This document shows positions 1-64,000 of a stretch of 64,000 nucleotides of DNA, piece by piece. Numbering within the stretch: position 1 is the stretch's first letter; the number at the start of each line of letters is the position of its first letter. Both the position numbers and the translations under genes were made by a program. This stretch comes from Bacteroidaceae bacterium (lineage in GTDB: Bacteria; Bacteroidota; Bacteroidia; Bacteroidales; Bacteroidaceae). A model generated the notes under the pieces. The model was not told the DNA's origin. It made no database searches and saw only the letters and a program-made list of their open reading frames with translations. The stretch spans positions 20,571 to 84,570 of the forward strand of contig JAFYOS010000016.1 of assembly GCA_017560125.1 (NCBI GenBank), given 5' to 3'.

Positions 1-1
1 G

Positions 2-283
2 GACAAGGTTTCCGAGGAGATGCAGGAGCTGCGCGTGGAGCTTGAGCGTGGCGACAAGGATGCTTCCGAGGCCGAATTCGGCGATTTTGTATTCAGTCTT
101 GTGAATGCCGCACGCCTGTACAATATAAATCCCGACACCGCATTGGAATTGACCAATAAAAAATTTTACAGCCGTTTTTCCTATGTGGAGCAGCGTGCAA
201 AGGAGCAGGGCAAGGAACTTCGCGATATGACCCTTGGCGAAATGGACGAGTATTGGAATGAGGCTAAGCGCGCCGAGCGTTAA
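2..283 (+). CDS. mazG: MazG nucleoside triphosphate pyrophosphohydrolase, C-terminal part
   Basis: This is the 3-prime end of a gene whose start lies before the window. The visible 93 residues match the C-terminal MazG fold: a KVSEEMQEL helix, an acidic E-x-E-x-GD stretch (EAEFGDFVFSLVNAARL) that in the family binds Mg2+, then the typical NKKF..RF.YVE segment and a MTLGEMDEYWNEAK tail. MazG proteins hydrolyse NTPs and dNTPs to the monophosphate and pyrophosphate in the cytoplasm, cleaning the nucleotide pool. The frame runs open from base 2 to the TAA at 281-283 and is followed at once by a hairpin terminator, so it is the last gene of its unit. Family assignment is firm; the N-terminal domain cannot be seen. 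Confidence 0.9.
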   Translation, partial: DKVSEEMQELRVELERGDKDASEAEFGDFVFSLVNAARLYNINPDTALELTNKKFYSRFSYVEQRAKEQGKELRDMTLGEMDEYWNEAKRAER

Positions 284-312
284 TGTCCGTTGCAATAGAG
301 CGAATTATAAAT

Positions 313-340
313 GAAAAGAGCACCATTATGGTGCTCTTTT
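313..340. terminator. Bidirectional hairpin terminator between mazG and the thioredoxin gene
   Basis: The arms AAAAGAGCAC and GTGCTCTTTT pair perfectly around a short CATTATG loop, giving a stem with A-tract and T-tract on both strands. It lies between two convergent stop codons and would serve both genes. Confidence 0.85.
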
Positions 341-343
341 CAT

Positions 344-1591
344 TTATTGTAATTTCTCTTTCAGTATGTGTTCCACCTCGTCGGCTGTCGGCTTTATGGC
401 AAGGATGGTGCCGTCGCGATCGACAAGCACGGTGATGCCGCCGGCGTTGTTCACGCCGTATTTGCTCCATATATTGTTCTCGTCGGATAGTTCAAGCAGG
501 TTCAGCCACGGGTAACCATCCTTGGCAATGGCCTGCTGCATGTCCTCGCGCTTGTTTTCGCGTGCTACGCCTACGATGGTAAATCCGCGTTCCTTGTATG
601 CGTTGTAAATGGGAATCATGCTCTTCGATGTGCGACGGCATGGGCTGCACCACGATGCCCACAGGTCTATGAGTGCTATCTTGCCGGCAATCTCGCGGCT
701 CAGCGTGTGCGGGGTACCGTTAAGGTCGGGCGCTGTGAAATCGATGTATCGTCCACCCACCTTGATGCCTAAGCTCTGCACCCATGTTTCCATATATTGT
801 CCCAATGGGTGGTTCAGGTAGCGCTCTCGGTATATTTCGTTGAACAGGGTGGTGCATAGCGCTTCATCGACCTCTTTGTACATTGTTTTTCTTTGCAGCA
901 TGTGCAGGCCTACTATGCCACGGTCGTTGCGTATGAAATCGAATATGTATTTCTCGTACTCCTCATATACCTTATCGCTCTTGGCCTGAAGGGCGTGATA
1001 CTCGGGTGTATATGCCTCGCCCGATTCGTATAAGGCGTTGGCCTGTTGTGCTATCTCCTTTTTTGTCTGGTCGTCCTTGGCAGCATTGAACTGTGCATGC
1101 AATTCAATCATTTTGGGCGTTTCCCATCGTCCTATTCTTTTTAGCGAGTCCTCCTCATGCTCTATCTGAGCTATCATGCTGTCCAGCGGCGACTGAAGGC
1201 GCATGTAGTTGCTGTTGCTTGGTGTCACGCTGCTGATGGTCGGTATTTTATCATCTGCGCCGGCGTAGAATGTGATGGCCACTTCGCCCTGTTCGGCAAA
1301 GAACTCGGCGGTGTACCAGATGCCACTATTGTATTGCTCCATTGCCACCAGTTCGTAGGGCATAATTTCGTTTGTGTAAATGTCGTACGCGAATCTTCCG
1401 TCTATTACGGGAATGCTGTCCGGTGGTGTGGTTCGCATGTCGTTGCACGAGGGTGTGAGCAGCATCATGGTGTATGTCGAATCGGCTACCGTTCCTTCGA
1501 TGTGGCAATGTATCTTGCTGTTTTGACCGGTGCAGGCGCCAATCAGCATCGTGGCTGCTATCAGCGCTGTTTGTTTTATCGTCTTTTTCAT
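344..1591 (-). CDS. TlpA-like thioredoxin-fold lipoprotein (DUF4369-type N-terminus)
   Basis: An exported, probably membrane-anchored thiol-disulfide protein of about 415 residues. The start chosen is the ATG at 1591, because it gives a clean signal peptide (MKKTIKQTALIAATMLIGAC) ending in an LIGAC lipobox; an in-frame ATG at 1615 would only add a charged extension. The N-terminal half resembles the beta-rich DUF4369 domain common in Bacteroidota. The C-terminal 140 residues are a TlpA/ResA thioredoxin fold with FTAPDLNG..TLS and the redox motif WASWCSPC. Such proteins usually reduce or isomerise disulfides in the periplasm; the physiological partner is unknown. It is transcribed alone, with a probable TAAATTTG promoter element just upstream. 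Confidence 0.85.
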   Translation of the reverse strand: MKKTIKQTALIAATMLIGACTGQNSKIHCHIEGTVADSTYTMMLLTPSCNDMRTTPPDSIPVIDGRFAYDIYTNEIMPYELVAMEQYNSGIWYTAEFFAEQGEVAITFYAGADDKIPTISSVTPSNSNYMRLQSPLDSMIAQIEHEEDSLKRIGRWETPKMIELHAQFNAAKDDQTKKEIAQQANALYESGEAYTPEYHALQAKSDKVYEEYEKYIFDFIRNDRGIVGLHMLQRKTMYKEVDEALCTTLFNEIYRERYLNHPLGQYMETWVQSLGIKVGGRYIDFTAPDLNGTPHTLSREIAGKIALIDLWASWCSPCRRTSKSMIPIYNAYKERGFTIVGVARENKREDMQQAIAKDGYPWLNLLELSDENNIWSKYGVNNAGGITVLVDRDGTILAIKPTADEVEHILKEKLQ

Positions 1592-1612
1592 TTTTTTATG
1601 ATTTTCCTGTTG

Positions 1613-1647
1613 CAAATTTATAGAATATTATTGTAACAGCTCGAAAA
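1613..1647 (-). promoter_or_regulatory. Probable housekeeping promoter of the TlpA-like gene
   Basis: Read on the minus strand, TAAATTTG (1613-1620) fits the Bacteroidota -7 consensus TAnnTTTG. A TTTTCG stretch about 21 bases further upstream is an imperfect -33 element. The position, about 22 bases before the chosen ATG, supports that start. Confidence 0.5.
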
Positions 1648-1737
1648 TGTTATTATAATATAACACTATTTGTAGGTGTGGCATTGGTCGCTTATGATGG
1701 TTTTTTTATGTGAAATGAAAAAATAATATCAAATTTA

Positions 1738-1769
1738 CTTGTCTATATGTAAACTATGCTTTACATTTG
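1738..1769 (+). promoter_or_regulatory. Bacteroidota-type promoter of the membrane protein/XRE pair
   Basis: CTTG at 1738-1741 and TACATTTG at 1762-1769 are separated by 20 bases, matching the -33 TTG and -7 TAnnTTTG pattern. The start codon at 1816 would leave a leader of about 40 bases. Confidence 0.6.
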
Positions 1770-1815
1770 CAGCGTGATCACAATTCATATTATGTAAAAT
1801 TAAAAATCTGTAGTT

Positions 1816-2214
1816 ATGAAAAATTTATTGTTTCCCCACAGCTTCCAAAAAGTAGGTTGGGCTGTTTTTGCCATTGGTGTTCTCACCGGTGCTTATATCC
1901 TATTAGTTCAGTACGATTCGAGCTACACGCTCAACAACGTGGCTATTATAAGCATCTGCGTAGGTGCTCTGCTTGCCACCTGCTCGCGCGAAAAAGTAGA
2001 GGACGAAATGACACAGCAATTGCGATTGAACTCCTTGCTTACAGCGCTGTATATCAATTATCTGACGCTTATTGTCTGCTCGTTGCTTGTCTATGATTTG
2101 GAATTCTTGCATGTGATGATGTATAATATGTTTACGATTTTGCTTATCTTTATGGTGGTTTTCCGCTATAAGATATGGCGAGCAAAGAAGGTAGTAGCAG
2201 AATATGAAGAATAG
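1816..2214 (+). CDS. Small four-helix membrane protein of unknown function
   Basis: This 132-residue protein has four hydrophobic segments (about residues 12-32, 42-56, 76-94 and 100-116), short polar loops and a charged C-terminus (KIWRAKKVVAEYEE), so it is an integral inner-membrane protein. I do not recognise a named family. Its stop overlaps the start of an XRE-type regulator by 11 bases, so the two are translationally coupled. Pairs of a small membrane protein and a short XRE regulator recur in bacteria, and the regulator often controls the pair; here that is inference from the overlap only. Confidence 0.75.
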   Translation: MKNLLFPHSFQKVGWAVFAIGVLTGAYILLVQYDSSYTLNNVAIISICVGALLATCSREKVEDEMTQQLRLNSLLTALYINYLTLIVCSLLVYDLEFLHVMMYNMFTILLIFMVVFRYKIWRAKKVVAEYEE

Positions 2215-2404
2215 AATAAGGGTTGCACGTGCCGAGGTGCGCATGACGCAACAGCAATTGGCCGATGCAACGGGGGTGAGCAGACAGACTATAAATGCCA
2301 TCGAGAGCGGCAAGTTCGTTCCTTCGACCATATTGGCATTGAAGATTGCTGCCACCTTCGGGCAGGCTGTCGAGGAGCTCTTCCAGTTGGAGGATGGCGA
2401 TTGA
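2204..2404 (+). CDS. Short XRE-family DNA-binding regulator
   Basis: This 66-residue protein is almost entirely one helix-turn-helix domain of the Cro/CI type: RIRVARAEVRMTQQQLADA, then the recognition helix VSRQTINAIESG, then a stabilising helix ending at EELFQLEDGD. The pattern (R..R...M(T/S)QQ.LA...GVSRQTI..IE.G...PS..LA.KIA) is that of YgzD/YozG-like single-domain regulators. It overlaps the upstream membrane protein gene by 11 bases and shares its promoter. There is no ligand-binding domain, so any signal would have to come through its partner. Family call is firm; target unknown. Confidence 0.9.
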   Translation: MKNRIRVARAEVRMTQQQLADATGVSRQTINAIESGKFVPSTILALKIAATFGQAVEELFQLEDGD

Positions 2405-2450
2405 TAGGGCTTACCTGGTAGGGTGGTTACCGCTCCCGGGTTGCAATATA

Positions 2451-2483
2451 AAAAATGGCTGTGATAATATCACAGCCATTTTT
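2451..2483. terminator. Bidirectional terminator, XRE regulator / RND operon end
   Basis: AAAAATGGCTGTG and CACAGCCATTTTT form a perfect 13-bp stem around ATAATAT, with A-tract and T-tract on either side. It sits between the convergent XRE gene and the last gene of the RND operon. Confidence 0.9.
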
Positions 2484-2502
2484 CTATGCGGTTATGTTTG
2501 CA

Positions 2503-2796
2503 TTATATGCTTTGCTCGATGTTCCAAACAAATGCGCGCAAGCCCAAGAGCTCTGAATCCTCGTCGAGGGCTTTGAGCTCCTTCAACACCTTGTCAACGC
2601 GTGCGTCATCGACTATTGTGATGATTCCCGAACACATTGAGGGCCATGCGTGTGAACCGTAATGAGGCTCACCGGTCTTGCTTCCGCGTCCCTGCATCTG
2701 TTCGAAGTAAGAGAAGCCGCGGCAGTTGTTGTGCTCAAGCACTGAGATAACTGCGTCTTTGTGTGCCTGGTCGAATGCTATAAATATACTTTTCAT
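2503..2796 (-). CDS. Small PII-like protein at the end of the RND efflux operon
   Basis: This 97-residue cytoplasmic protein starts with MKSIFIAFDQAHKDAVISVL and has the size and beta-alpha-beta / loop / beta-alpha-beta spacing of the GlnB/PII and DUF3240 group. A loop region rich in G, K, H and S (residues about 34-52) sits where PII proteins carry the T-loop, and GIITIVDDARVDKVLKELKAL resembles the second half of the fold. It is 22 bases downstream of the RND pump gene on the same strand, so co-transcribed. Small PII-like proteins are known next to metal-type RND pumps in proteobacteria; a role in sensing or modulating this pump is inference. I am moderately sure of the fold and unsure of function. 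Confidence 0.6.
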   Translation of the reverse strand: MKSIFIAFDQAHKDAVISVLEHNNCRGFSYFEQMQGRGSKTGEPHYGSHAWPSMCSGIITIVDDARVDKVLKELKALDEDSELLGLRAFVWNIEQSI

Positions 2797-2817
2797 AGTG
2801 TTGTCTGTTGTTGTTTG

Positions 2818-5800
2818 TTAGCGCTTTTGTCCTTTAAGCATTTCAATTTCCTTGTTCTCTTTCCAGTAGGCGTTCAGTTCGCGCTGTGCACGAATCTTGC
2901 GACGCTTAACGATGATTCCGTTACCACCGAAGATACAGTACATTACGGGTACATATATCAAGGTCATGATGGTAGAAATTGTAAGACCGCCGATTACCGA
3001 TACACCGAGGGGACGCCACATCTCGGCACCTACACCCTGGCTCACTGCCATGGGCACCATACCGAGGATGGTTGTAAGGGTTGTCATGAGCACGGGGCGC
3101 AGACGGCTCTTACCGGCGCGTACCGATGCCTGGATGAGACCAAGACCACGCTCGCGCAACAACATGGTGTAGTCGATGAGCACGATACCGTTCTTCACTA
3201 CAATACCGATGAGCATCACACCACCAAGGATTGACATCACGTTCATGGTTGTGCCTGTAAGTGCAAGGGCGATAAGGATACCGCTCAATCCGAAGGGCAC
3301 ACTAAGAATGATGATGAAGGGGTAGGTGAGCGACTCGAACTGCGCTGCCATCACAATGAACACAAGTATCAGAATGAGGATGGCGAGGGTTCCGAGGTCT
3401 TTGTTCGATTCCATCTGGTCCTCGTATGAACCGGCAATCTGCACGCTTACACCCGAGGGGATATCGAGCTTCTCGATTACTTTGTTACCATACTCGACAC
3501 CGTCGCTAAGTGCAACGCCTGCCTTGAGTACAGCGTTTACGGTTACAATGCGCTCGCGGTCTTTACGCTCGATGGTGGGAGGTGTCTCGCGGATAACAAC
3601 CTTACCAAGGTCTTTCACGCGAATGCCCTTGCCGTTGTTTGTGTAGAGCACTACATTCTCGATGTCGGCGAGAGAGGTACGGCTGCTGGGCTCGTAGCGT
3701 ACTCGCACGTCGTACTCGTCACCGTCCTCGCGGAAGTACGATGCAAGCGAACCATTATAGCGGTTGCGCAGATAGGTTGCTGCTGTGCTCAGGTTCAGGC
3801 CGTGCATAGCAAGTTTCTCGCGGTCGAATTCCACCTGGTATTCGGGCTGATAGTCGCTTCGGCTGATATTCACCTGAGTAACATTGCTCCATGCGCGAAG
3901 CGAGTCGGCAAGTGCAACAGAAAGCTTGTCGGTAGCATCCATGTCGTATCCGTAGATCTCGAATGACGCCATGCTCTGGCCACCCATTGAGCTCTGACCA
4001 CCACCCATGTTTACAATGTATTTTGCAACGTCGGGTATCTGCTTCAAATCCAGACGCATTTCGTCGCAGATGGCGTCGAGCTTTCTTTCGCGCTTGTTCG
4101 AGGGTACGAGCGAGATATTGAAACTGATGATGTGTGAACCGTTCGACTGGATGGCTGCAAAGGTGTTGTCCTCGTCGGCCTGTCCCACGCGGAAGTTACA
4201 TGCGTTGATGTCGTCGCCGTAGCGCTCCATCCATTTGTTTGTGAGGCCAAGGGCAAGCTCGCGTGCAATCTCCACGCGTGTGCCAATGGGCATTTCAATG
4301 GTGATACCAATACGGCCGTTGTCGTTAGCAGGGAAGAACTCACTCTTTATCAAGGGGAAGCAGAACAAGCTGGCACCGAAGAATGCGAAACAGGTGATGA
4401 TTACAGTCCAACGGTGGCGTACTGCCCAGTCGATGCGGTTGGCATACCATACATCGAGCTTGTCGAGCATGCGCTGTATGGGGGTATAGAACTTGATGAA
4501 GAACTTGCTCTGTTTCTTCTGCAAGCGGAGCATCTGCGAGCAGAGCATGGGGATGATTGTAAGCGCACCGATTGTAGATACTATCATGATGATACACATC
4601 ATCCAGCCAAGCTGTTTGAAGAGCACTCCCGACATACCTGTTACCATGGTCAAGGGGAAGAACACGGCAAGCATGGTCAGTGTAGAGGCTATAACCGAAA
4701 TAGCCACCTCGTTGGTTCCGTGTATAGCGGCATGCTTGGGGCTTGCACCGCGTTCGATGTGTGTGGTTACGTTCTCGAGCACCACAATGGCGTCATCGAC
4801 AACGCTACCGATAGCGATGCTAAGACACGACAGCGAAATGATGTTCAACGAACCGCCTGTTGCAAACAGGTAGATGAACGACGCGATGAGCGAGAAGGGG
4901 ATGGTGATACCGATTACCACGGTTGCTCTCCAGCGACCGAGGAAGGCAAATACCACGATAACCACGAATATCAATGCGTACATGATTGTCTCGCCGAGCG
5001 AATTCACTGTCAGCATGATGTTGTCCGAGGTGTTTACTATAAGACCGAGCTTTACATCCGAGGGAAGGTTCTTCTGCAATTTGGGTAGAGCCTCCATCAC
5101 CTTGTTCGAGATGGCCACCGAGTTGGCACCGCTCTGTTTCTGTACGATAATCATCGCACCCTCTTCGCCGTTGTTGAACGCCTGCTGTGAGCGCTCCTGG
5201 CGGCTATCGACGATGCGTGCAACGTCGCGAAGGTAGATGTTTGCACCATTGTGCGAGCCTACTATCAGGTTCAACATCTCCTGGGGGGTGTTGAACTCGC
5301 CCTCGACGCGCAGTGAATAGGTGTTGCTACCAATATCCATTGTTCCGCCGGGGATGTTTCTGTTCTCGGCTGCGATAACCGAGCTTACAGTCTCGATGGG
5401 GATGTTGTATGCCTCCATCTTCACGGGGTCCATGTAGATGTTGATTTCGCGCTTGGGTGCACCGGCGATTGACACGGTACCTACTCCGTCGATGCGGGCA
5501 AGCGGGTTCACCACGTTGTCGTCAAGTATCTTGTAAAGCGCATTCTGGCTCTCGTCGGCTGTAACCGAAAGCATCAGAATGGGAATCATGTCTGTCGAGA
5601 ACTTGAAAATGATGGGGGTGTTGGCATCGTCGGGGAGTGCCGAGCTCACCATGTCGAGCTTGTCGCGCACGTCGTTTGTGAGCACGTCGATGTCGTATCC
5701 ATACTCGAATTCAAGTGTAATTACAGAGATATTTTCGCTCGATTTCGAGGTGATGTGTTTCAGGTGTTCCACCGAGTTCAACGTGTTCTCCAATGGGCGG

Positions 5801-5991
5801 GTTACGTTGTTCTCGATATCCGAAGCACTTGCACCGCTATATGTAGTCAATACCATTATCGAGTTGGTCTCGATATCCGGATAGAGATCCACGGGAAGTT
5901 TCGATAACGAGAAGAGACCGAGGATTACAATTGCCACAAAGCAGAGTGCGGTCATAATCGGTCTTCTTACTGCTCCTTCGTATAAACTCAT
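2818..5991 (-). CDS. RND efflux transporter, inner-membrane pump subunit (AcrB/HAE-1 type)
   Basis: A 1057-residue RND pump of the usual length. It starts MSLYEGAVRRPIMTAL with TM1, followed by the KLPVDLYPDIE segment typical of the family, two large periplasmic porter regions, and twelve predicted helices. The TM4 motif GSVVDDAIVVLEN carries the paired aspartates that carry protons in AcrB-like pumps, which favours drug/amphiphile efflux over heavy-metal export. The second half repeats the pattern (FESLTYPFIIILSVPFGLSG and GIVVKNGIVLIDY). It would form the trimeric core of a tripartite pump with the adaptor and TolC-like protein encoded just upstream. The substrate cannot be read from the sequence. 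Confidence 0.95.
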   Translation of the reverse strand: MSLYEGAVRRPIMTALCFVAIVILGLFSLSKLPVDLYPDIETNSIMVLTTYSGASASDIENNVTRPLENTLNSVEHLKHITSKSSENISVITLEFEYGYDIDVLTNDVRDKLDMVSSALPDDANTPIIFKFSTDMIPILMLSVTADESQNALYKILDDNVVNPLARIDGVGTVSIAGAPKREINIYMDPVKMEAYNIPIETVSSVIAAENRNIPGGTMDIGSNTYSLRVEGEFNTPQEMLNLIVGSHNGANIYLRDVARIVDSRQERSQQAFNNGEEGAMIIVQKQSGANSVAISNKVMEALPKLQKNLPSDVKLGLIVNTSDNIMLTVNSLGETIMYALIFVVIVVFAFLGRWRATVVIGITIPFSLIASFIYLFATGGSLNIISLSCLSIAIGSVVDDAIVVLENVTTHIERGASPKHAAIHGTNEVAISVIASTLTMLAVFFPLTMVTGMSGVLFKQLGWMMCIIMIVSTIGALTIIPMLCSQMLRLQKKQSKFFIKFYTPIQRMLDKLDVWYANRIDWAVRHRWTVIITCFAFFGASLFCFPLIKSEFFPANDNGRIGITIEMPIGTRVEIARELALGLTNKWMERYGDDINACNFRVGQADEDNTFAAIQSNGSHIISFNISLVPSNKRERKLDAICDEMRLDLKQIPDVAKYIVNMGGGQSSMGGQSMASFEIYGYDMDATDKLSVALADSLRAWSNVTQVNISRSDYQPEYQVEFDREKLAMHGLNLSTAATYLRNRYNGSLASYFREDGDEYDVRVRYEPSSRTSLADIENVVLYTNNGKGIRVKDLGKVVIRETPPTIERKDRERIVTVNAVLKAGVALSDGVEYGNKVIEKLDIPSGVSVQIAGSYEDQMESNKDLGTLAILILILVFIVMAAQFESLTYPFIIILSVPFGLSGILIALALTGTTMNVMSILGGVMLIGIVVKNGIVLIDYTMLLRERGLGLIQASVRAGKSRLRPVLMTTLTTILGMVPMAVSQGVGAEMWRPLGVSVIGGLTISTIMTLIYVPVMYCIFGGNGIIVKRRKIRAQRELNAYWKENKEIEMLKGQKR

Positions 5992-6045
5992 ATCTGTTTG
6001 TTTTTAATGTGTTTCTTACTGTTATAATTTGTGGGTGGGGCGGGG

Positions 6046-7062
6046 TTACTTGATTACTTCCACTTCCACGCCGTTGGCAAGTCTGTTGTGTCCTGCGATT
6101 ACAACCTGTGCACCGGGCTCAACGCCTGATACAATCTCGTATTTGTCGCCCATGCGACGGCCGAGTTCAACCTTGTTGTATGATACTTTGCCTGCGTTGT
6201 AAACATATACATAGTAGTCGCCGCTGCCAAGCTGTTTTACAACTGCCTGGTCGGGAACAACCACGTGGCTCTGTGTACCGAAATTCACTGTTGCGCGGCC
6301 ATACATACCGGGACGCACGCGACGGTCTTTGTTGGCAACCTTCAGTTCCACGGGGAATGTGTGTGTAGCAGCGTCGATTGTGGGGTAAACGATGCTTACG
6401 GTTGCGGGGAAAGCCTCCTCGCCGTATGCCTCGAACTGTACGCTCACGGGTGTCTTCTTGTCAATCTTTGCATAGTAGGGCTCGCTTACGTTGATGTTCA
6501 TCTTGACGGGAGCAATCTGCTCGATTACAAGGATGGGAGCAGCGCCGCTCATGTCGCCGTTGTCGTAGTTACGTGCTGTAACGACACCGCTGATGGGGCT
6601 GAGCATTACTGTGTTCTCGAGCTTGTTGTTATATGCCTTCAGGTTCACGTCGAGTGCTGTCTTGGCATTGTCGAGCTCGGCTTTCGATGCGCCACCTACT
6701 TTGTAGAGCTCGTTGATGCGGTTGAACTCAACCTTCTGGTTTTCTATCTGAAGGGCGAGCTGCTCGAGGTTGCTTGCGTCGAGCTGAACGAGCTTCTGAC
6801 CTTTTGTTACATTGTCACCTACCTCGGCATATATCTTGCTGATGCGGAGGTTGCTGCTGGGCGAAATGTTGTTCTTCACCTCGGCCTCTACGGTTGTGGT
6901 GAACTCGTGCAACTGCTCAACATCCTCTACTGTGGAGTTCGCTATTTTTACTTTAGGCTTTTCATCTTGAACAGCTACGGTTGCTGTGTTTTGGTCTGAG
7001 CTGCTGCATGAAGCGAGGATTGCCATGGCAGCCATTGCGATGATTGTCAGATGTTTTTTCAT
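6046..7062 (-). CDS. RND periplasmic adaptor (membrane fusion) lipoprotein
   Basis: The 338-residue product from the ATG at 7062 begins with a lipoprotein signal (MKKHLTIIAMAAMAILASC), so it is anchored to the inner membrane by lipid. An upstream in-frame ATG at 7110 lies inside the end of the tolC gene and was rejected. The order is that of AcrA/MexA adaptors: lipoyl half-domains around VGDNVTKGQKLVQLDASNLEQLA and SPISGVVTARN, an alpha-helical hairpin between them (about residues 85-145), then beta-barrel and membrane-proximal domains (VRPGMYGRATV; VVPDQAVV). It links the RND pump to the outer-membrane channel. The gene lies 54 bases before the pump and 22 after tolC. Confidence 0.93.
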   Translation of the reverse strand: MKKHLTIIAMAAMAILASCSSSDQNTATVAVQDEKPKVKIANSTVEDVEQLHEFTTTVEAEVKNNISPSSNLRISKIYAEVGDNVTKGQKLVQLDASNLEQLALQIENQKVEFNRINELYKVGGASKAELDNAKTALDVNLKAYNNKLENTVMLSPISGVVTARNYDNGDMSGAAPILVIEQIAPVKMNINVSEPYYAKIDKKTPVSVQFEAYGEEAFPATVSIVYPTIDAATHTFPVELKVANKDRRVRPGMYGRATVNFGTQSHVVVPDQAVVKQLGSGDYYVYVYNAGKVSYNKVELGRRMGDKYEIVSGVEPGAQVVIAGHNRLANGVEVEVIK

Positions 7063-7084
7063 AATTATATATATCTTTCTTTTA

Positions 7085-8407
7085 TTATTCTTTTCCGATG
7101 ATTGTCTCAAACTCCGATTTTGCTACAAGGTAGTTGTATATAGAGTTGTGGTATGTCAACTGCACGTTTGTGAGTGACACCTGTGAGCTGTTGAGCTCGA
7201 GGATTGTTCCTTTACCCACTTCGTAGCGTTTTTCGCTTATCGATACCTCTTTCTTGGCGAGTTCAACCGATTTTTTGTTTGTCTCGAGCTGCTCGGCACT
7301 TGATACCATGTTGTCGAGCTGGCCCTGTGCCTGCATTCTGAGCTGACGCTCTGTGTTTAGGCGGTTCTCGGCGAGCTGCCACTGCTGTATCTTGTTCGAT
7401 TTCAGCTTGGTGAAGTTGCTTGCCTTGAACAAGGGGATGCTGAGTGATAGCGAGATAGACGATGAATTACTCCAGTTGTAGTTGTAGAATTCCCAGTTGG
7501 TGTTCGAACGCGACAGGTACTGGTAGCTGCCTACGAGTGCGAGTGTGGGGTGGAAATTGGTGTAGAGCATCTTGCGCTGCTGGTTCAGCAATTCGCCGTT
7601 CATGTCAATCTGCTTCAGTGTGCTGTTGCCGTCGAGCGATATCTGCGATGCCGATGTGGCGTCTATCTGCATCTGACCCTCGTAGTTGGCGAGCTTGTCG
7701 TTTGTGGCGAGGTCAACATCGGCTGTTACGCCCATGAGTACCTTCAATTGCAGCTTGGCGAGGTTTACGGCGTTCTTGCTGCTCACCACGTTGGGCCACA
7801 CGCTGCGGTGCTGCACCTCGGCGCTTATTTTGTCGTATTCGCTCACCTTGCCCTGCTCGTATTTCGCTTTCACTACGTTGTAGTTGCGTTCGGTGAGCTT
7901 GTAGCTCTCCATGAGCACATCGTATGAGTCCTGTGCGAGCATCAGCTGGTAGTAGGCCTTCTTCACTTGGTTGATGAGCTCCATCTTCGAGCCGCGGCTC
8001 TTCTCCACAGCGAGCTCTATGTCTTTCTGGCCCATTGTGATGCTGCGGTAGATGGCGGGAGCATACAGGGGAAGCGACACGTTGAGGCCACCGTTCCATG
8101 TATTCGAGTCGTCCATACCCATCTTGAAGCTACCCATGCTGGTTTTTATTTCGGCAACCTTGATGTCGTATGATATGGTTCCGTCGATAGATGCCGAGGG
8201 AAGCATGCTTTGCCATGCCTCTTTCTTGGCGATCTTCTTGAGTTCTATTTCCTGCTCGGCAACCTTCATGGTGGGGTTGTCGCTCAATGCCAGCTCTATG
8301 GCTTTGTCAAGCGTCAGATTCAGAACCGGCAGTGCTTCTTGTGCGCGTGTCAGCGTGAATATCGCCAACATCGACAGTACTAAGGTTAATCTCATTTTAC
8401 AATTCAT
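7085..8407 (-). CDS. TolC-like outer-membrane efflux protein of the RND system
   Basis: The 440-residue protein has a signal peptide (LTLVLSMLAIFTLTRAQ) and two outer-membrane efflux (OEP) repeats with long coiled-coil helices and the typical NP.MKVAEQEIELKK start and YEQGKVSEYDKI / YEVGKGTILELNSSQVSLT repeats. It forms the trimeric exit duct of the RND pump encoded downstream. An ATG at 8395 (MRLTLVL) gives an equally good signal peptide and may be the real start. The gene begins 5 bases after the tetR stop codon, so regulator and pump are one operon. Confidence 0.92.
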   Translation of the reverse strand: MNCKMRLTLVLSMLAIFTLTRAQEALPVLNLTLDKAIELALSDNPTMKVAEQEIELKKIAKKEAWQSMLPSASIDGTISYDIKVAEIKTSMGSFKMGMDDSNTWNGGLNVSLPLYAPAIYRSITMGQKDIELAVEKSRGSKMELINQVKKAYYQLMLAQDSYDVLMESYKLTERNYNVVKAKYEQGKVSEYDKISAEVQHRSVWPNVVSSKNAVNLAKLQLKVLMGVTADVDLATNDKLANYEGQMQIDATSASQISLDGNSTLKQIDMNGELLNQQRKMLYTNFHPTLALVGSYQYLSRSNTNWEFYNYNWSNSSSISLSLSIPLFKASNFTKLKSNKIQQWQLAENRLNTERQLRMQAQGQLDNMVSSAEQLETNKKSVELAKKEVSISEKRYEVGKGTILELNSSQVSLTNVQLTYHNSIYNYLVAKSEFETIIGKE

Positions 8408-8412
8408 AAATT

Positions 8413-9039
8413 TTATTCTGTTTTTTGGTTTTTCTTTATGTAGTCCTCTATAATCTGTTGTCCTTTTGTGGTGGAAACGCCTCTGAGGTAGGCGAGGATG
8501 AAGGTGTCGCTCATCTGCTCAATGCTGTAGTGGTCGAACAGTGTGGTGGTTGTTATGAACTTTACGCTGTCCTTTACAATGTAGAGCAGTACTTCGAAAT
8601 TGGTGTCTTCGCGGAAGATACCCTCTTTTATTCCGCTCTCGAGCCATGCTCTCACCTTGTGCTCGTTCTTGCGCGAGTGTCGTTGGTCCTCTTCTATCAA
8701 TTTGGGATATTTTTCCAGTTCGCGGAAGTAATTTTTGTTGACCGATTTAATCTGTTTCAGATAGAGGTAGTAGAGCGACAGTATCACCTCCATGGTGTCG
8801 TGGGAGTTGCGTATGATTTCCTTCGCCCTTTCCACGGTGCGTGCCTGCCCATATTTTATTCCCTCGTAGAGCAGTTCCTCCTTGTTGTCGAAGTGCTTGT
8901 AGAGCGTGCGTTTGGAAATGCCAAGGGCGGTGGCGATGTCGTCCATCTTCACCTCCTTTATTCCATGTTTGTGGAATAGCTCGTTGGCTTTCGTTATAAT
9001 GCTTATGTGAAGGTCGTTCTTCTCGCAGTTTGCACTCAT
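8413..9039 (-). CDS. TetR/AcrR-family regulator of the RND efflux operon
   Basis: This 208-residue protein has an N-terminal TetR DNA-binding domain: ITKANELFHKHGIKEVKMDDIATALGISKRTLYKHF, with the helix-turn-helix at about residues 33-52. The C-terminal helical domain is divergent, as is normal for ligand binding in this family. It is the first gene of the operon tetR-tolC-adaptor-RND-PII-like. A palindrome overlaps its promoter, which suggests autorepression relieved by a pump substrate; that is inference from position and family behaviour. Confidence 0.93.
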   Translation of the reverse strand: MSANCEKNDLHISIITKANELFHKHGIKEVKMDDIATALGISKRTLYKHFDNKEELLYEGIKYGQARTVERAKEIIRNSHDTMEVILSLYYLYLKQIKSVNKNYFRELEKYPKLIEEDQRHSRKNEHKVRAWLESGIKEGIFREDTNFEVLLYIVKDSVKFITTTTLFDHYSIEQMSDTFILAYLRGVSTTKGQQIIEDYIKKNQKTE

Positions 9040-9062
9040 GTTACTCTACTCTAATTCGGGTG

Positions 9063-9094
9063 CAAAGTTAGCATGAAAACTTTTTCGCTCCAAA
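9063..9094 (-). promoter_or_regulatory. Promoter of the tetR-RND operon
   Basis: On the minus strand, TTTG (9091-9094) and TAACTTTG (9063-9070) are separated by 20 bases, an excellent match to the Bacteroidota -33/-7 promoter. The implied start site is about 18 bases before the tetR ATG. Confidence 0.75.
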
Positions 9095-9100
9095 AAGTTT
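9077..9100. promoter_or_regulatory. Candidate TetR operator
   Basis: A perfect inverted repeat, AAACTTTTT and AAAAAGTTT with a 6-base spacer, covers the spacer and -33 element of the tetR promoter. Binding there would block RNA polymerase, the usual TetR-family mode. The link to this particular TetR is inferred from position. Confidence 0.6.
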
Positions 9101-9233
9101 CCATACTAATTACAGAAAAAAATCTTTAATTTAATTTTTTTTAAAAATAACAGACATTGCCACTGTGTTTCCGGACATTTTATTTCGTCAATAGAGCATT
9201 CCGGGCGTGGCTTGAAGGGCGTTCGACGGGGTG

Positions 9234-10211
9234 TTATTTGAATTTTATTGTAAAGATGGTATGGCGCTTCTCGGGATAGCTCTCTGCAAGCAAATCTCCG
9301 CTATGCAACCTCATTATTTGGCGGCTCAGGCACAATCCGATGCCGTTGCCATGTTCCTTGGTGCTGTAGAATGGGAGGAATATATCCTCTATGCGGTTAT
9401 GGGCAATGCCGTCGCCGTTGTCGGTGACGGTTATTTGCGGGCTGTTTTCGCATAGCGTGGCACGCAATATCACGTGTCCCTCTTCCTGTGCCGCTGCCGA
9501 TTCTATTGCATTGCGCAGAAGGTTGTTCAGCACGATGCGTATTCCAGATGGGTCGGCATATATTTCAATGTCGGAGTAGTGTATGGTCAGTTTCACGTTC
9601 GCCGCTTCGTTTTCGAAAAGCTTAAACATTTCGCCGAACAGTTCGGGTATGGATATTTTGCTTGGAGCGGGTGGCGGCAAGTGGGTGAGTGTGTGGTATG
9701 AGTCGAGGAAATTTTTTATGCTTTTGCTTTGGTTATTTATTATTGTCATGCCCTCTTTTATATCATCCTGTTCTATGGGTGCGCTGCTGCTTATGTAGTA
9801 ATCGGACAGCGTGACGATGGGGGTGACGGTATTCCTTATTTCGTGGGTTATTATACGCAGAATGCGGTCGTAGTATATTTTCTTTGTCTCGATGGTGCGT
9901 TCATTTTCGTGGTATTTGACCAATATTTCGTTCATGTTGTCGTACATTTCTTGCAACATGCTGTCGTTGATATTTGGCATTCTTATCATGCGTTCGTTGC
10001 AGCGTATCGACATCAGAAACATTTTCACCTGCCTGATGGGGTAGTGTATGAGCCGTATGGTGTGTACAACGAGCATCACCAATATGAATATGGGTATCGA
10101 CAGCCATAGCAGGTCAGTGGCTTGCGTCGCCATGACGGTAATTACCACCGTGTCGAGGATGATGGCAGCAATGTATAGTGCAAGACGTATGTGGTAGTAG
10201 CTATAGGCCAT
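9234..10211 (-). CDS. Sensor histidine kinase of ABC locus 1, with almost no periplasmic loop
   Basis: A 325-residue kinase. Two transmembrane helices (about residues 9-27 and 34-53) are separated by only a few residues, so it has no extracytoplasmic sensor domain. Then come a helical linker, the dimerisation box THEIRNTVTP with phospho-acceptor His123, and the ATPase domain with N box NLLRNAIES, G1 DNGDGIA and G2 GNGIGLCLS. The HEIRN..TP box and domain order are those of NtrY-like kinases. Its start overlaps the end of the response-regulator gene by 11 bases, so the two are coupled. The divergent ABC exporter operon is the likely target, and a membrane partner is the likely signal source. 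Confidence 0.9.
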   Translation of the reverse strand: MAYSYYHIRLALYIAAIILDTVVITVMATQATDLLWLSIPIFILVMLVVHTIRLIHYPIRQVKMFLMSIRCNERMIRMPNINDSMLQEMYDNMNEILVKYHENERTIETKKIYYDRILRIITHEIRNTVTPIVTLSDYYISSSAPIEQDDIKEGMTIINNQSKSIKNFLDSYHTLTHLPPPAPSKISIPELFGEMFKLFENEAANVKLTIHYSDIEIYADPSGIRIVLNNLLRNAIESAAAQEEGHVILRATLCENSPQITVTDNGDGIAHNRIEDIFLPFYSTKEHGNGIGLCLSRQIMRLHSGDLLAESYPEKRHTIFTIKFK

Positions 10212-10749
10212 ATTTTTCTATCTTGTTGTATAGTGTGCGACGCGATATTCCAAGGATTTCGGCGCTTTTTGTGATGTTGCGTCCAGTCTCTTTCAGCACT
10301 TTGGCAAGCCTCTCTTTTTCTATCTCTTTGAGCGTGGGTGTCTCCTCGGGTTTCTCTTGCGAGCCTCTATTTTTTTCTATGGCCGTTACAATTTTTTCTA
10401 TCAGTTCGCGGTTGTCCCACGGCTTGGTAACAAAATCGTCGGCGCCCTGTTTCATGGCGCGGACTGCTATGTCGATGTCGCCGAAGGCTGTCATCAGTAT
10501 CACAGCCGGTGCATTGGGACGTTGCTTGATGGTGTCGAGCCAGTAGAGCCCCTCTTCGCAGTCGAGACGGCCTTTGCCGAAGTTCATGTCCAGCAGTATG
10601 GCATCGACGTCGCCGCCGGCAAGTATGGCCGATACGAGGTTGGGATGCGATATGGTGCCTACAACGGCAAATTCTTTCTTCAGTATCAGTTTCAGCGTCT
10701 GAAGCAGTGTTTCGTTGTCGTCAATGGCAAGAATGTGATAGTTATACAT
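10201..10749 (-). CDS. RegA/PrrA-like response regulator (receiver plus Fis-type HTH)
   Basis: The ATG at 10749 starts a 182-residue regulator; longer in-frame starts run into the intergenic palindromes and were rejected. The receiver has Asp10/Asp11, the phospho-acceptor Asp54 (ILLDMNF), a Thr at MTAFG and Lys109 (TKPW). After a short linker comes a Fis-type helix-turn-helix (LKETGRNITKSAEILGISRR, then TLYNKIEKYGL). There is no AAA+ domain, so unlike the NtrC-like protein of locus 2 it cannot itself remodel sigma-54 polymerase. It likely binds the paired palindromes in the intergenic region and controls the divergent exporter operon. Confidence 0.92.
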   Translation of the reverse strand: MYNYHILAIDDNETLLQTLKLILKKEFAVVGTISHPNLVSAILAGGDVDAILLDMNFGKGRLDCEEGLYWLDTIKQRPNAPAVILMTAFGDIDIAVRAMKQGADDFVTKPWDNRELIEKIVTAIEKNRGSQEKPEETPTLKEIEKERLAKVLKETGRNITKSAEILGISRRTLYNKIEKYGL

Positions 10750-10827
10750 GTGCGGGCTTTTATTGTATCGCGAAAATAACACGAAATAGGAATATAATGG
10801 AGCGTTTTCGATGTTTTTTTGTGTATA

Positions 10828-10846
10828 GTGTGCAAATATTGCACAC
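10828..10846. promoter_or_regulatory. Palindrome 1 between the regulator and exporter operons of locus 1
   Basis: GTGTGCA-N5-TGCACAC is a perfect 7+5+7 inverted repeat. A near-identical copy lies 69 bases downstream (centre to centre). Paired dyads between a regulator gene and a divergent operon are the classic layout for a dimeric Fis-type regulator; the owner is inferred to be the RegA-like protein. Confidence 0.65.
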
Positions 10847-10896
10847 CTCTCTATCCATGCCTCGTTGGCAGGGCGTAAATAGTGCCTTTTGGGCAA

Positions 10897-10914
10897 GTGT
10901 GCACTATTTGCACA
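10897..10914. promoter_or_regulatory. Palindrome 2 between the regulator and exporter operons of locus 1
   Basis: GTGTGCA-N5-TGCACA repeats the half-sites and spacing of the first palindrome. Only the five central bases differ, so the sequence looks selected as a binding site. It lies 88 bases before the tolC start codon. Confidence 0.65.
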
Positions 10915-11001
10915 AAATCGATGCAAAAAGCGCGAATTCCACGAATTTGCTTAAAAATGCATTTTTTCCTTATTTCCTTTGTCGCAGTAAAAGCAAAACC
11001 C

Positions 11002-12333
11002 ATGAGAAAATTAACAGTAACAATCATCCTTATTCTTTCTGCATGCATGGCGGTGTGTGCCCACGAGGCAGACCTCTCTTCGCCAATGACATTGCAGGAG
11101 TGTCTTGTCTATGCTCGCGACCACTCGTCGGTGAATTTGCAGAACCGATACAGCTACGAGCAGCAGCGCATAGCGCTACAGAACAGCGCCATGCAGTTCC
11201 TTCCCTATATAAGCGCGTCGGCAAATGCCAACATCAGTTTCGGTCGTGGCATCGACCCCGAAACAAATACCTATGGCACCAAACAGACCTTGGGATCGAG
11301 CTTTGGTCTTTCAATGTCGTTGCCACTCTTCGACGGCCTTGTCAATGTGAATAATTACAAAATGAACCGTAGCTATGTGCGCACATCGCAGACAACAGCC
11401 CAGATGGAGGCCGACGAGGTGTCGCTCGCAGTCATCAAGGCATTCTACAACGTAGTATATTGCAAGGAGCTTGTTCTACAGGTGCAGCTGTCGCTGGAGG
11501 TTGCACGCGAAAACCTGCGCCAGACACGTAGGCAGGAGCAGTTGGGTAGCAAATCGCGAGCCGATGTCGATGAAATGTCTGCTACAGTCGCCGACAACGA
11601 ATACCAGCTTGTCAATCAGCAAAATCTGTTGGATATGGCCCGGCTCGACCTCAAGGCTGCAATGTCGTGGCCTGCCGAGCGACCGATAGAGATTGATGGC
11701 CGTTTGCAGGAGGTGGGCGATGAGGATGCCTTCAGCTGCGACATCAATCTACTGGAACTGCCAAGGGCAAGGATAGCCGGCGAAAAACTGCATCAGCGGA
11801 AACTGGCCGTACGCATTGCTCGCGGAAATTTCATTCCCTCGATATCGCTCTCGGCAGGAATGTCAACATCGTATTACAAGACACTGAACATGCACTACGA
11901 TGCAGCGCCTTTCCACCGTCAGTTCAAAGACAACATCGGAAAGTCCATAAGCACCGGAATTTCCATTCCCATCTTCGGTCGATTGAGCAAGTACAACAGC
12001 CTTCGCACCAGCAAGCTGAACTATAAGATTGAGCAGGCGGCATACGACGAAACCATGCGCAACCTTACGACCGAAATGATGAAACTGGTGATGAACCTTC
12101 AGGGGGCACGCAAGGAGTACCTCTCGTCCATCAGCCGACTGACCGCGGTAGAGAGCGCCCATGCCGCCATTCAACGCAAATATGAGCTTGGCAAAATTTC
12201 GGCGCTCGAACTATCGACCAGCAGTTCGCGACTAGCACAGGCACGTGCCACGCTCACAGGTAAGCACATACAGCTGCTCATACAAAAAATACAATATGAT
12301 TATTACAACGGTAAACCATATATAAAAGAATAG
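11002..12333 (+). CDS. TolC-like outer-membrane channel of ABC locus 1
   Basis: The ATG at 11002 gives a signal peptide (MRKLTVTIILILSACMAVC); the frame is open upstream to 10882 but that part overlaps the palindromes and has no export signal. A Cys in LSAC could be lipidated. The mature part is an OEP-family protein: SPMTLQECLVYARDHSSVNLQ at the start, a beta-strand segment FGRGIDPETNTYG, long helices and two repeats, ending with YELGKISALELSTSSSRLAQARATL. It is the first gene of an operon encoding every part of a MacAB-TolC-like exporter: channel, adaptor, ATPase and two permeases. The adaptor gene follows after 3 bases. Confidence 0.9.
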   Translation: MRKLTVTIILILSACMAVCAHEADLSSPMTLQECLVYARDHSSVNLQNRYSYEQQRIALQNSAMQFLPYISASANANISFGRGIDPETNTYGTKQTLGSSFGLSMSLPLFDGLVNVNNYKMNRSYVRTSQTTAQMEADEVSLAVIKAFYNVVYCKELVLQVQLSLEVARENLRQTRRQEQLGSKSRADVDEMSATVADNEYQLVNQQNLLDMARLDLKAAMSWPAERPIEIDGRLQEVGDEDAFSCDINLLELPRARIAGEKLHQRKLAVRIARGNFIPSISLSAGMSTSYYKTLNMHYDAAPFHRQFKDNIGKSISTGISIPIFGRLSKYNSLRTSKLNYKIEQAAYDETMRNLTTEMMKLVMNLQGARKEYLSSISRLTAVESAHAAIQRKYELGKISALELSTSSSRLAQARATLTGKHIQLLIQKIQYDYYNGKPYIKE

Positions 12334-12336
12334 ATT

Positions 12337-13587
12337 ATGGATAAGATAATTGAACAGAAAAAGGGGCTTAAAAAAAGGCATGTACCCTTTATTATCGGTG
12401 GTGTTTTATTATTATTTCTTTTCGGGTGGATGCTCTTTGGCGACCACAGCAGCAAAATGCGCATCGATAGCAAGAATATACTCATCAGTAAGGTGGAGCA
12501 GGGTAGTTTCAACGACTACATCCGCATCAACGGACAGGTGCAACCGGCAACGGTGGTACAGGTGTCTGCCCTCGAAAGTGGTATTGTCGATTACAAGCCG
12601 GTGAAGGAGGGAGCTATGGTCAAGCGCGGCGATGTTATCCTTGTACTGCGCAACCCCAACCTGGCCCAAGAGACGCTGAATAGCGAGTCGCAGCTTGCCG
12701 AACGGCAGAATATGTTGCGCGACACCGAGATTAACATGGAGAAGGACAAGCTATCCATGCAGCAGTCGCGCCTGAGCGCAATCACCGATGCCAATCGCAC
12801 TCGTCGAGCCTACGAGCAGATAAAGACCCTCTACGACGAGGGGCTCTCCTCGCGCGAGGAGTATCTGCGCGCCAAAGAGGATTACGAGCTTGCTCAGAGC
12901 CAGCTCAATCTGCTCATCGAGCGTCTGCACCAGGATTCCCTCTATCGCAGCGTGCAGCTATCCAAAATGCAAGAGAGCCTTAATAATATGCAGGAGAACC
13001 TGCTGCTCGTGCGCCAGCGTGCCGACAACCTGAAGGTGAAGGCCCCATACGACGGCCAGTTGGGTAGCTTCACTGCCGAGCTTGGTCAGAATATAGGTGC
13101 CGGCATGTTGATAGGACAGATAAACGTCCTTGGCGAATATAAGATAGTGGTTAATATAGACGAACGCTACATCGACCGCATAACAGCGGGCTTGCCGGGC
13201 ACATTCGAGCGACAGGGAGTGGAGTACGCCGTACAGGTGAGCACCGTCTATCCCGAGGTGCGCAACGGGCAGTTCCGTGCCGACCTCACCTTCACCCAAG
13301 AAGTGCCCGATAATATTCGCGTAGGTCAGACATATTATATAAATTTGGAGCTTGGCGAGCCCACTCCGGCATTGCTCATCCCAAGGGGCAGCTTCTTTGG
13401 CGTCACCGGTGGAAAATGGCTCTTCGTGGTGTCGCCCGATGGCAGCGAGGCAGTGCGACGCGAAATAAAGATAGGTCGCCAGAACCCGCAATATTATGAG
13501 GTGCTCGAAGGCTTGTCGCCCGGCGAGAGCGTGGTTACTTCGGGTTACGACAGCTTCGGCAGTTCAGAAAAATTATTATTGAAATAA
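12337..13587 (+). CDS. MacA/HlyD-like periplasmic adaptor of ABC locus 1
   Basis: A 416-residue membrane fusion protein with one N-terminal anchor (about residues 16-35, FIIGGVLLLFLFGWMLF), a lipoyl half-domain (VSALESGIVDYKPVKEGAMVKRGDVILVL), a long coiled-coil hairpin (about residues 110-225), the second lipoyl half (VKAPYDGQLGSF) and beta-barrel domains ending in GLSPGESVVTSGYDSF. It would bridge the inner-membrane ABC permeases and the TolC-like channel. The gene lies 3 bases after tolC and 18 before the ATPase gene, consistent with one tightly packed operon. Confidence 0.92.
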   Translation: MDKIIEQKKGLKKRHVPFIIGGVLLLFLFGWMLFGDHSSKMRIDSKNILISKVEQGSFNDYIRINGQVQPATVVQVSALESGIVDYKPVKEGAMVKRGDVILVLRNPNLAQETLNSESQLAERQNMLRDTEINMEKDKLSMQQSRLSAITDANRTRRAYEQIKTLYDEGLSSREEYLRAKEDYELAQSQLNLLIERLHQDSLYRSVQLSKMQESLNNMQENLLLVRQRADNLKVKAPYDGQLGSFTAELGQNIGAGMLIGQINVLGEYKIVVNIDERYIDRITAGLPGTFERQGVEYAVQVSTVYPEVRNGQFRADLTFTQEVPDNIRVGQTYYINLELGEPTPALLIPRGSFFGVTGGKWLFVVSPDGSEAVRREIKIGRQNPQYYEVLEGLSPGESVVTSGYDSFGSSEKLLLK

Positions 13588-13605
13588 AATTTAAAAAATA
13601 CGATT

Positions 13606-14289
13606 ATGAAACTAAGTACAGAAAATTTGGAAAAGGTGTTCCGTACGGAACTTGTGGAAACAGTTGCACTAAACGGTGTTTCGATAAATGTGAACGATGG
13701 CGAATTTGTGGCAATCATGGGCCCGTCGGGTTGTGGAAAATCCACACTGCTCAACATTTTGGGGCTGCTCGACAACCCCTCGGAAGGCAGTTACAAGATA
13801 GACGATGTAGAAGTCGGCGGACTGAAAGAGAAGGAGCGCACTGCCTATCGTCGCGGAAAGATTGGCTTCGTGTTCCAGTCGTTCAACCTCATCGAGGAGA
13901 TGACGGTGGAAGAGAATATAGCTCTGCCTCTGACCTACCTGAACTATTCGTCAGCCGAGCGCAAGAAGATGGTCGAAGAGGTTATGCTCAGCCTGAACAT
14001 CGCCCATCGTGCAAAGCATTTTCCCAACCAGTTGTCGGGTGGTCAGCAGCAGCGTGTGGCAATTGCCCGCGCGGTGGTTACAAACCCCGGTCTTATCCTT
14101 GCAGACGAGCCTACGGGTAACCTCGACTCGAAGAACGGTAGCGATGTAATGGCTATCCTCTCCGAACTGAACCGACAGGGCACTACCATTGTGATGGTTA
14201 CCCACTCCAAGAGGGATGCAAAGTATGCCAACCGTGTGATTAACCTCTTCGACGGTCTTGTTGTGGATACGCTTGAGGACCGCATGTAG
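13606..14289 (+). CDS. ABC transporter ATPase of locus 1 (MacB/LolD type)
   Basis: A 227-residue cytoplasmic ATPase with Walker A GPSGCGKST (39-47), Q-loop FQSFNL, signature LSGGQQQR (143-150), Walker B LILADEPTGNLD and H-loop VTHS. The GNLDS extension after Walker B and the short length are typical of the LolD/MacB/FtsE branch that powers FtsX-type permeases by a mechanical, non-classical mechanism. Here the ATPase is a separate chain, unlike E. coli MacB where it is fused to the permease. It is followed after 21 bases by the first permease gene. Confidence 0.95.
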   Translation: MKLSTENLEKVFRTELVETVALNGVSINVNDGEFVAIMGPSGCGKSTLLNILGLLDNPSEGSYKIDDVEVGGLKEKERTAYRRGKIGFVFQSFNLIEEMTVEENIALPLTYLNYSSAERKKMVEEVMLSLNIAHRAKHFPNQLSGGQQQRVAIARAVVTNPGLILADEPTGNLDSKNGSDVMAILSELNRQGTTIVMVTHSKRDAKYANRVINLFDGLVVDTLEDRM

Positions 14290-14310
14290 TATTTTATAAA
14301 CAATCATACA

Positions 14311-16737
14311 ATGATACGTAATTTTATAAATACACTCAAGCGTTACAAGCTATCCTCGGCATTGAATATAGTAGGGCTTGCCATAGCGATAGCCGCATCG
14401 TATATCCTGTTTGTGCAATCGACCTACGAGCTTGGCTACAACAAGAATATAAAAGATGCCGACCGCCTTTTCCGCATGGAGCAGAACTTTTATGCCGTAG
14501 GCAGCGATTACTCGGCACACTGGAGCGCTCCGCTTGCAAGAGTGCTGCTTGATGGCAATCCCGCTGTGGAGGCCTATCACTTCGGGTATATTCATGGCTC
14601 ACTTGTTGACCACTGCTTTGAAAAGACGCCCGAAGCGCCATCGCTGAAACTCATCGGACTGGAATTTACAATGGAGGCTTTCAATGCGCTCGGCTTCGAA
14701 CTTGTCGAGGGCGATTTTGAACCTGTGAGCAAGCGCATGGCCATTGCCTTCAGCCGTCTGACAGCCGAAAAATATGATATAAAGGTTGGCGACCACGTTT
14801 CGTGGGGCGGCACATATAATCCTTCTGCGGCGATGCCTGTTGCTGCCATCTTCGAGGATTTTCCCGAAAATTGCGACCTTGCAGGGTTGCAGGCTGCCTA
14901 CGGCGACTATTGGGACAAAATATCGAACAACGACGGAAGCAATTGGAACAATCCCTGTTATGTGAAATTGAACAGCGCCGACGATGTTGAGGCCTTCTAC
15001 GACTTTGCATGGCAACGTTTGATGGAGGATGAAGGCTCCAAAGAGCAGTTGGAACAGTGGGGTATCACCCGCGAGACTCTTTACAAGAAATTGCGCCTTA
15101 CACCCTTTACCGAAACATATTTTGCATCGGGAGTGTCGGGCAGCGACCTTGCAACCGGCAACCGCATTGCCGTATATACAATGCTGACGATGGCAATCTT
15201 GGTGCTGGTGCTTGCATTCATCAACTTCTTCAATTTCTATGTAGCGCTTGTCCCCAAACGCATACGCAGCATAAACACGCAGAAGATTATGGGTGCATAC
15301 ACCGCTACGCTCCGCGCGGGTATTCTGATAGAGTCGTTGCTGATGTCTCTTGTAGCAGTGGCAGTGGCTGCCTTGCTGGTGCGCATCGCAGCGTTGTGCG
15401 GCATTGAACAGTTACTCGCTACCACCACCCTCGATTTTGGCAATCATCAGGCGCTTGCGGCATGCATGGTGTGTGCAGTGCTACTGTTTGCTGTGATTAC
15501 GGCACTTTACCCCGCTTGGTATCTGACCTCCTTTTCGCCTGCATTTGTGCTGAAGGGCAGTTTCGGTGCAAGCACTTCGGGCAGGCTGTTGCGCAACGCA
15601 CTCATCGGAGTGCAGTTTGTGGTGGCATTTATCTTCATCATCGTCGCATCGTTCATCTACTTGCAGTACCGCTTCATGCAGACTTATGACATGGGATTCG
15701 AAAAGGAGAATGTGATTGCTTTCAATCTTGGACAAGTAAGCTACAACCACACGCTGGCGGACAAGCGCGAGACGGTGCGCTCGGCATTCATGAGCAACCC
15801 CGATATTTTGGACGTTACTTTCGGTTACGAGGATATTGTCCGAGTAGGTGGAATGTCGTGGGGACGCAAATTCAGGGACAAAGAGAATATTCAGTTCAAG
15901 GTCTATCCTGTGCACTACAATTTCCTTAAGACAATGGGTATCGACATTGTAGAGGGACGCGACTTCACTGCTGACGATGCACGCAGCGGCAACCGCTACA
16001 TTTTCAACAAGGCGGCGAAAGAGAAGTATGGACTCTGCGTAGGCGAAATTGTGCCCGGAACGCACAATGGCGAGGCATCGGAGGTGGTAGGCATCTGCGA
16101 GGACTTCAATTACCGTCCTCTTCACTACCCGATAGAGCCGTATGCCTTCTACATATTCCCACCGCACGACGAATGGCGAGGTTGTACCAATCTTTACATA
16201 AAGATGCGCCCCGGAAGTTCGTTTGCCGAGGTACTGCAGTTCATCAAGGACGAGACAATGAAACTGAATCCTAAACTGACGGCATTTAACGTAGAGCCGA
16301 TACTCTTCGAACAGCAGTTGGAAAATGCCTTCTACCGTAAGGAGTATGATCAGTTTGTGGTAATTTCGCTCTTCTCGCTACTGTCGATTGTGATTGCTCT
16401 GCTTGGTGTGTTCGGCCTCGTATTTTTTGAGACTGAGTATCGCCGCAGCGAAATTGCCATCCGTCGCGTGAACGGTGCATTGGTAAGTGATATTCTGATG
16501 CTCTTCAGTGGTCGTTTCGTCAAGATGCTTGTGGTCTGCTTTGCCATTGCTGTGCCCATAGCCACATATTTCATGACAACGTGGTTGCAGGAATTTGCCT
16601 ACAAGGCTCCGCTCCATCTGTGGGTGTATGCTGTTGCGTTCCTTGCCGTTGCATTGTTGGTTGTGGCAGTGGTTGTAACAAGTTCGTGGCGTGTAGTTAC
16701 TCAGAATCCTGTAGAGGTTATCAATAGAGTACAGTAA
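14311..16737 (+). CDS. Long FtsX/MacB-type ABC permease 1 of locus 1
   Basis: An 808-residue permease with two FtsX-like units: an N-terminal helix (LNIVGLAIAIAASYILFVQS), a first periplasmic domain (about residues 45-280), a central membrane block (about 285-440), a second periplasmic domain (about 460-670) and three C-terminal helices around the coupling motif ETEYRRSEIAIRRVNGA. This eight-helix layout is that of the long DUF214/FtsX exporters of Bacteroidota. The product likely pairs with the next protein as a heterodimer above the ATPase dimer. The substrate is not evident; related systems move peptides, lipoproteins or antibiotics. Confidence 0.9.
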   Translation: MIRNFINTLKRYKLSSALNIVGLAIAIAASYILFVQSTYELGYNKNIKDADRLFRMEQNFYAVGSDYSAHWSAPLARVLLDGNPAVEAYHFGYIHGSLVDHCFEKTPEAPSLKLIGLEFTMEAFNALGFELVEGDFEPVSKRMAIAFSRLTAEKYDIKVGDHVSWGGTYNPSAAMPVAAIFEDFPENCDLAGLQAAYGDYWDKISNNDGSNWNNPCYVKLNSADDVEAFYDFAWQRLMEDEGSKEQLEQWGITRETLYKKLRLTPFTETYFASGVSGSDLATGNRIAVYTMLTMAILVLVLAFINFFNFYVALVPKRIRSINTQKIMGAYTATLRAGILIESLLMSLVAVAVAALLVRIAALCGIEQLLATTTLDFGNHQALAACMVCAVLLFAVITALYPAWYLTSFSPAFVLKGSFGASTSGRLLRNALIGVQFVVAFIFIIVASFIYLQYRFMQTYDMGFEKENVIAFNLGQVSYNHTLADKRETVRSAFMSNPDILDVTFGYEDIVRVGGMSWGRKFRDKENIQFKVYPVHYNFLKTMGIDIVEGRDFTADDARSGNRYIFNKAAKEKYGLCVGEIVPGTHNGEASEVVGICEDFNYRPLHYPIEPYAFYIFPPHDEWRGCTNLYIKMRPGSSFAEVLQFIKDETMKLNPKLTAFNVEPILFEQQLENAFYRKEYDQFVVISLFSLLSIVIALLGVFGLVFFETEYRRSEIAIRRVNGALVSDILMLFSGRFVKMLVVCFAIAVPIATYFMTTWLQEFAYKAPLHLWVYAVAFLAVALLVVAVVVTSSWRVVTQNPVEVINRVQ

Positions 16738-16761
16738 TTTTAGGAACAACAATTTAATAAC

Positions 16762-19221
16762 ATGAAAGCACTAAGAAATTTGTATATAACTCTGCGCAGT
16801 ATGCCTGTCGTAACGGGGTTGAACATCTTTGGCCTTGCCGTTGCAATTTCTGTAGCATATATGATATTTGTGCAAGTGAACCATGAACTTAGCTTCAATA
16901 AGGGGATAAAGGATGCCGACCGAACTGCTTTAATCATTAGCGACGGCGATTTTATGGGCGAGCGAACCATCCACACCAATATGTCGCGTGGCGCGGTGGA
17001 ATTTATACGCAACAGCGTGCCTATGGTCGAAAAGGTGGGCTCTATAAATATTCTCGGCGACCGACGCGGCGGTTGCACCGAGGACAATCCCGAAGGCTTT
17101 CTGTTCAATGTCAGCAATATTCTCTATCCTGCTACTACATTGGAAATGTTCGGATTCGAACTTGTAGAGGGCGACACTGCCTCACTCGCCACATACGGCA
17201 ATATGGCTGTCAGCGAAAGCTTTGCCCGCCGCCACAATCTGAAACTCGGTTCGCGTATAGGCCACACATACAACGAGGATATTCCTATCTTCAGCGAGGC
17301 ATACTGGAAGGGAACGGTAACGGCCATCTACCGCGACTTCCCTGAAAATTGCGACCTTGCGACACTCGATGCCATCGGCAATTTCGACAGAAATGATATT
17401 AGCGACTGGAGCAATTGGAATTTCCAAGTCTATGTAAAACTTGCAGACGGCTACACATTTGCCCAATTTGACAGCACACTGACGAAACTCTTTGTCGAGG
17501 AACAGGCGAGAATCAAACGCGACGGCGATCCCAAACGCTATTTTACCGTTCCGGTAAGTGAACTTTACTACAATCAGCCGGCAGAAATAAAGTATAGCCA
17601 TCCATCGTCGAAGGGCGACCTTTCAACCACTCTGTCGCTTGCCGCCATTGCTGTGGTGCTGCTGTTGGTGGCATTCATCAACTACTTGAACTTTGTGATG
17701 TCGCTTATCCCCATGCGTACACGAAGTGTGAATACACAACGCATAATGGGTGCGTCGGTCGAGTCGTTGCGCCTTGATTTTATCGCCGAGTCATTCCTCT
17801 TTCTGTTGGCGGCTGTGGTGCCGGCGCTCTTCATTGTTGCTGCTGTCGGCAAAAGCGGCCTTTCGTCGCTCTTTATAACATCGGTGGATATCGCGGAGCA
17901 TTGGGGCATAATGCTCGGAATAATTGTGGCAGGTGTGCTGCTGTCGCTGCTCGTTTCGCTCTATCCGGCGTTCTACATCACCTCCTTCTCGCCCGCATTT
18001 GCACTGAACGGCAATTTCGGACGTGGCAGAAAGGGCATCGCACTGCGTACACTGCTCATAGGAGTGCAGTTCTTCGTATGCTTCGTGCTTATAGTGGCGG
18101 CTCTTTTCATCTGGTTGCAGAACCGCTATCTGATGTCGGCAGACATGGGATTCAACCGCGAGCATCTGCTCACTGTGGAACTTCCGCAGAAGCAATATTT
18201 CCTTGAGGGGCAGACTCCACGCGACGAACTTGCCGACAAATTGATGCAGGGCGGTTATGTGAAGGATGTCGCCTTCTCCAACGGCGACTTCATAGCCAAC
18301 CGTCGCTGGACGGTGGGACGCACCATCAACGGCCCGCTACCCGAAAATGTGAGCAGGGATATTAACTTCTCACCGTTTCAGGTGTCGTGGAATTTCCTGC
18401 AGGTGATGGGCGTCGATGTTGTCGATGGGCGAGGCTTCTTGCCCGAAGATGTGCAGAGTGCCTGTGGCGGGCTTGTCTTTACCGAGGCTGCAAAGGCGCA
18501 GTATCATTTGACGACCGACAATAGCGTCGCTCCGCGAGGAATGGATGTCCCCATCGTAGGTTTCTGCCGCAATGTGAATGCACGCTCGCTGCACGAACAA
18601 CAGGGTGCCTTTGCCTTCTATTGCATGGGGCAGGACGAAATGGGAGTACCGGGCAAGAAGTTTTATGCCATGCGCAACCTCTACATACGCCTTGTGGCAG
18701 GTGCGGATGTAGCAGAGGCAGTGGAGCATATAAGAAAGTGTATAGTGGATTATTTCCCCGGCATTGCGCCTGCATCGTTCGATGTGGAGTTTTTCGACGA
18801 TGTGCTGCGCCGTCAGTACGAGAGGGAACAGCGCCTTGCTATGATGGTGGGACTGTTTGCAGCGGTGGTGATAATCGTGTCGCTCATGGGATTGTTCGCG
18901 GCAGTGCTGTTCGAGGTGAAATTCATGGAGCGAGAGATTGCCCTGCGTCGTGTGAACGGTGCCATGACAACCGACATATTCATGATGATAAATTGGAAAT
19001 ATATTAAAATCCTTATAATAAGTTATGTGTTTGCCACGCCCTTGTCCTGCCTGTTCGTAAACGGTTGGTTGCAGTCGTTTGCCTATAGGGTGGACCTCTA
19101 TTGGTGGGTATTCCTGTTGTCGTTCATAGCTGTTATTGCAGTTGCACTCTCTGTGGTAACCTTTACAGCGTGGCGGGTGGTGAACCGCAACCCGATAGAT
19201 GTTCTTGGCAAGGGAGATTGA
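16762..19221 (+). CDS. Long FtsX/MacB-type ABC permease 2 of locus 1
   Basis: The 819-residue product has the same two-unit layout as its neighbour and is clearly a paralogue: N-terminus GLNIFGLAVAISVAYMIFVQVNHELSFN.. against GLAIAIAASYILFVQSTYELGYN.., a central ...RTRSVNTQRIMGAS... block, and the C-terminal coupling segment KFMEREIALRRVNGAM. The periplasmic parts differ much more than the membrane parts. It begins 24 bases after the first permease and ends the operon; a strong hairpin follows. Two different permeases and one ATPase gene imply a heterodimeric permease. Confidence 0.9.
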   Translation: MKALRNLYITLRSMPVVTGLNIFGLAVAISVAYMIFVQVNHELSFNKGIKDADRTALIISDGDFMGERTIHTNMSRGAVEFIRNSVPMVEKVGSINILGDRRGGCTEDNPEGFLFNVSNILYPATTLEMFGFELVEGDTASLATYGNMAVSESFARRHNLKLGSRIGHTYNEDIPIFSEAYWKGTVTAIYRDFPENCDLATLDAIGNFDRNDISDWSNWNFQVYVKLADGYTFAQFDSTLTKLFVEEQARIKRDGDPKRYFTVPVSELYYNQPAEIKYSHPSSKGDLSTTLSLAAIAVVLLLVAFINYLNFVMSLIPMRTRSVNTQRIMGASVESLRLDFIAESFLFLLAAVVPALFIVAAVGKSGLSSLFITSVDIAEHWGIMLGIIVAGVLLSLLVSLYPAFYITSFSPAFALNGNFGRGRKGIALRTLLIGVQFFVCFVLIVAALFIWLQNRYLMSADMGFNREHLLTVELPQKQYFLEGQTPRDELADKLMQGGYVKDVAFSNGDFIANRRWTVGRTINGPLPENVSRDINFSPFQVSWNFLQVMGVDVVDGRGFLPEDVQSACGGLVFTEAAKAQYHLTTDNSVAPRGMDVPIVGFCRNVNARSLHEQQGAFAFYCMGQDEMGVPGKKFYAMRNLYIRLVAGADVAEAVEHIRKCIVDYFPGIAPASFDVEFFDDVLRRQYEREQRLAMMVGLFAAVVIIVSLMGLFAAVLFEVKFMEREIALRRVNGAMTTDIFMMINWKYIKILIISYVFATPLSCLFVNGWLQSFAYRVDLYWWVFLLSFIAVIAVALSVVTFTAWRVVNRNPIDVLGKGD

Positions 19222-19243
19222 GAAACCGTTTTTCAATACAAAG

Positions 19244-19292
19244 GCCGATGCTGCCGCTTCGTCGTGAGACGCAGCGGCAGCATTGGCTTTAT
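19244..19292. terminator. Long hairpin terminator between locus 1 and locus 2
   Basis: The arms starting GCCGATGCTGCCGCT and ending AGCGGCAGCATTGGC pair with one mismatch and are extended by CGTC/GACG around a GTGA loop, followed by TTTAT. It separates the convergent permease and kinase genes. Confidence 0.8.
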
Positions 19293-19302
19293 ATCCAGCT
19301 CC

Positions 19303-20619
19303 CTATCTACCGGGGAATGTAATGGTGAATCGTGTCAGGCCGTCGTTGTCGGTCTGTAGTGTGAAGTGGCAACCGTGGCTGCTTAGTATTTCGCGGGTGA
19401 AGATAAGGCCTATTCCCTGTCCACCGACCTTGGTGGTGAAGAAGGGGCTGAAGAGGTTGCGCTCGACCTCTTTATCTATGCCGCGACCGTTGTCGGTTAT
19501 TATTATCTGCGAGGGCGAGGGGAGGGTGGTGATGCTTATCTCGCCGTTCTGCTCGATGCTCTCCACCGAGTTCTTTATTACGTTTACAAGCACCTGTTCG
19601 AGCAGCGTGGCATCTATGTTGGCGGGTACGGGCTCGGCCGATAGTGCCATTTTCAGTGTGATGTCGTGCTCGCGGCACATGTTTTCCATGAACAGCTTGC
19701 ATCGTTCTATGCAGTCGTTCAGGTCGCTCTCTTTCAGTATGGGCTTGGGGATTTTCACCACGTCGGCGAATCGGGTGATGAAACGGCTCATGCTGTAGCC
19801 GCGCTCTTCGCACACCTCCATCACCTTGCACAGTTCCTCGGCATCGCTCTGCATTGTTTCGGGCGTCATGGTGCGCAGCGCCTCGCTTGCCGAGTCGAGC
19901 GTCGATGTTATTCCGCCCATGGTGTTGTTCACCTCGTGGGCAATCATGCGTATCACTTTTTCGTAGGCACTCTTTTCGGCGCGATGCAGCTCCTCGGTCA
20001 TGGGTTCTATGAGCACGAAGGGATGGGCGAATCCTCTGTCGCGGAACGACAGACGCGAGCAGTTATAGACCTCTGTTCCGTTGAGCCTTATGGTCTGCGA
20101 TTTTTCGTCGTCAATCTTGGCTATCTCTTCGGCCAGTCGGGAGCCCACCGTTTGCAGTTGCTTACCAATGGCCTCGTCGCCTGCTGCCAGGAATTTTTTT
20201 GCCGAGGGGTTCATGGTTGTTATCTTGCCATCGAAATCGAGGATTATCACTCCCATTGGCGAGGCGTTGATGAGCAGGTCGAGGAAGTGGTTCTGCTCCC
20301 TGAGGCGCAGGCGCTCGTTCTTCATCTGCTTCATCATGCGGTTGAAGATGGCTACAATGCGGTCGGCCTCGCGTTGTCCCACGGGCGACAGCTGGCTGCT
20401 GAAATCCTGTTCGTGCAGCAGCTCCATACCGTCCGAAATGCTCTTCATGGGCTTCACCACCTTGCGATAGAAGTAGAAAAGGAAGACGATGCATGCCAAT
20501 GTGAGTGCTTCGGTCAGATAGAATATTGCGCCGCTATGCTGGGGCGTTTGCACTATGAGCAACACCCACACTGCTATAAGCAGCGATACGAGAATGAGGA
20601 ACAGGGTACGCAGTCGCAT
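19303..20619 (-). CDS. NtrB-like sensor histidine kinase of ABC locus 2
   Basis: A 438-residue kinase: TM1 (about 5-23), a loop of some ten residues (TPQHSGAIFY), TM2 (about 33-51), HAMP-like linker, PAS domain (about 107-210, LLINASPMGVIILDFDGKITTMNPSA), dimerisation box MIAHEVNNTMGG with phospho-acceptor His228, and the ATPase domain (VIKNSVES; DNGRGID; GGQGIGLIFTREIL). The tiny external loop leaves little room for ligand binding outside the membrane. The HEVNN box is that of NtrB/AtoS-like kinases, which partner sigma-54 activators. The gene lies 17 bases after the NtrC-type regulator gene, forming its cognate pair. Confidence 0.92.
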   Translation of the reverse strand: MRLRTLFLILVSLLIAVWVLLIVQTPQHSGAIFYLTEALTLACIVFLFYFYRKVVKPMKSISDGMELLHEQDFSSQLSPVGQREADRIVAIFNRMMKQMKNERLRLREQNHFLDLLINASPMGVIILDFDGKITTMNPSAKKFLAAGDEAIGKQLQTVGSRLAEEIAKIDDEKSQTIRLNGTEVYNCSRLSFRDRGFAHPFVLIEPMTEELHRAEKSAYEKVIRMIAHEVNNTMGGITSTLDSASEALRTMTPETMQSDAEELCKVMEVCEERGYSMSRFITRFADVVKIPKPILKESDLNDCIERCKLFMENMCREHDITLKMALSAEPVPANIDATLLEQVLVNVIKNSVESIEQNGEISITTLPSPSQIIITDNGRGIDKEVERNLFSPFFTTKVGGQGIGLIFTREILSSHGCHFTLQTDNDGLTRFTITFPGR

Positions 20620-20636
20620 GGGCGGGTGTTGTAGTT

Positions 20637-21995
<1,359 letters not shown>

Positions 21996-22000
21996 GGTTA

Positions 22001-22008
22001 CAAATTTA
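22001..22008 (-). promoter_or_regulatory. Possible -7 element before the ntrC-like gene
   Basis: TAAATTTG on the minus strand fits TAnnTTTG and lies only 6 bases before the regulator start codon, in the 54-base gap after the last permease. It could allow sigma-54-independent expression of the two-component system, but the leader would be almost absent and no -33 element is clear. Confidence 0.25.
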
Positions 22009-22049
22009 CTGTTTATTTTATAGACTGCTTCTATTTATCGTCATTTATT

Positions 22050-23390
22050 TTATTCCTTCAGTGCGTCGGCGGGGCTGCTCTTTACCGATGCGGCAACGGG
22101 CAGGCTTGCTCCTACAGCGCACACCGCCATTATGAACAGGTAGCTTATGCCGCTTACGATGAGGAAGTGGGGCACGGGCTTGTTGTACCATGCGAGGGTT
22201 TCACCTATGGGCTTAAAGCCGTTGCCATGGAAGCCTATAGGCTCGGCAAAGCCGCTTATGTATATATAGTGTATGAGTAGGGGCATTGCAAACGCAAAGG
22301 CTATGGTGGCAAGTATTGTCGCCTCGGTTACGAACTGCCCTACGATGGTGGCACGGGTGGCGCCCACGCTCTGCATGATGCCTATCTCCTGGCGGCGGGC
22401 AACGGCTCGTACCCAAAATGTGCCGATGATTCCCAACAGCGCGCATAGCAGTGCAAACGACGAGAGGATGATGTTTTTGCGATATTTATTTGTTATTCCT
22501 TGCATCTTCTCATATTGTTTTATCTTCTCGGCGTGCGAAGTGATGGTGTGGCAATAGATATTTCCTCCTCTCAGTGTGGGCATAATCTCGTTGCGGAATT
22601 TTTTTTCAAATTCGTCCTTGTCAGTCCCTTTCTTCACCTTAATATGCAGGTCGTAGTTCGCAAGAATTATTTGGGGTAAACGGGGCGATAATCTGTCGGG
22701 GAAAACAGCCGATGCATCGGGGTCGTGATATGTATGAACCTGAACATCCTTAAATATTCCTTTTACGGTATATTTTATTTTATGATTCGAATAATTATTC
22801 TCTTGTTCTATTTCCTTGCCTATTGCGTTGTCTGTTCCGAATAGCTCTTTGGCAAGGCTTTCCGAAATATAGATGCAGTCCCAGCCTCTCTCTATTTCTA
22901 TGATTTTATTTGTGCGTGCATCTGCGATGCCGTATGTGGCAAAGAAATTACTGTTTTCGGTTTCGTAGCAACTGAAATATTTTATAGTGGTTTCTGTTTT
23001 TTTGTTGTCGGCGCGCATGGTGCTGTCGATGATATAATTGTTGTATGAAGCAGTATTGCCACCCGGGAAACCGTGCAACAGGGCGTAGCTCTCCACTTCG
23101 GGCAGCGACTCAATCTGTTGCAGCATTTGTATGAATTTTTCTCCCGCTTCTTGGTTGCTGTACCCCTCGAAGCGTGTGTCGTGCTTGCGGCTTTTTTCTT
23201 TGTATCTTTCAAGGTCTATTATATATACGTCCTCGGCGTCGTAGCCTTTGTCTATGTTGTTGCGGCTAGTGATGTTGAACAGCGGGTCGATGGCGAGCCA
23301 TATGCATATGCTCACTACGAACAGTTCAAGGAATATCCATGCGTTTTCTTTGCGCTCGTTCCATATCTGGTGCAGGATTTTTGTTATCAT
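22050..23390 (-). CDS. Type B FtsX-like permease of pair 6 (tolC unit)
   Basis: The 446-residue product begins MITKILHQIWNERKENAWIFLELF, the hallmark of the type B permeases here, with one N-terminal helix, a periplasmic domain (about 45-310) and three C-terminal helices. The coupling helix ARRQEIGIMQSVGATRAT precedes the second C-terminal helix, and the chain ends in PADALKE. The closest relative in the window by layout is the pair 1 type B protein (IIGTFWVRAVARRQEIGIMQS against IFGTFWLRASARRREIGIMQS). It follows its type A partner after 12 bases and is followed by the regulator gene after 54, so the two-component genes may be reached by read-through. Confidence 0.88.
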   Translation of the reverse strand: MITKILHQIWNERKENAWIFLELFVVSICIWLAIDPLFNITSRNNIDKGYDAEDVYIIDLERYKEKSRKHDTRFEGYSNQEAGEKFIQMLQQIESLPEVESYALLHGFPGGNTASYNNYIIDSTMRADNKKTETTIKYFSCYETENSNFFATYGIADARTNKIIEIERGWDCIYISESLAKELFGTDNAIGKEIEQENNYSNHKIKYTVKGIFKDVQVHTYHDPDASAVFPDRLSPRLPQIILANYDLHIKVKKGTDKDEFEKKFRNEIMPTLRGGNIYCHTITSHAEKIKQYEKMQGITNKYRKNIILSSFALLCALLGIIGTFWVRAVARRQEIGIMQSVGATRATIVGQFVTEATILATIAFAFAMPLLIHYIYISGFAEPIGFHGNGFKPIGETLAWYNKPVPHFLIVSGISYLFIMAVCAVGASLPVAASVKSSPADALKE

Positions 23391-23402
23391 GGGTGGGTAT
23401 GT

Positions 23403-24722
23403 TTATCTTTTATGATACAGTGATTCTATAATGTTTCTCTTCAGCGCAAGCAGGGTAGGCACAAGCGCCGAAGCGATGTTTAGTAGCAATGCGAGTAGCA
23501 ACACCGATGCAATAACTGTGGGGTTGAAAAGCATTTCCAGTGTTATTCCCCTGGCTATGGTGTCGTTGCTTATTTCTTCGTCTAAAAGGGTTACTATCCA
23601 ATCACAATTTTTATATACGATTATGTAGGTAAGTATAAACCCGATGATTGCTCCTATGGCAGTGAAGAGCATGTTTTCGTACAGCACCTGCGTTATTATC
23701 TGCCTGTTTGTAGCACCGTAGGCCTTGCGTACACCTATTTCGGCCAGGCGGCTGTTCATGCGCGTGGATATCAGGCCGCAAAGGTTCAGCGCGGGGATTA
23801 ACAGGAAGGCAAGCAGCAGATAGATATACTCCAGTATGGCTGTGAACAGGTTGCTGTCGTGTTTCACATCCATTGCCTTTTGCCAGTACTCGTAGATATT
23901 TATTTCTATTTTATTTTTGGTCGCGCCATTCTGTTGTAATATTCTTTTATATATCTCTTCAACCTCTTTTTTTATGGAGTCGCTTTGTTCGGCTGTCTCG
24001 GCAAGGGCGTACATGCATGTATGCCCACCGCTTATTATTTCGTTGGCATCTATATTGTAGAATTTATCTTCGTCGAAGTATCGCGCGTGATGTATGGATA
24101 CGAATATATTGCCGGCCGATGGGGTATTTGTAAGGCATGTGCGCTGGTCTTCTACCACTCCCACTATGCTGTAACTGTCTGTATCAATGTATATGTGTCG
24201 TCCTACAACCTTTGTGGTTGCAAACAGCTTCTTGGCAAGCGAGGCGGTGATGACTGCTACGGGGCTATGTTCCTCCTCTTTGGTGAAAGGGCGTCCCTGC
24301 ACGAAGCGGAAATTGAATAACTGCCAATAACCGCAATCGACGTAGGCCGGCAGTTCGAATATTGTGGTGGTGCTGTTGTCGGACGATATTTCGCATATAT
24401 GCTCAAGGGTGCTGTATAGCCCCTCTTCGCGTACTCCGACCTTTTTCAATAGCTTCGATTCCTGCTTCAACTGTTCTATGCATTTCAGCTTAGGGTAATC
24501 TATTCTGCCGCTTCCGTTTTCATTGCGTTCAATGATTTCTGAAAATATGAGCAATCGGTTGCGCTGCTCTTCGGGGTAGAGCGGCCCCAGTTTTATGTAT
24601 AGTATGACGAAAATGGTCATGGCCATTGCTATGCTTGCGGCTGTTCCTGCGATGTATATGCCAGTGAACAGTCGCTGCTGCTTCATCATTGTCCATGCTT
24701 GGCGAAAAAATTGTCTTATCAT
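23403..24722 (-). CDS. Type A FtsX-like permease of pair 6 (tolC unit)
   Basis: A 439-residue type A permease starting MIRQFFRQAWTMMKQQRLFTGIYIAGTAASIAM, with an N-terminal helix, a periplasmic domain (about 45-285) and three C-terminal helices. The coupling segment NSRLAEIGVRKAYGATNRQI carries the GVR(K/R)AYGA motif that marks all six type A proteins. It lies 44 bases after the tolC gene, the only pair not in the long permease unit, so its supply is tied to the channel rather than to the adaptor. Confidence 0.88.
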   Translation of the reverse strand: MIRQFFRQAWTMMKQQRLFTGIYIAGTAASIAMAMTIFVILYIKLGPLYPEEQRNRLLIFSEIIERNENGSGRIDYPKLKCIEQLKQESKLLKKVGVREEGLYSTLEHICEISSDNSTTTIFELPAYVDCGYWQLFNFRFVQGRPFTKEEEHSPVAVITASLAKKLFATTKVVGRHIYIDTDSYSIVGVVEDQRTCLTNTPSAGNIFVSIHHARYFDEDKFYNIDANEIISGGHTCMYALAETAEQSDSIKKEVEEIYKRILQQNGATKNKIEINIYEYWQKAMDVKHDSNLFTAILEYIYLLLAFLLIPALNLCGLISTRMNSRLAEIGVRKAYGATNRQIITQVLYENMLFTAIGAIIGFILTYIIVYKNCDWIVTLLDEEISNDTIARGITLEMLFNPTVIASVLLLALLLNIASALVPTLLALKRNIIESLYHKR

Positions 24723-24766
24723 GGTTGGTTGTGGGTGTCTTGCCCTTTATATAATTGTTACAAATA

Positions 24767-26257
24767 TCACGAATTATTTTTACTTCGTTTAATTATTTTC
24801 TCGAAATCTGCATCGATGTTTGTGTTGCGCTCCCAGTCCCATAGGGTGATGCTGCGTATCTTGTAATAGTAGTACCAATAGTACATAAGCTCGGAAATGT
24901 GGTTGCGGCGTGCCTGGTCCTTGCTCACCTGGGCATCGTTCAGGTCGAGGGTGCTTATCTTGCCTATGATGAAGGTCTCGACGTTTGTCATGTAGCGTCG
25001 GCGGGCGATGGTGTCGGCCTCTTGTGCTATTTCGAGCTGCGTGCGCTGGTTGTTGAACTGCTCGACAAGGATGAACAAGTTCTGTTTGAAGTTGAGCATC
25101 TCCTGTTCAATGCGGCTGGCGGTTATCTCGCGGTAGCTCTCGGCCATGCGCAGTCGGCCGCGGCGTTTGCCCCAGTCGATAAGTGGTATTTGAAGCCCAA
25201 CTTGCACATATTGGTTGTCGTTCAGACGGTCGTAGGCTGGTTCAATGTCGCGATCGACGCCGCTCAATCCCACCTGTGCGGTCAGGTTTATCTGTCGCAG
25301 GTTGCCCTTGGCGCTGGCTACGTCGTAGTCGGCTTGCAGGCGACGGCGTTCAAGGTTTTTTGTGATGGAATTGTTTTCCAATGCCTTCTGAAGGACGTCG
25401 TCGTATATCAGTGCGATGGGCGAGAGCGTGTCGGGCTGCATGGGCTCTATCTCGCTATTCTCGTCGAGTGCAAGGAAGGAGCGCAGGGTGAACATGGCGC
25501 TCTTCATGTTGCTTTCATTCTCGGTGAGGGTGCTGCGGGCGTTCAGTGTGTTCAGGCGCAGCTGCAACAGGTCGTTGTCGCTTATCTTGCCCATGTCGTG
25601 CTTGGTGCGTGCCACCTCGTAGAGCTTTTCGGCGTTGTTGAGGTTTTGTCGGGCGATGCTCACATTCTCTTTGGCCAGCAGCAGGTTGAAAAAATAGTTG
25701 ATGGCGCTCATGGTCACCTGTTCGGTGGCAGTCAGGAAGTTGGCCTTGGCCTCGGCATAGCGTATGGGCTCTATGCGGCGGTTCCACTTGGTGCTGTTCA
25801 CTCCGAAGATGGGTTGGTTCAGGGTGAGGGCTATGGGGGTGCTCATGTAGCGCTGTTGCTTGTCGCCGCTAAGGGTTTTCAGGTAGTCGAGCGAGGAATT
25901 CAGCGACAGGGTTCCGCCTGTAGCCCATATATTCTGTTGCACCGACAGCTTGCCATACATCTGCATGTAGTTGTTGCGCACGAAGGTGTATGTACCATCG
26001 CTGTTCTGATAGCTGTTGTAGCTCTTGCTGTAGCTGGGCGCTGTTGCCTGGAAATTTATTTCGGGCAGAAGGCCGGCGCGATAGATGCGATACTGCCAAT
26101 AGGCCGAGCGCAATTCGTCTAGGGCTACGGCGGCGTCGAGGCTCTGTGTGCGTGCCAGCAGTATGGTTTCTTCGAGGGTCAGGTGCATGACGTTGCTGTT
26201 TGCACCAATGGCGATGGTGGCAAGCAGTGTCATTACAAGGGTGGTCAGTCGTTTCAT
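24767..26257 (-). CDS. TolC-like outer-membrane channel of ABC locus 2
   Basis: The 496-residue protein has a signal peptide (MKRLTTLVMTLLATIAIGANS) and the OEP-family layout: a first helix-rich repeat, a beta-rich stretch of aromatic and Asn residues (about 70-115, NYMQMYGKLSVQQNIWATGGTLSL), coiled-coil helices with TKHDMGKISDNDLLQLRL, and a second repeat with FIIGKISTLDLNDAQVSKDQARR. It is the only outer-membrane channel in locus 2. A sigma-54 promoter begins about 24 bases upstream of its start codon. It leads a unit of tolC, permease pair 6 and, probably, the regulator and kinase genes. Confidence 0.9.
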   Translation of the reverse strand: MKRLTTLVMTLLATIAIGANSNVMHLTLEETILLARTQSLDAAVALDELRSAYWQYRIYRAGLLPEINFQATAPSYSKSYNSYQNSDGTYTFVRNNYMQMYGKLSVQQNIWATGGTLSLNSSLDYLKTLSGDKQQRYMSTPIALTLNQPIFGVNSTKWNRRIEPIRYAEAKANFLTATEQVTMSAINYFFNLLLAKENVSIARQNLNNAEKLYEVARTKHDMGKISDNDLLQLRLNTLNARSTLTENESNMKSAMFTLRSFLALDENSEIEPMQPDTLSPIALIYDDVLQKALENNSITKNLERRRLQADYDVASAKGNLRQINLTAQVGLSGVDRDIEPAYDRLNDNQYVQVGLQIPLIDWGKRRGRLRMAESYREITASRIEQEMLNFKQNLFILVEQFNNQRTQLEIAQEADTIARRRYMTNVETFIIGKISTLDLNDAQVSKDQARRNHISELMYYWYYYYKIRSITLWDWERNTNIDADFEKIIKRSKNNS

Positions 26258-26280
26258 ATTATATTTTTTTATTTGTATAG

Positions 26281-26299
26281 TATCAAAATGCGTGCCAAA
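26281..26299 (-). promoter_or_regulatory. Sigma-54 (-24/-12) promoter of the tolC-permease unit
   Basis: On the minus strand the sequence reads TTTGGCACG, four bases, then TTGATA, so GG is followed by ten bases and then G of the -12 element. It matches the classical TTGGCACG-N4-TTGC pattern except for A in place of C at -12. The expected start site leaves a leader of roughly 15 bases before tolC. A near-identical copy precedes the adaptor gene of the same locus. Confidence 0.85.
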
Positions 26300-26342
26300 G
26301 TATTATTCCCTTGTTTATTAGTGTGTTAGCTGTTTTTGTGGG

Positions 26343-26377
26343 TGTCCGTTTTCGGACAGTATGTTCGCTTTTGTACG
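26343..26377. promoter_or_regulatory. Tandem activator sites upstream of the tolC sigma-54 promoter
   Basis: A perfect dyad TGTCCG-TTTT-CGGACA (26343-26358) is followed 19 bases away, centre to centre, by a degenerate copy TGTTCG-CTTT-TGTACG (26362-26377). The dyad begins 44 bases upstream of the -24 element. The same two sites, order and distances occur at the other sigma-54 promoter, pointing to the linked NtrC-type protein. Confidence 0.8.
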
Positions 26378-26426
26378 GTGCTGGGGTATTTATTGCTATT
26401 ATTGTTTTTTCATGTATCGCATAAAA

Positions 26427-26841
26427 TTATTCCTCTCTTAGTGCATCGGCGGGTTGTATTCGTGTAGCGCGATAGACGGGAATCCATGTGCCAATGATGG
26501 TAATCAGCAGCATTGCCACGTAGGTGATAGCCGTCACCCATGCAAAATGGATGTAGAAATTGTTCACTCCATACTCGGGGTTGGGCGTGAAACACTCCTT
26601 GTCGAAATAGCATACACCGGGCTGGGCGAAACCTTCGGTTACCACGAAATGCAGCACAATGGGCATTGCCGTAGCAAATGCCAATGTGAGCAGAATGAGT
26701 GCTTCGGTGATGTACTGCTTCACCACACGGCTGCGCGATGCGCCCATGCTGCACATGATGCCTATGTCGCTGCGGCGGTTATCCATTCGTGTCCAGAATG
26801 TGCCAAGCATGCACAGGAATATGCAGGCGAGGGCGAAACTG
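26427..26841. repeat. Direct repeat R1, copy 1 (3-prime end of pair 5 type B gene)
   Basis: About 415 bases that align without gaps to 29059-29473, with roughly nine in ten bases the same by eye. It codes for the C-terminal membrane part. Differences are mostly third-position changes, so the amino-acid sequence is even better kept. Confidence 0.85.
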
Positions 26842-27707
26842 CAGAAAATGAATTTCGGGCGCAGAGTGCTTGCTGCTATCTTGCTCGTTGAACTGTTTTT
26901 CAGATACTCGTCTATGCTAAGCAGCTTAATCTCCTCTATGAATTTGCCGCACTCATCCTCGTTCAACATGTTATTGAGCTTTTGCGCGAAGAGCCTCCTG
27001 TCTGTGCCCTTTTGCAGTTTCACAATTATTTTGTTGGAGAGGCTCGAATAGAACCAGTCTTCTTCTATATTTATAAGATATATTATCGATGGTAGCGGTT
27101 CCACATAATCGTTTATTTTGTAATCCTCGTACACGCCTATAATCTCGCGTTCCTCCATGGGTTTTTTGCCAATGACCTCTGTGGTGCCGTAGGTGTTTAT
27201 TGCTGCCGATTTTGATACCAGTATTTGTGTCGCAGGGTTTATATTTTCGGGAAGCGTGAGCAGTTTGCCGCTGTTTGCATCCTTCAGCCCCAGGGTGTGA
27301 AGGGCATTTCTATCCCAATTCCATAGATAATGAAATGCGAGTACTACATGCATCCCTTCCTGTTTATCGGGATCGGCGTACAGGGCGTCGCTTACAGATG
27401 TGGCATTGCCGTTGAAATTGGTTGTCAGCATGGTGGTAATATGATTTTCAACCTCGGGCATCTTCTCTATCTTGTGTAGTATGTTCCTGAACACATCGAG
27501 ATTATTTTCTGCGCTAACGTCGCACCTTAATTCGATAAAATATCTATCCTCCTTTTCGTAGTTGTCGGGGATGGCCTTTGTGGCATAGATAACATACAGC
27601 GGGTCGATGAGCATCCACAGAAAGACGGCTATAACAAGAAGCTCGGCAAATATCCAACTGTTTTGCCAGCGCTGGTTCCATATTTGGTGCAATATATTCT
27701 TTATCAT
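26427..27707 (-). CDS. Type B FtsX-like permease of pair 5
   Basis: The 426-residue type B protein starts MIKNILHQIWNQRWQNSWIFAELLVIA and ends in RIQPADALREE. From about residue 290 to the end it is nearly identical to the pair 4 type B protein, including the coupling helix NRRSDIGIMCSMGASRSRVV and the external loop FTPNPEYGVNNFYIHFAW, while the periplasmic domain (about 45-275) is quite different. It is the last gene of the long permease unit, begins 2 bases after its type A partner, and its stop is followed by the regulatory region of the tolC unit. Confidence 0.88.
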   Translation of the reverse strand: MIKNILHQIWNQRWQNSWIFAELLVIAVFLWMLIDPLYVIYATKAIPDNYEKEDRYFIELRCDVSAENNLDVFRNILHKIEKMPEVENHITTMLTTNFNGNATSVSDALYADPDKQEGMHVVLAFHYLWNWDRNALHTLGLKDANSGKLLTLPENINPATQILVSKSAAINTYGTTEVIGKKPMEEREIIGVYEDYKINDYVEPLPSIIYLINIEEDWFYSSLSNKIIVKLQKGTDRRLFAQKLNNMLNEDECGKFIEEIKLLSIDEYLKNSSTSKIAASTLRPKFIFCSFALACIFLCMLGTFWTRMDNRRSDIGIMCSMGASRSRVVKQYITEALILLTLAFATAMPIVLHFVVTEGFAQPGVCYFDKECFTPNPEYGVNNFYIHFAWVTAITYVAMLLITIIGTWIPVYRATRIQPADALREE

Positions 27708-27709
27708 AC

Positions 27710-29029
27710 CTATTTCCTTTTACTGAGTGAATATACAATGCTGTGGCGCAGCGATGCCACAAGCGGAATGAATGCCGACGCTATGTTTATTGCCATGCAC
27801 AGCAGCAGTGTGGCTATGAATAGCGGCACGTTGAATAGCGACGAGGTGGGCAGTTGCGGAGTGCCCATTTTTTGCGTATTATACATGCTTAGCGAAATTT
27901 GTTCTTCCGTGTCGTAAAGGTAGATTATCCACTCTTCTGTGCAGTAAACAATGGCAATGCTCAGTAGCAATCCCAACGTGCCACCTATGAGCGTGAGCAG
28001 CATATTTTCGCATAGTATATGCCCGGCGATGCTTTTGTTTGTTGCGCCGTAGGCCTTGCGCACGCCGAACTCCACCATGCGGTTCTCCATGCGCGAGAAT
28101 ATCATGTTGCCAAGGTTCAGTGCCGGAATCAGCAGGAAGGCGCTAATCATGATTATTATTTCGGTGAGGAATTTTCGGAGCGCATCGCTGTTGTATATCT
28201 GCTCTATGGTGGTGTTTATATTATCTATTTTGTATGCGCGTTTTTCGTTGTCGGCATTGATGCGTGTGACAAGGTTTTCAATCTCTTTTTTCAGTGCATC
28301 GCGCTCGCCGACGCTCTTTGCCGTAGCATAAATCCTGCAATTTCCCAACAGGGTATTTTCCATCTGCTTTTTATCTAGGTAGAGCTCCTCTTTGGGGCGC
28401 ATGCTTATGGGTATATACATAGATGCAGATGTCTCGGGTGTGATGCTCGTAACATCCTCGACCACTCCTACGATGGTAAGGTTTTTGCCGTTGACTATTA
28501 TCTGTTCTCCGGCGACCTTGGTGGTCGAGAATAGTTCGGTTGCGAGGCTGCGCGAAACGACAACCATCGGCGTCATTTTCTTCTCCTCGTCATCGTTGAA
28601 TGAGCGGCCATCGATGAAATAAAAATCGAACACTCGCCAGAATGGTGCATCGACATATGCTGCGGGTCGTTTCAAGCGCTTCTTGTTGTCGCTTGTCGTT
28701 ACGGGAGTGCTGAAGTCGTAGTAGCTCCCGCTTTTGCAGCATACTTCGTCTAGGTGCTTGCAGTTTTCTTTAATTAGTGTGCTAAACGCGGGCGAAAAGT
28801 GTCTTTGTGCCCATTGCTCGCTCTCCTTTTCCTTGCTGGCCAAGTTGGGGAGTATCAGCATCCTGTCGCGGTTTTCTTCGGGATAGATAGGCGCGAATTT
28901 TATGTAGAGAACAGCGAAGGTAATCATTATCATTGTTACCGACAGGGCTGTTCCGGCAATGTATATGCCGGTGAACAGCTTGTGCTGTTTCATCATCGTC
29001 CATGCTTGTCGTAGGGCTTGTTTTATCAT
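27710..29029 (-). CDS. Type A FtsX-like permease of pair 5
   Basis: The 439-residue type A protein begins MIKQALRQAWTMMKQHKLFT; its first 54 residues are identical to those of the pair 4 type A protein. The periplasmic domain (about 50-280) has diverged, with no obvious alignment to pair 4 beyond the YVD/FIDG segment shared by the whole group. The coupling motif is ENRMVEFGVRKAYGATNKS and the tail RHSIVYSLSKRK differs from the YHKR ending of pairs 2, 3 and 6. It lies 29 bases after the pair 4 type B gene. Confidence 0.88.
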   Translation of the reverse strand: MIKQALRQAWTMMKQHKLFTGIYIAGTALSVTMIMITFAVLYIKFAPIYPEENRDRMLILPNLASKEKESEQWAQRHFSPAFSTLIKENCKHLDEVCCKSGSYYDFSTPVTTSDNKKRLKRPAAYVDAPFWRVFDFYFIDGRSFNDDEEKKMTPMVVVSRSLATELFSTTKVAGEQIIVNGKNLTIVGVVEDVTSITPETSASMYIPISMRPKEELYLDKKQMENTLLGNCRIYATAKSVGERDALKKEIENLVTRINADNEKRAYKIDNINTTIEQIYNSDALRKFLTEIIIMISAFLLIPALNLGNMIFSRMENRMVEFGVRKAYGATNKSIAGHILCENMLLTLIGGTLGLLLSIAIVYCTEEWIIYLYDTEEQISLSMYNTQKMGTPQLPTSSLFNVPLFIATLLLCMAINIASAFIPLVASLRHSIVYSLSKRK

Positions 29030-29032
29030 GGT
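28865..29032. repeat. Direct repeat R2, copy 1 (5-prime end of pair 5 type A gene)
   Basis: 168 bases that match 31537-31704 with only three differences, covering the start codon, the N-terminal cytoplasmic segment and the first transmembrane helix. Such near-identity next to a fully diverged middle implies a recent duplication or gene conversion. Confidence 0.9.
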
Positions 29033-29058
29033 GGGGTGTGTTATTTTTTATAATATGT

Positions 29059-29473
29059 TTATTCCTCTTTCAGTGCATCGGCTGGTTGTATTCGTGTAGC
29101 GCGATAGACCGGAATCCATGTGCCAATGATTGTAATCAGCAGCATTGCCACGTAGGTGATAGCCGTCACCCATGCAAAATGGATATAGAAATTGTTCATT
29201 CCATACTCGGGGTTGGGCGTGAAGTTCTCCTTATCGAAATCGCACACTCCCGGCTGGGCGAAGCCTTCGGTTACCACGAAGTGCAGTACAATGGGCATTG
29301 CCGTTGTAAAGGCCAGTGTGAGCAGAATGAGTGCTTCGGTAATGTACTGCTTCACCACACGGCTGCGCGAAGCTCCCATGCTGCACATGATGCCTATGTC
29401 GCTGCGGCGGTTGTCCATGCGTGTCCAGAATGTGCCCAGCATGCACAGGAATATGCAGGCGAGGGCAAAGCTG
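29059..29473. repeat. Direct repeat R1, copy 2 (3-prime end of pair 4 type B gene)
   Basis: Gap-free counterpart of 26427-26841, at a constant offset of 2632 bases. The match stops abruptly just before the segment encoding the periplasmic domain. Confidence 0.85.
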
Positions 29474-30363
29474 TTTAGTATAATCTTTTGGTTGATTGTG
29501 TAGCGTGCCTCTTTCTCTATGTGTGTATCTTCTTGTAGCTCGTCGAGTGTGAGTACCTTTACCTGGAAATTGTTCTCTTTATCTATTTCGCTTACAACGC
29601 CTTCTACTTTTCGTGTGAAGTGGTCGATGTCCGTTCCCTCGGCCAGTTTCACAATCCTCTTGGAACTGTTGCTCGAAATAGAGTAGAGGCTGTTTTCCTT
29701 AAACTGTATCATCGACGGCAACGGCTCAGTGTATGTGTCCAGTTGGAAATCGTCATAGACCCCGCGGATAGTATATTTTGTGTGCGGGTCGTTGTGCATT
29801 TTGCCAATGACCTCTGTGGTTCCGAACAGTCTTATTGCCGCAAGGCGCGAAATGAAAATGTCATTGGCTGTGTTTATCTCTTTGGGTACGGTCAGCGTCT
29901 TTCCGCTGTTTGCATCCTTCAGCCCCAGTGTGGCGAACATATTTTGGTCGCCCTCCCAAATGTAGCTGTATAGCCACACGTTTATCAATGAGTCTTTCTT
30001 CTGCTCGTCGTAATATAGCTTGTCGGTGCAATGCATGGTGCTGTTGAATGCTCCAAGGTTCATGTAGGTGTCCATGCTGCTCTCCACCTCGGGCAGGCTC
30101 TTTATTGCGTGTATTATGTTGCAGTATTGGTTGTAGAGCGAGAGGTTGTTTTCTTCCTTCAGCATTTCGAAGTAATCGAAATCCAACCTTACACAATACC
30201 TGTCGCGCTTCTCATAGTTGTCGGGGATGGCCTTTGTGGCAAAAATCACATATATGGGGTCGCTTATCATCCATATGAAAATGGTGGTCAGCAACAGCAC
30301 ACCGAATATCAGGCTGTTGTAGCGACGTTCGTTCCATGCTTGGTGCAATATCTTTGTAATCAT
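29059..30363 (-). CDS. Type B FtsX-like permease of pair 4
   Basis: This 434-residue protein starts MITKILHQAWNERRYNSLIFGVLLLTTIFIWM. The periplasmic domain (about 45-280) begins YVIFATKAIPDNYEKRDRYCVRLDF, a segment also kept in pair 5, then diverges. The C-terminal membrane part and ending RIQPADALKEE match pair 5 almost exactly. It follows its type A partner by 6 bases. The shared N- and C-termini with a changed middle are most extreme in this and the pair 5 protein. Confidence 0.88.
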   Translation of the reverse strand: MITKILHQAWNERRYNSLIFGVLLLTTIFIWMISDPIYVIFATKAIPDNYEKRDRYCVRLDFDYFEMLKEENNLSLYNQYCNIIHAIKSLPEVESSMDTYMNLGAFNSTMHCTDKLYYDEQKKDSLINVWLYSYIWEGDQNMFATLGLKDANSGKTLTVPKEINTANDIFISRLAAIRLFGTTEVIGKMHNDPHTKYTIRGVYDDFQLDTYTEPLPSMIQFKENSLYSISSNSSKRIVKLAEGTDIDHFTRKVEGVVSEIDKENNFQVKVLTLDELQEDTHIEKEARYTINQKIILNSFALACIFLCMLGTFWTRMDNRRSDIGIMCSMGASRSRVVKQYITEALILLTLAFTTAMPIVLHFVVTEGFAQPGVCDFDKENFTPNPEYGMNNFYIHFAWVTAITYVAMLLITIIGTWIPVYRATRIQPADALKEE

Positions 30364-30369
30364 GGTTAT

Positions 30370-31701
30370 CTATTTTCTTCTGTTGAGTGAATATACTATG
30401 CTGTGGCGCATTTTTGCCGCTACCGGCAACAGTGCCGATACAATGTTTATGAGCATGCACGCAACGAGTGTTGCTGCAAACAGTGTGGGATTGAATATCA
30501 TCGAGAAATCTATAATCTGTTCACCCCAGTTGTCTATATCCCATATGTAGTTGCTCAATATATCTCCCGAATCGAACAGGTATAGCACCCATTTGCTTGC
30601 ACCGAAAAGCACTGTGGCGCTTATGGCGAAGCCCAATATGCCGCCGACGAGTGTGAGTAGCATGTTTTCTATCAGCACTTGCGACACAATGTCCCAACGG
30701 CTTGCTCCGTAGGCGCGGCGTACGCCCATTTCCACCATGCGGTTATCCATGCGCGATAGTATCATTATGCTTAGGCACAGGGCGGGTATCAGTAGGAAGG
30801 CGGCTATTATCAGCACAATCTCTTTTATGAAATTGCGGAACGCATCGTTGCCGAAATCTGTGCGGTTGTATATGGCCTCGACGTGTGTGAATATGTCGTC
30901 GGCTATATCGTATGTGTATGGTGTGCTGCTCGCATTGTAGCGTGCAATCTTCTCGGTAATCTCCTTTTTCAGCAGCTCTTTTTCTGCTGCTTTTTTTACC
31001 GTTGCATGTATGTCGTACATTCCCGCAAGCTCCATTCTTGTGTTGTCGAACCATAGCTTGTTGCTGTTCAGTCCTAAAGGCATATATATTGCATAGGTGT
31101 TGGTTATGGCGCTTGGCGCGTCCTTTATCACTCCTATAATGGTAAGCTCCTCGCCATCGACATATATATGCTTGCCGGCAACCTTGTGGGTTGCGAACAG
31201 CTTCATGGCTGTGCTCTGTGCTATTACTGCCACACGATTGTTGCTTCGGACGTCGTGCTCGCCGAAGGGGTGCCCGTCGATGAACCTGTATGTATATATT
31301 TTCCAGAACTGCTCGTCGGTATATACGGCATATTCCTTTATTCTCTTTGTGCTTTTATCTGCCGATGCCGACAGCTTTTTAGCCTTGTTCGAACGTACGT
31401 TGCACGAGAGGTTGTCGAGGTATTTGCTATCTTCTTTTATCAGTTCGGCCAGTTTCGTCGAGCAGTTATATGCTTGTTTCGTTTCCCCCTCTGTATCGCT
31501 ATATATGGTAGTGATTCTTTTTATCAGCAGTGTTTTGTCGCGGTTTTCTTCGGGATAGATGGGTGCGAATTTTATGTAGAGCACAGCGAAGGTAATCATT
31601 ATCATTGTTACCGACAGGGCTGTTCCGGCAATGTATATGCCGGTGAACAGCTTGTGCTGTTTCATCATCGTCCATGCTTGTCGTAGGGCTTGTTTTATCA
31701 T
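30370..31701 (-). CDS. Type A FtsX-like permease of pair 4
   Basis: The 443-residue type A protein has the same first 54 residues as pair 5, then a distinct periplasmic domain (about 55-290) rich in Lys and Thr (ITTIYSDTEGETKQAYNCSTK). The C-terminal block has DNRMVEMGVRRAYGASRWDIV as coupling helix and ends RHSIVYSLNRRK, as in pair 5. It begins 29 bases after the pair 3 type B gene. The mixture of identical ends and unrelated-looking middle suggests selection for a changed periplasmic surface. Confidence 0.88.
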   Translation of the reverse strand: MIKQALRQAWTMMKQHKLFTGIYIAGTALSVTMIMITFAVLYIKFAPIYPEENRDKTLLIKRITTIYSDTEGETKQAYNCSTKLAELIKEDSKYLDNLSCNVRSNKAKKLSASADKSTKRIKEYAVYTDEQFWKIYTYRFIDGHPFGEHDVRSNNRVAVIAQSTAMKLFATHKVAGKHIYVDGEELTIIGVIKDAPSAITNTYAIYMPLGLNSNKLWFDNTRMELAGMYDIHATVKKAAEKELLKKEITEKIARYNASSTPYTYDIADDIFTHVEAIYNRTDFGNDAFRNFIKEIVLIIAAFLLIPALCLSIMILSRMDNRMVEMGVRRAYGASRWDIVSQVLIENMLLTLVGGILGFAISATVLFGASKWVLYLFDSGDILSNYIWDIDNWGEQIIDFSMIFNPTLFAATLVACMLINIVSALLPVAAKMRHSIVYSLNRRK

Positions 31702-31704
31702 GGT
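31537..31704. repeat. Direct repeat R2, copy 2 (5-prime end of pair 4 type A gene)
   Basis: Counterpart of 28865-29032 at a constant offset of 2672 bases with three mismatches. A shorter stretch of the same sequence is also kept at the start of the pair 3 type A gene (about 34290-34375). Confidence 0.9.
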
Positions 31705-31730
31705 GTGGGTGTGTTATTTTTATAATATGT

Positions 31731-33062
31731 TTATTCCTCTTTCAGTGCGTCGGCGGGAAGTATTCTGGTTATGCGCCATGCGGGGATTGCTGCTCCGGCT
31801 ATGGCGATAATCATCAGTATGATATATGTGGTTGCTGTCACACATGTAAAGTGCAAGGGGCCTCCAAGGGTTGATGGATCGGGTTTTATTACAATGTCCA
31901 TGGGGTTGGTATATCCGTTTACATGCAGATGGTGCAGCACAAAGAGCATTGCAACAGCAAAGCCAATGTTCACCAGCAATGTTGCTTCGGTAATAAACTG
32001 CCGTATGATGGTGCGTTTCGATGCGCCCACGCTGCGCATGATGCCTATTTCGCACTTGCGCGACGAGGTGCGTATCCAGAATGCGCTGAGAATGCCCAAA
32101 AACATGGCGAACAACGAGAACAACGCCATGCTTGTGTACATTGTTATTCTACCCGGCACTCCTCTCGATTCGTTTTGTCGTTCCCTCTTTGCTTTGTGCG
32201 ACTCGATTCCCGTGCAATATACATTGCCGGCCTTCAGTAGGGGCATCACCTCTGCTTTGAACCTCTTTTCGAATGCCTCTTGGTCAACCTCCTTTTTCAG
32301 TCGTATGTGAATGGGTATATTTCTATATTGCGTTGGTCGTCCATCGTTGCGCTTTATCATTATCGGCCCCTGATCGGCGTAGTCCATTATTTGCATGTCC
32401 TTGAATACTCCGCTGATAGTGTAGCATATATCTCTGGAGTACATCTTTTTGCCAATGGCTTCGCTCGTTCCGCCATAATGCAGTTCGGCAAGCTTTTCGG
32501 ATATATATATGTTGTTCTCGGTGTCGTCCTTGCGGGGTGTGAATATTTCGCCGGTGAATGCGTCCTTCACTCTGAATGTGGTAAAATAGTCGTAGCCTTC
32601 GATGTTGTATATTTCGTGCATATTGAATGCGAGCCCCTTTTCCTTAACCAATTTCATAAATTTCTCGTGGTCGTCGTAATATGCATCTATGCTCTCTGTG
32701 AAGTAAGGCGTTGATATAAATAGCGAATTCGCTCCTGGGTACTGGTTGTAGCCTGTAAGGCAGTAGCTCTCGACCTCGGGCAGGTTGCGCACTACATTGT
32801 ACAGATTGAAATAGCTTTCGCCGCTCCTCTCTGTATCTACGTTATCGCGGCTATATCGGTTGTCGTATGGTTGGTAACTGGTGAACGATACAAGATATGT
32901 GCCGTCGAGGTTGTAGCCGTCGTCTATGCTGTCGAGGCGTACCAGTGTGAACAGCGGGTCGAACGCCACCCATAGCATGATGCTTGCGGCGATAATCTCT
33001 ACTACTAACCAGCTGTTTTCGCGTCGCTCGTTGTATATTATGTGTAGTATCTTCTTTATCAT
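31731..33062 (-). CDS. Type B FtsX-like permease of pair 3
   Basis: A 443-residue type B protein, the most divergent of its class at the N-terminus (MIKKILHIIYNERRENSWLVVEIIAASIMLWVAFDPLF). The periplasmic domain (about 45-305) contains TYLVSFTSYQPYDNRYSRDN and an EAIGKKMYSRDI segment typical of MacB-like domains. The coupling helix is SRKCEIGIMRSVGASKRT and the end RILPADALKEE. It lies 5 bases after its type A partner. Confidence 0.87.
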   Translation of the reverse strand: MIKKILHIIYNERRENSWLVVEIIAASIMLWVAFDPLFTLVRLDSIDDGYNLDGTYLVSFTSYQPYDNRYSRDNVDTERSGESYFNLYNVVRNLPEVESYCLTGYNQYPGANSLFISTPYFTESIDAYYDDHEKFMKLVKEKGLAFNMHEIYNIEGYDYFTTFRVKDAFTGEIFTPRKDDTENNIYISEKLAELHYGGTSEAIGKKMYSRDICYTISGVFKDMQIMDYADQGPIMIKRNDGRPTQYRNIPIHIRLKKEVDQEAFEKRFKAEVMPLLKAGNVYCTGIESHKAKRERQNESRGVPGRITMYTSMALFSLFAMFLGILSAFWIRTSSRKCEIGIMRSVGASKRTIIRQFITEATLLVNIGFAVAMLFVLHHLHVNGYTNPMDIVIKPDPSTLGGPLHFTCVTATTYIILMIIAIAGAAIPAWRITRILPADALKEE

Positions 33063-33067
33063 GGGGC

Positions 33068-34369
33068 TTATCTTTTGTGGTACAACGATTGTATGATGTC
33101 TTTTCTAAGGGCCAATAACGTGGGCACAAGCGCCGAGGCTATGTTCAGCAGTGCGCTCATCAGCAGTGCGCACAGGAATATTGTGGGGTTGAGGAGCATT
33201 TCGGCGCTCAGCTGGTTGCCGGCTTCGGCTGTGTATCCAATTCCAATGTGGCTCTCTATGAGCGTGGTCATGCGGTAGCTGAATGTATATACCACCACAT
33301 AGGAGAGCAGTAACCCTGCAACTGCTCCCAACAGGGTGAGTAACATGTTTTCGCATAGTACCTGCGCTAAAATCTGTCGTCCCGTGGCACCGTAGGCACG
33401 GCGCACGCCTATTTCCACCATGCGCCCTTTCATGCGCGACGATATCATTCCTCCCAGGTTCAGCGCGGGAATGAAAAGCACGGCGAGTATGATGTAGAAG
33501 TATGTTTTCAGAGCGTCCCACACGCTTTCGTCCTTCTCGAGGAAGAAGGCCGCTTGCCAGTAGTTCGTTATATCCATCTCGTAGTCGAATATCTCTTCGC
33601 TGGGCTGATAGTAACGGTTGAATATGCTTTCAATCTCGTTGAGCAGTGCCTCTCTTTTGCCATCGTGTGCCCGGGCATATAGCTTAAAGAACTTTTTGGA
33701 GTTCTTTCCATCGGTGTGAACTGGATAGCTATTTATGCTGGCAAACGGGTTATATATAGTGAGCCATATTTTTCCGTAGCTGTAGGGCGTACATCGTGTG
33801 GCATCCTGCACAACGCCTATTATGCGATAGTATCTGCCGTTCAGCTTTATCTCCTTGCCGGCGACCTTGGTCGATGCAAAAAGCTGCATGGCAAGCGACT
33901 CGCTTATCACTGCCACATCTTCGTGCATCTCCTTTTCGGTAAATCCCTTTCCATCGACGAAATTGTAGTCGAACACCTGCCACCATCCGTCGTTCACGAA
34001 TATTACTTTTTCATCGACCTCGACGTTGTTGCCGTCAACGGTTATCGGAAGCTTTTGCAGCGAACTGTAAATGTCATATACAGCTATGGCCTTCATTTGC
34101 TTTGCCTCGCGTTGCAGCGTTTCTATGAAATCGAGATTGAAATAGTTTGTTTCGAATTTTTTCTTTGGCGTTTTGTGGATTTCGCGAATCGATACGAGTA
34201 TATCGTCGCGATGGTACTCGGGGTAGATGTTTCCTACGTTTATGTAGATGACGATGAACAGTATCATTATTATTGATATGCTCACTGATGTTCCGGCAAT
34301 GTATATGCCGGTGAACAGCTTGTGCTGTTTCATCATCGTCCATGCTTGGTTCAGGGTTTGTTTTATCAT
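33068..34369 (-). CDS. Type A FtsX-like permease of pair 3
   Basis: The 433-residue type A protein begins MIKQTLNQAWTMMKQHKLFT and keeps the group pattern: one helix, a periplasmic domain (about 50-280) with WWQVFDYNFVDGKGFTEKE and a MacB-like ASTKVAGKEI segment, then three helices with the coupling motif KGRMVEIGVRRAYGATGRQI and the ending DIIQSLYHKR. It is the first gene after the ATPase, 89 bases downstream, and a strong hairpin lies in that gap. Confidence 0.88.
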   Translation of the reverse strand: MIKQTLNQAWTMMKQHKLFTGIYIAGTSVSISIIMILFIVIYINVGNIYPEYHRDDILVSIREIHKTPKKKFETNYFNLDFIETLQREAKQMKAIAVYDIYSSLQKLPITVDGNNVEVDEKVIFVNDGWWQVFDYNFVDGKGFTEKEMHEDVAVISESLAMQLFASTKVAGKEIKLNGRYYRIIGVVQDATRCTPYSYGKIWLTIYNPFASINSYPVHTDGKNSKKFFKLYARAHDGKREALLNEIESIFNRYYQPSEEIFDYEMDITNYWQAAFFLEKDESVWDALKTYFYIILAVLFIPALNLGGMISSRMKGRMVEIGVRRAYGATGRQILAQVLCENMLLTLLGAVAGLLLSYVVVYTFSYRMTTLIESHIGIGYTAEAGNQLSAEMLLNPTIFLCALLMSALLNIASALVPTLLALRKDIIQSLYHKR

Positions 34370-34412
34370 GGTGGGGTGTATTGTTTTGTTGTATCCTTTT
34401 GCTATCGCAAGC

Positions 34413-34446
34413 GGTTAAGGGCCATTGCAGTAAATGGCCCTTAACC
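34413..34446 (-). other. Perfect hairpin between the ATPase gene and pair 3
   Basis: GGTTAAGGGCCATT and its exact complement form a 14-bp stem with a six-base loop, 12 bases after the ATPase stop codon. No T-tract follows on the minus strand, so a full intrinsic terminator is unlikely. It could protect the upstream mRNA end after processing, or give partial termination. Confidence 0.7.
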
Positions 34447-34458
34447 TTTGTTGTGTGC

Positions 34459-35124
34459 CTATTCAATCTGGCGACCGTCGAAGAAGCGTATGGTGCGCGA
34501 GGTCTGCTTTGCCTGCTCCTCGTTGTGGGTTACCATCACAATGGTGCGGCCATCTTCGCGGTTCAGCTTGTGAAGGATCTCCATCACCTCGGCACCCATC
34601 TTCGAATCGAGGTTACCGGTGGGCTCATCGGCGAGGATAATCTCGGGGTTGCCTATGATGGCGCGGGCTATGGCTACACGCTGGCACTGACCGCCCGACA
34701 GCTGTGTGGGCATGTGGTACATGCGGTGTGTGAGCCCCACACGTTCGAGCATCTCCTTGGCAAGGCGTGTGCGCTCCTTGGCGCTTATCTTGCGATAGAG
34801 CAGGGGCAGTTCCACGTTGTCAATCACGTTGAGCGAGTTTATCAGGTGGAAGCTCTGGAAGACGAAGCCCAGGGTGTTGTTACGGAAGGCTGCAAGCTCC
34901 TTCTCGGTCATCTGATCGACGGTGGTGCCGGCAATCTCTATGGTGCCGCTTGTAGGCTTGTCGAGCAATCCCATGATGTTGAGCAGGGTGGATTTGCCAC
35001 ATCCCGAGGGTCCCATGATGCTAAGGAATTCTCCTTTGTGTACTTCGATGTTTACATTTTCGAGCGCCTGTGTCTCTACTGAATCGGTGCGGTAAATCTT
35101 GTTTACTCCAGTTAATTTAATCAT
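34459..35124 (-). CDS. Single ABC ATPase of locus 2 (MacB/LolD type)
   Basis: A 221-residue ATPase with Walker A GPSGCGKST (38-46), Q-loop FQSFHL, signature LSGGQCQR (142-149), Walker B IILADEPTGNLD and H-loop VTHN. It is the only ATP-binding subunit among twelve permease genes in locus 2, and sits in the middle of the long unit between pairs 2 and 3. The straightforward reading is that all permease pairs share it. It resembles the locus 1 ATPase in all motifs but differs in sequence around the Q-loop helices, which contact the permease. Confidence 0.96.
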   Translation of the reverse strand: MIKLTGVNKIYRTDSVETQALENVNIEVHKGEFLSIMGPSGCGKSTLLNIMGLLDKPTSGTIEIAGTTVDQMTEKELAAFRNNTLGFVFQSFHLINSLNVIDNVELPLLYRKISAKERTRLAKEMLERVGLTHRMYHMPTQLSGGQCQRVAIARAIIGNPEIILADEPTGNLDSKMGAEVMEILHKLNREDGRTIVMVTHNEEQAKQTSRTIRFFDGRQIE

Positions 35125-35171
35125 AATTGTATGGTTTTAATTGTTAATATATAATTCGTTTTTTACGGTTT

Positions 35172-36446
35172 CTATTCTCTTAGCGCGTCGGCCGGCAGCG
35201 AGCGTGTGATGCGTATCGATGGCAGCAGTGCGCCGGCAATGGCTATTGCACTTATCAGCAGATAGGCAACGGCTGTGACTATGGCAAAGTGGGGCAGTGC
35301 GCGGTTGTGCAGATAGCTTTGGTCGGGGGTCTCGTTGTGTATCCACGAGGGTACCTTGGCTAGTGGCTCGGCGAAGCCCTCGACATATATGTAGTGCGCG
35401 ATGAACGGCATCGATACAATGAAGGCAACTGTAACGAGTATCATCGCTTCGGCGACAAACTGCCCTATGACGCGCCCTTTGGTTGCTCCCATACTGCGCA
35501 TGATGCCTATGTCGCGACGGCGGCTGTTGGTGCGTATCCAGAATGCGCTTAACACGCCCAAGAAGGCACAGAAGAGCGCGAAGCCCGACAGCCCGGCATA
35601 GAGGCGGTACTTGTTGGTGATGTTGTATTGCTTGTCGTGTTTCTCTATGCGCTCCATGTACGATTCCAATCCGGTGATGTGATAGACGCCGTGGCTGTAC
35701 TTGGGCATAATTTCCTCTTCAAATTTCTTTTTGAACGCATCTTCGTCGGTGCTGTCCTTTAGCCTGAAATAGATTTCTTCGCCGAATGTAAAGTTATCGA
35801 CGTTGTTGCAGAAAAGTACGATTGGGGTGTATTCGTCGTAGTTGAGTAGCTGTAAATCTTCGAACACTCCTAAAATGGTGAACTCCTCACGGTGTACATT
35901 CATAATCTTCTTACCAACTACGTCGGTGGTGCCGAAAAGCGACATTGCTTGGCGTCGCGACAGATAAGCACCGTCGCTTCCTGCATAGTCGGCCTGTTGC
36001 AGCACCTTGCCTGTCTTTACATCAATCGCTCTTATTGTCTCGAAGAGACGGCTCTTGTCGTTGGTTTTAATATTGTAAAAGCGTGCTGCTTTCCAATCGA
36101 CGAGGCTGTCGGGCCTGTCGTCGGGAATAGCCAGCATGGTCGATGAATATCCGCCGGGGTTGGGTTGTAATTCGCATTGGGCTATGAAACTACATTCTAT
36201 TTCGGGAATATTGTCAAACGCATCGGCTAACTGATTTAGAAATTCTTTTTCGGTATTGTAAGCGTCGTACTTCACTTTATATACTTTTTCGGGGGTGTAG
36301 CCTTTGGGTAGGTTGCCGCGACACACAAGAGTGAACAGTGGGTCGATGGCGAGCCACAGGAACAGGCTGGCGACTATCAGTTCAAGGAAGAGCCACGCGT
36401 TTTGCTTGCGCTCGTTCCATATTTGGTGTATGATTTTTGTTATCAT
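35172..36446 (-). CDS. Type B FtsX-like permease of pair 2
   Basis: A 424-residue type B protein, starting MITKIIHQIWNERKQNAWLFLELIVASLFLWLAIDPLF. The periplasmic domain (about 45-290) opens CRGNLPKGYTPEKVYKVKYD. The coupling helix NSRRRDIGIMRSMGATKGRV and external loop AEPLAKVPSWIHNETPDQSY follow, then the last helix and the end SLPADALRE. It lies 64 bases after its type A partner and 47 before the ATPase gene, larger gaps than in pairs 3-5. Confidence 0.88.
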   Translation of the reverse strand: MITKIIHQIWNERKQNAWLFLELIVASLFLWLAIDPLFTLVCRGNLPKGYTPEKVYKVKYDAYNTEKEFLNQLADAFDNIPEIECSFIAQCELQPNPGGYSSTMLAIPDDRPDSLVDWKAARFYNIKTNDKSRLFETIRAIDVKTGKVLQQADYAGSDGAYLSRRQAMSLFGTTDVVGKKIMNVHREEFTILGVFEDLQLLNYDEYTPIVLFCNNVDNFTFGEEIYFRLKDSTDEDAFKKKFEEEIMPKYSHGVYHITGLESYMERIEKHDKQYNITNKYRLYAGLSGFALFCAFLGVLSAFWIRTNSRRRDIGIMRSMGATKGRVIGQFVAEAMILVTVAFIVSMPFIAHYIYVEGFAEPLAKVPSWIHNETPDQSYLHNRALPHFAIVTAVAYLLISAIAIAGALLPSIRITRSLPADALRE

Positions 36447-36510
36447 GGTGCGTGGTGTTTTGTTTTTCTTTTTCTTTTTCGTATGTTATTAGCATTAAGT
36501 AACGCGGTGG

Positions 36511-37767
36511 TTATCTTTTATGATAGAGCGACTGAATGATATCCTTCTTCAGAGCTATAAGCGTAGGCACAAGCGCTGAAGCTATGTTCAGCACCAACGT
36601 CAGTGCCACTATGCAGACAATAACCGTGGGGTTCAGCAGCATGTCGGCGTTTATTTCGCGTGGCGAGAGGTCGTTTACGCGGGTATCGAAAAAGGCGGTT
36701 ATCCAACTGCTGCCGGTGATGATTACTATGTAGCTGAGGACTACTCCCAGCACGGTGCCGACGATGGTCAGCAACAGATTTTCCCATAGCACTTGTGTGA
36801 TAATTTCGCTGTTGGTGGCACCGTAGGCCTTGCGTACACCTATTTCGTCTAGACGGCTGTCCATGCGCGAAGAGATCATTCCGCTCAGGTTAAGCGCGGG
36901 GATGAATAGAAACGCCAGCAGTATGTAAAGGTATTTTCCCATTGCCTCGAAGGGGGTTGTCTCGGTGTCGCAGTCGAGCGCATTCTGCCAATATTTTTCC
37001 ATCTCCATTGTGTAAGTGAAGTTTTTGGGTCTCGTTTGAGTGTATCGGTTGAATGCATCGTTAATCTCGGCCATACATTTATCGATGTTGTCCGAAGTTA
37101 TATATGCATGATAGTGGCCCTGAAATTCATTTTCGTTGTAAAATACAGATGCGATCCATATGTTGCCTTGTGTGATGGGGGTGCAACCGCTTGCTGCTTC
37201 CACCACTCCCACTATTCTATAGGGCGTATCATCGATGTTAAGGCTTTTGCCGGCAACGTGTGTGTCGGCAAAGAGTTCCTGTGCAAGGGTGGTGCTGATT
37301 ACTGCTACATTTTCGTTCATCTGCTCCTTGGTGAAGGGCAGGCCGTCGATGAATCGGTAGTTGAATACCTGCCAATATTCGGCGTTCACATTGGCAATGT
37401 TTTCTACTCTTTTCTTGCTCTTGTCGATTGTTTCAACGTTTCTATTTCTTTGATTACTTGAGAGTAACGCTACTTTGTCTATGCTTTTGCCCTCGCGTTT
37501 CAATAGGTCGGCGAATTTGCCGGATATTCCCAATCCGCGTGTGGATGAGTAACCTCCCTCGTGCTTTTCGCATTCCTGTGTGTTCTCAATCACCAGCATA
37601 CGTTGGCGGTTGTACTCGGGATATACCGGGCCCAGTTTAATGTAAAAAATGATGAATAGGGTCATGGCAAGGGCTATGCTGACGGCTGTGCCTATCAGGT
37701 ACATGCCTGTGAAGAGCTTTTGCTGTTTCATCATTGTCCATGCTTGGTGCAGAAAATGTTTTATCAT
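36511..37767 (-). CDS. Type A FtsX-like permease of pair 2
   Basis: At 418 residues this is the shortest type A protein (MIKHFLHQAWTMMKQQKLFTGMYLIGTAVSIALAM); the shortening is in the periplasmic domain (about 45-265). The C-terminal block has DSRLDEIGVRKAYGATNSEI as coupling helix and the YHKR ending. The membrane parts are closest to pairs 1 and 6 (LGPVYPEYNRQRML; QLGPLYPEYNRDRML-like segments), grouping pairs 1, 2 and 6 apart from pairs 4 and 5. Confidence 0.88.
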   Translation of the reverse strand: MIKHFLHQAWTMMKQQKLFTGMYLIGTAVSIALAMTLFIIFYIKLGPVYPEYNRQRMLVIENTQECEKHEGGYSSTRGLGISGKFADLLKREGKSIDKVALLSSNQRNRNVETIDKSKKRVENIANVNAEYWQVFNYRFIDGLPFTKEQMNENVAVISTTLAQELFADTHVAGKSLNIDDTPYRIVGVVEAASGCTPITQGNIWIASVFYNENEFQGHYHAYITSDNIDKCMAEINDAFNRYTQTRPKNFTYTMEMEKYWQNALDCDTETTPFEAMGKYLYILLAFLFIPALNLSGMISSRMDSRLDEIGVRKAYGATNSEIITQVLWENLLLTIVGTVLGVVLSYIVIITGSSWITAFFDTRVNDLSPREINADMLLNPTVIVCIVALTLVLNIASALVPTLIALKKDIIQSLYHKR

Positions 37768-37795
37768 GGTCGTTTGGTTTTTATTGTGGTTGTTC

Positions 37796-39121
37796 TTATT
37801 CTTTTAATGCATCGGCGGGGCGCTCCTTCACCGTTGCCGCGGTGGGGATGGTTGCGCCTATTGTGCTTATGAGCACCACCATTAGGTAGCTTGCAATGGT
37901 TACTACCACGAAGCGCGCTATGGGTTGGCTGTGCAGGTACTCGCCCTGCTGGTAGCCAATGCTCTTGATATAGCCTTCGAGTGGCTGTGCAAAGCCGCTT
38001 ACATATACCTTGTGGGCGATGAGGGGTAGGGCAAGTACGAAGGCAAGGCTCGACAGCATCAGCGCTTCGGTTACAAACTGCCGCACTATAGTGGTGCGTG
38101 TGGCGCCAATGCTCTGCATGATACCTATCTCGCGGCGGCGAGCCGAAGCACGCAACCAGAATGTGCCGAAGATACCCATAAATCCGCAAAGCAGGGCAAA
38201 GAGCGAGAGGATAATATTCTGTCGGTAGAGGTTGTTTATTCCGTATATTTCCGATACGCCATCTATTGTTTCTTGCATAGAGCTTATGCCTGAGCAATAG
38301 TAGTTGCCGGCCTTCAGCTTGGGCTGCACTTCGGCAGCGAAGCGTTTCGCAAATTTATCGGCATCGACACCATCTTTCAGCTTTATCGTCAGGGTGCGCA
38401 TGAAAAGATAGTTGCCGCCTGCATGTGTCAGCAGTTTTTCCATTACAATCATTATAGGCAAATATTCGTCGTAGATTTTGTGTTGGAAATTTTCTATTAC
38501 GCCCATCACCTTCCATCGGAAATCTCTGTCGCGCTCGGCATGGAACTCCTGTCCCACGCAGTCGGTTGTGCCGAACAGCTCCATGGCGGCAAGTTCGCTG
38601 ATGTAGGCATTCAGTATGCCCGGTTGAACCTCGCCTTTCTGCTCGACTACCTTGCCGGTTTTCGCGTCCTTTATTCTGTAGGTCTTGAAGTAGTTGTAGT
38701 CGTTGGCATAGAAGTATCTCATCGGGACGGTTACTTCTCTTCCGTCGGCGCGTTGTGTGCTATCTACACTGCATTTGCTGTTGAAGGCTTCGCCGTTTCC
38801 CGGGTACATAAACCCTATGCTGTGTGTCTCCACTTCGGGGAGCTCTTTTATTATGTTAACGCATTGCATATAGGCGTCGGCAATGTATTGCTTGTCTTCG
38901 AGCTTGGGGTCGTACTTTGTACTGCCTTCTATCTGCTTTTTGAAATTTATTGTATAGCCATTGTTGTTGTCGTAATTTGCGGGTATGTTGTTGCGGCTGA
39001 CGAGATCGACTATGGGGTCGATGCTGAGCCACACGAAGAGGCTCACGACGACGAGCTCCAGGAAGAGCCATGCGTTTTGCTTGCGCTCATTCCATATTTG
39101 GTGAAGGGTTTTTGTTATCAT
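37796..39121 (-). CDS. Type B FtsX-like permease of pair 1
   Basis: The 441-residue type B protein begins MITKTLHQIWNERKQNAWLFLELVVVSLFVWLSIDPIV. Type B proteins replace the MMKQQ..FT segment of type A with HQIWNER..NAW and have (R/S)(R/C)EIGIM.S.GA as coupling helix (here ARRREIGIMQSIGATRTT). The periplasmic domain (about 45-305) starts SRNNIPANYDNNNGYTINF. The last helices flank the loop GFAQPLEGYIKSIGYQQGEY, and the chain ends RPADALKE. Its gene is 78 bases after the type A partner. Confidence 0.88.
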   Translation of the reverse strand: MITKTLHQIWNERKQNAWLFLELVVVSLFVWLSIDPIVDLVSRNNIPANYDNNNGYTINFKKQIEGSTKYDPKLEDKQYIADAYMQCVNIIKELPEVETHSIGFMYPGNGEAFNSKCSVDSTQRADGREVTVPMRYFYANDYNYFKTYRIKDAKTGKVVEQKGEVQPGILNAYISELAAMELFGTTDCVGQEFHAERDRDFRWKVMGVIENFQHKIYDEYLPIMIVMEKLLTHAGGNYLFMRTLTIKLKDGVDADKFAKRFAAEVQPKLKAGNYYCSGISSMQETIDGVSEIYGINNLYRQNIILSLFALLCGFMGIFGTFWLRASARRREIGIMQSIGATRTTIVRQFVTEALMLSSLAFVLALPLIAHKVYVSGFAQPLEGYIKSIGYQQGEYLHSQPIARFVVVTIASYLMVVLISTIGATIPTAATVKERPADALKE

Positions 39122-39199
39122 GGGTGGTGTTATTGTTTCTATTTCGAATCGAATGTTATTTTACTAAGTATAGTCCTAAGTAACCTTAATCATATTCTT

Positions 39200-40498
39200 T
39201 TACCTTCTATGATACAGCGCCTCGATGATGTTTCCTCGCAACGCCAGCACTGTGGGGATAAGTGCCGAGGCGATGTTCAGCACCATGGTGATGAGTAGCA
39301 CTATGGCTACAACCGTGGGGTTCAGCAGCATTTCCATCGTCAGTCCCGTTGTGGGGCCTGTGTGAATGCCTTTATCGAGTAGCGTGATTATCCAATCGTA
39401 TCCGCCGGCTACAAGCAGGTAGGAGAGCAGCAAGCCTATTGCCGCGCCTACGAAGGTGAGCAGTAGGTTTTCGTACAGCACTTGCGAAATTATATGTCGG
39501 GTGGTGGCTCCATAGGCGCGACGCACGCCTACTTCGTCCAGACGGTTGTTCATGCGGGTGGATATCATTCCGCACAGGTTCAGGGCGGGGATGAACAGGA
39601 AGGCGAGTATCGCATACAGGTATTTTGCTATGCCGTTGTATAGGCTGCCCTCTTGTCCGAATGTATTGTATAGCTGGAAGGCATTTTCCCAATGCTTAAT
39701 AAGCGACAGATGGAATTCAGAATCGCCGTAGCCCGAAAATTGCTGTATATATTTGTTGAAGATATCCTTGATTTCGTTTTTTAGTGCATCGACCTCGTGT
39801 GCCGATTTTGCAAGCATGAATATTTGTTTGTTGCCTATGATGTCTTTGTCTTCGTTCATCAATTTGTCGCGGTAGTAGGCTGGTGCCCAGATGTCGCTGC
39901 TTGTGTGGCCGCTTTCTTGGCCGGTGGCTGCCGGTTCCACTACGCCCACTATCTTGTGCTGTGTGTTGTCTATGCTCACATGTTCGCCACATATGTCGTG
40001 ACGGGCAAATAGCTTGTCGGCGAGCGTGGTGGTTACCACTGCAACGGGTTCGTACTCCTCCTGCGCGGTGAATCCGTGGCCGTGGATGAAACGGAAATCG
40101 AATAGGTTCCAGTATTCGCTATCGACATATGCGGCCTCTTCTATTGTTTCTGTTTCGTTCTTTATATTTGTGATTATCTGCTCACTGGGAATGCCGGTCA
40201 ATCGGATGCACATCTTATCTATGTGCTTGGCCTCTTTCTTGATGGCATCGACAAGCCGTTGTGTGGTAGCTCCGAACTCGCTGTAGTCGTCGCTTTTGTG
40301 GTATTCTTGTATCCACACGAAGCTCAGCATCCTGTCGCGGTTGTACTCGGGGTAGAGAGGGCCCAGTTTTATATAGAGGGTGATGATGACGGCCATTGCC
40401 ATGGCTATGCTTATGGCGGTGCCGGCGATATACATGACGGTGAACAGTCGCTGCTGCTTCATCATCGTCCATGCCTGTCGGAAAAATTGTCTTATCAT
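39200..40498 (-). CDS. Type A FtsX-like permease of pair 1
   Basis: The first of six type A permeases in transcription order, 432 residues. Type A proteins share an amphipathic start (MIRQFFRQAWTMMKQQRLFT), one helix, a MacB-like periplasmic domain (here about 45-280, with YWNLFDFRFIHGHGF), and three C-terminal helices with the coupling motif EVGVRRAYGAT between the first two. This four-helix layout, with the ATPase as a separate chain, matches half of a MacB or LolC/LolE-type transporter; two such chains are needed for a working permease, which fits the strict A-then-B gene pairing. It lies 91 bases after the adaptor gene, with a hairpin between. Confidence 0.88.
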   Translation of the reverse strand: MIRQFFRQAWTMMKQQRLFTVMYIAGTAISIAMAMAVIITLYIKLGPLYPEYNRDRMLSFVWIQEYHKSDDYSEFGATTQRLVDAIKKEAKHIDKMCIRLTGIPSEQIITNIKNETETIEEAAYVDSEYWNLFDFRFIHGHGFTAQEEYEPVAVVTTTLADKLFARHDICGEHVSIDNTQHKIVGVVEPAATGQESGHTSSDIWAPAYYRDKLMNEDKDIIGNKQIFMLAKSAHEVDALKNEIKDIFNKYIQQFSGYGDSEFHLSLIKHWENAFQLYNTFGQEGSLYNGIAKYLYAILAFLFIPALNLCGMISTRMNNRLDEVGVRRAYGATTRHIISQVLYENLLLTFVGAAIGLLLSYLLVAGGYDWIITLLDKGIHTGPTTGLTMEMLLNPTVVAIVLLITMVLNIASALIPTVLALRGNIIEALYHRR

Positions 40499-40544
40499 GG
40501 TTGTTTGCTATTACGGGTTCTTGCTGTAGTGCTCTCCTTGCGGT

Positions 40545-40572
40545 GGCAATGGCGCGTTTTTACGCCATTGCC
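40545..40572 (-). other. Hairpin between the adaptor gene and pair 1
   Basis: GGCAATGGCG and CGCCATTGCC pair perfectly around an eight-base loop, 17 bases after the adaptor stop codon. As with the hairpin after the ATPase gene, no T-tract follows on the minus strand. Confidence 0.6.
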
Positions 40573-40589
40573 GGTGTCGAATACATAAC

Positions 40590-41837
40590 TTATTTTAATT
40601 TTATTTTCTCTTTGTGGGCGAATGTGGATACATCGGATATTACCACTTGGTCGCCCTCTTGCAGCCCCTCGACAACCTCTACATGGTCGAAGTTAGAGTC
40701 GCCCAGCTTCACCTTGCGGCGTATCAGCTCGTTCTGCTCGTTGCGCACGAATAGGTTGTATGTGCCTGCTCCCACATAGTACGAGGCGTTGCGTATGCGT
40801 AGCACATCGTCGTGTATGGAATTCATTATATATACATCGGTGCGCACACCGGGTCGCAGGCGTTTGTGGTTGTCGTTGATGAGGCGCACTTCGAACTGTA
40901 TGCTGCCGTTAAGGCTCTTGGGGGCTACGTTGCCTATGCGTCCTTCGAGCTTTTCGGTGCCTATCTTCACTAGGCATTTTTTGCCGGGTGATACATATTC
41001 GCTCATGGCGTCGGATATTTGTGCTTTTATGATGTAGTGGCCAAGGTCGGATATGATGGCTATCTGGCTGCCGCTACCCACTTGGGCACCTATCTGCTCG
41101 TTGATGTAGGTGAGGACGGCCTTGCGGGGCGAAAGGATGCGGGCGTCGTCGAAGGTGCGCTTCATCTCCTCGAGCTTTTTTGTGAAGATGGCGAATTCGA
41201 GCTCCTGCACGCGCACGTTCGATGCTTTTATCTCGCGGTCGTTCTTCAGCTGTTCGCGCTGCTGCTCAAGACGCAGGCGGGCGGTCTGTACGGCCATTTC
41301 GGCCTGTCGCACCTTGTCGGCTGTTCCCGAACCGATGCTGTCGAGGTAGCGCTCGTTGTTGAGCTCGGCTTCTAAGCGGTTCAGCTCCATTGCGTTTATC
41401 TTTATGTTCATTTCGAGGCTCGACAGGGCGGTCTTGTTGTTCAGTTTCAGTTGCTCGAGCTGGTGGCGGCGTATCTCTTTTTCGTCGAGCAGTTTCTTGT
41501 ACTCGTTCTCGGTGCTGGTGAGGTCGAGGCGCAGCAGGGGAGTGCCCACATCGACGCTGTCGCCGCTGTGGCAATAGACCTCTACTATGCGCGAACTGAT
41601 GGGCGAATTTATTATCTCCTCGAAGGCTGGATGCACTTCGCCCGAGGCTGTCACGCTGGTCTCTATGGTGCCGTGGTCGATGGTGCTGAAGGTGAGCGAT
41701 TTTGCGTTCACCGTGCTGCGGGCGTAGTTGATGCCTGCCGCGACGATGGCTGCGAGCAGTGCGAATGCGCCTACTATTTTGCCTATGCGGATAAGCATCT
41801 TTTTCTGCTTTTCTTTTTTGGGTATTTCTCTGTCCAT
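40590..41837 (-). CDS. MacA/HlyD-like periplasmic adaptor of ABC locus 2
   Basis: The 415-residue adaptor has an N-terminal anchor helix (about 16-36), lipoyl half-domains (INSPISSRIVEVYCHSGDSVDVGTPLLRLD and ILSPRKAVLTYINEQIG) on either side of a long coiled-coil hairpin (about 105-225), then beta-barrel and membrane-proximal domains ending GLQEGDQVVISDVSTFAHKEK. It is the first gene of the sigma-54-driven permease unit and the only adaptor for the six pairs, so pairs would have to share it or compete for it. Its partner channel is the TolC-like protein of the second unit. Confidence 0.92.
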   Translation of the reverse strand: MDREIPKKEKQKKMLIRIGKIVGAFALLAAIVAAGINYARSTVNAKSLTFSTIDHGTIETSVTASGEVHPAFEEIINSPISSRIVEVYCHSGDSVDVGTPLLRLDLTSTENEYKKLLDEKEIRRHQLEQLKLNNKTALSSLEMNIKINAMELNRLEAELNNERYLDSIGSGTADKVRQAEMAVQTARLRLEQQREQLKNDREIKASNVRVQELEFAIFTKKLEEMKRTFDDARILSPRKAVLTYINEQIGAQVGSGSQIAIISDLGHYIIKAQISDAMSEYVSPGKKCLVKIGTEKLEGRIGNVAPKSLNGSIQFEVRLINDNHKRLRPGVRTDVYIMNSIHDDVLRIRNASYYVGAGTYNLFVRNEQNELIRRKVKLGDSNFDHVEVVEGLQEGDQVVISDVSTFAHKEKIKLK

Positions 41838-41880
41838 AATTTTTTGTTGTTCGTTTGTGGTATTTTTCTACCATATACAT

Positions 41881-41898
41881 ATCAAAAACCGTGCCAAA
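41881..41898 (-). promoter_or_regulatory. Sigma-54 (-24/-12) promoter of the adaptor-permease-ATPase unit
   Basis: The minus strand reads TTTGGCACG, four bases, TTGAT, the same form as the promoter before tolC, including A instead of C at the -12 position. The leader to the adaptor ATG would be about 30 bases. No TAnnTTTG promoter was seen in this gap, so the whole ten-permease unit probably depends on sigma-54. Confidence 0.85.
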
Positions 41899-41941
41899 CT
41901 GTTAATGCGTTGATAATGTGGTGAATGACGATTTTCGGGGG

Positions 41942-41976
41942 TGTACGATTTCGGACACTTTGTTCGTTTTTGTACG
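41942..41976. promoter_or_regulatory. Tandem activator sites upstream of the adaptor sigma-54 promoter
   Basis: TGTACG-ATTT-CGGACA (41942-41957) and TGTTCG-TTTT-TGTACG (41961-41976) repeat the two sites at the tolC promoter. Both the 19-base centre-to-centre spacing and the 44-base distance to the -24 element are the same. Conservation of sequence, order and distance between two otherwise different regions argues strongly for binding by one regulator. Confidence 0.8.
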
Positions 41977-41993
41977 TTTTTGGTCAGGGAAAT

Positions 41994-42024
41994 AAAAAAC
42001 GCTCCGACTAAAATAGTCGGAGCG
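41994..42024 (-). terminator. Terminator of the secA operon
   Basis: CGCTCCGACTA and TAGTCGGAGCG form an 11-bp perfect stem with a three-base loop, followed on the minus strand by TTTTTT. It closes the unit that ends with the small acidic protein gene. Confidence 0.9.
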
Positions 42025-42056
42025 GTGGTATGTGGGATGATTTCATGCGTGCGGGT

Positions 42057-42497
42057 TTATTCGCTCAGCAGGTGTTTCAGGAATTCATCCATCTCTTCGT
42101 CGAGACCTTTCAGCAGTTCGGTGTCGAGGAGCATTGTGTCGTCGTCGATGTAGGCGATATCTACTATTGCCTCTTTGTTCTCATCGACGAGGGTACACGA
42201 GTATGGCTTCAGTATGTTTATCTTGTCGAGCAATCCTACTTTCTGCATCTGCGATAGTTCGGAGCGGAGCGTCTTTTCTATTGATGACGTCTGCTCTTGG
42301 GCTGGCGCGTTCCACTCTTCTATGGTTGTTTTGGCCAATTCGTTGTCGTCGTCATCGAATATGGTGAGCGCGCCCTGAGAACTATCTACCTGGAAGTAGA
42401 GGTCGGTTATGGTTGCGTTTTCAAAACTACCGAATTTGTCGGTTACTGAGAGTATTGCGTCCAGCAATGCTTCTCGTGATTGTTTGCTGAGTGACAT
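42057..42497 (-). CDS. Acidic cytoplasmic protein of unknown function downstream of secA
   Basis: The chosen start at 42497 gives a 146-residue protein (MSLSKQSREALLDAILSV); an ATG at 42518 would add seven residues. It has no signal peptide or membrane helix and is strongly acidic (DDDDNE; DDDTMLLD; LDEEMDEFLKHLLSE). The pattern of strands with a central disordered linker (NAPAQEQTSS) suggests a small alpha/beta domain. I do not recognise the family. It starts 33 bases after the secA stop and ends at a strong terminator, so it is probably co-transcribed with secA; a link to secretion is only positional. Confidence 0.75.
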   Translation of the reverse strand: MSLSKQSREALLDAILSVTDKFGSFENATITDLYFQVDSSQGALTIFDDDDNELAKTTIEEWNAPAQEQTSSIEKTLRSELSQMQKVGLLDKINILKPYSCTLVDENKEAIVDIAYIDDDTMLLDTELLKGLDEEMDEFLKHLLSE

Positions 42498-42530
42498 ATT
42501 GCTCTTTTTTAGGTTCAACGATTGTGGTTC

Positions 42531-45848
<3,318 letters not shown>

Positions 45849-45927
45849 TATATTGTTTAGTTTTTATTTTACATGTTTATTGCGGTTGCACATGTGTGAT
45901 GTGTCCGATTTTTCTTTTACAATAGGG

Positions 45928-45935
45928 CAAAGTTA
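45928..45935 (-). promoter_or_regulatory. Probable -7 element of secA
   Basis: TAACTTTG on the minus strand fits the TAnnTTTG consensus and lies about 80 bases before the secA start codon. No convincing -33 element was found at the usual distance. Confidence 0.5.
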
Positions 45936-46001
45936 ATCATAAATTGATAATATCGTGTCTATTTATGTGGAAATTTCTAATTTATTTGCCATTTGGTATA
46001 T

Positions 46002-46019
46002 AACAAAAAGCGTGCCAAA
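46002..46019 (-). promoter_or_regulatory. Sigma-54-like site upstream of secA
   Basis: The minus strand reads TTTGGCACG, four bases, TTGTTA, the same form as the two sigma-54 promoters of ABC locus 2 (GG, ten bases, G). It points towards secA, 154 bases upstream of its start. The dyad sites of the locus 2 promoters are absent at the matching distance, so another activator would be needed, or the match is chance. Confidence 0.4.
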
Positions 46020-46070
46020 GTGTGGAATGGCTGTTTTGTCATGGTATTGTGGCTGTTTGGCGCGATATGC

Positions 46071-46105
46071 AAATGGGTGAGCCACGTAAATGACTCACCC
46101 ATTTT
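46071..46105. terminator. Hairpin downstream of tdh
   Basis: AAATGGGTGAG and CTCACCCATTT pair perfectly around a 12-base loop, 26 bases after the tdh stop codon. A short T-run follows on the plus side and TTTGC on the minus side, so termination of tdh is likely but not certain. Confidence 0.6.
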
Positions 46106-46130
46106 ATCGGTGTTTTTTTGTTGTCTTGGA

Positions 46131-47156
46131 TTATTCCCAGTCGAGGATTACCTTACCGCACTGGCCCGATTCCATTACATCGAATCCTTTCTGGAAATCG
46201 TCGATGTGGAAGTGGTGGGTGATGACGGGGGTCAGGTCGAGGCCCGAGATGAGCATCTGCTCCATCTTGTACCATGTTTCCCACATTTCGCGGCCGTAGA
46301 TACCCTTGATGGTGAGCGCTTTGAAGATGATTTCGCTCCAATCGACGGTGGTGGTGGGGGGAAGGATGCCGAGCTGCGCAATCTTTGAGCCGTTATACAT
46401 GTTGGCTACCATGTCGCGGAATGCGATGGGTGACCCCGACATCTCGAGACCTACGTCGAAGCCGCGGATGCCATATTTCTCCATCGCGCCCTGAACTGTT
46501 TCGCCCTTCGATGCGTTTACGGTGCATGTTGCGCCCATTTTTCTTGCGATGTCGAGGCGATACTCGCTAAGGTCGGTTACTATGATGTTCTTTGCTCCTG
46601 CAAATTTTGCGATGGCTGTTGCCATTGTACCGATGAGGCCGGCGCCTGTGATGAGCACGTCCTCGCCGAGCAAGGGGAATGAGAGTGCTGTGTGTGTTGC
46701 ATTTCCGAAGGGGTCCATGATGGCTGCCATGTCGTCAGAGATGCGCGCGTCGAGCTTCACTACGTTCGATTCGGGGATGCAGAGGTATTCGGCAAATGCA
46801 CCGTCGCGGTTAACGCCTACGCCGATGCTGTTTTCGCAGATGTGCTGCAAGCCGCGGCGACAGTTACGGCAGTGGCCGCATGCAATGTGTCCTTCGCCTG
46901 TTACGCGGTCGCCCACTTTGATGTTGCGTACACCGGGGCCTACTTCTGCAACTACTCCAACGTACTCATGGCCGATAGTCATTGGTGTCTTGATGGTCTT
47001 CTGGCTCCACTCGTCCCATTTGTAGATGTGAAGGTCGGTACCGCAAATGGCTGTCTTTTTAATCTTTATGAGTACATCGTTAACGCCTACTTTGGGAATG
47101 GCTACTTCTTCCATCCAAATGCCCTTTTGGGCTTCTTTTTTAACTAATGCTTTCAT
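46131..47156 (-). CDS. tdh: L-threonine 3-dehydrogenase
   Basis: A 341-residue zinc-dependent medium-chain dehydrogenase, the same length as E. coli Tdh. It oxidises L-threonine with NAD+ to 2-amino-3-ketobutyrate in the cytoplasm. Catalytic zinc ligands are Cys38 (AICGTDLH) and His63-Glu64 (IGHEYVG); the structural zinc cluster is in [18 protein letters not shown]; the Rossmann segment is [20 protein letters not shown]. The gene for the second enzyme of the pathway, kbl, is divergent from it across a 250-base gap with promoters for both. Assignment rests on the active-site residues and on this neighbour. Confidence 0.95.
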
Positions 47157-47225
47157 CTGGTTGATTTATTTGATTTTATTCCGTTTTTTACTCGTGTAGT
47201 AGTGCGATATTTTTGATATATCGTG

Positions 47226-47233
47226 CAAATATA
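47226..47233 (-). promoter_or_regulatory. Probable -7 element of tdh
   Basis: TATATTTG on the minus strand fits TAnnTTTG, about 70 bases before the tdh start codon. A TTTG further upstream is 26 bases away, longer than usual for a -33 element. Confidence 0.5.
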
Positions 47234-47327
47234 CGTTTTGTTTTTAGTAAAATGGTTCGCAAAGGCTATCTTTTTTTGTGTTATCAAATGTTAAATGGGG
47301 TGGTAGCGAAATTATTTTCCATGTTTG

Positions 47328-47359
47328 TTGGATTTTGTGAATGAAAAAAAGTAATTTTG
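47328..47359 (+). promoter_or_regulatory. Promoter of kbl
   Basis: TTG (47328-47330) and TAATTTTG (47352-47359) are 21 bases apart, a good Bacteroidota -33/-7 pair. The start codon is 48 bases downstream. Confidence 0.6.
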
Positions 47360-47406
47360 TCGGTTGAATATTCAATTGAAATCTAACACGTTTAAATCTT
47401 AATAAA

Positions 47407-48597
47407 ATGTACGGTAAATTTCAACAGCACTTACAAGCTGAACTGGCTGCTATAGAGGAAGCCGGTCTTTACAAAAAGGAGCGTAATATTGCGTCGCAGC
47501 AGTCGGCCGAGATTACACTCGAGGATGGTTCTAAGGCACTCAACTTCTGTGCAAACAACTATCTTGGTCTTTCAAATTCGCCTCGTTTGATTAAGGCGGC
47601 GCAGGACGCAATGGCTAGCCGTGGTTTCGGTATGTCGTCGGTTCGTTTCATCTGCGGTACTCAGGATTTGCACAAGCAGTTGGAGAAGGCTATTTCGGAC
47701 TTCTTCCACACAGAGGATACTATTCTTTATGCGGCATGTTTCGATGCTAACGGTGGCGTGTTCGAGCCTCTTCTCACAGCCGAGGATGCTATCATTTCCG
47801 ATGCGTTGAACCATGCTTCAATCATCGACGGTGTTCGTCTTTGCAAGGCTCAGCGTTACAGATATGCCAATGCCGACATGGCCGACCTTGAGCGTTGCTT
47901 GCAGGAGGCACAGGCTCAGCGTTTCCGCATCATCGTAACCGACGGTGTGTTCTCTATGGACGGTAACGTGGCTCCTATGGACAAGATTTGTGAGCTCGCC
48001 GAGAAGTACGAGGCACTTGTTATGGTTGACGAGAGCCACTCGGCTGGTGTGGTTGGTAAGACAGGTCACGGCGTTGCCGAGCAGTTCGATTGCTATGGCA
48101 AGATTGATATCTTCACTGGTACACTGGGCAAGGCGTTCGGTGGTGCAGTGGGTGGCTTTACAACCGGCCGCAAGGAGATTATCGACATGTTGCGCCAGCG
48201 CTCACGTCCCTACCTCTTCTCTAATTCAATTCCTCCTTCGGTGGTAGGTGCCTCTATTGAGGTGTTCAAGATGCTTGCCGAGAGCGACGAATTGCACACA
48301 AAGCAGCAGGACAATGTGACATACTTCCGCGAGAAGATGTTGGCAGCCGGTTTCGATATCAAGCCCACTCAGTCGGCTATTTGCGCGGTGATGTTGTACG
48401 ATGCTAAATTGTCACAGGTGTTTGCAGCCAAGATGGCCGAGGAAGGTATCTACGTTACAGGTTTCTACTATCCCGTTGTTCCCAAGGGCGAGGCTCGCAT
48501 CCGCGTACAGCTTTCTGCTGCTCACGAGAAGGAGCACCTCGACAAGGCTATCGCTGCCTTCATCAAGGTTGGTAAGGAACTTGGTGTCATCAAGTAG
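47407..48597 (+). CDS. kbl: Glycine C-acetyltransferase (2-amino-3-ketobutyrate CoA ligase)
   Basis: A 396-residue PLP enzyme that splits 2-amino-3-ketobutyrate with CoA into glycine and acetyl-CoA. The PLP-binding lysine is Lys242 in FTGTLGKAFGGAVGG; other family marks are NNYLGLSNSPRL, the SHNSW-like HASIIDG segment, and VDESHSAGVVG. The close relatives 8-amino-7-oxononanoate synthase and serine palmitoyltransferase share the fold, but the length, the GTLGKAFGG motif and the divergent tdh gene identify Kbl. Together the two enzymes convert threonine to glycine and acetyl-CoA. Confidence 0.95.
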   Translation: MYGKFQQHLQAELAAIEEAGLYKKERNIASQQSAEITLEDGSKALNFCANNYLGLSNSPRLIKAAQDAMASRGFGMSSVRFICGTQDLHKQLEKAISDFFHTEDTILYAACFDANGGVFEPLLTAEDAIISDALNHASIIDGVRLCKAQRYRYANADMADLERCLQEAQAQRFRIIVTDGVFSMDGNVAPMDKICELAEKYEALVMVDESHSAGVVGKTGHGVAEQFDCYGKIDIFTGTLGKAFGGAVGGFTTGRKEIIDMLRQRSRPYLFSNSIPPSVVGASIEVFKMLAESDELHTKQQDNVTYFREKMLAAGFDIKPTQSAICAVMLYDAKLSQVFAAKMAEEGIYVTGFYYPVVPKGEARIRVQLSAAHEKEHLDKAIAAFIKVGKELGVIK

Positions 48598-48638
48598 TCT
48601 TGCAATGAACGGCCTTTCGCGGGCCCGACATAATAGCA

Positions 48639-48676
48639 AAAAAATAGCTTCGACCATTGGTCGAAGCTATTTTTTG
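48639..48676. terminator. Bidirectional terminator between kbl and the kinase-like gene
   Basis: AAAAATAGCTTCGACC and GGTCGAAGCTATTTTT form a 16-bp perfect stem with an ATT loop and T-runs on both strands, between convergent stop codons. Confidence 0.92.
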
Positions 48677-48693
48677 TTGTGTATGGAGCGATG

Positions 48694-49782
48694 TTATTTT
48701 ACGAGCTCTTTTACAATCTTCTGCATTTCGGGATACTGCTCCTCCATGCTTGTGAGAAGCTTGTACTGTGCGGCTGTACGTACAAGGTTGTGCTTGGGGT
48801 AGCGTGTCTTGTAGTATGTGTCGCCGTCGATGTAGTCCATGAGGAAGCGGAGTACCTGCTCGTATGTGATGTAGAGCGCCGAGAATGCCAACCACTCCTT
48901 TTCGGTCTCTGTCATAGAAGCGCAACGCTCCGACAGATAGCCTGCTGTGTAGTGCTTGAATGTCTCGATGTTCATCGATACGCGGCTGAGGTCTTCGTCA
49001 TCCTCTGCTCCTGTGTTTGTGTATGAACGGATGGCGTCACCAAAGTCGTTGAGCGATGTGCTGCTCATTACGGTATCGAGGTCGATTACGCAAAGCACCT
49101 CGTCGTTTTGGTCGAAGAGGATGTTGCTCAGCTTGGTGTCGTTGTGTGTAACGCGCATGGGAAGGCGTCCGTCCTCTACCATTGCCCAGAAATCGAGCAT
49201 CTGCTGACGGCGCGACTCAATCCAGTCAATCTCGGTAGCGAGCTCAGCCTTGCGACCTGCCTTGTCGGCTGCAAGAGCCTCGTCCCACTGCTGGAAACGC
49301 CAGCGGATGTTGTGGAAGCCCTTGATAACCTCGGCCAGGGGCTCGGTGAAGTCGGCGAGCTGTGCCTGGAATTTACCGATACCTTTACCGCCCATGAAAG
49401 CGAGTCGGGGAGTGTCGGCTACGTTGTGTGTTATAGAGCCTTCGATGAATGTGCATACAGCCCAGTAGTTCTCGCCATCCTTGTAGTAAAGCTTGCCATC
49501 TTTTGCGGGTACCACTGTGAGTACTTCGCGCATGGGGTCGCCACCGGCTGCCGATACTTTGGCCTTGATGTGTGTTGTTACACGCTGAATGTTATCCATC
49601 ATGGCAGGAACATCGGGGAAAATCTGATGGTTCTTGCGCTGAAGAATGTAGTTGGGGGCATCGCCCTCTGTCTTTACGATGAATGTGTCGTTGATGAATC
49701 CGTCGCCCAATGCTTTGATTTCGGCGATGGTTCCTTCCAATGCAAATTTTTCGGCAATAGCCAACATCTTTGTATCTGCCAT
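48694..49782 (-). CDS. APH-fold sugar kinase, NahK-like
   Basis: The 362-residue product from the ATG at 49782 (MADTKMLAIAEKFAL) is a cytoplasmic kinase of the aminoglycoside phosphotransferase fold. It has the catalytic loop VTHNDTKLSNILFD and the metal motif CVIDLDTV. Length and motif fit N-acetylhexosamine 1-kinases (NahK), which phosphorylate GalNAc or GlcNAc at C1. An ATG at 49839 would add an unlikely leader. It lies 71 bases after a GH109-like gene and near a GH31 gene, enzymes that release GalNAc, so a role in using freed amino sugar is a reasonable inference. A homoserine or choline kinase-like role cannot be excluded. Confidence 0.75.
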   Translation of the reverse strand: MADTKMLAIAEKFALEGTIAEIKALGDGFINDTFIVKTEGDAPNYILQRKNHQIFPDVPAMMDNIQRVTTHIKAKVSAAGGDPMREVLTVVPAKDGKLYYKDGENYWAVCTFIEGSITHNVADTPRLAFMGGKGIGKFQAQLADFTEPLAEVIKGFHNIRWRFQQWDEALAADKAGRKAELATEIDWIESRRQQMLDFWAMVEDGRLPMRVTHNDTKLSNILFDQNDEVLCVIDLDTVMSSTSLNDFGDAIRSYTNTGAEDDEDLSRVSMNIETFKHYTAGYLSERCASMTETEKEWLAFSALYITYEQVLRFLMDYIDGDTYYKTRYPKHNLVRTAAQYKLLTSMEEQYPEMQKIVKELVK

Positions 49783-49853
49783 ATTATTGTTGTTTATTTT
49801 TTTATATATAAGGTATGCGGAAACGTGATGTCGCCGCATACCGTTCGTTTTTT

Positions 49854-51335
49854 TTAGTCTGCAAAGTAGAACTTGAGCTCCTTAACCTTGTTCCAGTCGC
49901 CACGTGTGAAATCGGGCACCTTAACGGGTTTGCTACCGTTCTCGATAGAGATTCTTGTGAGCTCGCCCATTGCGCTCCACTCTGCTGTGTCGTAAACGTC
50001 CATGTCGAGGGGAAGACCGTTGCGCAAGCAATATACAAGACGGTAGTCCATGATGAAGTCCATACCTCCGTGACCACCTACAGAAAGTGAGTACTGCTGC
50101 AAGGGCTGGCCGTTAACAAGCTGTTTCTGCACGGGGTGTTTGTACTTCTCGGTCATCTCGGCTACTACGCTTGCGGGTGCGAAGCTGTGGTGGTCGAGTG
50201 CCTCGATGTTGGGGGCACCTGTCTCCTCGGTTGCGATGCTCTTGAGCTGGTCGAGCTTGAATGTGTAACCTGCTGTGGGGTACTTGTTAGCAAAACCCTC
50301 TGTTCCTACCAACTGGTACATGCGGCTGTAGGGACGGGGAGTCATTACGTTGTGCTGCATGTCGATGGTGTAACCTTTTGCTGTGCGGATGAGAGTATTG
50401 ATCTGGTCGCCGTGCATACATGTGTCGGCCTTTTCACCCATCTGCTCGCGAACGATTTTTGTACCGTTAACAGACTTTGTTGACATTGCTACGAGGTAGT
50501 CGAGCTTGTCACCGCGGTGGATGTTCATTGCCTGACAGTTGGGACCAACGCCGTGTGTAGCATATACGTCGCCGTTGTTTGCTGCGTTGTACTCGAGGCG
50601 CCAGTTGTCAGCATAGTGCTTCCAGTAGGGCTCGAGGTTGTGGATGTAAGCACCCTCGGCGTGGATGATTTCACCGAATACGCCCTGCTGTGCCATGTTC
50701 AGAGTGGTGAGCTCGTAGTGGTCGTAGCAGCAGTTCTCGAGTATCATACAGTGTACCTGGTTGCGCTCAGCTGCATCAACGAGCTGCCAGCACTCCTCAA
50801 CGGTGTTTGCGCTGGGAACCTCGATGGCAACGTGCTTGCCATGCTCCATAGCATAGAGAGCTACGGGAACGTGCATCTGCCATGATGTAGCGATGTAAAC
50901 GAGGTCGATGTCGTCGCTCTCGCAAAGCTGTTTGTAACCTTCGTCGCCGCTATATACTTTAGCCTTGGGCATACCTGCTTTCTCGAGGAAGGCCTGGCAA
51001 CCCTCTGCTCTTTCGGCATATTTGTCGCAAAGACCGTTGATGGCAACGCCTTCGATGTGTGTGAAACGCTGAACAGCGCCGGGGCCACGCATACCCAATC
51101 CTACGAATCCTACGCGAACGGTCTCGAGGGGATTGGCGCGGAATTCGATCATGCTCTTCTGGCCGGGAGCGCGCTGGGGCTCGTCAAGGACGATTACGCC
51201 ATCTACAATCTTGTAGTCAACACTTGCTTTGAACTTGTTTGCCTGGCATGCGCTCTCCTGAGGACAACCGCAGCCTGTAAACATCAGGCACACAGCGAAT
51301 AACAATGCGCCTAAAATTGTTTTGGTTCTTCTCAT
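49854..51335 (-). CDS. GH109-like NAD-dependent glycosidase lipoprotein (Gfo/Idh/MocA fold)
   Basis: The 493-residue protein begins with a lipoprotein signal (lipobox MFTGC, Cys22), then a Rossmann domain with GFVGLGMRG (about 76-84) and the EVPSANTVEECWQLVDAAE helix. The C-terminal domain contains NAANNGDVYATHGVGPNCQ and VGGHGGMDFIMDYR, typical of GH109 enzymes. GH109 members remove alpha-GalNAc with a tightly bound NAD+ by an oxidation-elimination-reduction cycle; export with a cofactor is known for the family. The surface anchor fits action on host or dietary glycans outside the inner membrane. The exact linkage is not visible. Confidence 0.85.
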   Translation of the reverse strand: MRRTKTILGALLFAVCLMFTGCGCPQESACQANKFKASVDYKIVDGVIVLDEPQRAPGQKSMIEFRANPLETVRVGFVGLGMRGPGAVQRFTHIEGVAINGLCDKYAERAEGCQAFLEKAGMPKAKVYSGDEGYKQLCESDDIDLVYIATSWQMHVPVALYAMEHGKHVAIEVPSANTVEECWQLVDAAERNQVHCMILENCCYDHYELTTLNMAQQGVFGEIIHAEGAYIHNLEPYWKHYADNWRLEYNAANNGDVYATHGVGPNCQAMNIHRGDKLDYLVAMSTKSVNGTKIVREQMGEKADTCMHGDQINTLIRTAKGYTIDMQHNVMTPRPYSRMYQLVGTEGFANKYPTAGYTFKLDQLKSIATEETGAPNIEALDHHSFAPASVVAEMTEKYKHPVQKQLVNGQPLQQYSLSVGGHGGMDFIMDYRLVYCLRNGLPLDMDVYDTAEWSAMGELTRISIENGSKPVKVPDFTRGDWNKVKELKFYFAD

Positions 51336-51402
51336 GTTTTATTCTTTTAAGGTTGTTAATATGATATTTTCGTAATATTTTACAAAATTGTATATTATCT
51401 TG

Positions 51403-51410
51403 CAAAGATA
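51403..51410 (-). promoter_or_regulatory. Probable -7 element of the GH109-kinase unit
   Basis: TATCTTTG on the minus strand fits TAnnTTTG, 68 bases before the GH109-like start codon. The -33 region is not clear. Confidence 0.5.
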
Positions 51411-51544
51411 GTGAATTTTTGTAATTGCCGGCGATGTGTGGCGTGTTTTTCTTTACGATTTTAAGTATTATTTAGACATTCTTCCAAAAAGGGTGGTGCG
51501 GACATTTGTAGGCCGGCGTGGCGGTTTTCTCGTTTTATAGGGTG

Positions 51545-51580
51545 AAAAAACGAGGCAGCGCATTTGTGTGCGCTGCCTCG
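51545..51580 (-). terminator. Terminator of the GH31 gene
   Basis: CGAGGCAGCGCA and TGCGCTGCCTCG form a 12-bp perfect stem, followed on the minus strand by TTTTTT, 24 bases after the GH31 stop codon. Confidence 0.92.
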
Positions 51581-51603
51581 GGGCTGTTTATAGCTTGGGG
51601 CTG

Positions 51604-54600
51604 TTAGAATTTTTCGGTGTTCAGGAATTTGTCGGCTATAATTCCGTCTGTTGCCTTGAGCTCGAATTTTACGTTTCGCTTTGCCTTCATCACAATCTTG
51701 AACAGTGTGCCGCTGCCGTTTATTTTGGCCTTCTCGCCCAGGTTTACGAATGTGGGGTAGAGGGCTGTGGTGCCGTTGGTGTGCAAGCGGTTCTTGCTCA
51801 GATTCTCCATCTTTTCGATGCCCATGCCCTCCTGGGGGAACTGTATTTCGATGTATTCGTAATCGCTTGTGTTGTAGGGTAATGAGAAACTGAGTGCATT
51901 GACGCCGGTGAGGTTTTCGCCATTGACGCTTATCTCCACTGTTTCGCCGGCCTTGTAGCTCTTCTTGTCGGCTGCAAGAGTGATGCTGCCGCCAATCTTG
52001 CCGTCGTTGTATCCGTTGACACCGTCGTTGAGGCATGTTGCTACGGCCGAGATGTCGAACGCGTCGATGAGGCCGTTCTTGTTGATGTCGCCCTTGCTTA
52101 TGTACTCGAAGTCGGAGTCGCTCTTGCGCAGACCTGTGTAGTTCAGGTACGATGTAAGGTCGTTCTCGTCAATCTTCTTGTCGTTGTTGATGTCGCCGGG
52201 GATGTAGCTCTCTGTGCCGGGTGCCTTGAAGATGTACAATTCGCGGCCCGAGCCGTAGTCGCCGAGTGCCTTTGTAATGCTTATCTTAATGTAGCGTGCT
52301 GTGGGGCGTTCGGTGAATGTGAATACCTTCACTTCGGGGTTGCGCTTCCATGTGAATGCCACGGGGTTGCTCCAGTTGCTCTTGTCCTCGCTGTACGACA
52401 CAGCACCCTCGAGTATTGTACCGTTGCCGCTATCGAGGCGGGGCAGGTAGTGGAATTTGTCGAGTGTGTTCACGCTGTGGAGGTCGATAATCATGTCGAA
52501 GGGCACTGCCTTGGTGCTGTACTTGGTGTGCCATACGTTGCCCTCTTCGAAATCGAAGATGCGGTTGGTACCTTGTCCGCCCTGGTTCTCGGCAGTGGTT
52601 TCGGCTGTTACGCCTTTGAGCGCGAATTCAAGAGGGTTGCTCTTGGTTTTTGTCTTGACCTCGGTCCACTCCGATGCACCGCTCTTGTTCACGGCGCGCA
52701 CTTTGAATGTGTAGTCGGTGAGTGCCTGAAGATCCTCGAAGAGCAGTTTCTCCTCGGTGATAGTCGAGTAGAGCATGTCGCCAAACATGATTTCGTAGTA
52801 GTCGGCGTTTTCCACCTTCTCCCATGTGGGGGTGATGGTGTATGCCTCGCGGTTCTCCTCCTTGACGGTGGCTACGGGTGCAGCCAATGTGCCCTCTGTT
52901 CTGTGGAGCTTGTCGATGGGGTTGTACTCGTATCCCTTGATGGTGAGGGTGGTAGCCGATGCGGTGATGTCGCTCGATGCTATCTTTACCCATATCTGCG
53001 GGTTCTTCTTCAGTGAGAAGCCTTCGTATTCGCTGCCGGGGGTAGAGAAACGGTTGAGCTCGGGCGCTGCGTGGTAGAAGTAGCAGTTTTCGCCCTTCTC
53101 GAACTCCTCGAGTGTAGCTGCTTCTGCAAGCTTGATGTTCTTTTTGCCTACTTTGGCTGCGAGCTTCTTGGGCGCTTTGGTCGCGTTTATCTTGAAGATG
53201 GTCTTTTTCTCGTTTACAAAGCCGTCGAAATCGCCCTTGGTGGGGTGAACGGTGATTGTGACGTTCTGCTTCGCGTCGAGCGTCTGTTCGATGAGGGTTG
53301 TGGCGCAGCGGCCGTTGCGATACTGCTCGCTCTTGCCGTCGTCGTCGTACTCGGTGAACGATGTCTTTTCGCCGGGGTAGATTTCGTAAATACGTACCGA
53401 TTTATCAATCTCGGCTACGTTGTTGTGGGGCTCGTTCATGGGGATGATGGCGCCCTGCTTGATATATACGGGGAGCTTCCAGATGGAGGCGTCCACGTTG
53501 TTCAGGATGCGGCCGCCTTCGAATTTCTCGCCTGTGTAGTAGTCGATCCATGTGCCTTTGGGAAGGTAGATGCCGTTGCGTACATCGTTGCCGAATTTGT
53601 CCATTGCTGTGGGCTGGTAGATGGGCGCTACAAGCATGTAGGGGCCGTACATGAACTGGTACTGTGTGGATGTGCCCAGTGTGTAGGGGTTCTGCTCCTC
53701 GAGGAACATGGCGCGCATCATGGGCTTGCCGTCTATTGCCTCGTGTGCGATGCTGTAGGCATAGGGCATTATCTCCGATTTAATCTTCAGGTAGGTTCGG
53801 TTTATCGATGTGGCGGGCTCGCCGAGTGCCTGGGGATATTTTTCGTTGGCGCCCCAGCCGTCCATGTTGAGCTGCATGGGGGTGAAGGTCTTCCACTGGA
53901 AATCGCGGATGTTTACCTGCATGTTCTTACCGCCGAAGATACCGTCCATGTCCGATGTGATGTTGGGCTGTCCCGAAAGGCCCGAGCCGATGTATGTGGG
54001 TATGTGGAAACGTATGTATTCCCACTCGCCGCCGCTCTGGTCGCCGGTCCATATGGTTGCGTAGCGCTGTGTGCCGGCCCAGCCGTCGAGCGAAATGATG
54101 AAGGGACGGCAGTCGTCGCCGTAGTAGGGCATGATGTGAGCAGCATCGGTTACGCCGTTAAGGCCGAATGAGTATCCGGCTCCTACCCATGCCACGTCGG
54201 TCTTCAGCACGCGTACTCCGGCGTCGCGTACTTCCTTGATGAGGTCGCGCTGCAATAGTGCGCTAACGCCCTCCTTGGGGTGAAGGTTCGACTCGGTCCA
54301 AAGACCAATCTCGACACCGTTCTTGCGAGCGTAGTCGCCGAATTCCTTAAGGTTCTGTATGTTGCCGTCGAGGGTAGAGGTCTGTCCGTAGCCCGCGCCG
54401 TAGCCGTCGTTGGGCAATATCCAGCCGAGGGGCATGTCGGCTGCACGGTAGCGGTCGATTACGGCGCGTGCCGAGAACTGGTAGTTGTTCTTCTCGCCGT
54501 TGAGCGACTCCTTGGTGCCGCCATTGTCATTCTGGCTTTCGCGGTAGCGCTTGCCGTCTTCGAAAAGCACACCGTTGCCGTCGCTGCTCTCTTTCCAGTA

Positions 54601-55461
54601 GTCGCGGTTGTAGGCGTTGAGGTGGCCTTCGTAGAAACCGAACTTGGGAAGCAGTACGGGGTTACCTGTCAGCTGGTAGAAATCGTTGAGCAGTGCTATG
54701 GGCTCCTCGTTCACCATGAAGAATACATCGAGGTAGTCGGTTTCGTGCATTAGGGTTACTTTGCCCTGCTCGGTTGCGCCGAAATCGTATTTTCCCTTCT
54801 TGAATGTGTGCCACATGAATCCGTAGCCTTCGGTTGACCAGTAGTTGGGGCTGGGCGATGCTACGCCGCCGTCGGTCCAGCTGTTCTGGTTTTCGATGGC
54901 TATTACCTTGCCCTTGTGCGAGAAGCGTCCGTTCTGCACGCCACCGCCGTAGAAGTATTCGTCGGGGTTGGCCTTCAGGGTGATGGTCACTTTGTTCTGC
55001 TTGAATTCGATAGGGGCAATCTCTTCGAATGCTATTTTGCCGTTTGCGAGGTTCTTGGCCTTCATCTGTCCGCTGTTCTTGTCGAAGGTGAGCTCCATGC
55101 TGGCTGTGGTGACGATGTAGCTGCTGCCGTTCTCTTTTATTTCGAGCTTGCTAACGGGTTTGCGAGGGTTGGTTACAAGGATTTTTGCATCGGGGGTTGC
55201 CTTGGGGTCGCGTATCATGCCTCCCGCATTGTCGCGGAAGATTCTGACGATGTTCTCGCCATAGAAATCGAGCGTGGTTCTTACGCCCGCCTTTGTCTTG
55301 AGCTCCACCGTTGTGGGATTGATTTTTCCCATGGCGGTGTAACCGGTCAATTTGTCGATGGTTGTCGTGGCTGATGTATGCAGGGGGGCTCCCAGTGCAA
55401 GGGATGCCGCGGCTGCTACCATGACAATCTTTTTGCCGTTGAATGAGAATCTTTTTTTCAT
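51604..55461 (-). CDS. Large GH31 glycosidase with FN3, F5/8C, dockerin and cohesin-like domains
   Basis: A 1285-residue exported enzyme with an N-terminal signal. The GH31 core covers about residues 40-720; the nucleophile is Asp422 (VLKTDVAWVG) and the acid/base Asp474 (IWTGDQSGG). After a beta-rich region come a FN3 domain (about 880-960), an F5/8C (CBM32-like) domain (about 970-1085), a dockerin-like pair of calcium loops (GDINNDKKIDENDL and GDINKNGLIDAFD, about 1089-1156), and a cohesin-like domain (1157-1285). GH31 enzymes cleave alpha-linked sugars; some bacterial members with this domain set are alpha-N-acetylgalactosaminidases. The neighbouring GH109 and NahK-like genes favour GalNAc, but that specificity is inferred. 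Confidence 0.88.
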   Translation of the reverse strand: MKKRFSFNGKKIVMVAAAASLALGAPLHTSATTTIDKLTGYTAMGKINPTTVELKTKAGVRTTLDFYGENIVRIFRDNAGGMIRDPKATPDAKILVTNPRKPVSKLEIKENGSSYIVTTASMELTFDKNSGQMKAKNLANGKIAFEEIAPIEFKQNKVTITLKANPDEYFYGGGVQNGRFSHKGKVIAIENQNSWTDGGVASPSPNYWSTEGYGFMWHTFKKGKYDFGATEQGKVTLMHETDYLDVFFMVNEEPIALLNDFYQLTGNPVLLPKFGFYEGHLNAYNRDYWKESSDGNGVLFEDGKRYRESQNDNGGTKESLNGEKNNYQFSARAVIDRYRAADMPLGWILPNDGYGAGYGQTSTLDGNIQNLKEFGDYARKNGVEIGLWTESNLHPKEGVSALLQRDLIKEVRDAGVRVLKTDVAWVGAGYSFGLNGVTDAAHIMPYYGDDCRPFIISLDGWAGTQRYATIWTGDQSGGEWEYIRFHIPTYIGSGLSGQPNITSDMDGIFGGKNMQVNIRDFQWKTFTPMQLNMDGWGANEKYPQALGEPATSINRTYLKIKSEIMPYAYSIAHEAIDGKPMMRAMFLEEQNPYTLGTSTQYQFMYGPYMLVAPIYQPTAMDKFGNDVRNGIYLPKGTWIDYYTGEKFEGGRILNNVDASIWKLPVYIKQGAIIPMNEPHNNVAEIDKSVRIYEIYPGEKTSFTEYDDDGKSEQYRNGRCATTLIEQTLDAKQNVTITVHPTKGDFDGFVNEKKTIFKINATKAPKKLAAKVGKKNIKLAEAATLEEFEKGENCYFYHAAPELNRFSTPGSEYEGFSLKKNPQIWVKIASSDITASATTLTIKGYEYNPIDKLHRTEGTLAAPVATVKEENREAYTITPTWEKVENADYYEIMFGDMLYSTITEEKLLFEDLQALTDYTFKVRAVNKSGASEWTEVKTKTKSNPLEFALKGVTAETTAENQGGQGTNRIFDFEEGNVWHTKYSTKAVPFDMIIDLHSVNTLDKFHYLPRLDSGNGTILEGAVSYSEDKSNWSNPVAFTWKRNPEVKVFTFTERPTARYIKISITKALGDYGSGRELYIFKAPGTESYIPGDINNDKKIDENDLTSYLNYTGLRKSDSDFEYISKGDINKNGLIDAFDISAVATCLNDGVNGYNDGKIGGSITLAADKKSYKAGETVEISVNGENLTGVNALSFSLPYNTSDYEYIEIQFPQEGMGIEKMENLSKNRLHTNGTTALYPTFVNLGEKAKINGSGTLFKIVMKAKRNVKFELKATDGIIADKFLNTEKF

Positions 55462-55509
55462 AATATATTGTTTTGTTTCTTATTTGGCGGTTTACCTCTA
55501 AGTAAAAAG

Positions 55510-55541
55510 CAAAAATAGATAATTTTTGTGAATATCTGAAA
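55510..55541 (-). promoter_or_regulatory. Promoter of the GH31 gene
   Basis: TATTTTTG (55510-55517) on the minus strand fits the -7 consensus, with TTTC 20 bases upstream as an imperfect -33 element. Confidence 0.5.
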
Positions 55542-55599
55542 TTTGAGTCGCTTATTTTGAACGGCCTATGAAATAACTTCTTAATATTTTTTTAATCTG

Positions 55600-55631
55600 T
55601 TTCGCAATATCGGTTGTTTGAACTATCTTCG
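55600..55631 (+). promoter_or_regulatory. Possible promoter of the mutS2 operon
   Basis: TTTC (55600-55603) and TATCTTCG (55624-55631) are 20 bases apart; each has one mismatch to the TTTG and TAnnTTTG consensus. The mutS2 start codon follows 21 bases later. Confidence 0.4.
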
Positions 55632-55651
55632 CGTAAGATTTTTTTATTTTT

Positions 55652-58162
55652 ATGATTTATCCGAATAACTTCGAGAATAAGATAGAATTCGATTCCATTC
55701 GCCATATGCTCAAGGAGTGTACTTTGTGCCGCCTGGGACAGGAGCGTGTAGATGATATGCAGTTTATGACCGATTTCAAGGCTATAAACCGCAGGCTCGA
55801 CGAGGTTGTGGAGTTCGTGAGAATTCTTCAATTGGAACAGAATTTTCCGAGTGATTATTACTACGATGTGCGTGAACCACTGCAGCGCATACGCATTGCC
55901 GGCATGTTCATGGGCGAGGATGAGCTTTTTTCGCTGCGTCGCTCGCTCGACACCATCGGACGCATGTTGTCGCTCCTGAGAAAACAGGGCGACGACTCGG
56001 GTAGTGGCGAGGGGAACCCTCTCTATCCCAATCTGCGCCGTTTGGCCGGCGATATAGATGTGCTGCCTTCGCTGCTTCGCGCCATTGATGGCATCATCGA
56101 CAAATTTGGCGAGGTGAAGGATTCGGCGTCGCCCGCGTTGGCGTCGCTGCGCAGCGAACTGACCCGCACTTCGGGCAGCATTTCGCGCACGCTGAATTCG
56201 ATCCTTCGCAAGGCACAGGCCGAGGGATTGGTCGAGAAGGATGCTTCGCCCACGTTGCGCGACGGCCGCTTGGTTATTCCTGTTGCTCCGGCTCTGAAAC
56301 GCAAGATGAATGGTATCATTCACGACGAATCGGCGAGTGGAAAGACGGTCTTCATTGAGCCGGCCGAGGTGGTGCAGGCCAACAACCGCATACGCGAGCT
56401 CGAGGCCGAGGAGCGTCGCGAGGTTATTCGCATTCTTACGGCCTTCTCCGACGAACTGCGCCCCCATGTTCCCGACTTGTTGTCGGCCTACGAATTTTTG
56501 GGCGAAATGGATTTCATCCGTGCCAAGGCGCAGCTTGCTATCCGCTTCGAGGCTGTGAAGCCGGCGATGACGCAACGCCCCATGATGGACTGGGGTGCAG
56601 CGTGCCACCCGTTGCTAGAGCTCTCGTTGCAAAAACATGGCAAGCGCATGTCGCGCCTTGATATACAGCTCGAGGGCGACCGTCGCATATTGCTCATTTC
56701 GGGCCCCAATGCCGGTGGTAAATCTGTCTGCCTGAAGACAGCCGGTCTTTTGCAGTATATGTTACAGTGCGGATTGCTGATACCGGTGCACGAACGCAGT
56801 AATGCCGGCATTTTCCGCCATCTGTTTATAGATATCGGCGACCAGCAGAGCATCGAGGACGACCTCAGTACCTACTCGAGTCACCTGCTGAATATGAAGA
56901 ATACTCTTAAGCGTTGCGATAGCCATTCGCTGATACTCATCGACGAGTTCGGTAACGGCACCGAGCCGTTGATTGGTGGGGCAATGGCCGAGGCTATCCT
57001 CAAGCGCTTCAACGAAAGGGGAGCCTTCGGCATCATTACCACCCACTACCAGAATCTGAAGCATTTTGCCGATTCGACCAAGGGCGTTGTTAATGGCGCC
57101 ATGCTCTACGACAGGGCAGAAATGCGTCCTCTGTTCCAGTTGCAGATAGGTAATCCGGGTAGCTCGTTTGCCGTGGAGATTGCCCGCAAGATTGGATTGC
57201 CCGAGGATATCATTAAGGATGCTTCGGAGATTGTCGGCAGCGATTACATTCAGTCCGACAAGTACTTGCAGGATATTGTGCGCGACAAACGATACTGGGA
57301 AACGAAACGACAGAATGTTCATCGCAAAGAGAAAGAGCTGGACGACGCATTGGAGCAGTATCGCGAGTCGTCGGACGAATTGCGTCGCAGTCGCAAGGAG
57401 ATTATGCGCGAGGCTCGCGAAGAGGCCGAGCGCTTGATTAAAGAGGCTAATGCAAAAATAGAAAATACCATACGTTCCATTGTCGAGGCCAAGGCCGAGA
57501 AGGAGCGCACGAAGCAGGCGCGCCAGGAACTGAGCGATTTCAGCAAGCAGGTAGAGGAGCTTGCACGCCGACAGCAGAGCGAGCGTACCGACCGAGAAAT
57601 GGCCAAATTGCTGGCACGACAGGAGCGCAAGAAAAACGGTCGCAAAGAGAAAAATGCCGACCTTCCCGAAAAGAGCGTGACGGCGAAGCCGGCTGCTCCC
57701 CAGTTTGTCGTTGGTGCTTATGTGAAGATTCGCGGGCAGCAGGTGGCAGGCGAGATATTGTCCATTAGCAAAAATTCGGCAATGGTGCGTTTCGGCGCAA
57801 TAAAATCGACCGTGGCATTGAACCGCCTTGAGCCCAGCGAACCGCCCAAAGAGGAGCGTCGCGCAGTGTCGTTCCTGACGAGTGAAACACAGGAGCAGTT
57901 GCATAACAAGCGCCTTAATTTCAAATCGGAGATTGATGTGCGCGGAATGCGTGGCGAGGAGGCTGTGCAGGCTGTCAGCTATTTTATAGACGATGCTACA
58001 ATATGCGGTGTGCGACAGGTGCGCATACTGCATGGAACGGGTAACGGCATTTTGCGTACCCTGCTCAGGCAGTACCTGAGCACGTTGCCGGTGGTGGAGA
58101 GCTTCCGCGACGAGCATGTGCAGTTTGGTGGTGCAGGTATCACTGTTATTGATTTAGGATAA
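55652..58162 (+). CDS. mutS2: MutS2-type ATPase/endonuclease
   Basis: An 836-residue MutS2. The N-terminal core and clamp helices are followed by the MutS ATPase with Walker A GPNAGGKS (351-358), DIGDQQSIEDDLSTYSSHL, Walker B LILIDEFGNGTEP, and the ITTHY switch. A long charged coiled coil (about 520-680) leads to a KOW-like strand region and a C-terminal Smr nuclease domain (761-836, IDVRGMRGEEAV and RILHGTGNG). It lacks the mismatch-recognition domain of MutS. Family members suppress homologous recombination, and in Bacillus the protein also acts on collided ribosomes. It leads a three-gene unit. Confidence 0.96.
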   Translation: MIYPNNFENKIEFDSIRHMLKECTLCRLGQERVDDMQFMTDFKAINRRLDEVVEFVRILQLEQNFPSDYYYDVREPLQRIRIAGMFMGEDELFSLRRSLDTIGRMLSLLRKQGDDSGSGEGNPLYPNLRRLAGDIDVLPSLLRAIDGIIDKFGEVKDSASPALASLRSELTRTSGSISRTLNSILRKAQAEGLVEKDASPTLRDGRLVIPVAPALKRKMNGIIHDESASGKTVFIEPAEVVQANNRIRELEAEERREVIRILTAFSDELRPHVPDLLSAYEFLGEMDFIRAKAQLAIRFEAVKPAMTQRPMMDWGAACHPLLELSLQKHGKRMSRLDIQLEGDRRILLISGPNAGGKSVCLKTAGLLQYMLQCGLLIPVHERSNAGIFRHLFIDIGDQQSIEDDLSTYSSHLLNMKNTLKRCDSHSLILIDEFGNGTEPLIGGAMAEAILKRFNERGAFGIITTHYQNLKHFADSTKGVVNGAMLYDRAEMRPLFQLQIGNPGSSFAVEIARKIGLPEDIIKDASEIVGSDYIQSDKYLQDIVRDKRYWETKRQNVHRKEKELDDALEQYRESSDELRRSRKEIMREAREEAERLIKEANAKIENTIRSIVEAKAEKERTKQARQELSDFSKQVEELARRQQSERTDREMAKLLARQERKKNGRKEKNADLPEKSVTAKPAAPQFVVGAYVKIRGQQVAGEILSISKNSAMVRFGAIKSTVALNRLEPSEPPKEERRAVSFLTSETQEQLHNKRLNFKSEIDVRGMRGEEAVQAVSYFIDDATICGVRQVRILHGTGNGILRTLLRQYLSTLPVVESFRDEHVQFGGAGITVIDLG

Positions 58163-58168
58163 AATTTA

Positions 58169-59011
58169 ATGTATATGAAGAAGATATTTTTTCTGTTTTT
58201 TATGATGTTGCCTTTCTGCCAGGCAGTTGTGGCAAAGCAGGCTATCGATGTGAAGATCATTTCGTATAACATTCGCACGCTTGCGCGCGACGGCAGCAAC
58301 AGCTGGCAATATCGCAACCATGCGACCGCAACCATGCTCCACAAGCACAAGCCCGATGCTTTTGGGTTGCAGGAGGCTATGGTGCCCCATCTGCTATATA
58401 TCGACAGCGTGTGTCCGCAATATGCCCGCGTGGGTGTAGGCCGCGACGACGGTCTGAAGGGTGGCGAATTTATGGCTATCTATTACAATACGGAGCGTTT
58501 CGACCTTATGGACAGCGGTACATTCTGGTTGAGTGAAACGCCCTCGAAGGTGTCGCGAGGTTGGGATGCTGTCTGTTTCCGCACTGCCACATGGGTGAAG
58601 CTGAAAGAGAAAAAGAGCGGTAAGGAGTTCTTCTATTTCAATACCCATTTCGACCACAAGGGTAGGACTGCACAGACGGAGTCGATGAAGCTCATCGTGC
58701 AGAAGATTAAGACTATCGCCGGCAAAAAGGCCCCTGTTATTCTCGGTGGCGACTTCAACGTGGAGCCGGGTGATTCCATTTTTATGCCTTTGGAGAAATT
58801 TATGCACTCGGCACGCTGCGAGGCTCTCAAGAGGGACGACAAGGGTACTTTCAACCACTTTGGCAAGATGACCAGAAAGTGCATACTCGACCACTTGTTC
58901 TATCGTGGCCGTCGTGTGGAGTGTCTCGAATATACCACACTGGATGGCGACTATGGTGCGCCGTTCATTTCGGACCACTATCCCATTGAGGCGGTGTATA
59001 GACTGAAATAG
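58169..59011 (+). CDS. Exported endonuclease/exonuclease/phosphatase-family hydrolase
   Basis: A 280-residue protein with a signal peptide (KKIFFLFFMMLPFCQAVVA); the ATG at 58175 is an equally good start. The EEP fold marks are all present: ISYNIRT, FGLQEA, FFYFNTHFDHKG, ILGGDFNVEPGD, LDHLFYRG and SDHYPIEAVY. These place the metal and catalytic His/Asp residues of the DNase I/sphingomyelinase/phosphatase superfamily. Export points to an external substrate such as a phosphodiester of nucleic acid, lipid or glycan; which one cannot be told. It begins 6 bases after mutS2. Confidence 0.9.
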   Translation: MYMKKIFFLFFMMLPFCQAVVAKQAIDVKIISYNIRTLARDGSNSWQYRNHATATMLHKHKPDAFGLQEAMVPHLLYIDSVCPQYARVGVGRDDGLKGGEFMAIYYNTERFDLMDSGTFWLSETPSKVSRGWDAVCFRTATWVKLKEKKSGKEFFYFNTHFDHKGRTAQTESMKLIVQKIKTIAGKKAPVILGGDFNVEPGDSIFMPLEKFMHSARCEALKRDDKGTFNHFGKMTRKCILDHLFYRGRRVECLEYTTLDGDYGAPFISDHYPIEAVYRLK

Positions 59012-59039
59012 GGTTTTATCCATAGAATGATTTACGGAT

Positions 59040-60311
59040 ATGAATAACGAGGTTGTTGCTTTTTTTGCGAATATGGGTGTCGATGTGGTGTCGGCTCCAT
59101 ATATCTATTGGATAGCGGTTGCGCTGATTGTCGTTCTTGCCATTTACGGCTCGCGATTCTTCTGCCGCAAGATTTTCATGCCGCTTGTGGCCACGCTTGT
59201 GCGACAGACGCAGACCATGTGGGATGATCTTCTGCTGAACGATGGCGTGCTGAAAAATATTTGCGACCTGATGCCTCCAATCATATTGGTGCTTTTTCTG
59301 CCATATATGTTTGCCGATGAGAGCTTGTTGCGCATTTTCGCTTCGAAGCTCTGCTGGGTGTATATAATTGTGGTGTCGGTGAAATTGCTGTGCTCGCTCT
59401 TGTCGTCGCTCTATGTGGTATCGAGCCAGCACGAGAAACTGAAGAACCGCGCTCTTCAAGGCGTCTTTCAGATGCTCAAGATTGTTGTTATATGCTTGGG
59501 TGTTATTGTTGTTATAAGCGAGCTTGTCGATAAGAACCCCATGAGGGTAATTGCCGGATTCGGTGCTTCGGCTGCCATACTGATGTTGGTGTTCAAGGAT
59601 ACCATAATGGGCCTTGTTGCGGGAGTGCAGTTGTCGGCCAACGATATGCTGCGTCCCGGCGATTGGATTTCGATGCCCAAATTCGGGGCCGATGGCGAGG
59701 TTATCGAGGTTACGCTGACTACCGTTAAGGTGCAGAACTGGGATAAGACCATCACCACTATCCCCCCATATTTGTTGGTGAGCGATTCGTTCCAGAACTG
59801 GCGAGGAATGAGAGAGTGCGGCGGTCGTCGTGTGAAGCGTTCGGTCTATATTGATATGCGTTCTATCGCTTTTTGCTCCGAAAAACAGCTTGAGGCTTTT
59901 GCTGCCGCTGGATGGTTGCAGGGTGTGGAGGGCGACGAGCATGCTCTTGTCAATCTATATGTGTTCAGAAAGTATCTTGAGAATTATTTGCGTAATCATC
60001 CACGCGTGAATAACAATCTGATATTTATGGTGCGCCAATTGCAGCCGACGCCTCAGGGATTGCCCTTGGAGCTCTATTTCTTCTCGGACGGAACGGATTG
60101 GATTCCTTACGAGAACCTTCAGTCCGAGGTTTTTGAGCATCTTTTTGCCGTGTTGCCCCAGTTCGGCTTGCGCGTATTCCAAAGCCCTGCCGGCACCGAT
60201 TTTTCGGATGAGGATGAAGGTGGCGCTGAATATGTTGCTGCGCTTCCGCCTAAAAAGAAATTGCCTCGTCGCAAGAAACATGTTCCCGACAATTCGAATA
60301 CATTGTTTTAG
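59040..60311 (+). CDS. MscS-family mechanosensitive channel (YbdG-like)
   Basis: A 423-residue inner-membrane protein with about five helices. The pore-lining helix is FGASAAILMLVFKDTIMGLVAG, followed by the MscS beta domain (LRPGDWISMPKFGADGEVIEVTLTTVKVQNWDKTITTIPPYLL) and a C-terminal alpha/beta part with an extension of basic residues (PPKKKLPRRKKH). The insertion before the pore helix and the SFQNWRGMRECGGRRVKRSVYID segment resemble YbdG rather than short MscS. Such channels open under membrane tension in hypo-osmotic shock. The gene lies 28 bases after the EEP hydrolase gene and ends the operon. Confidence 0.93.
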   Translation: MNNEVVAFFANMGVDVVSAPYIYWIAVALIVVLAIYGSRFFCRKIFMPLVATLVRQTQTMWDDLLLNDGVLKNICDLMPPIILVLFLPYMFADESLLRIFASKLCWVYIIVVSVKLLCSLLSSLYVVSSQHEKLKNRALQGVFQMLKIVVICLGVIVVISELVDKNPMRVIAGFGASAAILMLVFKDTIMGLVAGVQLSANDMLRPGDWISMPKFGADGEVIEVTLTTVKVQNWDKTITTIPPYLLVSDSFQNWRGMRECGGRRVKRSVYIDMRSIAFCSEKQLEAFAAAGWLQGVEGDEHALVNLYVFRKYLENYLRNHPRVNNNLIFMVRQLQPTPQGLPLELYFFSDGTDWIPYENLQSEVFEHLFAVLPQFGLRVFQSPAGTDFSDEDEGGAEYVAALPPKKKLPRRKKHVPDNSNTLF

Positions 60312-60355
60312 ACCATAGAATGCAGCATTGCTCCATTTGGGGGGCGGCTCAGAAA

Positions 60356-60393
60356 AAGAACTCGGGTGTGCCATGCGGTACACCCGAGTTCTT
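60356..60393. terminator. Terminator between mscS-like and Spy-like genes
   Basis: AAGAACTCGGGTGT and ACACCCGAGTTCTT form a 14-bp perfect stem around ten bases. It lies between convergent genes. Confidence 0.8.
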
Positions 60394-60447
60394 GCTAAAC
60401 AGTGCTTTCGTAATGCTTATTTGGTTTTCTTAGTTGTTGTTTGCTTT

Positions 60448-60897
60448 TCAGTCTTTCTGCTCCTTTTTCTTGCGCGCTACTTCCTTTATTATTTCGCGTT
60501 GGAAAGCGTCCTCGGCGCGTTGCACGTATAGTATTTTGCGTGCGGGAAGTATGTTCAGATATTTTTCTATGTAGCTCTTTTCCAGTTTGGCTATCTTTAT
60601 CTTCGCTTCGGCTTTTTCGTAAACGAGCTCTTTCCATTTTTCATCGCTTATCTCGGTGCCTTTTTCCCATTTTATATTTTTGCGGGCCTCCTTGTTTATC
60701 TTCCACTTGTTTTGCTGAAATTCGAAGTAGATGGGGAAGAATGCCGCGGCCTCTTCGGGGGTTAGCTTGGCATGCTTGGTGATGAATGCCTGCTGCTTGT
60801 CGCAATATTCCTTGGGCGACATGTGTTGTTTCTGCTGTGCGACAAGGGTGGTTGCCATGCAGCTGATTACTGCTAATGTGAATAGTATCTTTTTCAT
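60448..60897 (-). CDS. Small exported Spy/CpxP-like helical protein
   Basis: A 149-residue protein with a signal peptide (MKKILFTLAVISCMATTLVAQ). The mature part is almost all charged helix: YCDKQQAFITKHAKLTPEEAAAFFPIYFEF resembles the LTxxQ region of Spy/CpxP periplasmic chaperones, and further K/E-rich helices follow. It is the third gene after an ECF sigma factor and a probable anti-sigma factor, 11 bases after the latter. In other bacteria Spy-like proteins serve as stress chaperones or as feedback sensors of such systems; here the role is inference. Confidence 0.75.
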   Translation of the reverse strand: MKKILFTLAVISCMATTLVAQQKQHMSPKEYCDKQQAFITKHAKLTPEEAAAFFPIYFEFQQNKWKINKEARKNIKWEKGTEISDEKWKELVYEKAEAKIKIAKLEKSYIEKYLNILPARKILYVQRAEDAFQREIIKEVARKKKEQKD

Positions 60898-60908
60898 TTT
60901 TCTTCTTT

Positions 60909-61253
60909 TTAATAGTTTTGGTCTGCGCTGGTGAGATAACAGTATATGTTATAGTCGTCCAACTGGTAGTTATCGAATAAGGTTTCTATCAGTTCGTTGT
61001 CCTCCTTCTCTGATAGTAATGCTTCGTTTCTCTCAGTTGCATATTGGTGTATCAGTGTGCTGCCTACTATCATCATAAATACAATGGAGGCGGCTGCACT
61101 GTACTGCTTTATTTTCTGTATCGCAATCTGCTTGATGGTGGGCGCATGCTTCTTCTCGGGAAGTTGTTGCATCAACTTCGCGTGGAACTCCTCGAAATAG
61201 TTTTCGGGGACGATGAAGGGCGTTGCTTTGCGATTTTTGTTGTTCTGGTTCAT
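60909..61253 (-). CDS. Probable membrane-anchored anti-sigma factor
   Basis: A 114-residue protein with an N-terminal cytoplasmic part (VPENYFEEFHAKLMQQLPEK, a pattern often seen in Bacteroidota anti-sigma and sigma-associated proteins), one transmembrane helix (about 51-70, YSAAASIVFMMIVGSTLIHQ) and a short acidic periplasmic tail (ELIETLFDNYQLDDYNIYCYL). It starts 50 bases after the ECF sigma gene. The position and topology suggest that it holds the sigma factor at the membrane; no zinc anti-sigma motif is visible, so the call is moderate. Confidence 0.65.
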   Translation of the reverse strand: MNQNNKNRKATPFIVPENYFEEFHAKLMQQLPEKKHAPTIKQIAIQKIKQYSAAASIVFMMIVGSTLIHQYATERNEALLSEKEDNELIETLFDNYQLDDYNIYCYLTSADQNY

Positions 61254-61303
61254 AGCTTATTGTTTTGCTATTCGTTTATTTGACTGATATTGTGGGGTAA
61301 GGT

Positions 61304-61858
61304 TTAATCTTTATCTTTCAAAAAATCCTCTATCTTCTTTACTGCTATGTGGTACGACGCTTTGAGGGCTCCAACGCTTGTTCCAAGCAGTTCGGACATA
61401 TCTTCGTACTTCATATCCTGGTAGTATTTCATGTTGAACACGAGCAATTGCTTCGGTGGCAGTTGTTGTAGTGCGGCCTGGAAGGCGGCTTCGGCATTGT
61501 CGCCACAGAAGTATGTGTCGCTTTCGAGTTGTTCCACTATTGCTGCCTCGGGTGAATCTATGGGCAGCGTGGGGCGTGCTTTGCTGATGAATGTGAGTGT
61601 CTCGTTTATGGCTATGCGATAGAGCCATGTCGAGATGCGTGACTCGCCGCGGAAATCTTCTATGTTCATCCATGCCTTTATGAATGTGTTCTGAAGTATG
61701 TCGTTGGTGTCGTCGTGCGATAGCACCATGCGGCGTATGTGCCAATAGAGCGGTTCGCTGAAATGTTGTACGAGCTCGGAAAATGCAACCCGCTGTTCCG
61801 AAGGCTTTTTAAGCCTTTGAACTATCTGTTGTTCGTCGAATTTGCTGTCGTGTTGCAT
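61304..61858 (-). CDS. ECF-type RNA polymerase sigma factor
   Basis: A 184-residue sigma factor with region 2 (SELVQHFSEPLYWHIRRMVLSHDDTNDILQNTFIKAW, then RGESRISTWLYRIAINETLTFI) and region 4 (LQQLPPKQLLVFNMKYYQDM and the helix-turn-helix EDMSELLGTSVGALKASYHIAVKKIE). There is no region 1 or 3, as expected for ECF factors. It heads a three-gene group with a probable membrane anti-sigma factor and a Spy-like exported protein, suggesting an envelope-stress circuit. Confidence 0.95.
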   Translation of the reverse strand: MQHDSKFDEQQIVQRLKKPSEQRVAFSELVQHFSEPLYWHIRRMVLSHDDTNDILQNTFIKAWMNIEDFRGESRISTWLYRIAINETLTFISKARPTLPIDSPEAAIVEQLESDTYFCGDNAEAAFQAALQQLPPKQLLVFNMKYYQDMKYEDMSELLGTSVGALKASYHIAVKKIEDFLKDKD

Positions 61859-61937
61859 TTGTATCGTGTTGCTTGTGTCAGTACATTGTTTTTGACACGT
61901 TTCGATGCCGAAGGTTTAATGACGGCGCCTCTGTTTG

Positions 61938-62852
61938 TTACAATTTCAGCGTGATGCCCTCTTTGGCCAATACTGTTTCGGGGAATATGGCGCGGGCTTC
62001 GTCGAGCAGTATGCTTTCGTCGTCGTAGCGCGACGAGAAATGCCCTATGACGAGCTTTTTGGCCTCGCATGAGCGTGCGATGGTTGCCGCCTGTTCGGCA
62101 GTGCTATGGAAGGTTTCCTTTGCTCGAGCGCGCTCCTTGTTGGCGAATGTGGCTTCGTGGTACAGCATATCTACCCCTTTTATTGTTTCTGTTATCTCGG
62201 GGCACGGTGCGGTGTCGGAGCAGTATGCGTAACGACGCGAGGGGGCGGGTGGTGTGGTGAGGCGTTCGTTGGGTATTAGCTCTCCTTCGGGGGTGATGTA
62301 GTCTTCGCCGTCGCGCAGTTTGCTGCGTTCATAGGTGGGGATTTTGTAGTATTCGAGCATGTCGGGGCGTATGTGGCGCTTCTTGGGCTTTTCGCTTATG
62401 AGGAAACCGCAACATGGTATGCGGTGGTTCAGCGGCAGCGTTTCCACTGAAATGTTCTTGTTTTCGAATATGGTTTTATTTACAGTGGGGTCTATGTCGT
62501 GTATGCACACCTCGTATTGCATGCCTTTGCAGAAGTAGTCGAGCTGTGGTTCAAGGAGCGTGCGAAGCATGGGGTGGGCGTATATGTGTAGTGGCATTCT
62601 GCGGCCCAGTAGTCCGAAGGTGGATATCATTCCTATGAGGCCGAAGCAGTGGTCGCCGTGCAGATGCGATATGAATACGTTGTTTATGCGTGCGAAATGC
62701 TGGCGTGATTTTCTTATTTGCAACTGTGTGCCTTCGCCGCAGTCTATCATCAACAGCTCGTTGCCTACTCTCACTATTTGCGAACTGGCGTTGTGGCGCG
62801 TTGTCGGCAGTGCCGAACCGCATCCTAATATGTGTACTTCGAATTGTTCCAT
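61938..62852 (-). CDS. rnz: Ribonuclease Z
   Basis: A 304-residue metallo-beta-lactamase-fold nuclease of the RNase Z family, which cuts tRNA precursors after the discriminator base. The metal motif is HLHGDH (63-68), preceded by LGCGSALPTTRHNASSQIV, typical of short-form RNase Z; further motifs are SDTAPCPEI, LYHEATFA and the C-terminal KLVIGHFSSRY that supplies the last His. The flexible arm lies in the region HIRPDMLEYYKIPTYERS. It is a single gene between the ECF sigma group and a small membrane protein gene. Confidence 0.96.
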   Translation of the reverse strand: MEQFEVHILGCGSALPTTRHNASSQIVRVGNELLMIDCGEGTQLQIRKSRQHFARINNVFISHLHGDHCFGLIGMISTFGLLGRRMPLHIYAHPMLRTLLEPQLDYFCKGMQYEVCIHDIDPTVNKTIFENKNISVETLPLNHRIPCCGFLISEKPKKRHIRPDMLEYYKIPTYERSKLRDGEDYITPEGELIPNERLTTPPAPSRRYAYCSDTAPCPEITETIKGVDMLYHEATFANKERARAKETFHSTAEQAATIARSCEAKKLVIGHFSSRYDDESILLDEARAIFPETVLAKEGITLKL

Positions 62853-62961
62853 GTGTCGCTGGCTTTTCTCCGCGTGAAGTTACAAATTTGTTGCGATAAT
62901 TTGCTCGTGGCGATGAAAAAAATAGTCCTTTGGTTGTTTATCGCTTAAGGCGTTATAATAC

Positions 62962-62998
62962 AAACGAGGATGTGCTCGCAATGAACACACCCTCGTTT
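62962..62998. terminator. Terminator of the 55-aa membrane protein gene
   Basis: AAACGAGGATGTG and CACACCCTCGTTT pair with one mismatch (a G-U pair in minus-strand RNA), 19 bases after the small gene. The loop is eleven bases. Confidence 0.65.
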
Positions 62999-63016
62999 AT
63001 GTTGTCTGTTGTTATA

Positions 63017-63184
63017 TTAGAGGATGATACCGCCAATGAAACCTACTGCGATAGCTGCAATAGCTGCATAGAGGCAATACTGTGCTGTCTCGGCCTCCTT
63101 GTTCTTCATTACGAAGTAGAGGATGATACCTACGATGGGGAGGATGAATGACAATATAGCCAAAAGGATAGTTTTTGTTGACAT
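63017..63184 (-). CDS. 55-residue two-helix membrane protein
   Basis: A short open frame read directly from the sequence: MSTKTILLAILSFILPIVG, further hydrophobic residues, the polar loop KNKEAETAQY, and a second helix ending in FIGGIIL. Two transmembrane helices with a charged turn leave no room for an enzymatic domain. The frame is bounded by its own downstream hairpin and by the rpsA terminator upstream, and codon use looks like that of expressed genes nearby, which supports a real gene. Function is unknown. Confidence 0.7.
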   Translation of the reverse strand: MSTKTILLAILSFILPIVGIILYFVMKNKEAETAQYCLYAAIAAIAVGFIGGIIL

Positions 63185-63212
63185 AGTATTTTCTGCTTTA
63201 AGTGTTAGTGAA

Positions 63213-63244
63213 AAATAAAAGGCATCGTGTGATGCCTTTTATTT
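63213..63244 (-). terminator. Terminator of rpsA
   Basis: AAATAAAAGGCATC and GATGCCTTTTATTT form a 14-bp perfect stem with a GTGT loop, 22 bases after the rpsA stop codon. A/T runs on both arms make it usable in both directions. Confidence 0.85.
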
Positions 63245-63265
63245 GTTTATTTCAGGTTGTGAATA

Positions 63266-64000
63266 TTATTCGCCACCTTCGAGCTTGCTCTTGAGAGCTG
63301 CGAGAGCGTCGATGTCGCCGAGTGTTGTAGAAGCTGCCTGGTTCTGGATTGCAGGTGTCTCCTCAGCTACAGCCTTCTTGCTGCTCTTGCGAGCCTGAGC
63401 TGCTGCCTTCTTCTCGTTCTTCTCCTCCTCTTTAGCTGCATCCTCGAAGATACGGCTGTGTGAAAGGATGATGCGTTTTGCCTCTTTGTTGAACTCGATT
63501 ACCTTGAATGAGAGAGTCTCCTTCTCAGTTGCCTGTGAACCATCCTCTTTTACAAGGTGCTTGGGAGTAGCGAAGCCCTCAACACCGTGAGGCAATGATA
63601 CTACTGCGCCCTTCTCGATGAGCTCTGTGATAACACCCTCGTGGATTGAACCTACTGTGAAGATTGTCTCGAATACATCCCAGGGGTTCTCCTCGAGCTG
63701 CTTGTGACCAAGGCTCAAACGACGGTTCTCTTTGTCGATCTCAAGTACCTGTACCTCGATAACCTCACCAATCTGTGTGAACTCAGAGGGGTGCTTGATC
63801 TTCTTTGTCCAAGAGAGGTCGCTGATGTGGATAAGACCATCTACGCCTTCCTCGATCTCTACGAAGATACCGAAGTTAGTGAAGTTACGTACCTTTGCTG
63901 TGTGCTTAGAAGCAACGGGGTATTTCTCCTCGATGCTTGCCCAAGGATCCTCTTTGAGCTGCTTGATACCGAGTGACATCTTACGCTCGTCGCGGTCGAG
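63266..64000 (-). CDS. rpsA: 30S ribosomal protein S1, C-terminal part
   Basis: The gene runs off the window; 244 codons are seen, open to base 64000. Two complete S1 RNA-binding domains are visible (KHTAKVRNFTNFGIFVEIEE followed by GVDGLIHISDLSW; and VGSIHEGVITELIEKGAVVSL, a more divergent copy), separated by the family linker DKENRRLSLGHKQLEENPWDVF. The tail is Lys/Ala-rich (EEEKNEKKAAAQARKSSKKA). S1 binds mRNA at the small subunit during initiation. In Bacteroidota, which use few Shine-Dalgarno sequences, it is expected to be important. Part of a domain before MSLGIKQL is also in frame. Confidence 0.96.
   Translation of the reverse strand, partial: LDRDERKMSLGIKQLKEDPWASIEEKYPVASKHTAKVRNFTNFGIFVEIEEGVDGLIHISDLSWTKKIKHPSEFTQIGEVIEVQVLEIDKENRRLSLGHKQLEENPWDVFETIFTVGSIHEGVITELIEKGAVVSLPHGVEGFATPKHLVKEDGSQATEKETLSFKVIEFNKEAKRIILSHSRIFEDAAKEEEKNEKKAAAQARKSSKKAVAEETPAIQNQAASTTLGDIDALAALKSKLEGGE

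Follow-up and report, generated by a model that had tools for sequence, protein, structure and literature searches.

Among the systems closest to the one described here, MacAB-TolC works with one homodimer of a MacB permease to which the ATPase is fused, and LolCDE has two permease chains that differ from one another and a separate ATPase, LolD. In the available parts of a review of the superfamily, the permease part is described as homodimeric, heterodimeric or fused into one chain, and no set of alternative pairs was found in those parts (PMC5985334). Among the papers listed in searches of the open-access literature, no title or abstract opening described an operon with multiple permease pairs. 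If one motor and one exit were indeed combined with several exchangeable gates, such an operon would be a natural experiment, set in gut bacteria, on how substrate selection becomes independent of energy coupling.

We analyzed a stretch of 64,000 nt (hereafter, the window) from Bacteroidaceae bacterium GCA_017560125.1, contig JAFYOS010000016.1, positions 20,571-84,570 of the forward strand; the host is a gut bacterium. The minus strand of the window encodes 12 intact FtsX/MacB-type half-permeases forming six A-B pairs, and a single ATPase, a single adaptor and a single TolC are encoded on the same strand. The order in transcription is adaptor, two pairs, ATPase, three pairs, TolC and one pair. 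The 12 permeases and their A-then-B order had been anticipated in the original prediction, and all of these reading frames proved to be intact. However, the same prediction took the pairs to be consecutive, while the ATPase interrupts them after two pairs and TolC after three more, and it ended the unit at 22050. The unit in fact runs on to 19303 through a sigma-54 response regulator and then a histidine kinase on the same strand, two genes that had been overlooked and that are linked to the array in relatives as well. The features, in order of transcription and in window coordinates, are as follows.

41882..41896, minus strand: sigma-54-like -24/-12 promoter, TGGCACGGTTTTTGA; start lies 59 nt upstream of the adaptor start codon (ATG); 9/10 consensus positions
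40590..41837, minus strand: periplasmic adaptor, MacA/HlyD-like; Pfam HlyD_3 and HlyD_D23
39200..40498, minus strand: permease A1; FtsX and MacB_PCD; 1+3 helices
37796..39121, minus strand: permease B1; FtsX, with MacB_PCD under the cut-off; 1+3 helices
36511..37767, minus strand: permease A2; FtsX and MacB_PCD
35172..36446, minus strand: permease B2; FtsX and MacB_PCD
34459..35124, minus strand: ABC ATPase of the MacB/LolD type; Pfam ABC_tran; Walker A, LSGGQ and Walker B legible
33068..34369, minus strand: permease A3; FtsX and MacB_PCD
31731..33062, minus strand: permease B3; FtsX, with MacB_PCD marginally above the cut-off
30370..31701, minus strand: permease A4; FtsX and MacB_PCD
29059..30363, minus strand: permease B4; FtsX only
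27710..29029, minus strand: permease A5; FtsX and MacB_PCD
26427..27707, minus strand: permease B5; FtsX only
26283..26297, minus strand: second sigma-54-like site, TGGCACGCATTTTGA; start lies 40 nt upstream of the TolC start codon (ATG); 9/10 consensus positions
24767..26257, minus strand: TolC-like outer-membrane channel; Pfam OEP in two stretches
23403..24722, minus strand: permease A6; FtsX and MacB_PCD
22050..23390, minus strand: permease B6; FtsX only
20637..21995, minus strand: NtrC-type response regulator; Pfam receiver, sigma-54 AAA+ and Fis HTH domains
19303..20619, minus strand: histidine kinase; Pfam HATPase_c; two N-terminal helices with an 8-residue loop (intramembrane-sensing topology)

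The Pfam FtsX domain scored over its cut-off in all 12 permeases, which we take to belong to COG0577. MacB_PCD exceeded its cut-off in 6/6 A chains and in 2/6 B chains; one further B chain fell below the cut-off and three showed no match. When the two profiles were compared with solved structures, full MacB was the top hit for both (A to 5nik, E 4e-28; B to 5lil, E 5e-21). The assignments of the ATPase, the adaptor and the TolC-like channel in the original prediction were confirmed, as each passed its main Pfam cut-offs. A hydropathy scan likewise recovered the predicted layout in every chain (12/12), with one helix at the N terminus and three at the C terminus, and the class-specific coupling-helix motifs were present in the alignment of all 12 window permeases, so that intact coupling helices are retained throughout the array. 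Over all genomes, a narrow form of the coupling-helix pattern matched 132 of 183 A chains and 78 of 183 B chains, a shortfall that we read as the pattern being too narrow outside the genus rather than as loss.

The conserved gene order that had been proposed as a check was found across many genomes, and an array brought together by chance is therefore excluded. In a sample of 44 operons from the order of the window, in which adaptor, ATPase, TolC and regulator were all seen, the number of pairs per operon was one (14 operons), two (12), three (9), four (5), five (3) or six (1), so that 30 of the 44 carry 2-6 pairs. A single ATPase was present in 41 of these 44 operon stretches and two were present in the other three; G074 has its two ATPases inside the array, and G121, which lies outside the 44, also has two. 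Bacteroides oleiciplenus carries seven pairs, and among the relatives overall the pair number ranges from 1 to 7 and varies even among near relatives. B directly follows A in 148 of 154 cases. Pairs have been lost in places, as indicated by a 71-aa A remnant in L053 and an A gene lacking its B partner in L040; apparently broken A genes in B. cellulosilyticus are interrupted by stretches of N in the sequence record and so are unreadable, not demonstrably broken. The response regulator and the histidine kinase recur beside the array in relatives. In another order of the same class, the operon has one pair in all 11 loci fetched, a subset of the 19 such genomes listed, and its remaining genes are the same. 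Within the order of the window, the A-B pair alone is multiplied. The operon thus looks like a real, evolving modular design and not a freak of one genome, and the presence of 1-7 pairs in relatives that include cultured Bacteroides makes the idea testable by gene deletion.

Within the window, the paralogues are 29-49% identical, except for B4 and B5 (62%), and orthologues in a sister species are closer; a recent tandem duplication or an assembly repeat was rejected on these grounds. Short stretches of higher identity were found between adjacent pairs: the first 48 codons of A4 and A5 are 97.9% identical in nucleotides, compared with 83-85% to their orthologues, and the final 300 nt of B4 and B5 are 92% identical. 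Divergence has been faster in the periplasmic domains than in the membrane and coupling parts, and the paralogues are more alike in the latter in 49 of the 50 stretches compared for A and in all 50 compared for B. Each of the six window pairs has an orthologous counterpart in the sister species G029, with dN/dS values of 0.08-0.20, indicating purifying selection. The original prediction had raised the prospect that most permeases might be inactive remnants in related strains; in this species pair the six pairs are instead maintained by selection, and a pseudogene array was rejected given the intact frames and these dN/dS values. An invertible or shuffling system was also considered, and no inverted repeats of at least 30 nt (15-nt seed) were found in 19000-42600.

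The distance matrices of A and B were strongly correlated (Mantel r 0.904). Re-pairing within genomes gave a mean r of 0.394 and a maximum of 0.501 over 2000 shuffles, none of which reached the observed value (0/2000). Strong indirect support for alternative heterodimers sharing a motor and an exit comes from the single-pair operons of the other order, whose remaining genes are the same, from multiplication being confined to the A-B cassette, from the pair-by-pair co-variation of A and B and from the purifying selection on all six pairs. The central idea of the original prediction stands in part; the arrangement itself is not unique to this genome. To evaluate the relation of A and B to the halves of duplicated permeases, we considered 14 full-length permeases (785-849 aa) from other Bacteroidia, which had been picked by their A match. 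The N half was the better match for the A profile in 14/14, while B favoured the C half in only 5/14; the proposed equivalence to one half of a duplicated permease was thus kept for A (N half) and dropped for B (C half). For the two full-length permeases encoded in the window, B matched the C half better in both, and A matched one of them better in its C half (21.0 bits) and the second better in its N half (18.5). For the two L025 permeases, the B profile was split, with a C-half preference in one and an N-half preference in the second. Dropping B as a C half slightly lowered our confidence in heterodimers, which we still hold to be very likely, and left that in the overall reading unchanged.

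Sigma-54 sites matching at least 8/10 positions were found near the adaptor start (-200 to +100) in 51 of 62 adaptors, against 5.8 expected, and the sister species L032 has a site with 10/10 positions 49 nt before the adaptor. According to hydropathy, the window kinase has an 8-residue loop and thus is without a sensor loop, as in Bce modules; in 40 of 45 kinases, two helices are separated by a loop of 1-12 residues.

On balance, we consider it probable that the operon encodes a sigma-54-controlled, MacAB-TolC-like exporter in which six alternative heterodimeric gates are served by a common motor and exit, such that only the inner-membrane gate of a tripartite system would have been multiplied. 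By analogy with LolC-LolE, the A and B chains of each pair most likely assemble into one heterodimeric permease. In any of the six heterodimers, the coupling helices could be loaded with two copies of the one ATPase, and the two periplasmic domains would dock under the common adaptor ring and TolC. Motion of these domains, driven by ATP, would push a substrate taken from the periplasm or the outer leaflet through TolC (mechanotransmission). The diverged periplasmic domains may confer a separate substrate or ligand on each heterodimer, while the conserved membrane and coupling parts would keep all six fitting the shared motor. The kinase, nearly without a periplasmic sensor, probably monitors how the permeases are operating and induces the operon via the NtrC-type regulator. 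Weighing against this reading are the three B chains with no MacB_PCD match, the failure of B to match a C half consistently, the operons with two ATPases, the losses in L053 and L040 and the presence of two related ATPases in the genome. Among genes larger than those for small peptides, no substrate gene was noticed. A more specific scheme, which we put forward only tentatively, is that the ATPase, adaptor and channel are time-shared by one to seven dedicated heterodimers with their own ligand-binding periplasmic pairs, that all of these signal to one loop-less kinase, which induces the whole repertoire via sigma-54, and that gene conversion keeps the motor-side ends of adjacent pairs alike while the ligand side diversifies.

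The presence of a loop-less kinase gene beside FtsX-type permeases would also fit sensing or target protection in the manner of BceAB-BceRS, in which the pairs bind different envelope-attacking peptides, detach these from the target and signal via the kinase, export through TolC being secondary. A survey, as far as its text was available, ties sigma-54 control of COG0577 permeases in Bacteroidia to defence against antimicrobial peptides (PMC12316311). However, adaptor and TolC are retained in the operon, all 11 single-pair loci included, which argues for transenvelope export; moreover, the pairs consist of four-helix chains rather than a single Bce-type chain, and the regulator is of the NtrC type. 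We regard this explanation as unlikely.

It appears very improbable that the duplicated pairs share one job and merely add capacity. Although the local gene conversion seen in A4/A5 and the different pair numbers of near relatives would suit such a dosage effect, the pairs diverged long ago, each has its own orthologues in other species, and their differences lie mainly in the periplasmic domain. The genome encodes two more ATPases with 55-58% identity to that of the operon, one of which lies within the window in the adjacent plus-strand operon, and these could also serve the pairs. In addition, large permease families without an ATPase gene nearby exist, as in ADOP. On this basis, only one or two pairs might use the operon ATPase, the rest using related ATPases elsewhere or acting ATP-free as decoys or scaffolds; but with the coupling motifs intact in 12/12, pairs and ATPase in one operon and a single ATPase in nearly all operon stretches, we give this little credence.

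The exporter that we favour shares with MacAB-TolC the four-helix FtsX/MacB permease, the adaptor and TolC, and both permease profiles best match MacB structures. Unlike in that system, its ATPase is encoded by a separate gene, and two different permease chains are present in six pairs; the three permeases scanned reached 36.0, 26.5 and 19.8 bits against a MacB equivalog cut-off of 966. The two unlike chains and the separate LolD-like ATPase are shared with LolCDE, whereas TolC and the adaptor set the operon apart, and the equivalog scores were below the cut-offs (LolD, 249.1 vs 307.75 for the ATPase; LolC/E, 19.6 for A1 and 24.2 for B4 vs 362.45). In the comparison with ADOP (TIGR03434), A1 matched the N half of the model (3-401), and B1 and B4 matched its C half, with 127.9, 92.4 and 58.0 bits, respectively, against a cut-off of 622.3; however, ADOP is a duplicated chain of ~800 residues, while the chains here are separate and half that size, with an ATPase in the operon. 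The darobactin exporter DarBCDE has an adaptor, an ATPase and a MacB-like permease in common with the operon, and DarD was the best NCBIfam match of the ATPase, below the cut-off (259.1 vs 375), as were the other Dar equivalogs (DarC, 62 vs 450; DarB, 19.3 for B1 vs 700); its permease is duplicated, in contrast to the pairs of the window operon. Finally, BceAB-BceRS also encodes a kinase nearly without an extracytoplasmic loop together with an FtsX-type transporter, but its permease has another topology, and the window operon is distinguished by its NtrC-type regulator, adaptor and TolC.

The operon reads as follows in transcription order, A1-A6 and B1-B6 being the six pairs of FtsX/MacB-type half-permeases:

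41837 to 19303, minus strand: adaptor, A1, B1, A2, B2, ATPase, A3, B3, A4, B4, A5, B5, TolC, A6, B6, NtrC-type regulator, histidine kinase

The permease frames are intact in all 12 genes; every chain is predicted to contain a single helix at the N-terminus and three at the C-terminus, and carries its class motif in the coupling helix. Identity among the window paralogues is 34-49% for A and 29-45% for B, with the exception of B4/B5 (62%). The window's genome is a draft in 37 contigs totalling 2.6 Mb, with completeness 98.5 and contamination 6.4. Among named public records it lies closest to MAGs labelled Bacteroidaceae or Bacteroidales, several of which come from water buffalo and roe deer gut; on this basis its taxonomic order is taken as Bacteroidales. 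Upstream of the operon, a SecA-like gene was recognised by eye in the translated sequence. Next to the operon lies another, separate one for an exporter (10882-19221, plus strand), which comprises TolC, an adaptor, an ATPase and two duplicated permeases of full length (808 and 819 aa); a short response regulator (10201-10926) is encoded on the opposite strand. Elsewhere in the genome (G000:C26:70376-77973), three full-length permeases (open frames of 774, 788 and 779 aa) come after a single ATPase, an arrangement of one ATPase with several permeases that recurs in this genome.

Profiles built from 60 A and 60 B chains matched MacB structures best, followed by 5xu1 (Spr0694-0695 type), YtrF and LolF, and also LolE for B; the operon's ATPase is of the MacB/LolD group. 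In ADOP, the NCBIfam model of full-length duplicated permeases, the N half matched A1 and the C half matched B1 and B4, all far under the cut-off. Among 14 full-length permeases from other genomes of the class, picked from the class-sample listing by their A match, the A profile favoured the N half in 14/14, and A is therefore of the N-half type. The B profile favoured the C half in just 5/14, so B is not assigned to the C-half type.

A B gene directly follows 148 of 154 A genes (61 loci). Of the other six, four are located at or close to where a stretch or contig ends, another (locus L053) is only a remnant of 71 residues, and the last is in locus L040, where from 14831 onward the A gene abuts unrelated DNA in place of its B, through either loss or a chimeric contig. 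A and B distances correlated at 0.904 (150 pairs), versus no more than 0.501 when B partners were re-dealt within each genome (2000 shuffles); therefore, the pairs travel as units. We consider it very likely that A and B form heterodimers, the half preferences of the 14 full-length permeases lowering the odds slightly.

A-type chains were found in 17/44 genomes of the same genus (the window's own included), 90/251 of the family sample and, with a broader profile and stricter threshold, 33/395 of the class sample. At most seven candidates per genome were scored in the family sample and four in the class sample, making copy numbers there lower bounds; the weakest class-sample matches are full-length permeases, and the weakest family-sample matches may be too. 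Gene order falls into two states across 74 stretches (72 containing a whole pair). In genomes of the same class but a different taxonomic order, all 11 loci fetched (19 such genomes were listed in the class sample) carry a single pair as adaptor-TolC-ATPase-A-B-regulator-kinase. Within the window's taxonomic order (two families in the sample), most loci read adaptor-(AB)n-ATPase-(AB)m-TolC-(AB)k-regulator-kinase; variants have divergent regulators or a relocated TolC and adaptor.

Adaptor, ATPase, TolC and regulator were all seen in 44 stretches; in the other 30, some parts were on a different contig, beyond the stretch that was fetched, or under the score limit. The 44 contain one pair in 14 (11 of the distant, other-order type), two in 12, three in 9, four in 5, five in 3 and six in one, the window. 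The ATPase is single in 41 and double in 3, the second copy lying, by gene listing, inside the array in genome G074 and on the other strand, past the kinase, in G042 and G026. Loci L076 and L070 are arrays carrying two genes of the operon's ATPase family. Outside this count, the sister-species genome G029 carries its pairs on two contigs (five and two), B. oleiciplenus has seven pairs, B. stercorirosoris six, and B. cellulosilyticus four read whole, plus additional A genes interrupted by stretches of N. Neither TolC nor an NtrC-type regulator of the operon's family was seen in these three named species within the 38-39 kb read. An unrooted tree built from 183 concatenated pairs separates the 11 single pairs as one group (support 1.00); with the root on the branch leading to them, the arrays would have grown from one ancestral pair.

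Each of the six window pairs has its own orthologue in G029, 67-86% identical, versus 29-49% for paralogues (B4/B5, 62%). By a simple counting method on this one species pair, dN/dS values were 0.08-0.20 in all 12 permeases, 0.04 in the ATPase, 0.09 in the adaptor, 0.11 in both TolC and regulator, and 0.14 in the kinase. Non-synonymous change was faster in the periplasmic part than in the membrane and coupling parts in 12/12 comparisons. Paralogues likewise differed more in the periplasmic part in 49/50 stretches for A and 50/50 for B, counting stretches with at least two pairs and with region borders set at fixed residue counts. The first 144 nt of A4 and A5 are 97.9% identical, versus 83-85% for either against its own orthologue, and their periplasmic parts are 37% identical. 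The B4 and B5 C-termini are 92% identical over 300 nt, and the parts between the near-identical ends have diverged (26427-31701). This pattern indicates local gene conversion, which the sequences place at one end of A4/A5.

The operon regulator is an NtrC-type sigma-54 activator (Pfam). Between -200 and +100 of the adaptor start, 8 or more of the 10 positions of the -24/-12 consensus are matched in 51/62 adaptors (5.8 expected from first-order resampling) and 9 or more in 32/62 (0.3 expected); the 62 include the window's unrelated plus-strand adaptor, which lacks a match. An earlier, stricter pattern was found in 16/56 adaptor regions and 0/56 single shuffles, some loci being duplicates. The window's -12 element reads TTGA instead of TTGC, and a second sigma-54-like site lies ahead of TolC; a further 9-of-10 match within the B4 coding sequence is probably due to chance. 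If the A/B permeases are COG0577 members, sigma-54 control here agrees with a survey in which COG0577 permeases are enriched for such control in Bacteroidia (PMC12316311). In the operon's kinase, a loop of 8 residues separates two helices, and 40/45 kinases (this one included) have two helices and a loop of 1-12 residues; the remaining five have a loop of 17 (two), one called helix (two) or three (one). Stretches of G210, G223, G074, G249, G114, G273, B. oleiciplenus and B. stercorirosoris contain, in or after the array, a large histidine kinase of 867-901 aa that gives only a weak score with the profile of the operon's kinase; its N-terminal part resembles a periplasmic binding protein (by eye, three sequences).

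Across operons, the pairs go from one to many while everything else stays mostly at one copy, and the best explanation of this step is that substrates diversified on a common motor and exit. We consider it very likely that the ATPase is common to most pairs, and more likely than not that the pairs have separate substrates. The components are of known kinds; in the titles, abstract openings and some passages of the open-access literature searched, we found no description of an operon combining several pairs with a single ATPase, adaptor and TolC. Export would be driven by mechanotransmission, as taken from work on MacB (PMC5985334). Flux sensing by the kinase would follow the analogy with the transporter/kinase module BceAB-BceS, as presented in PMC10314905, and on that analogy a link between kinase sensing and the transporter is a tentative possibility.
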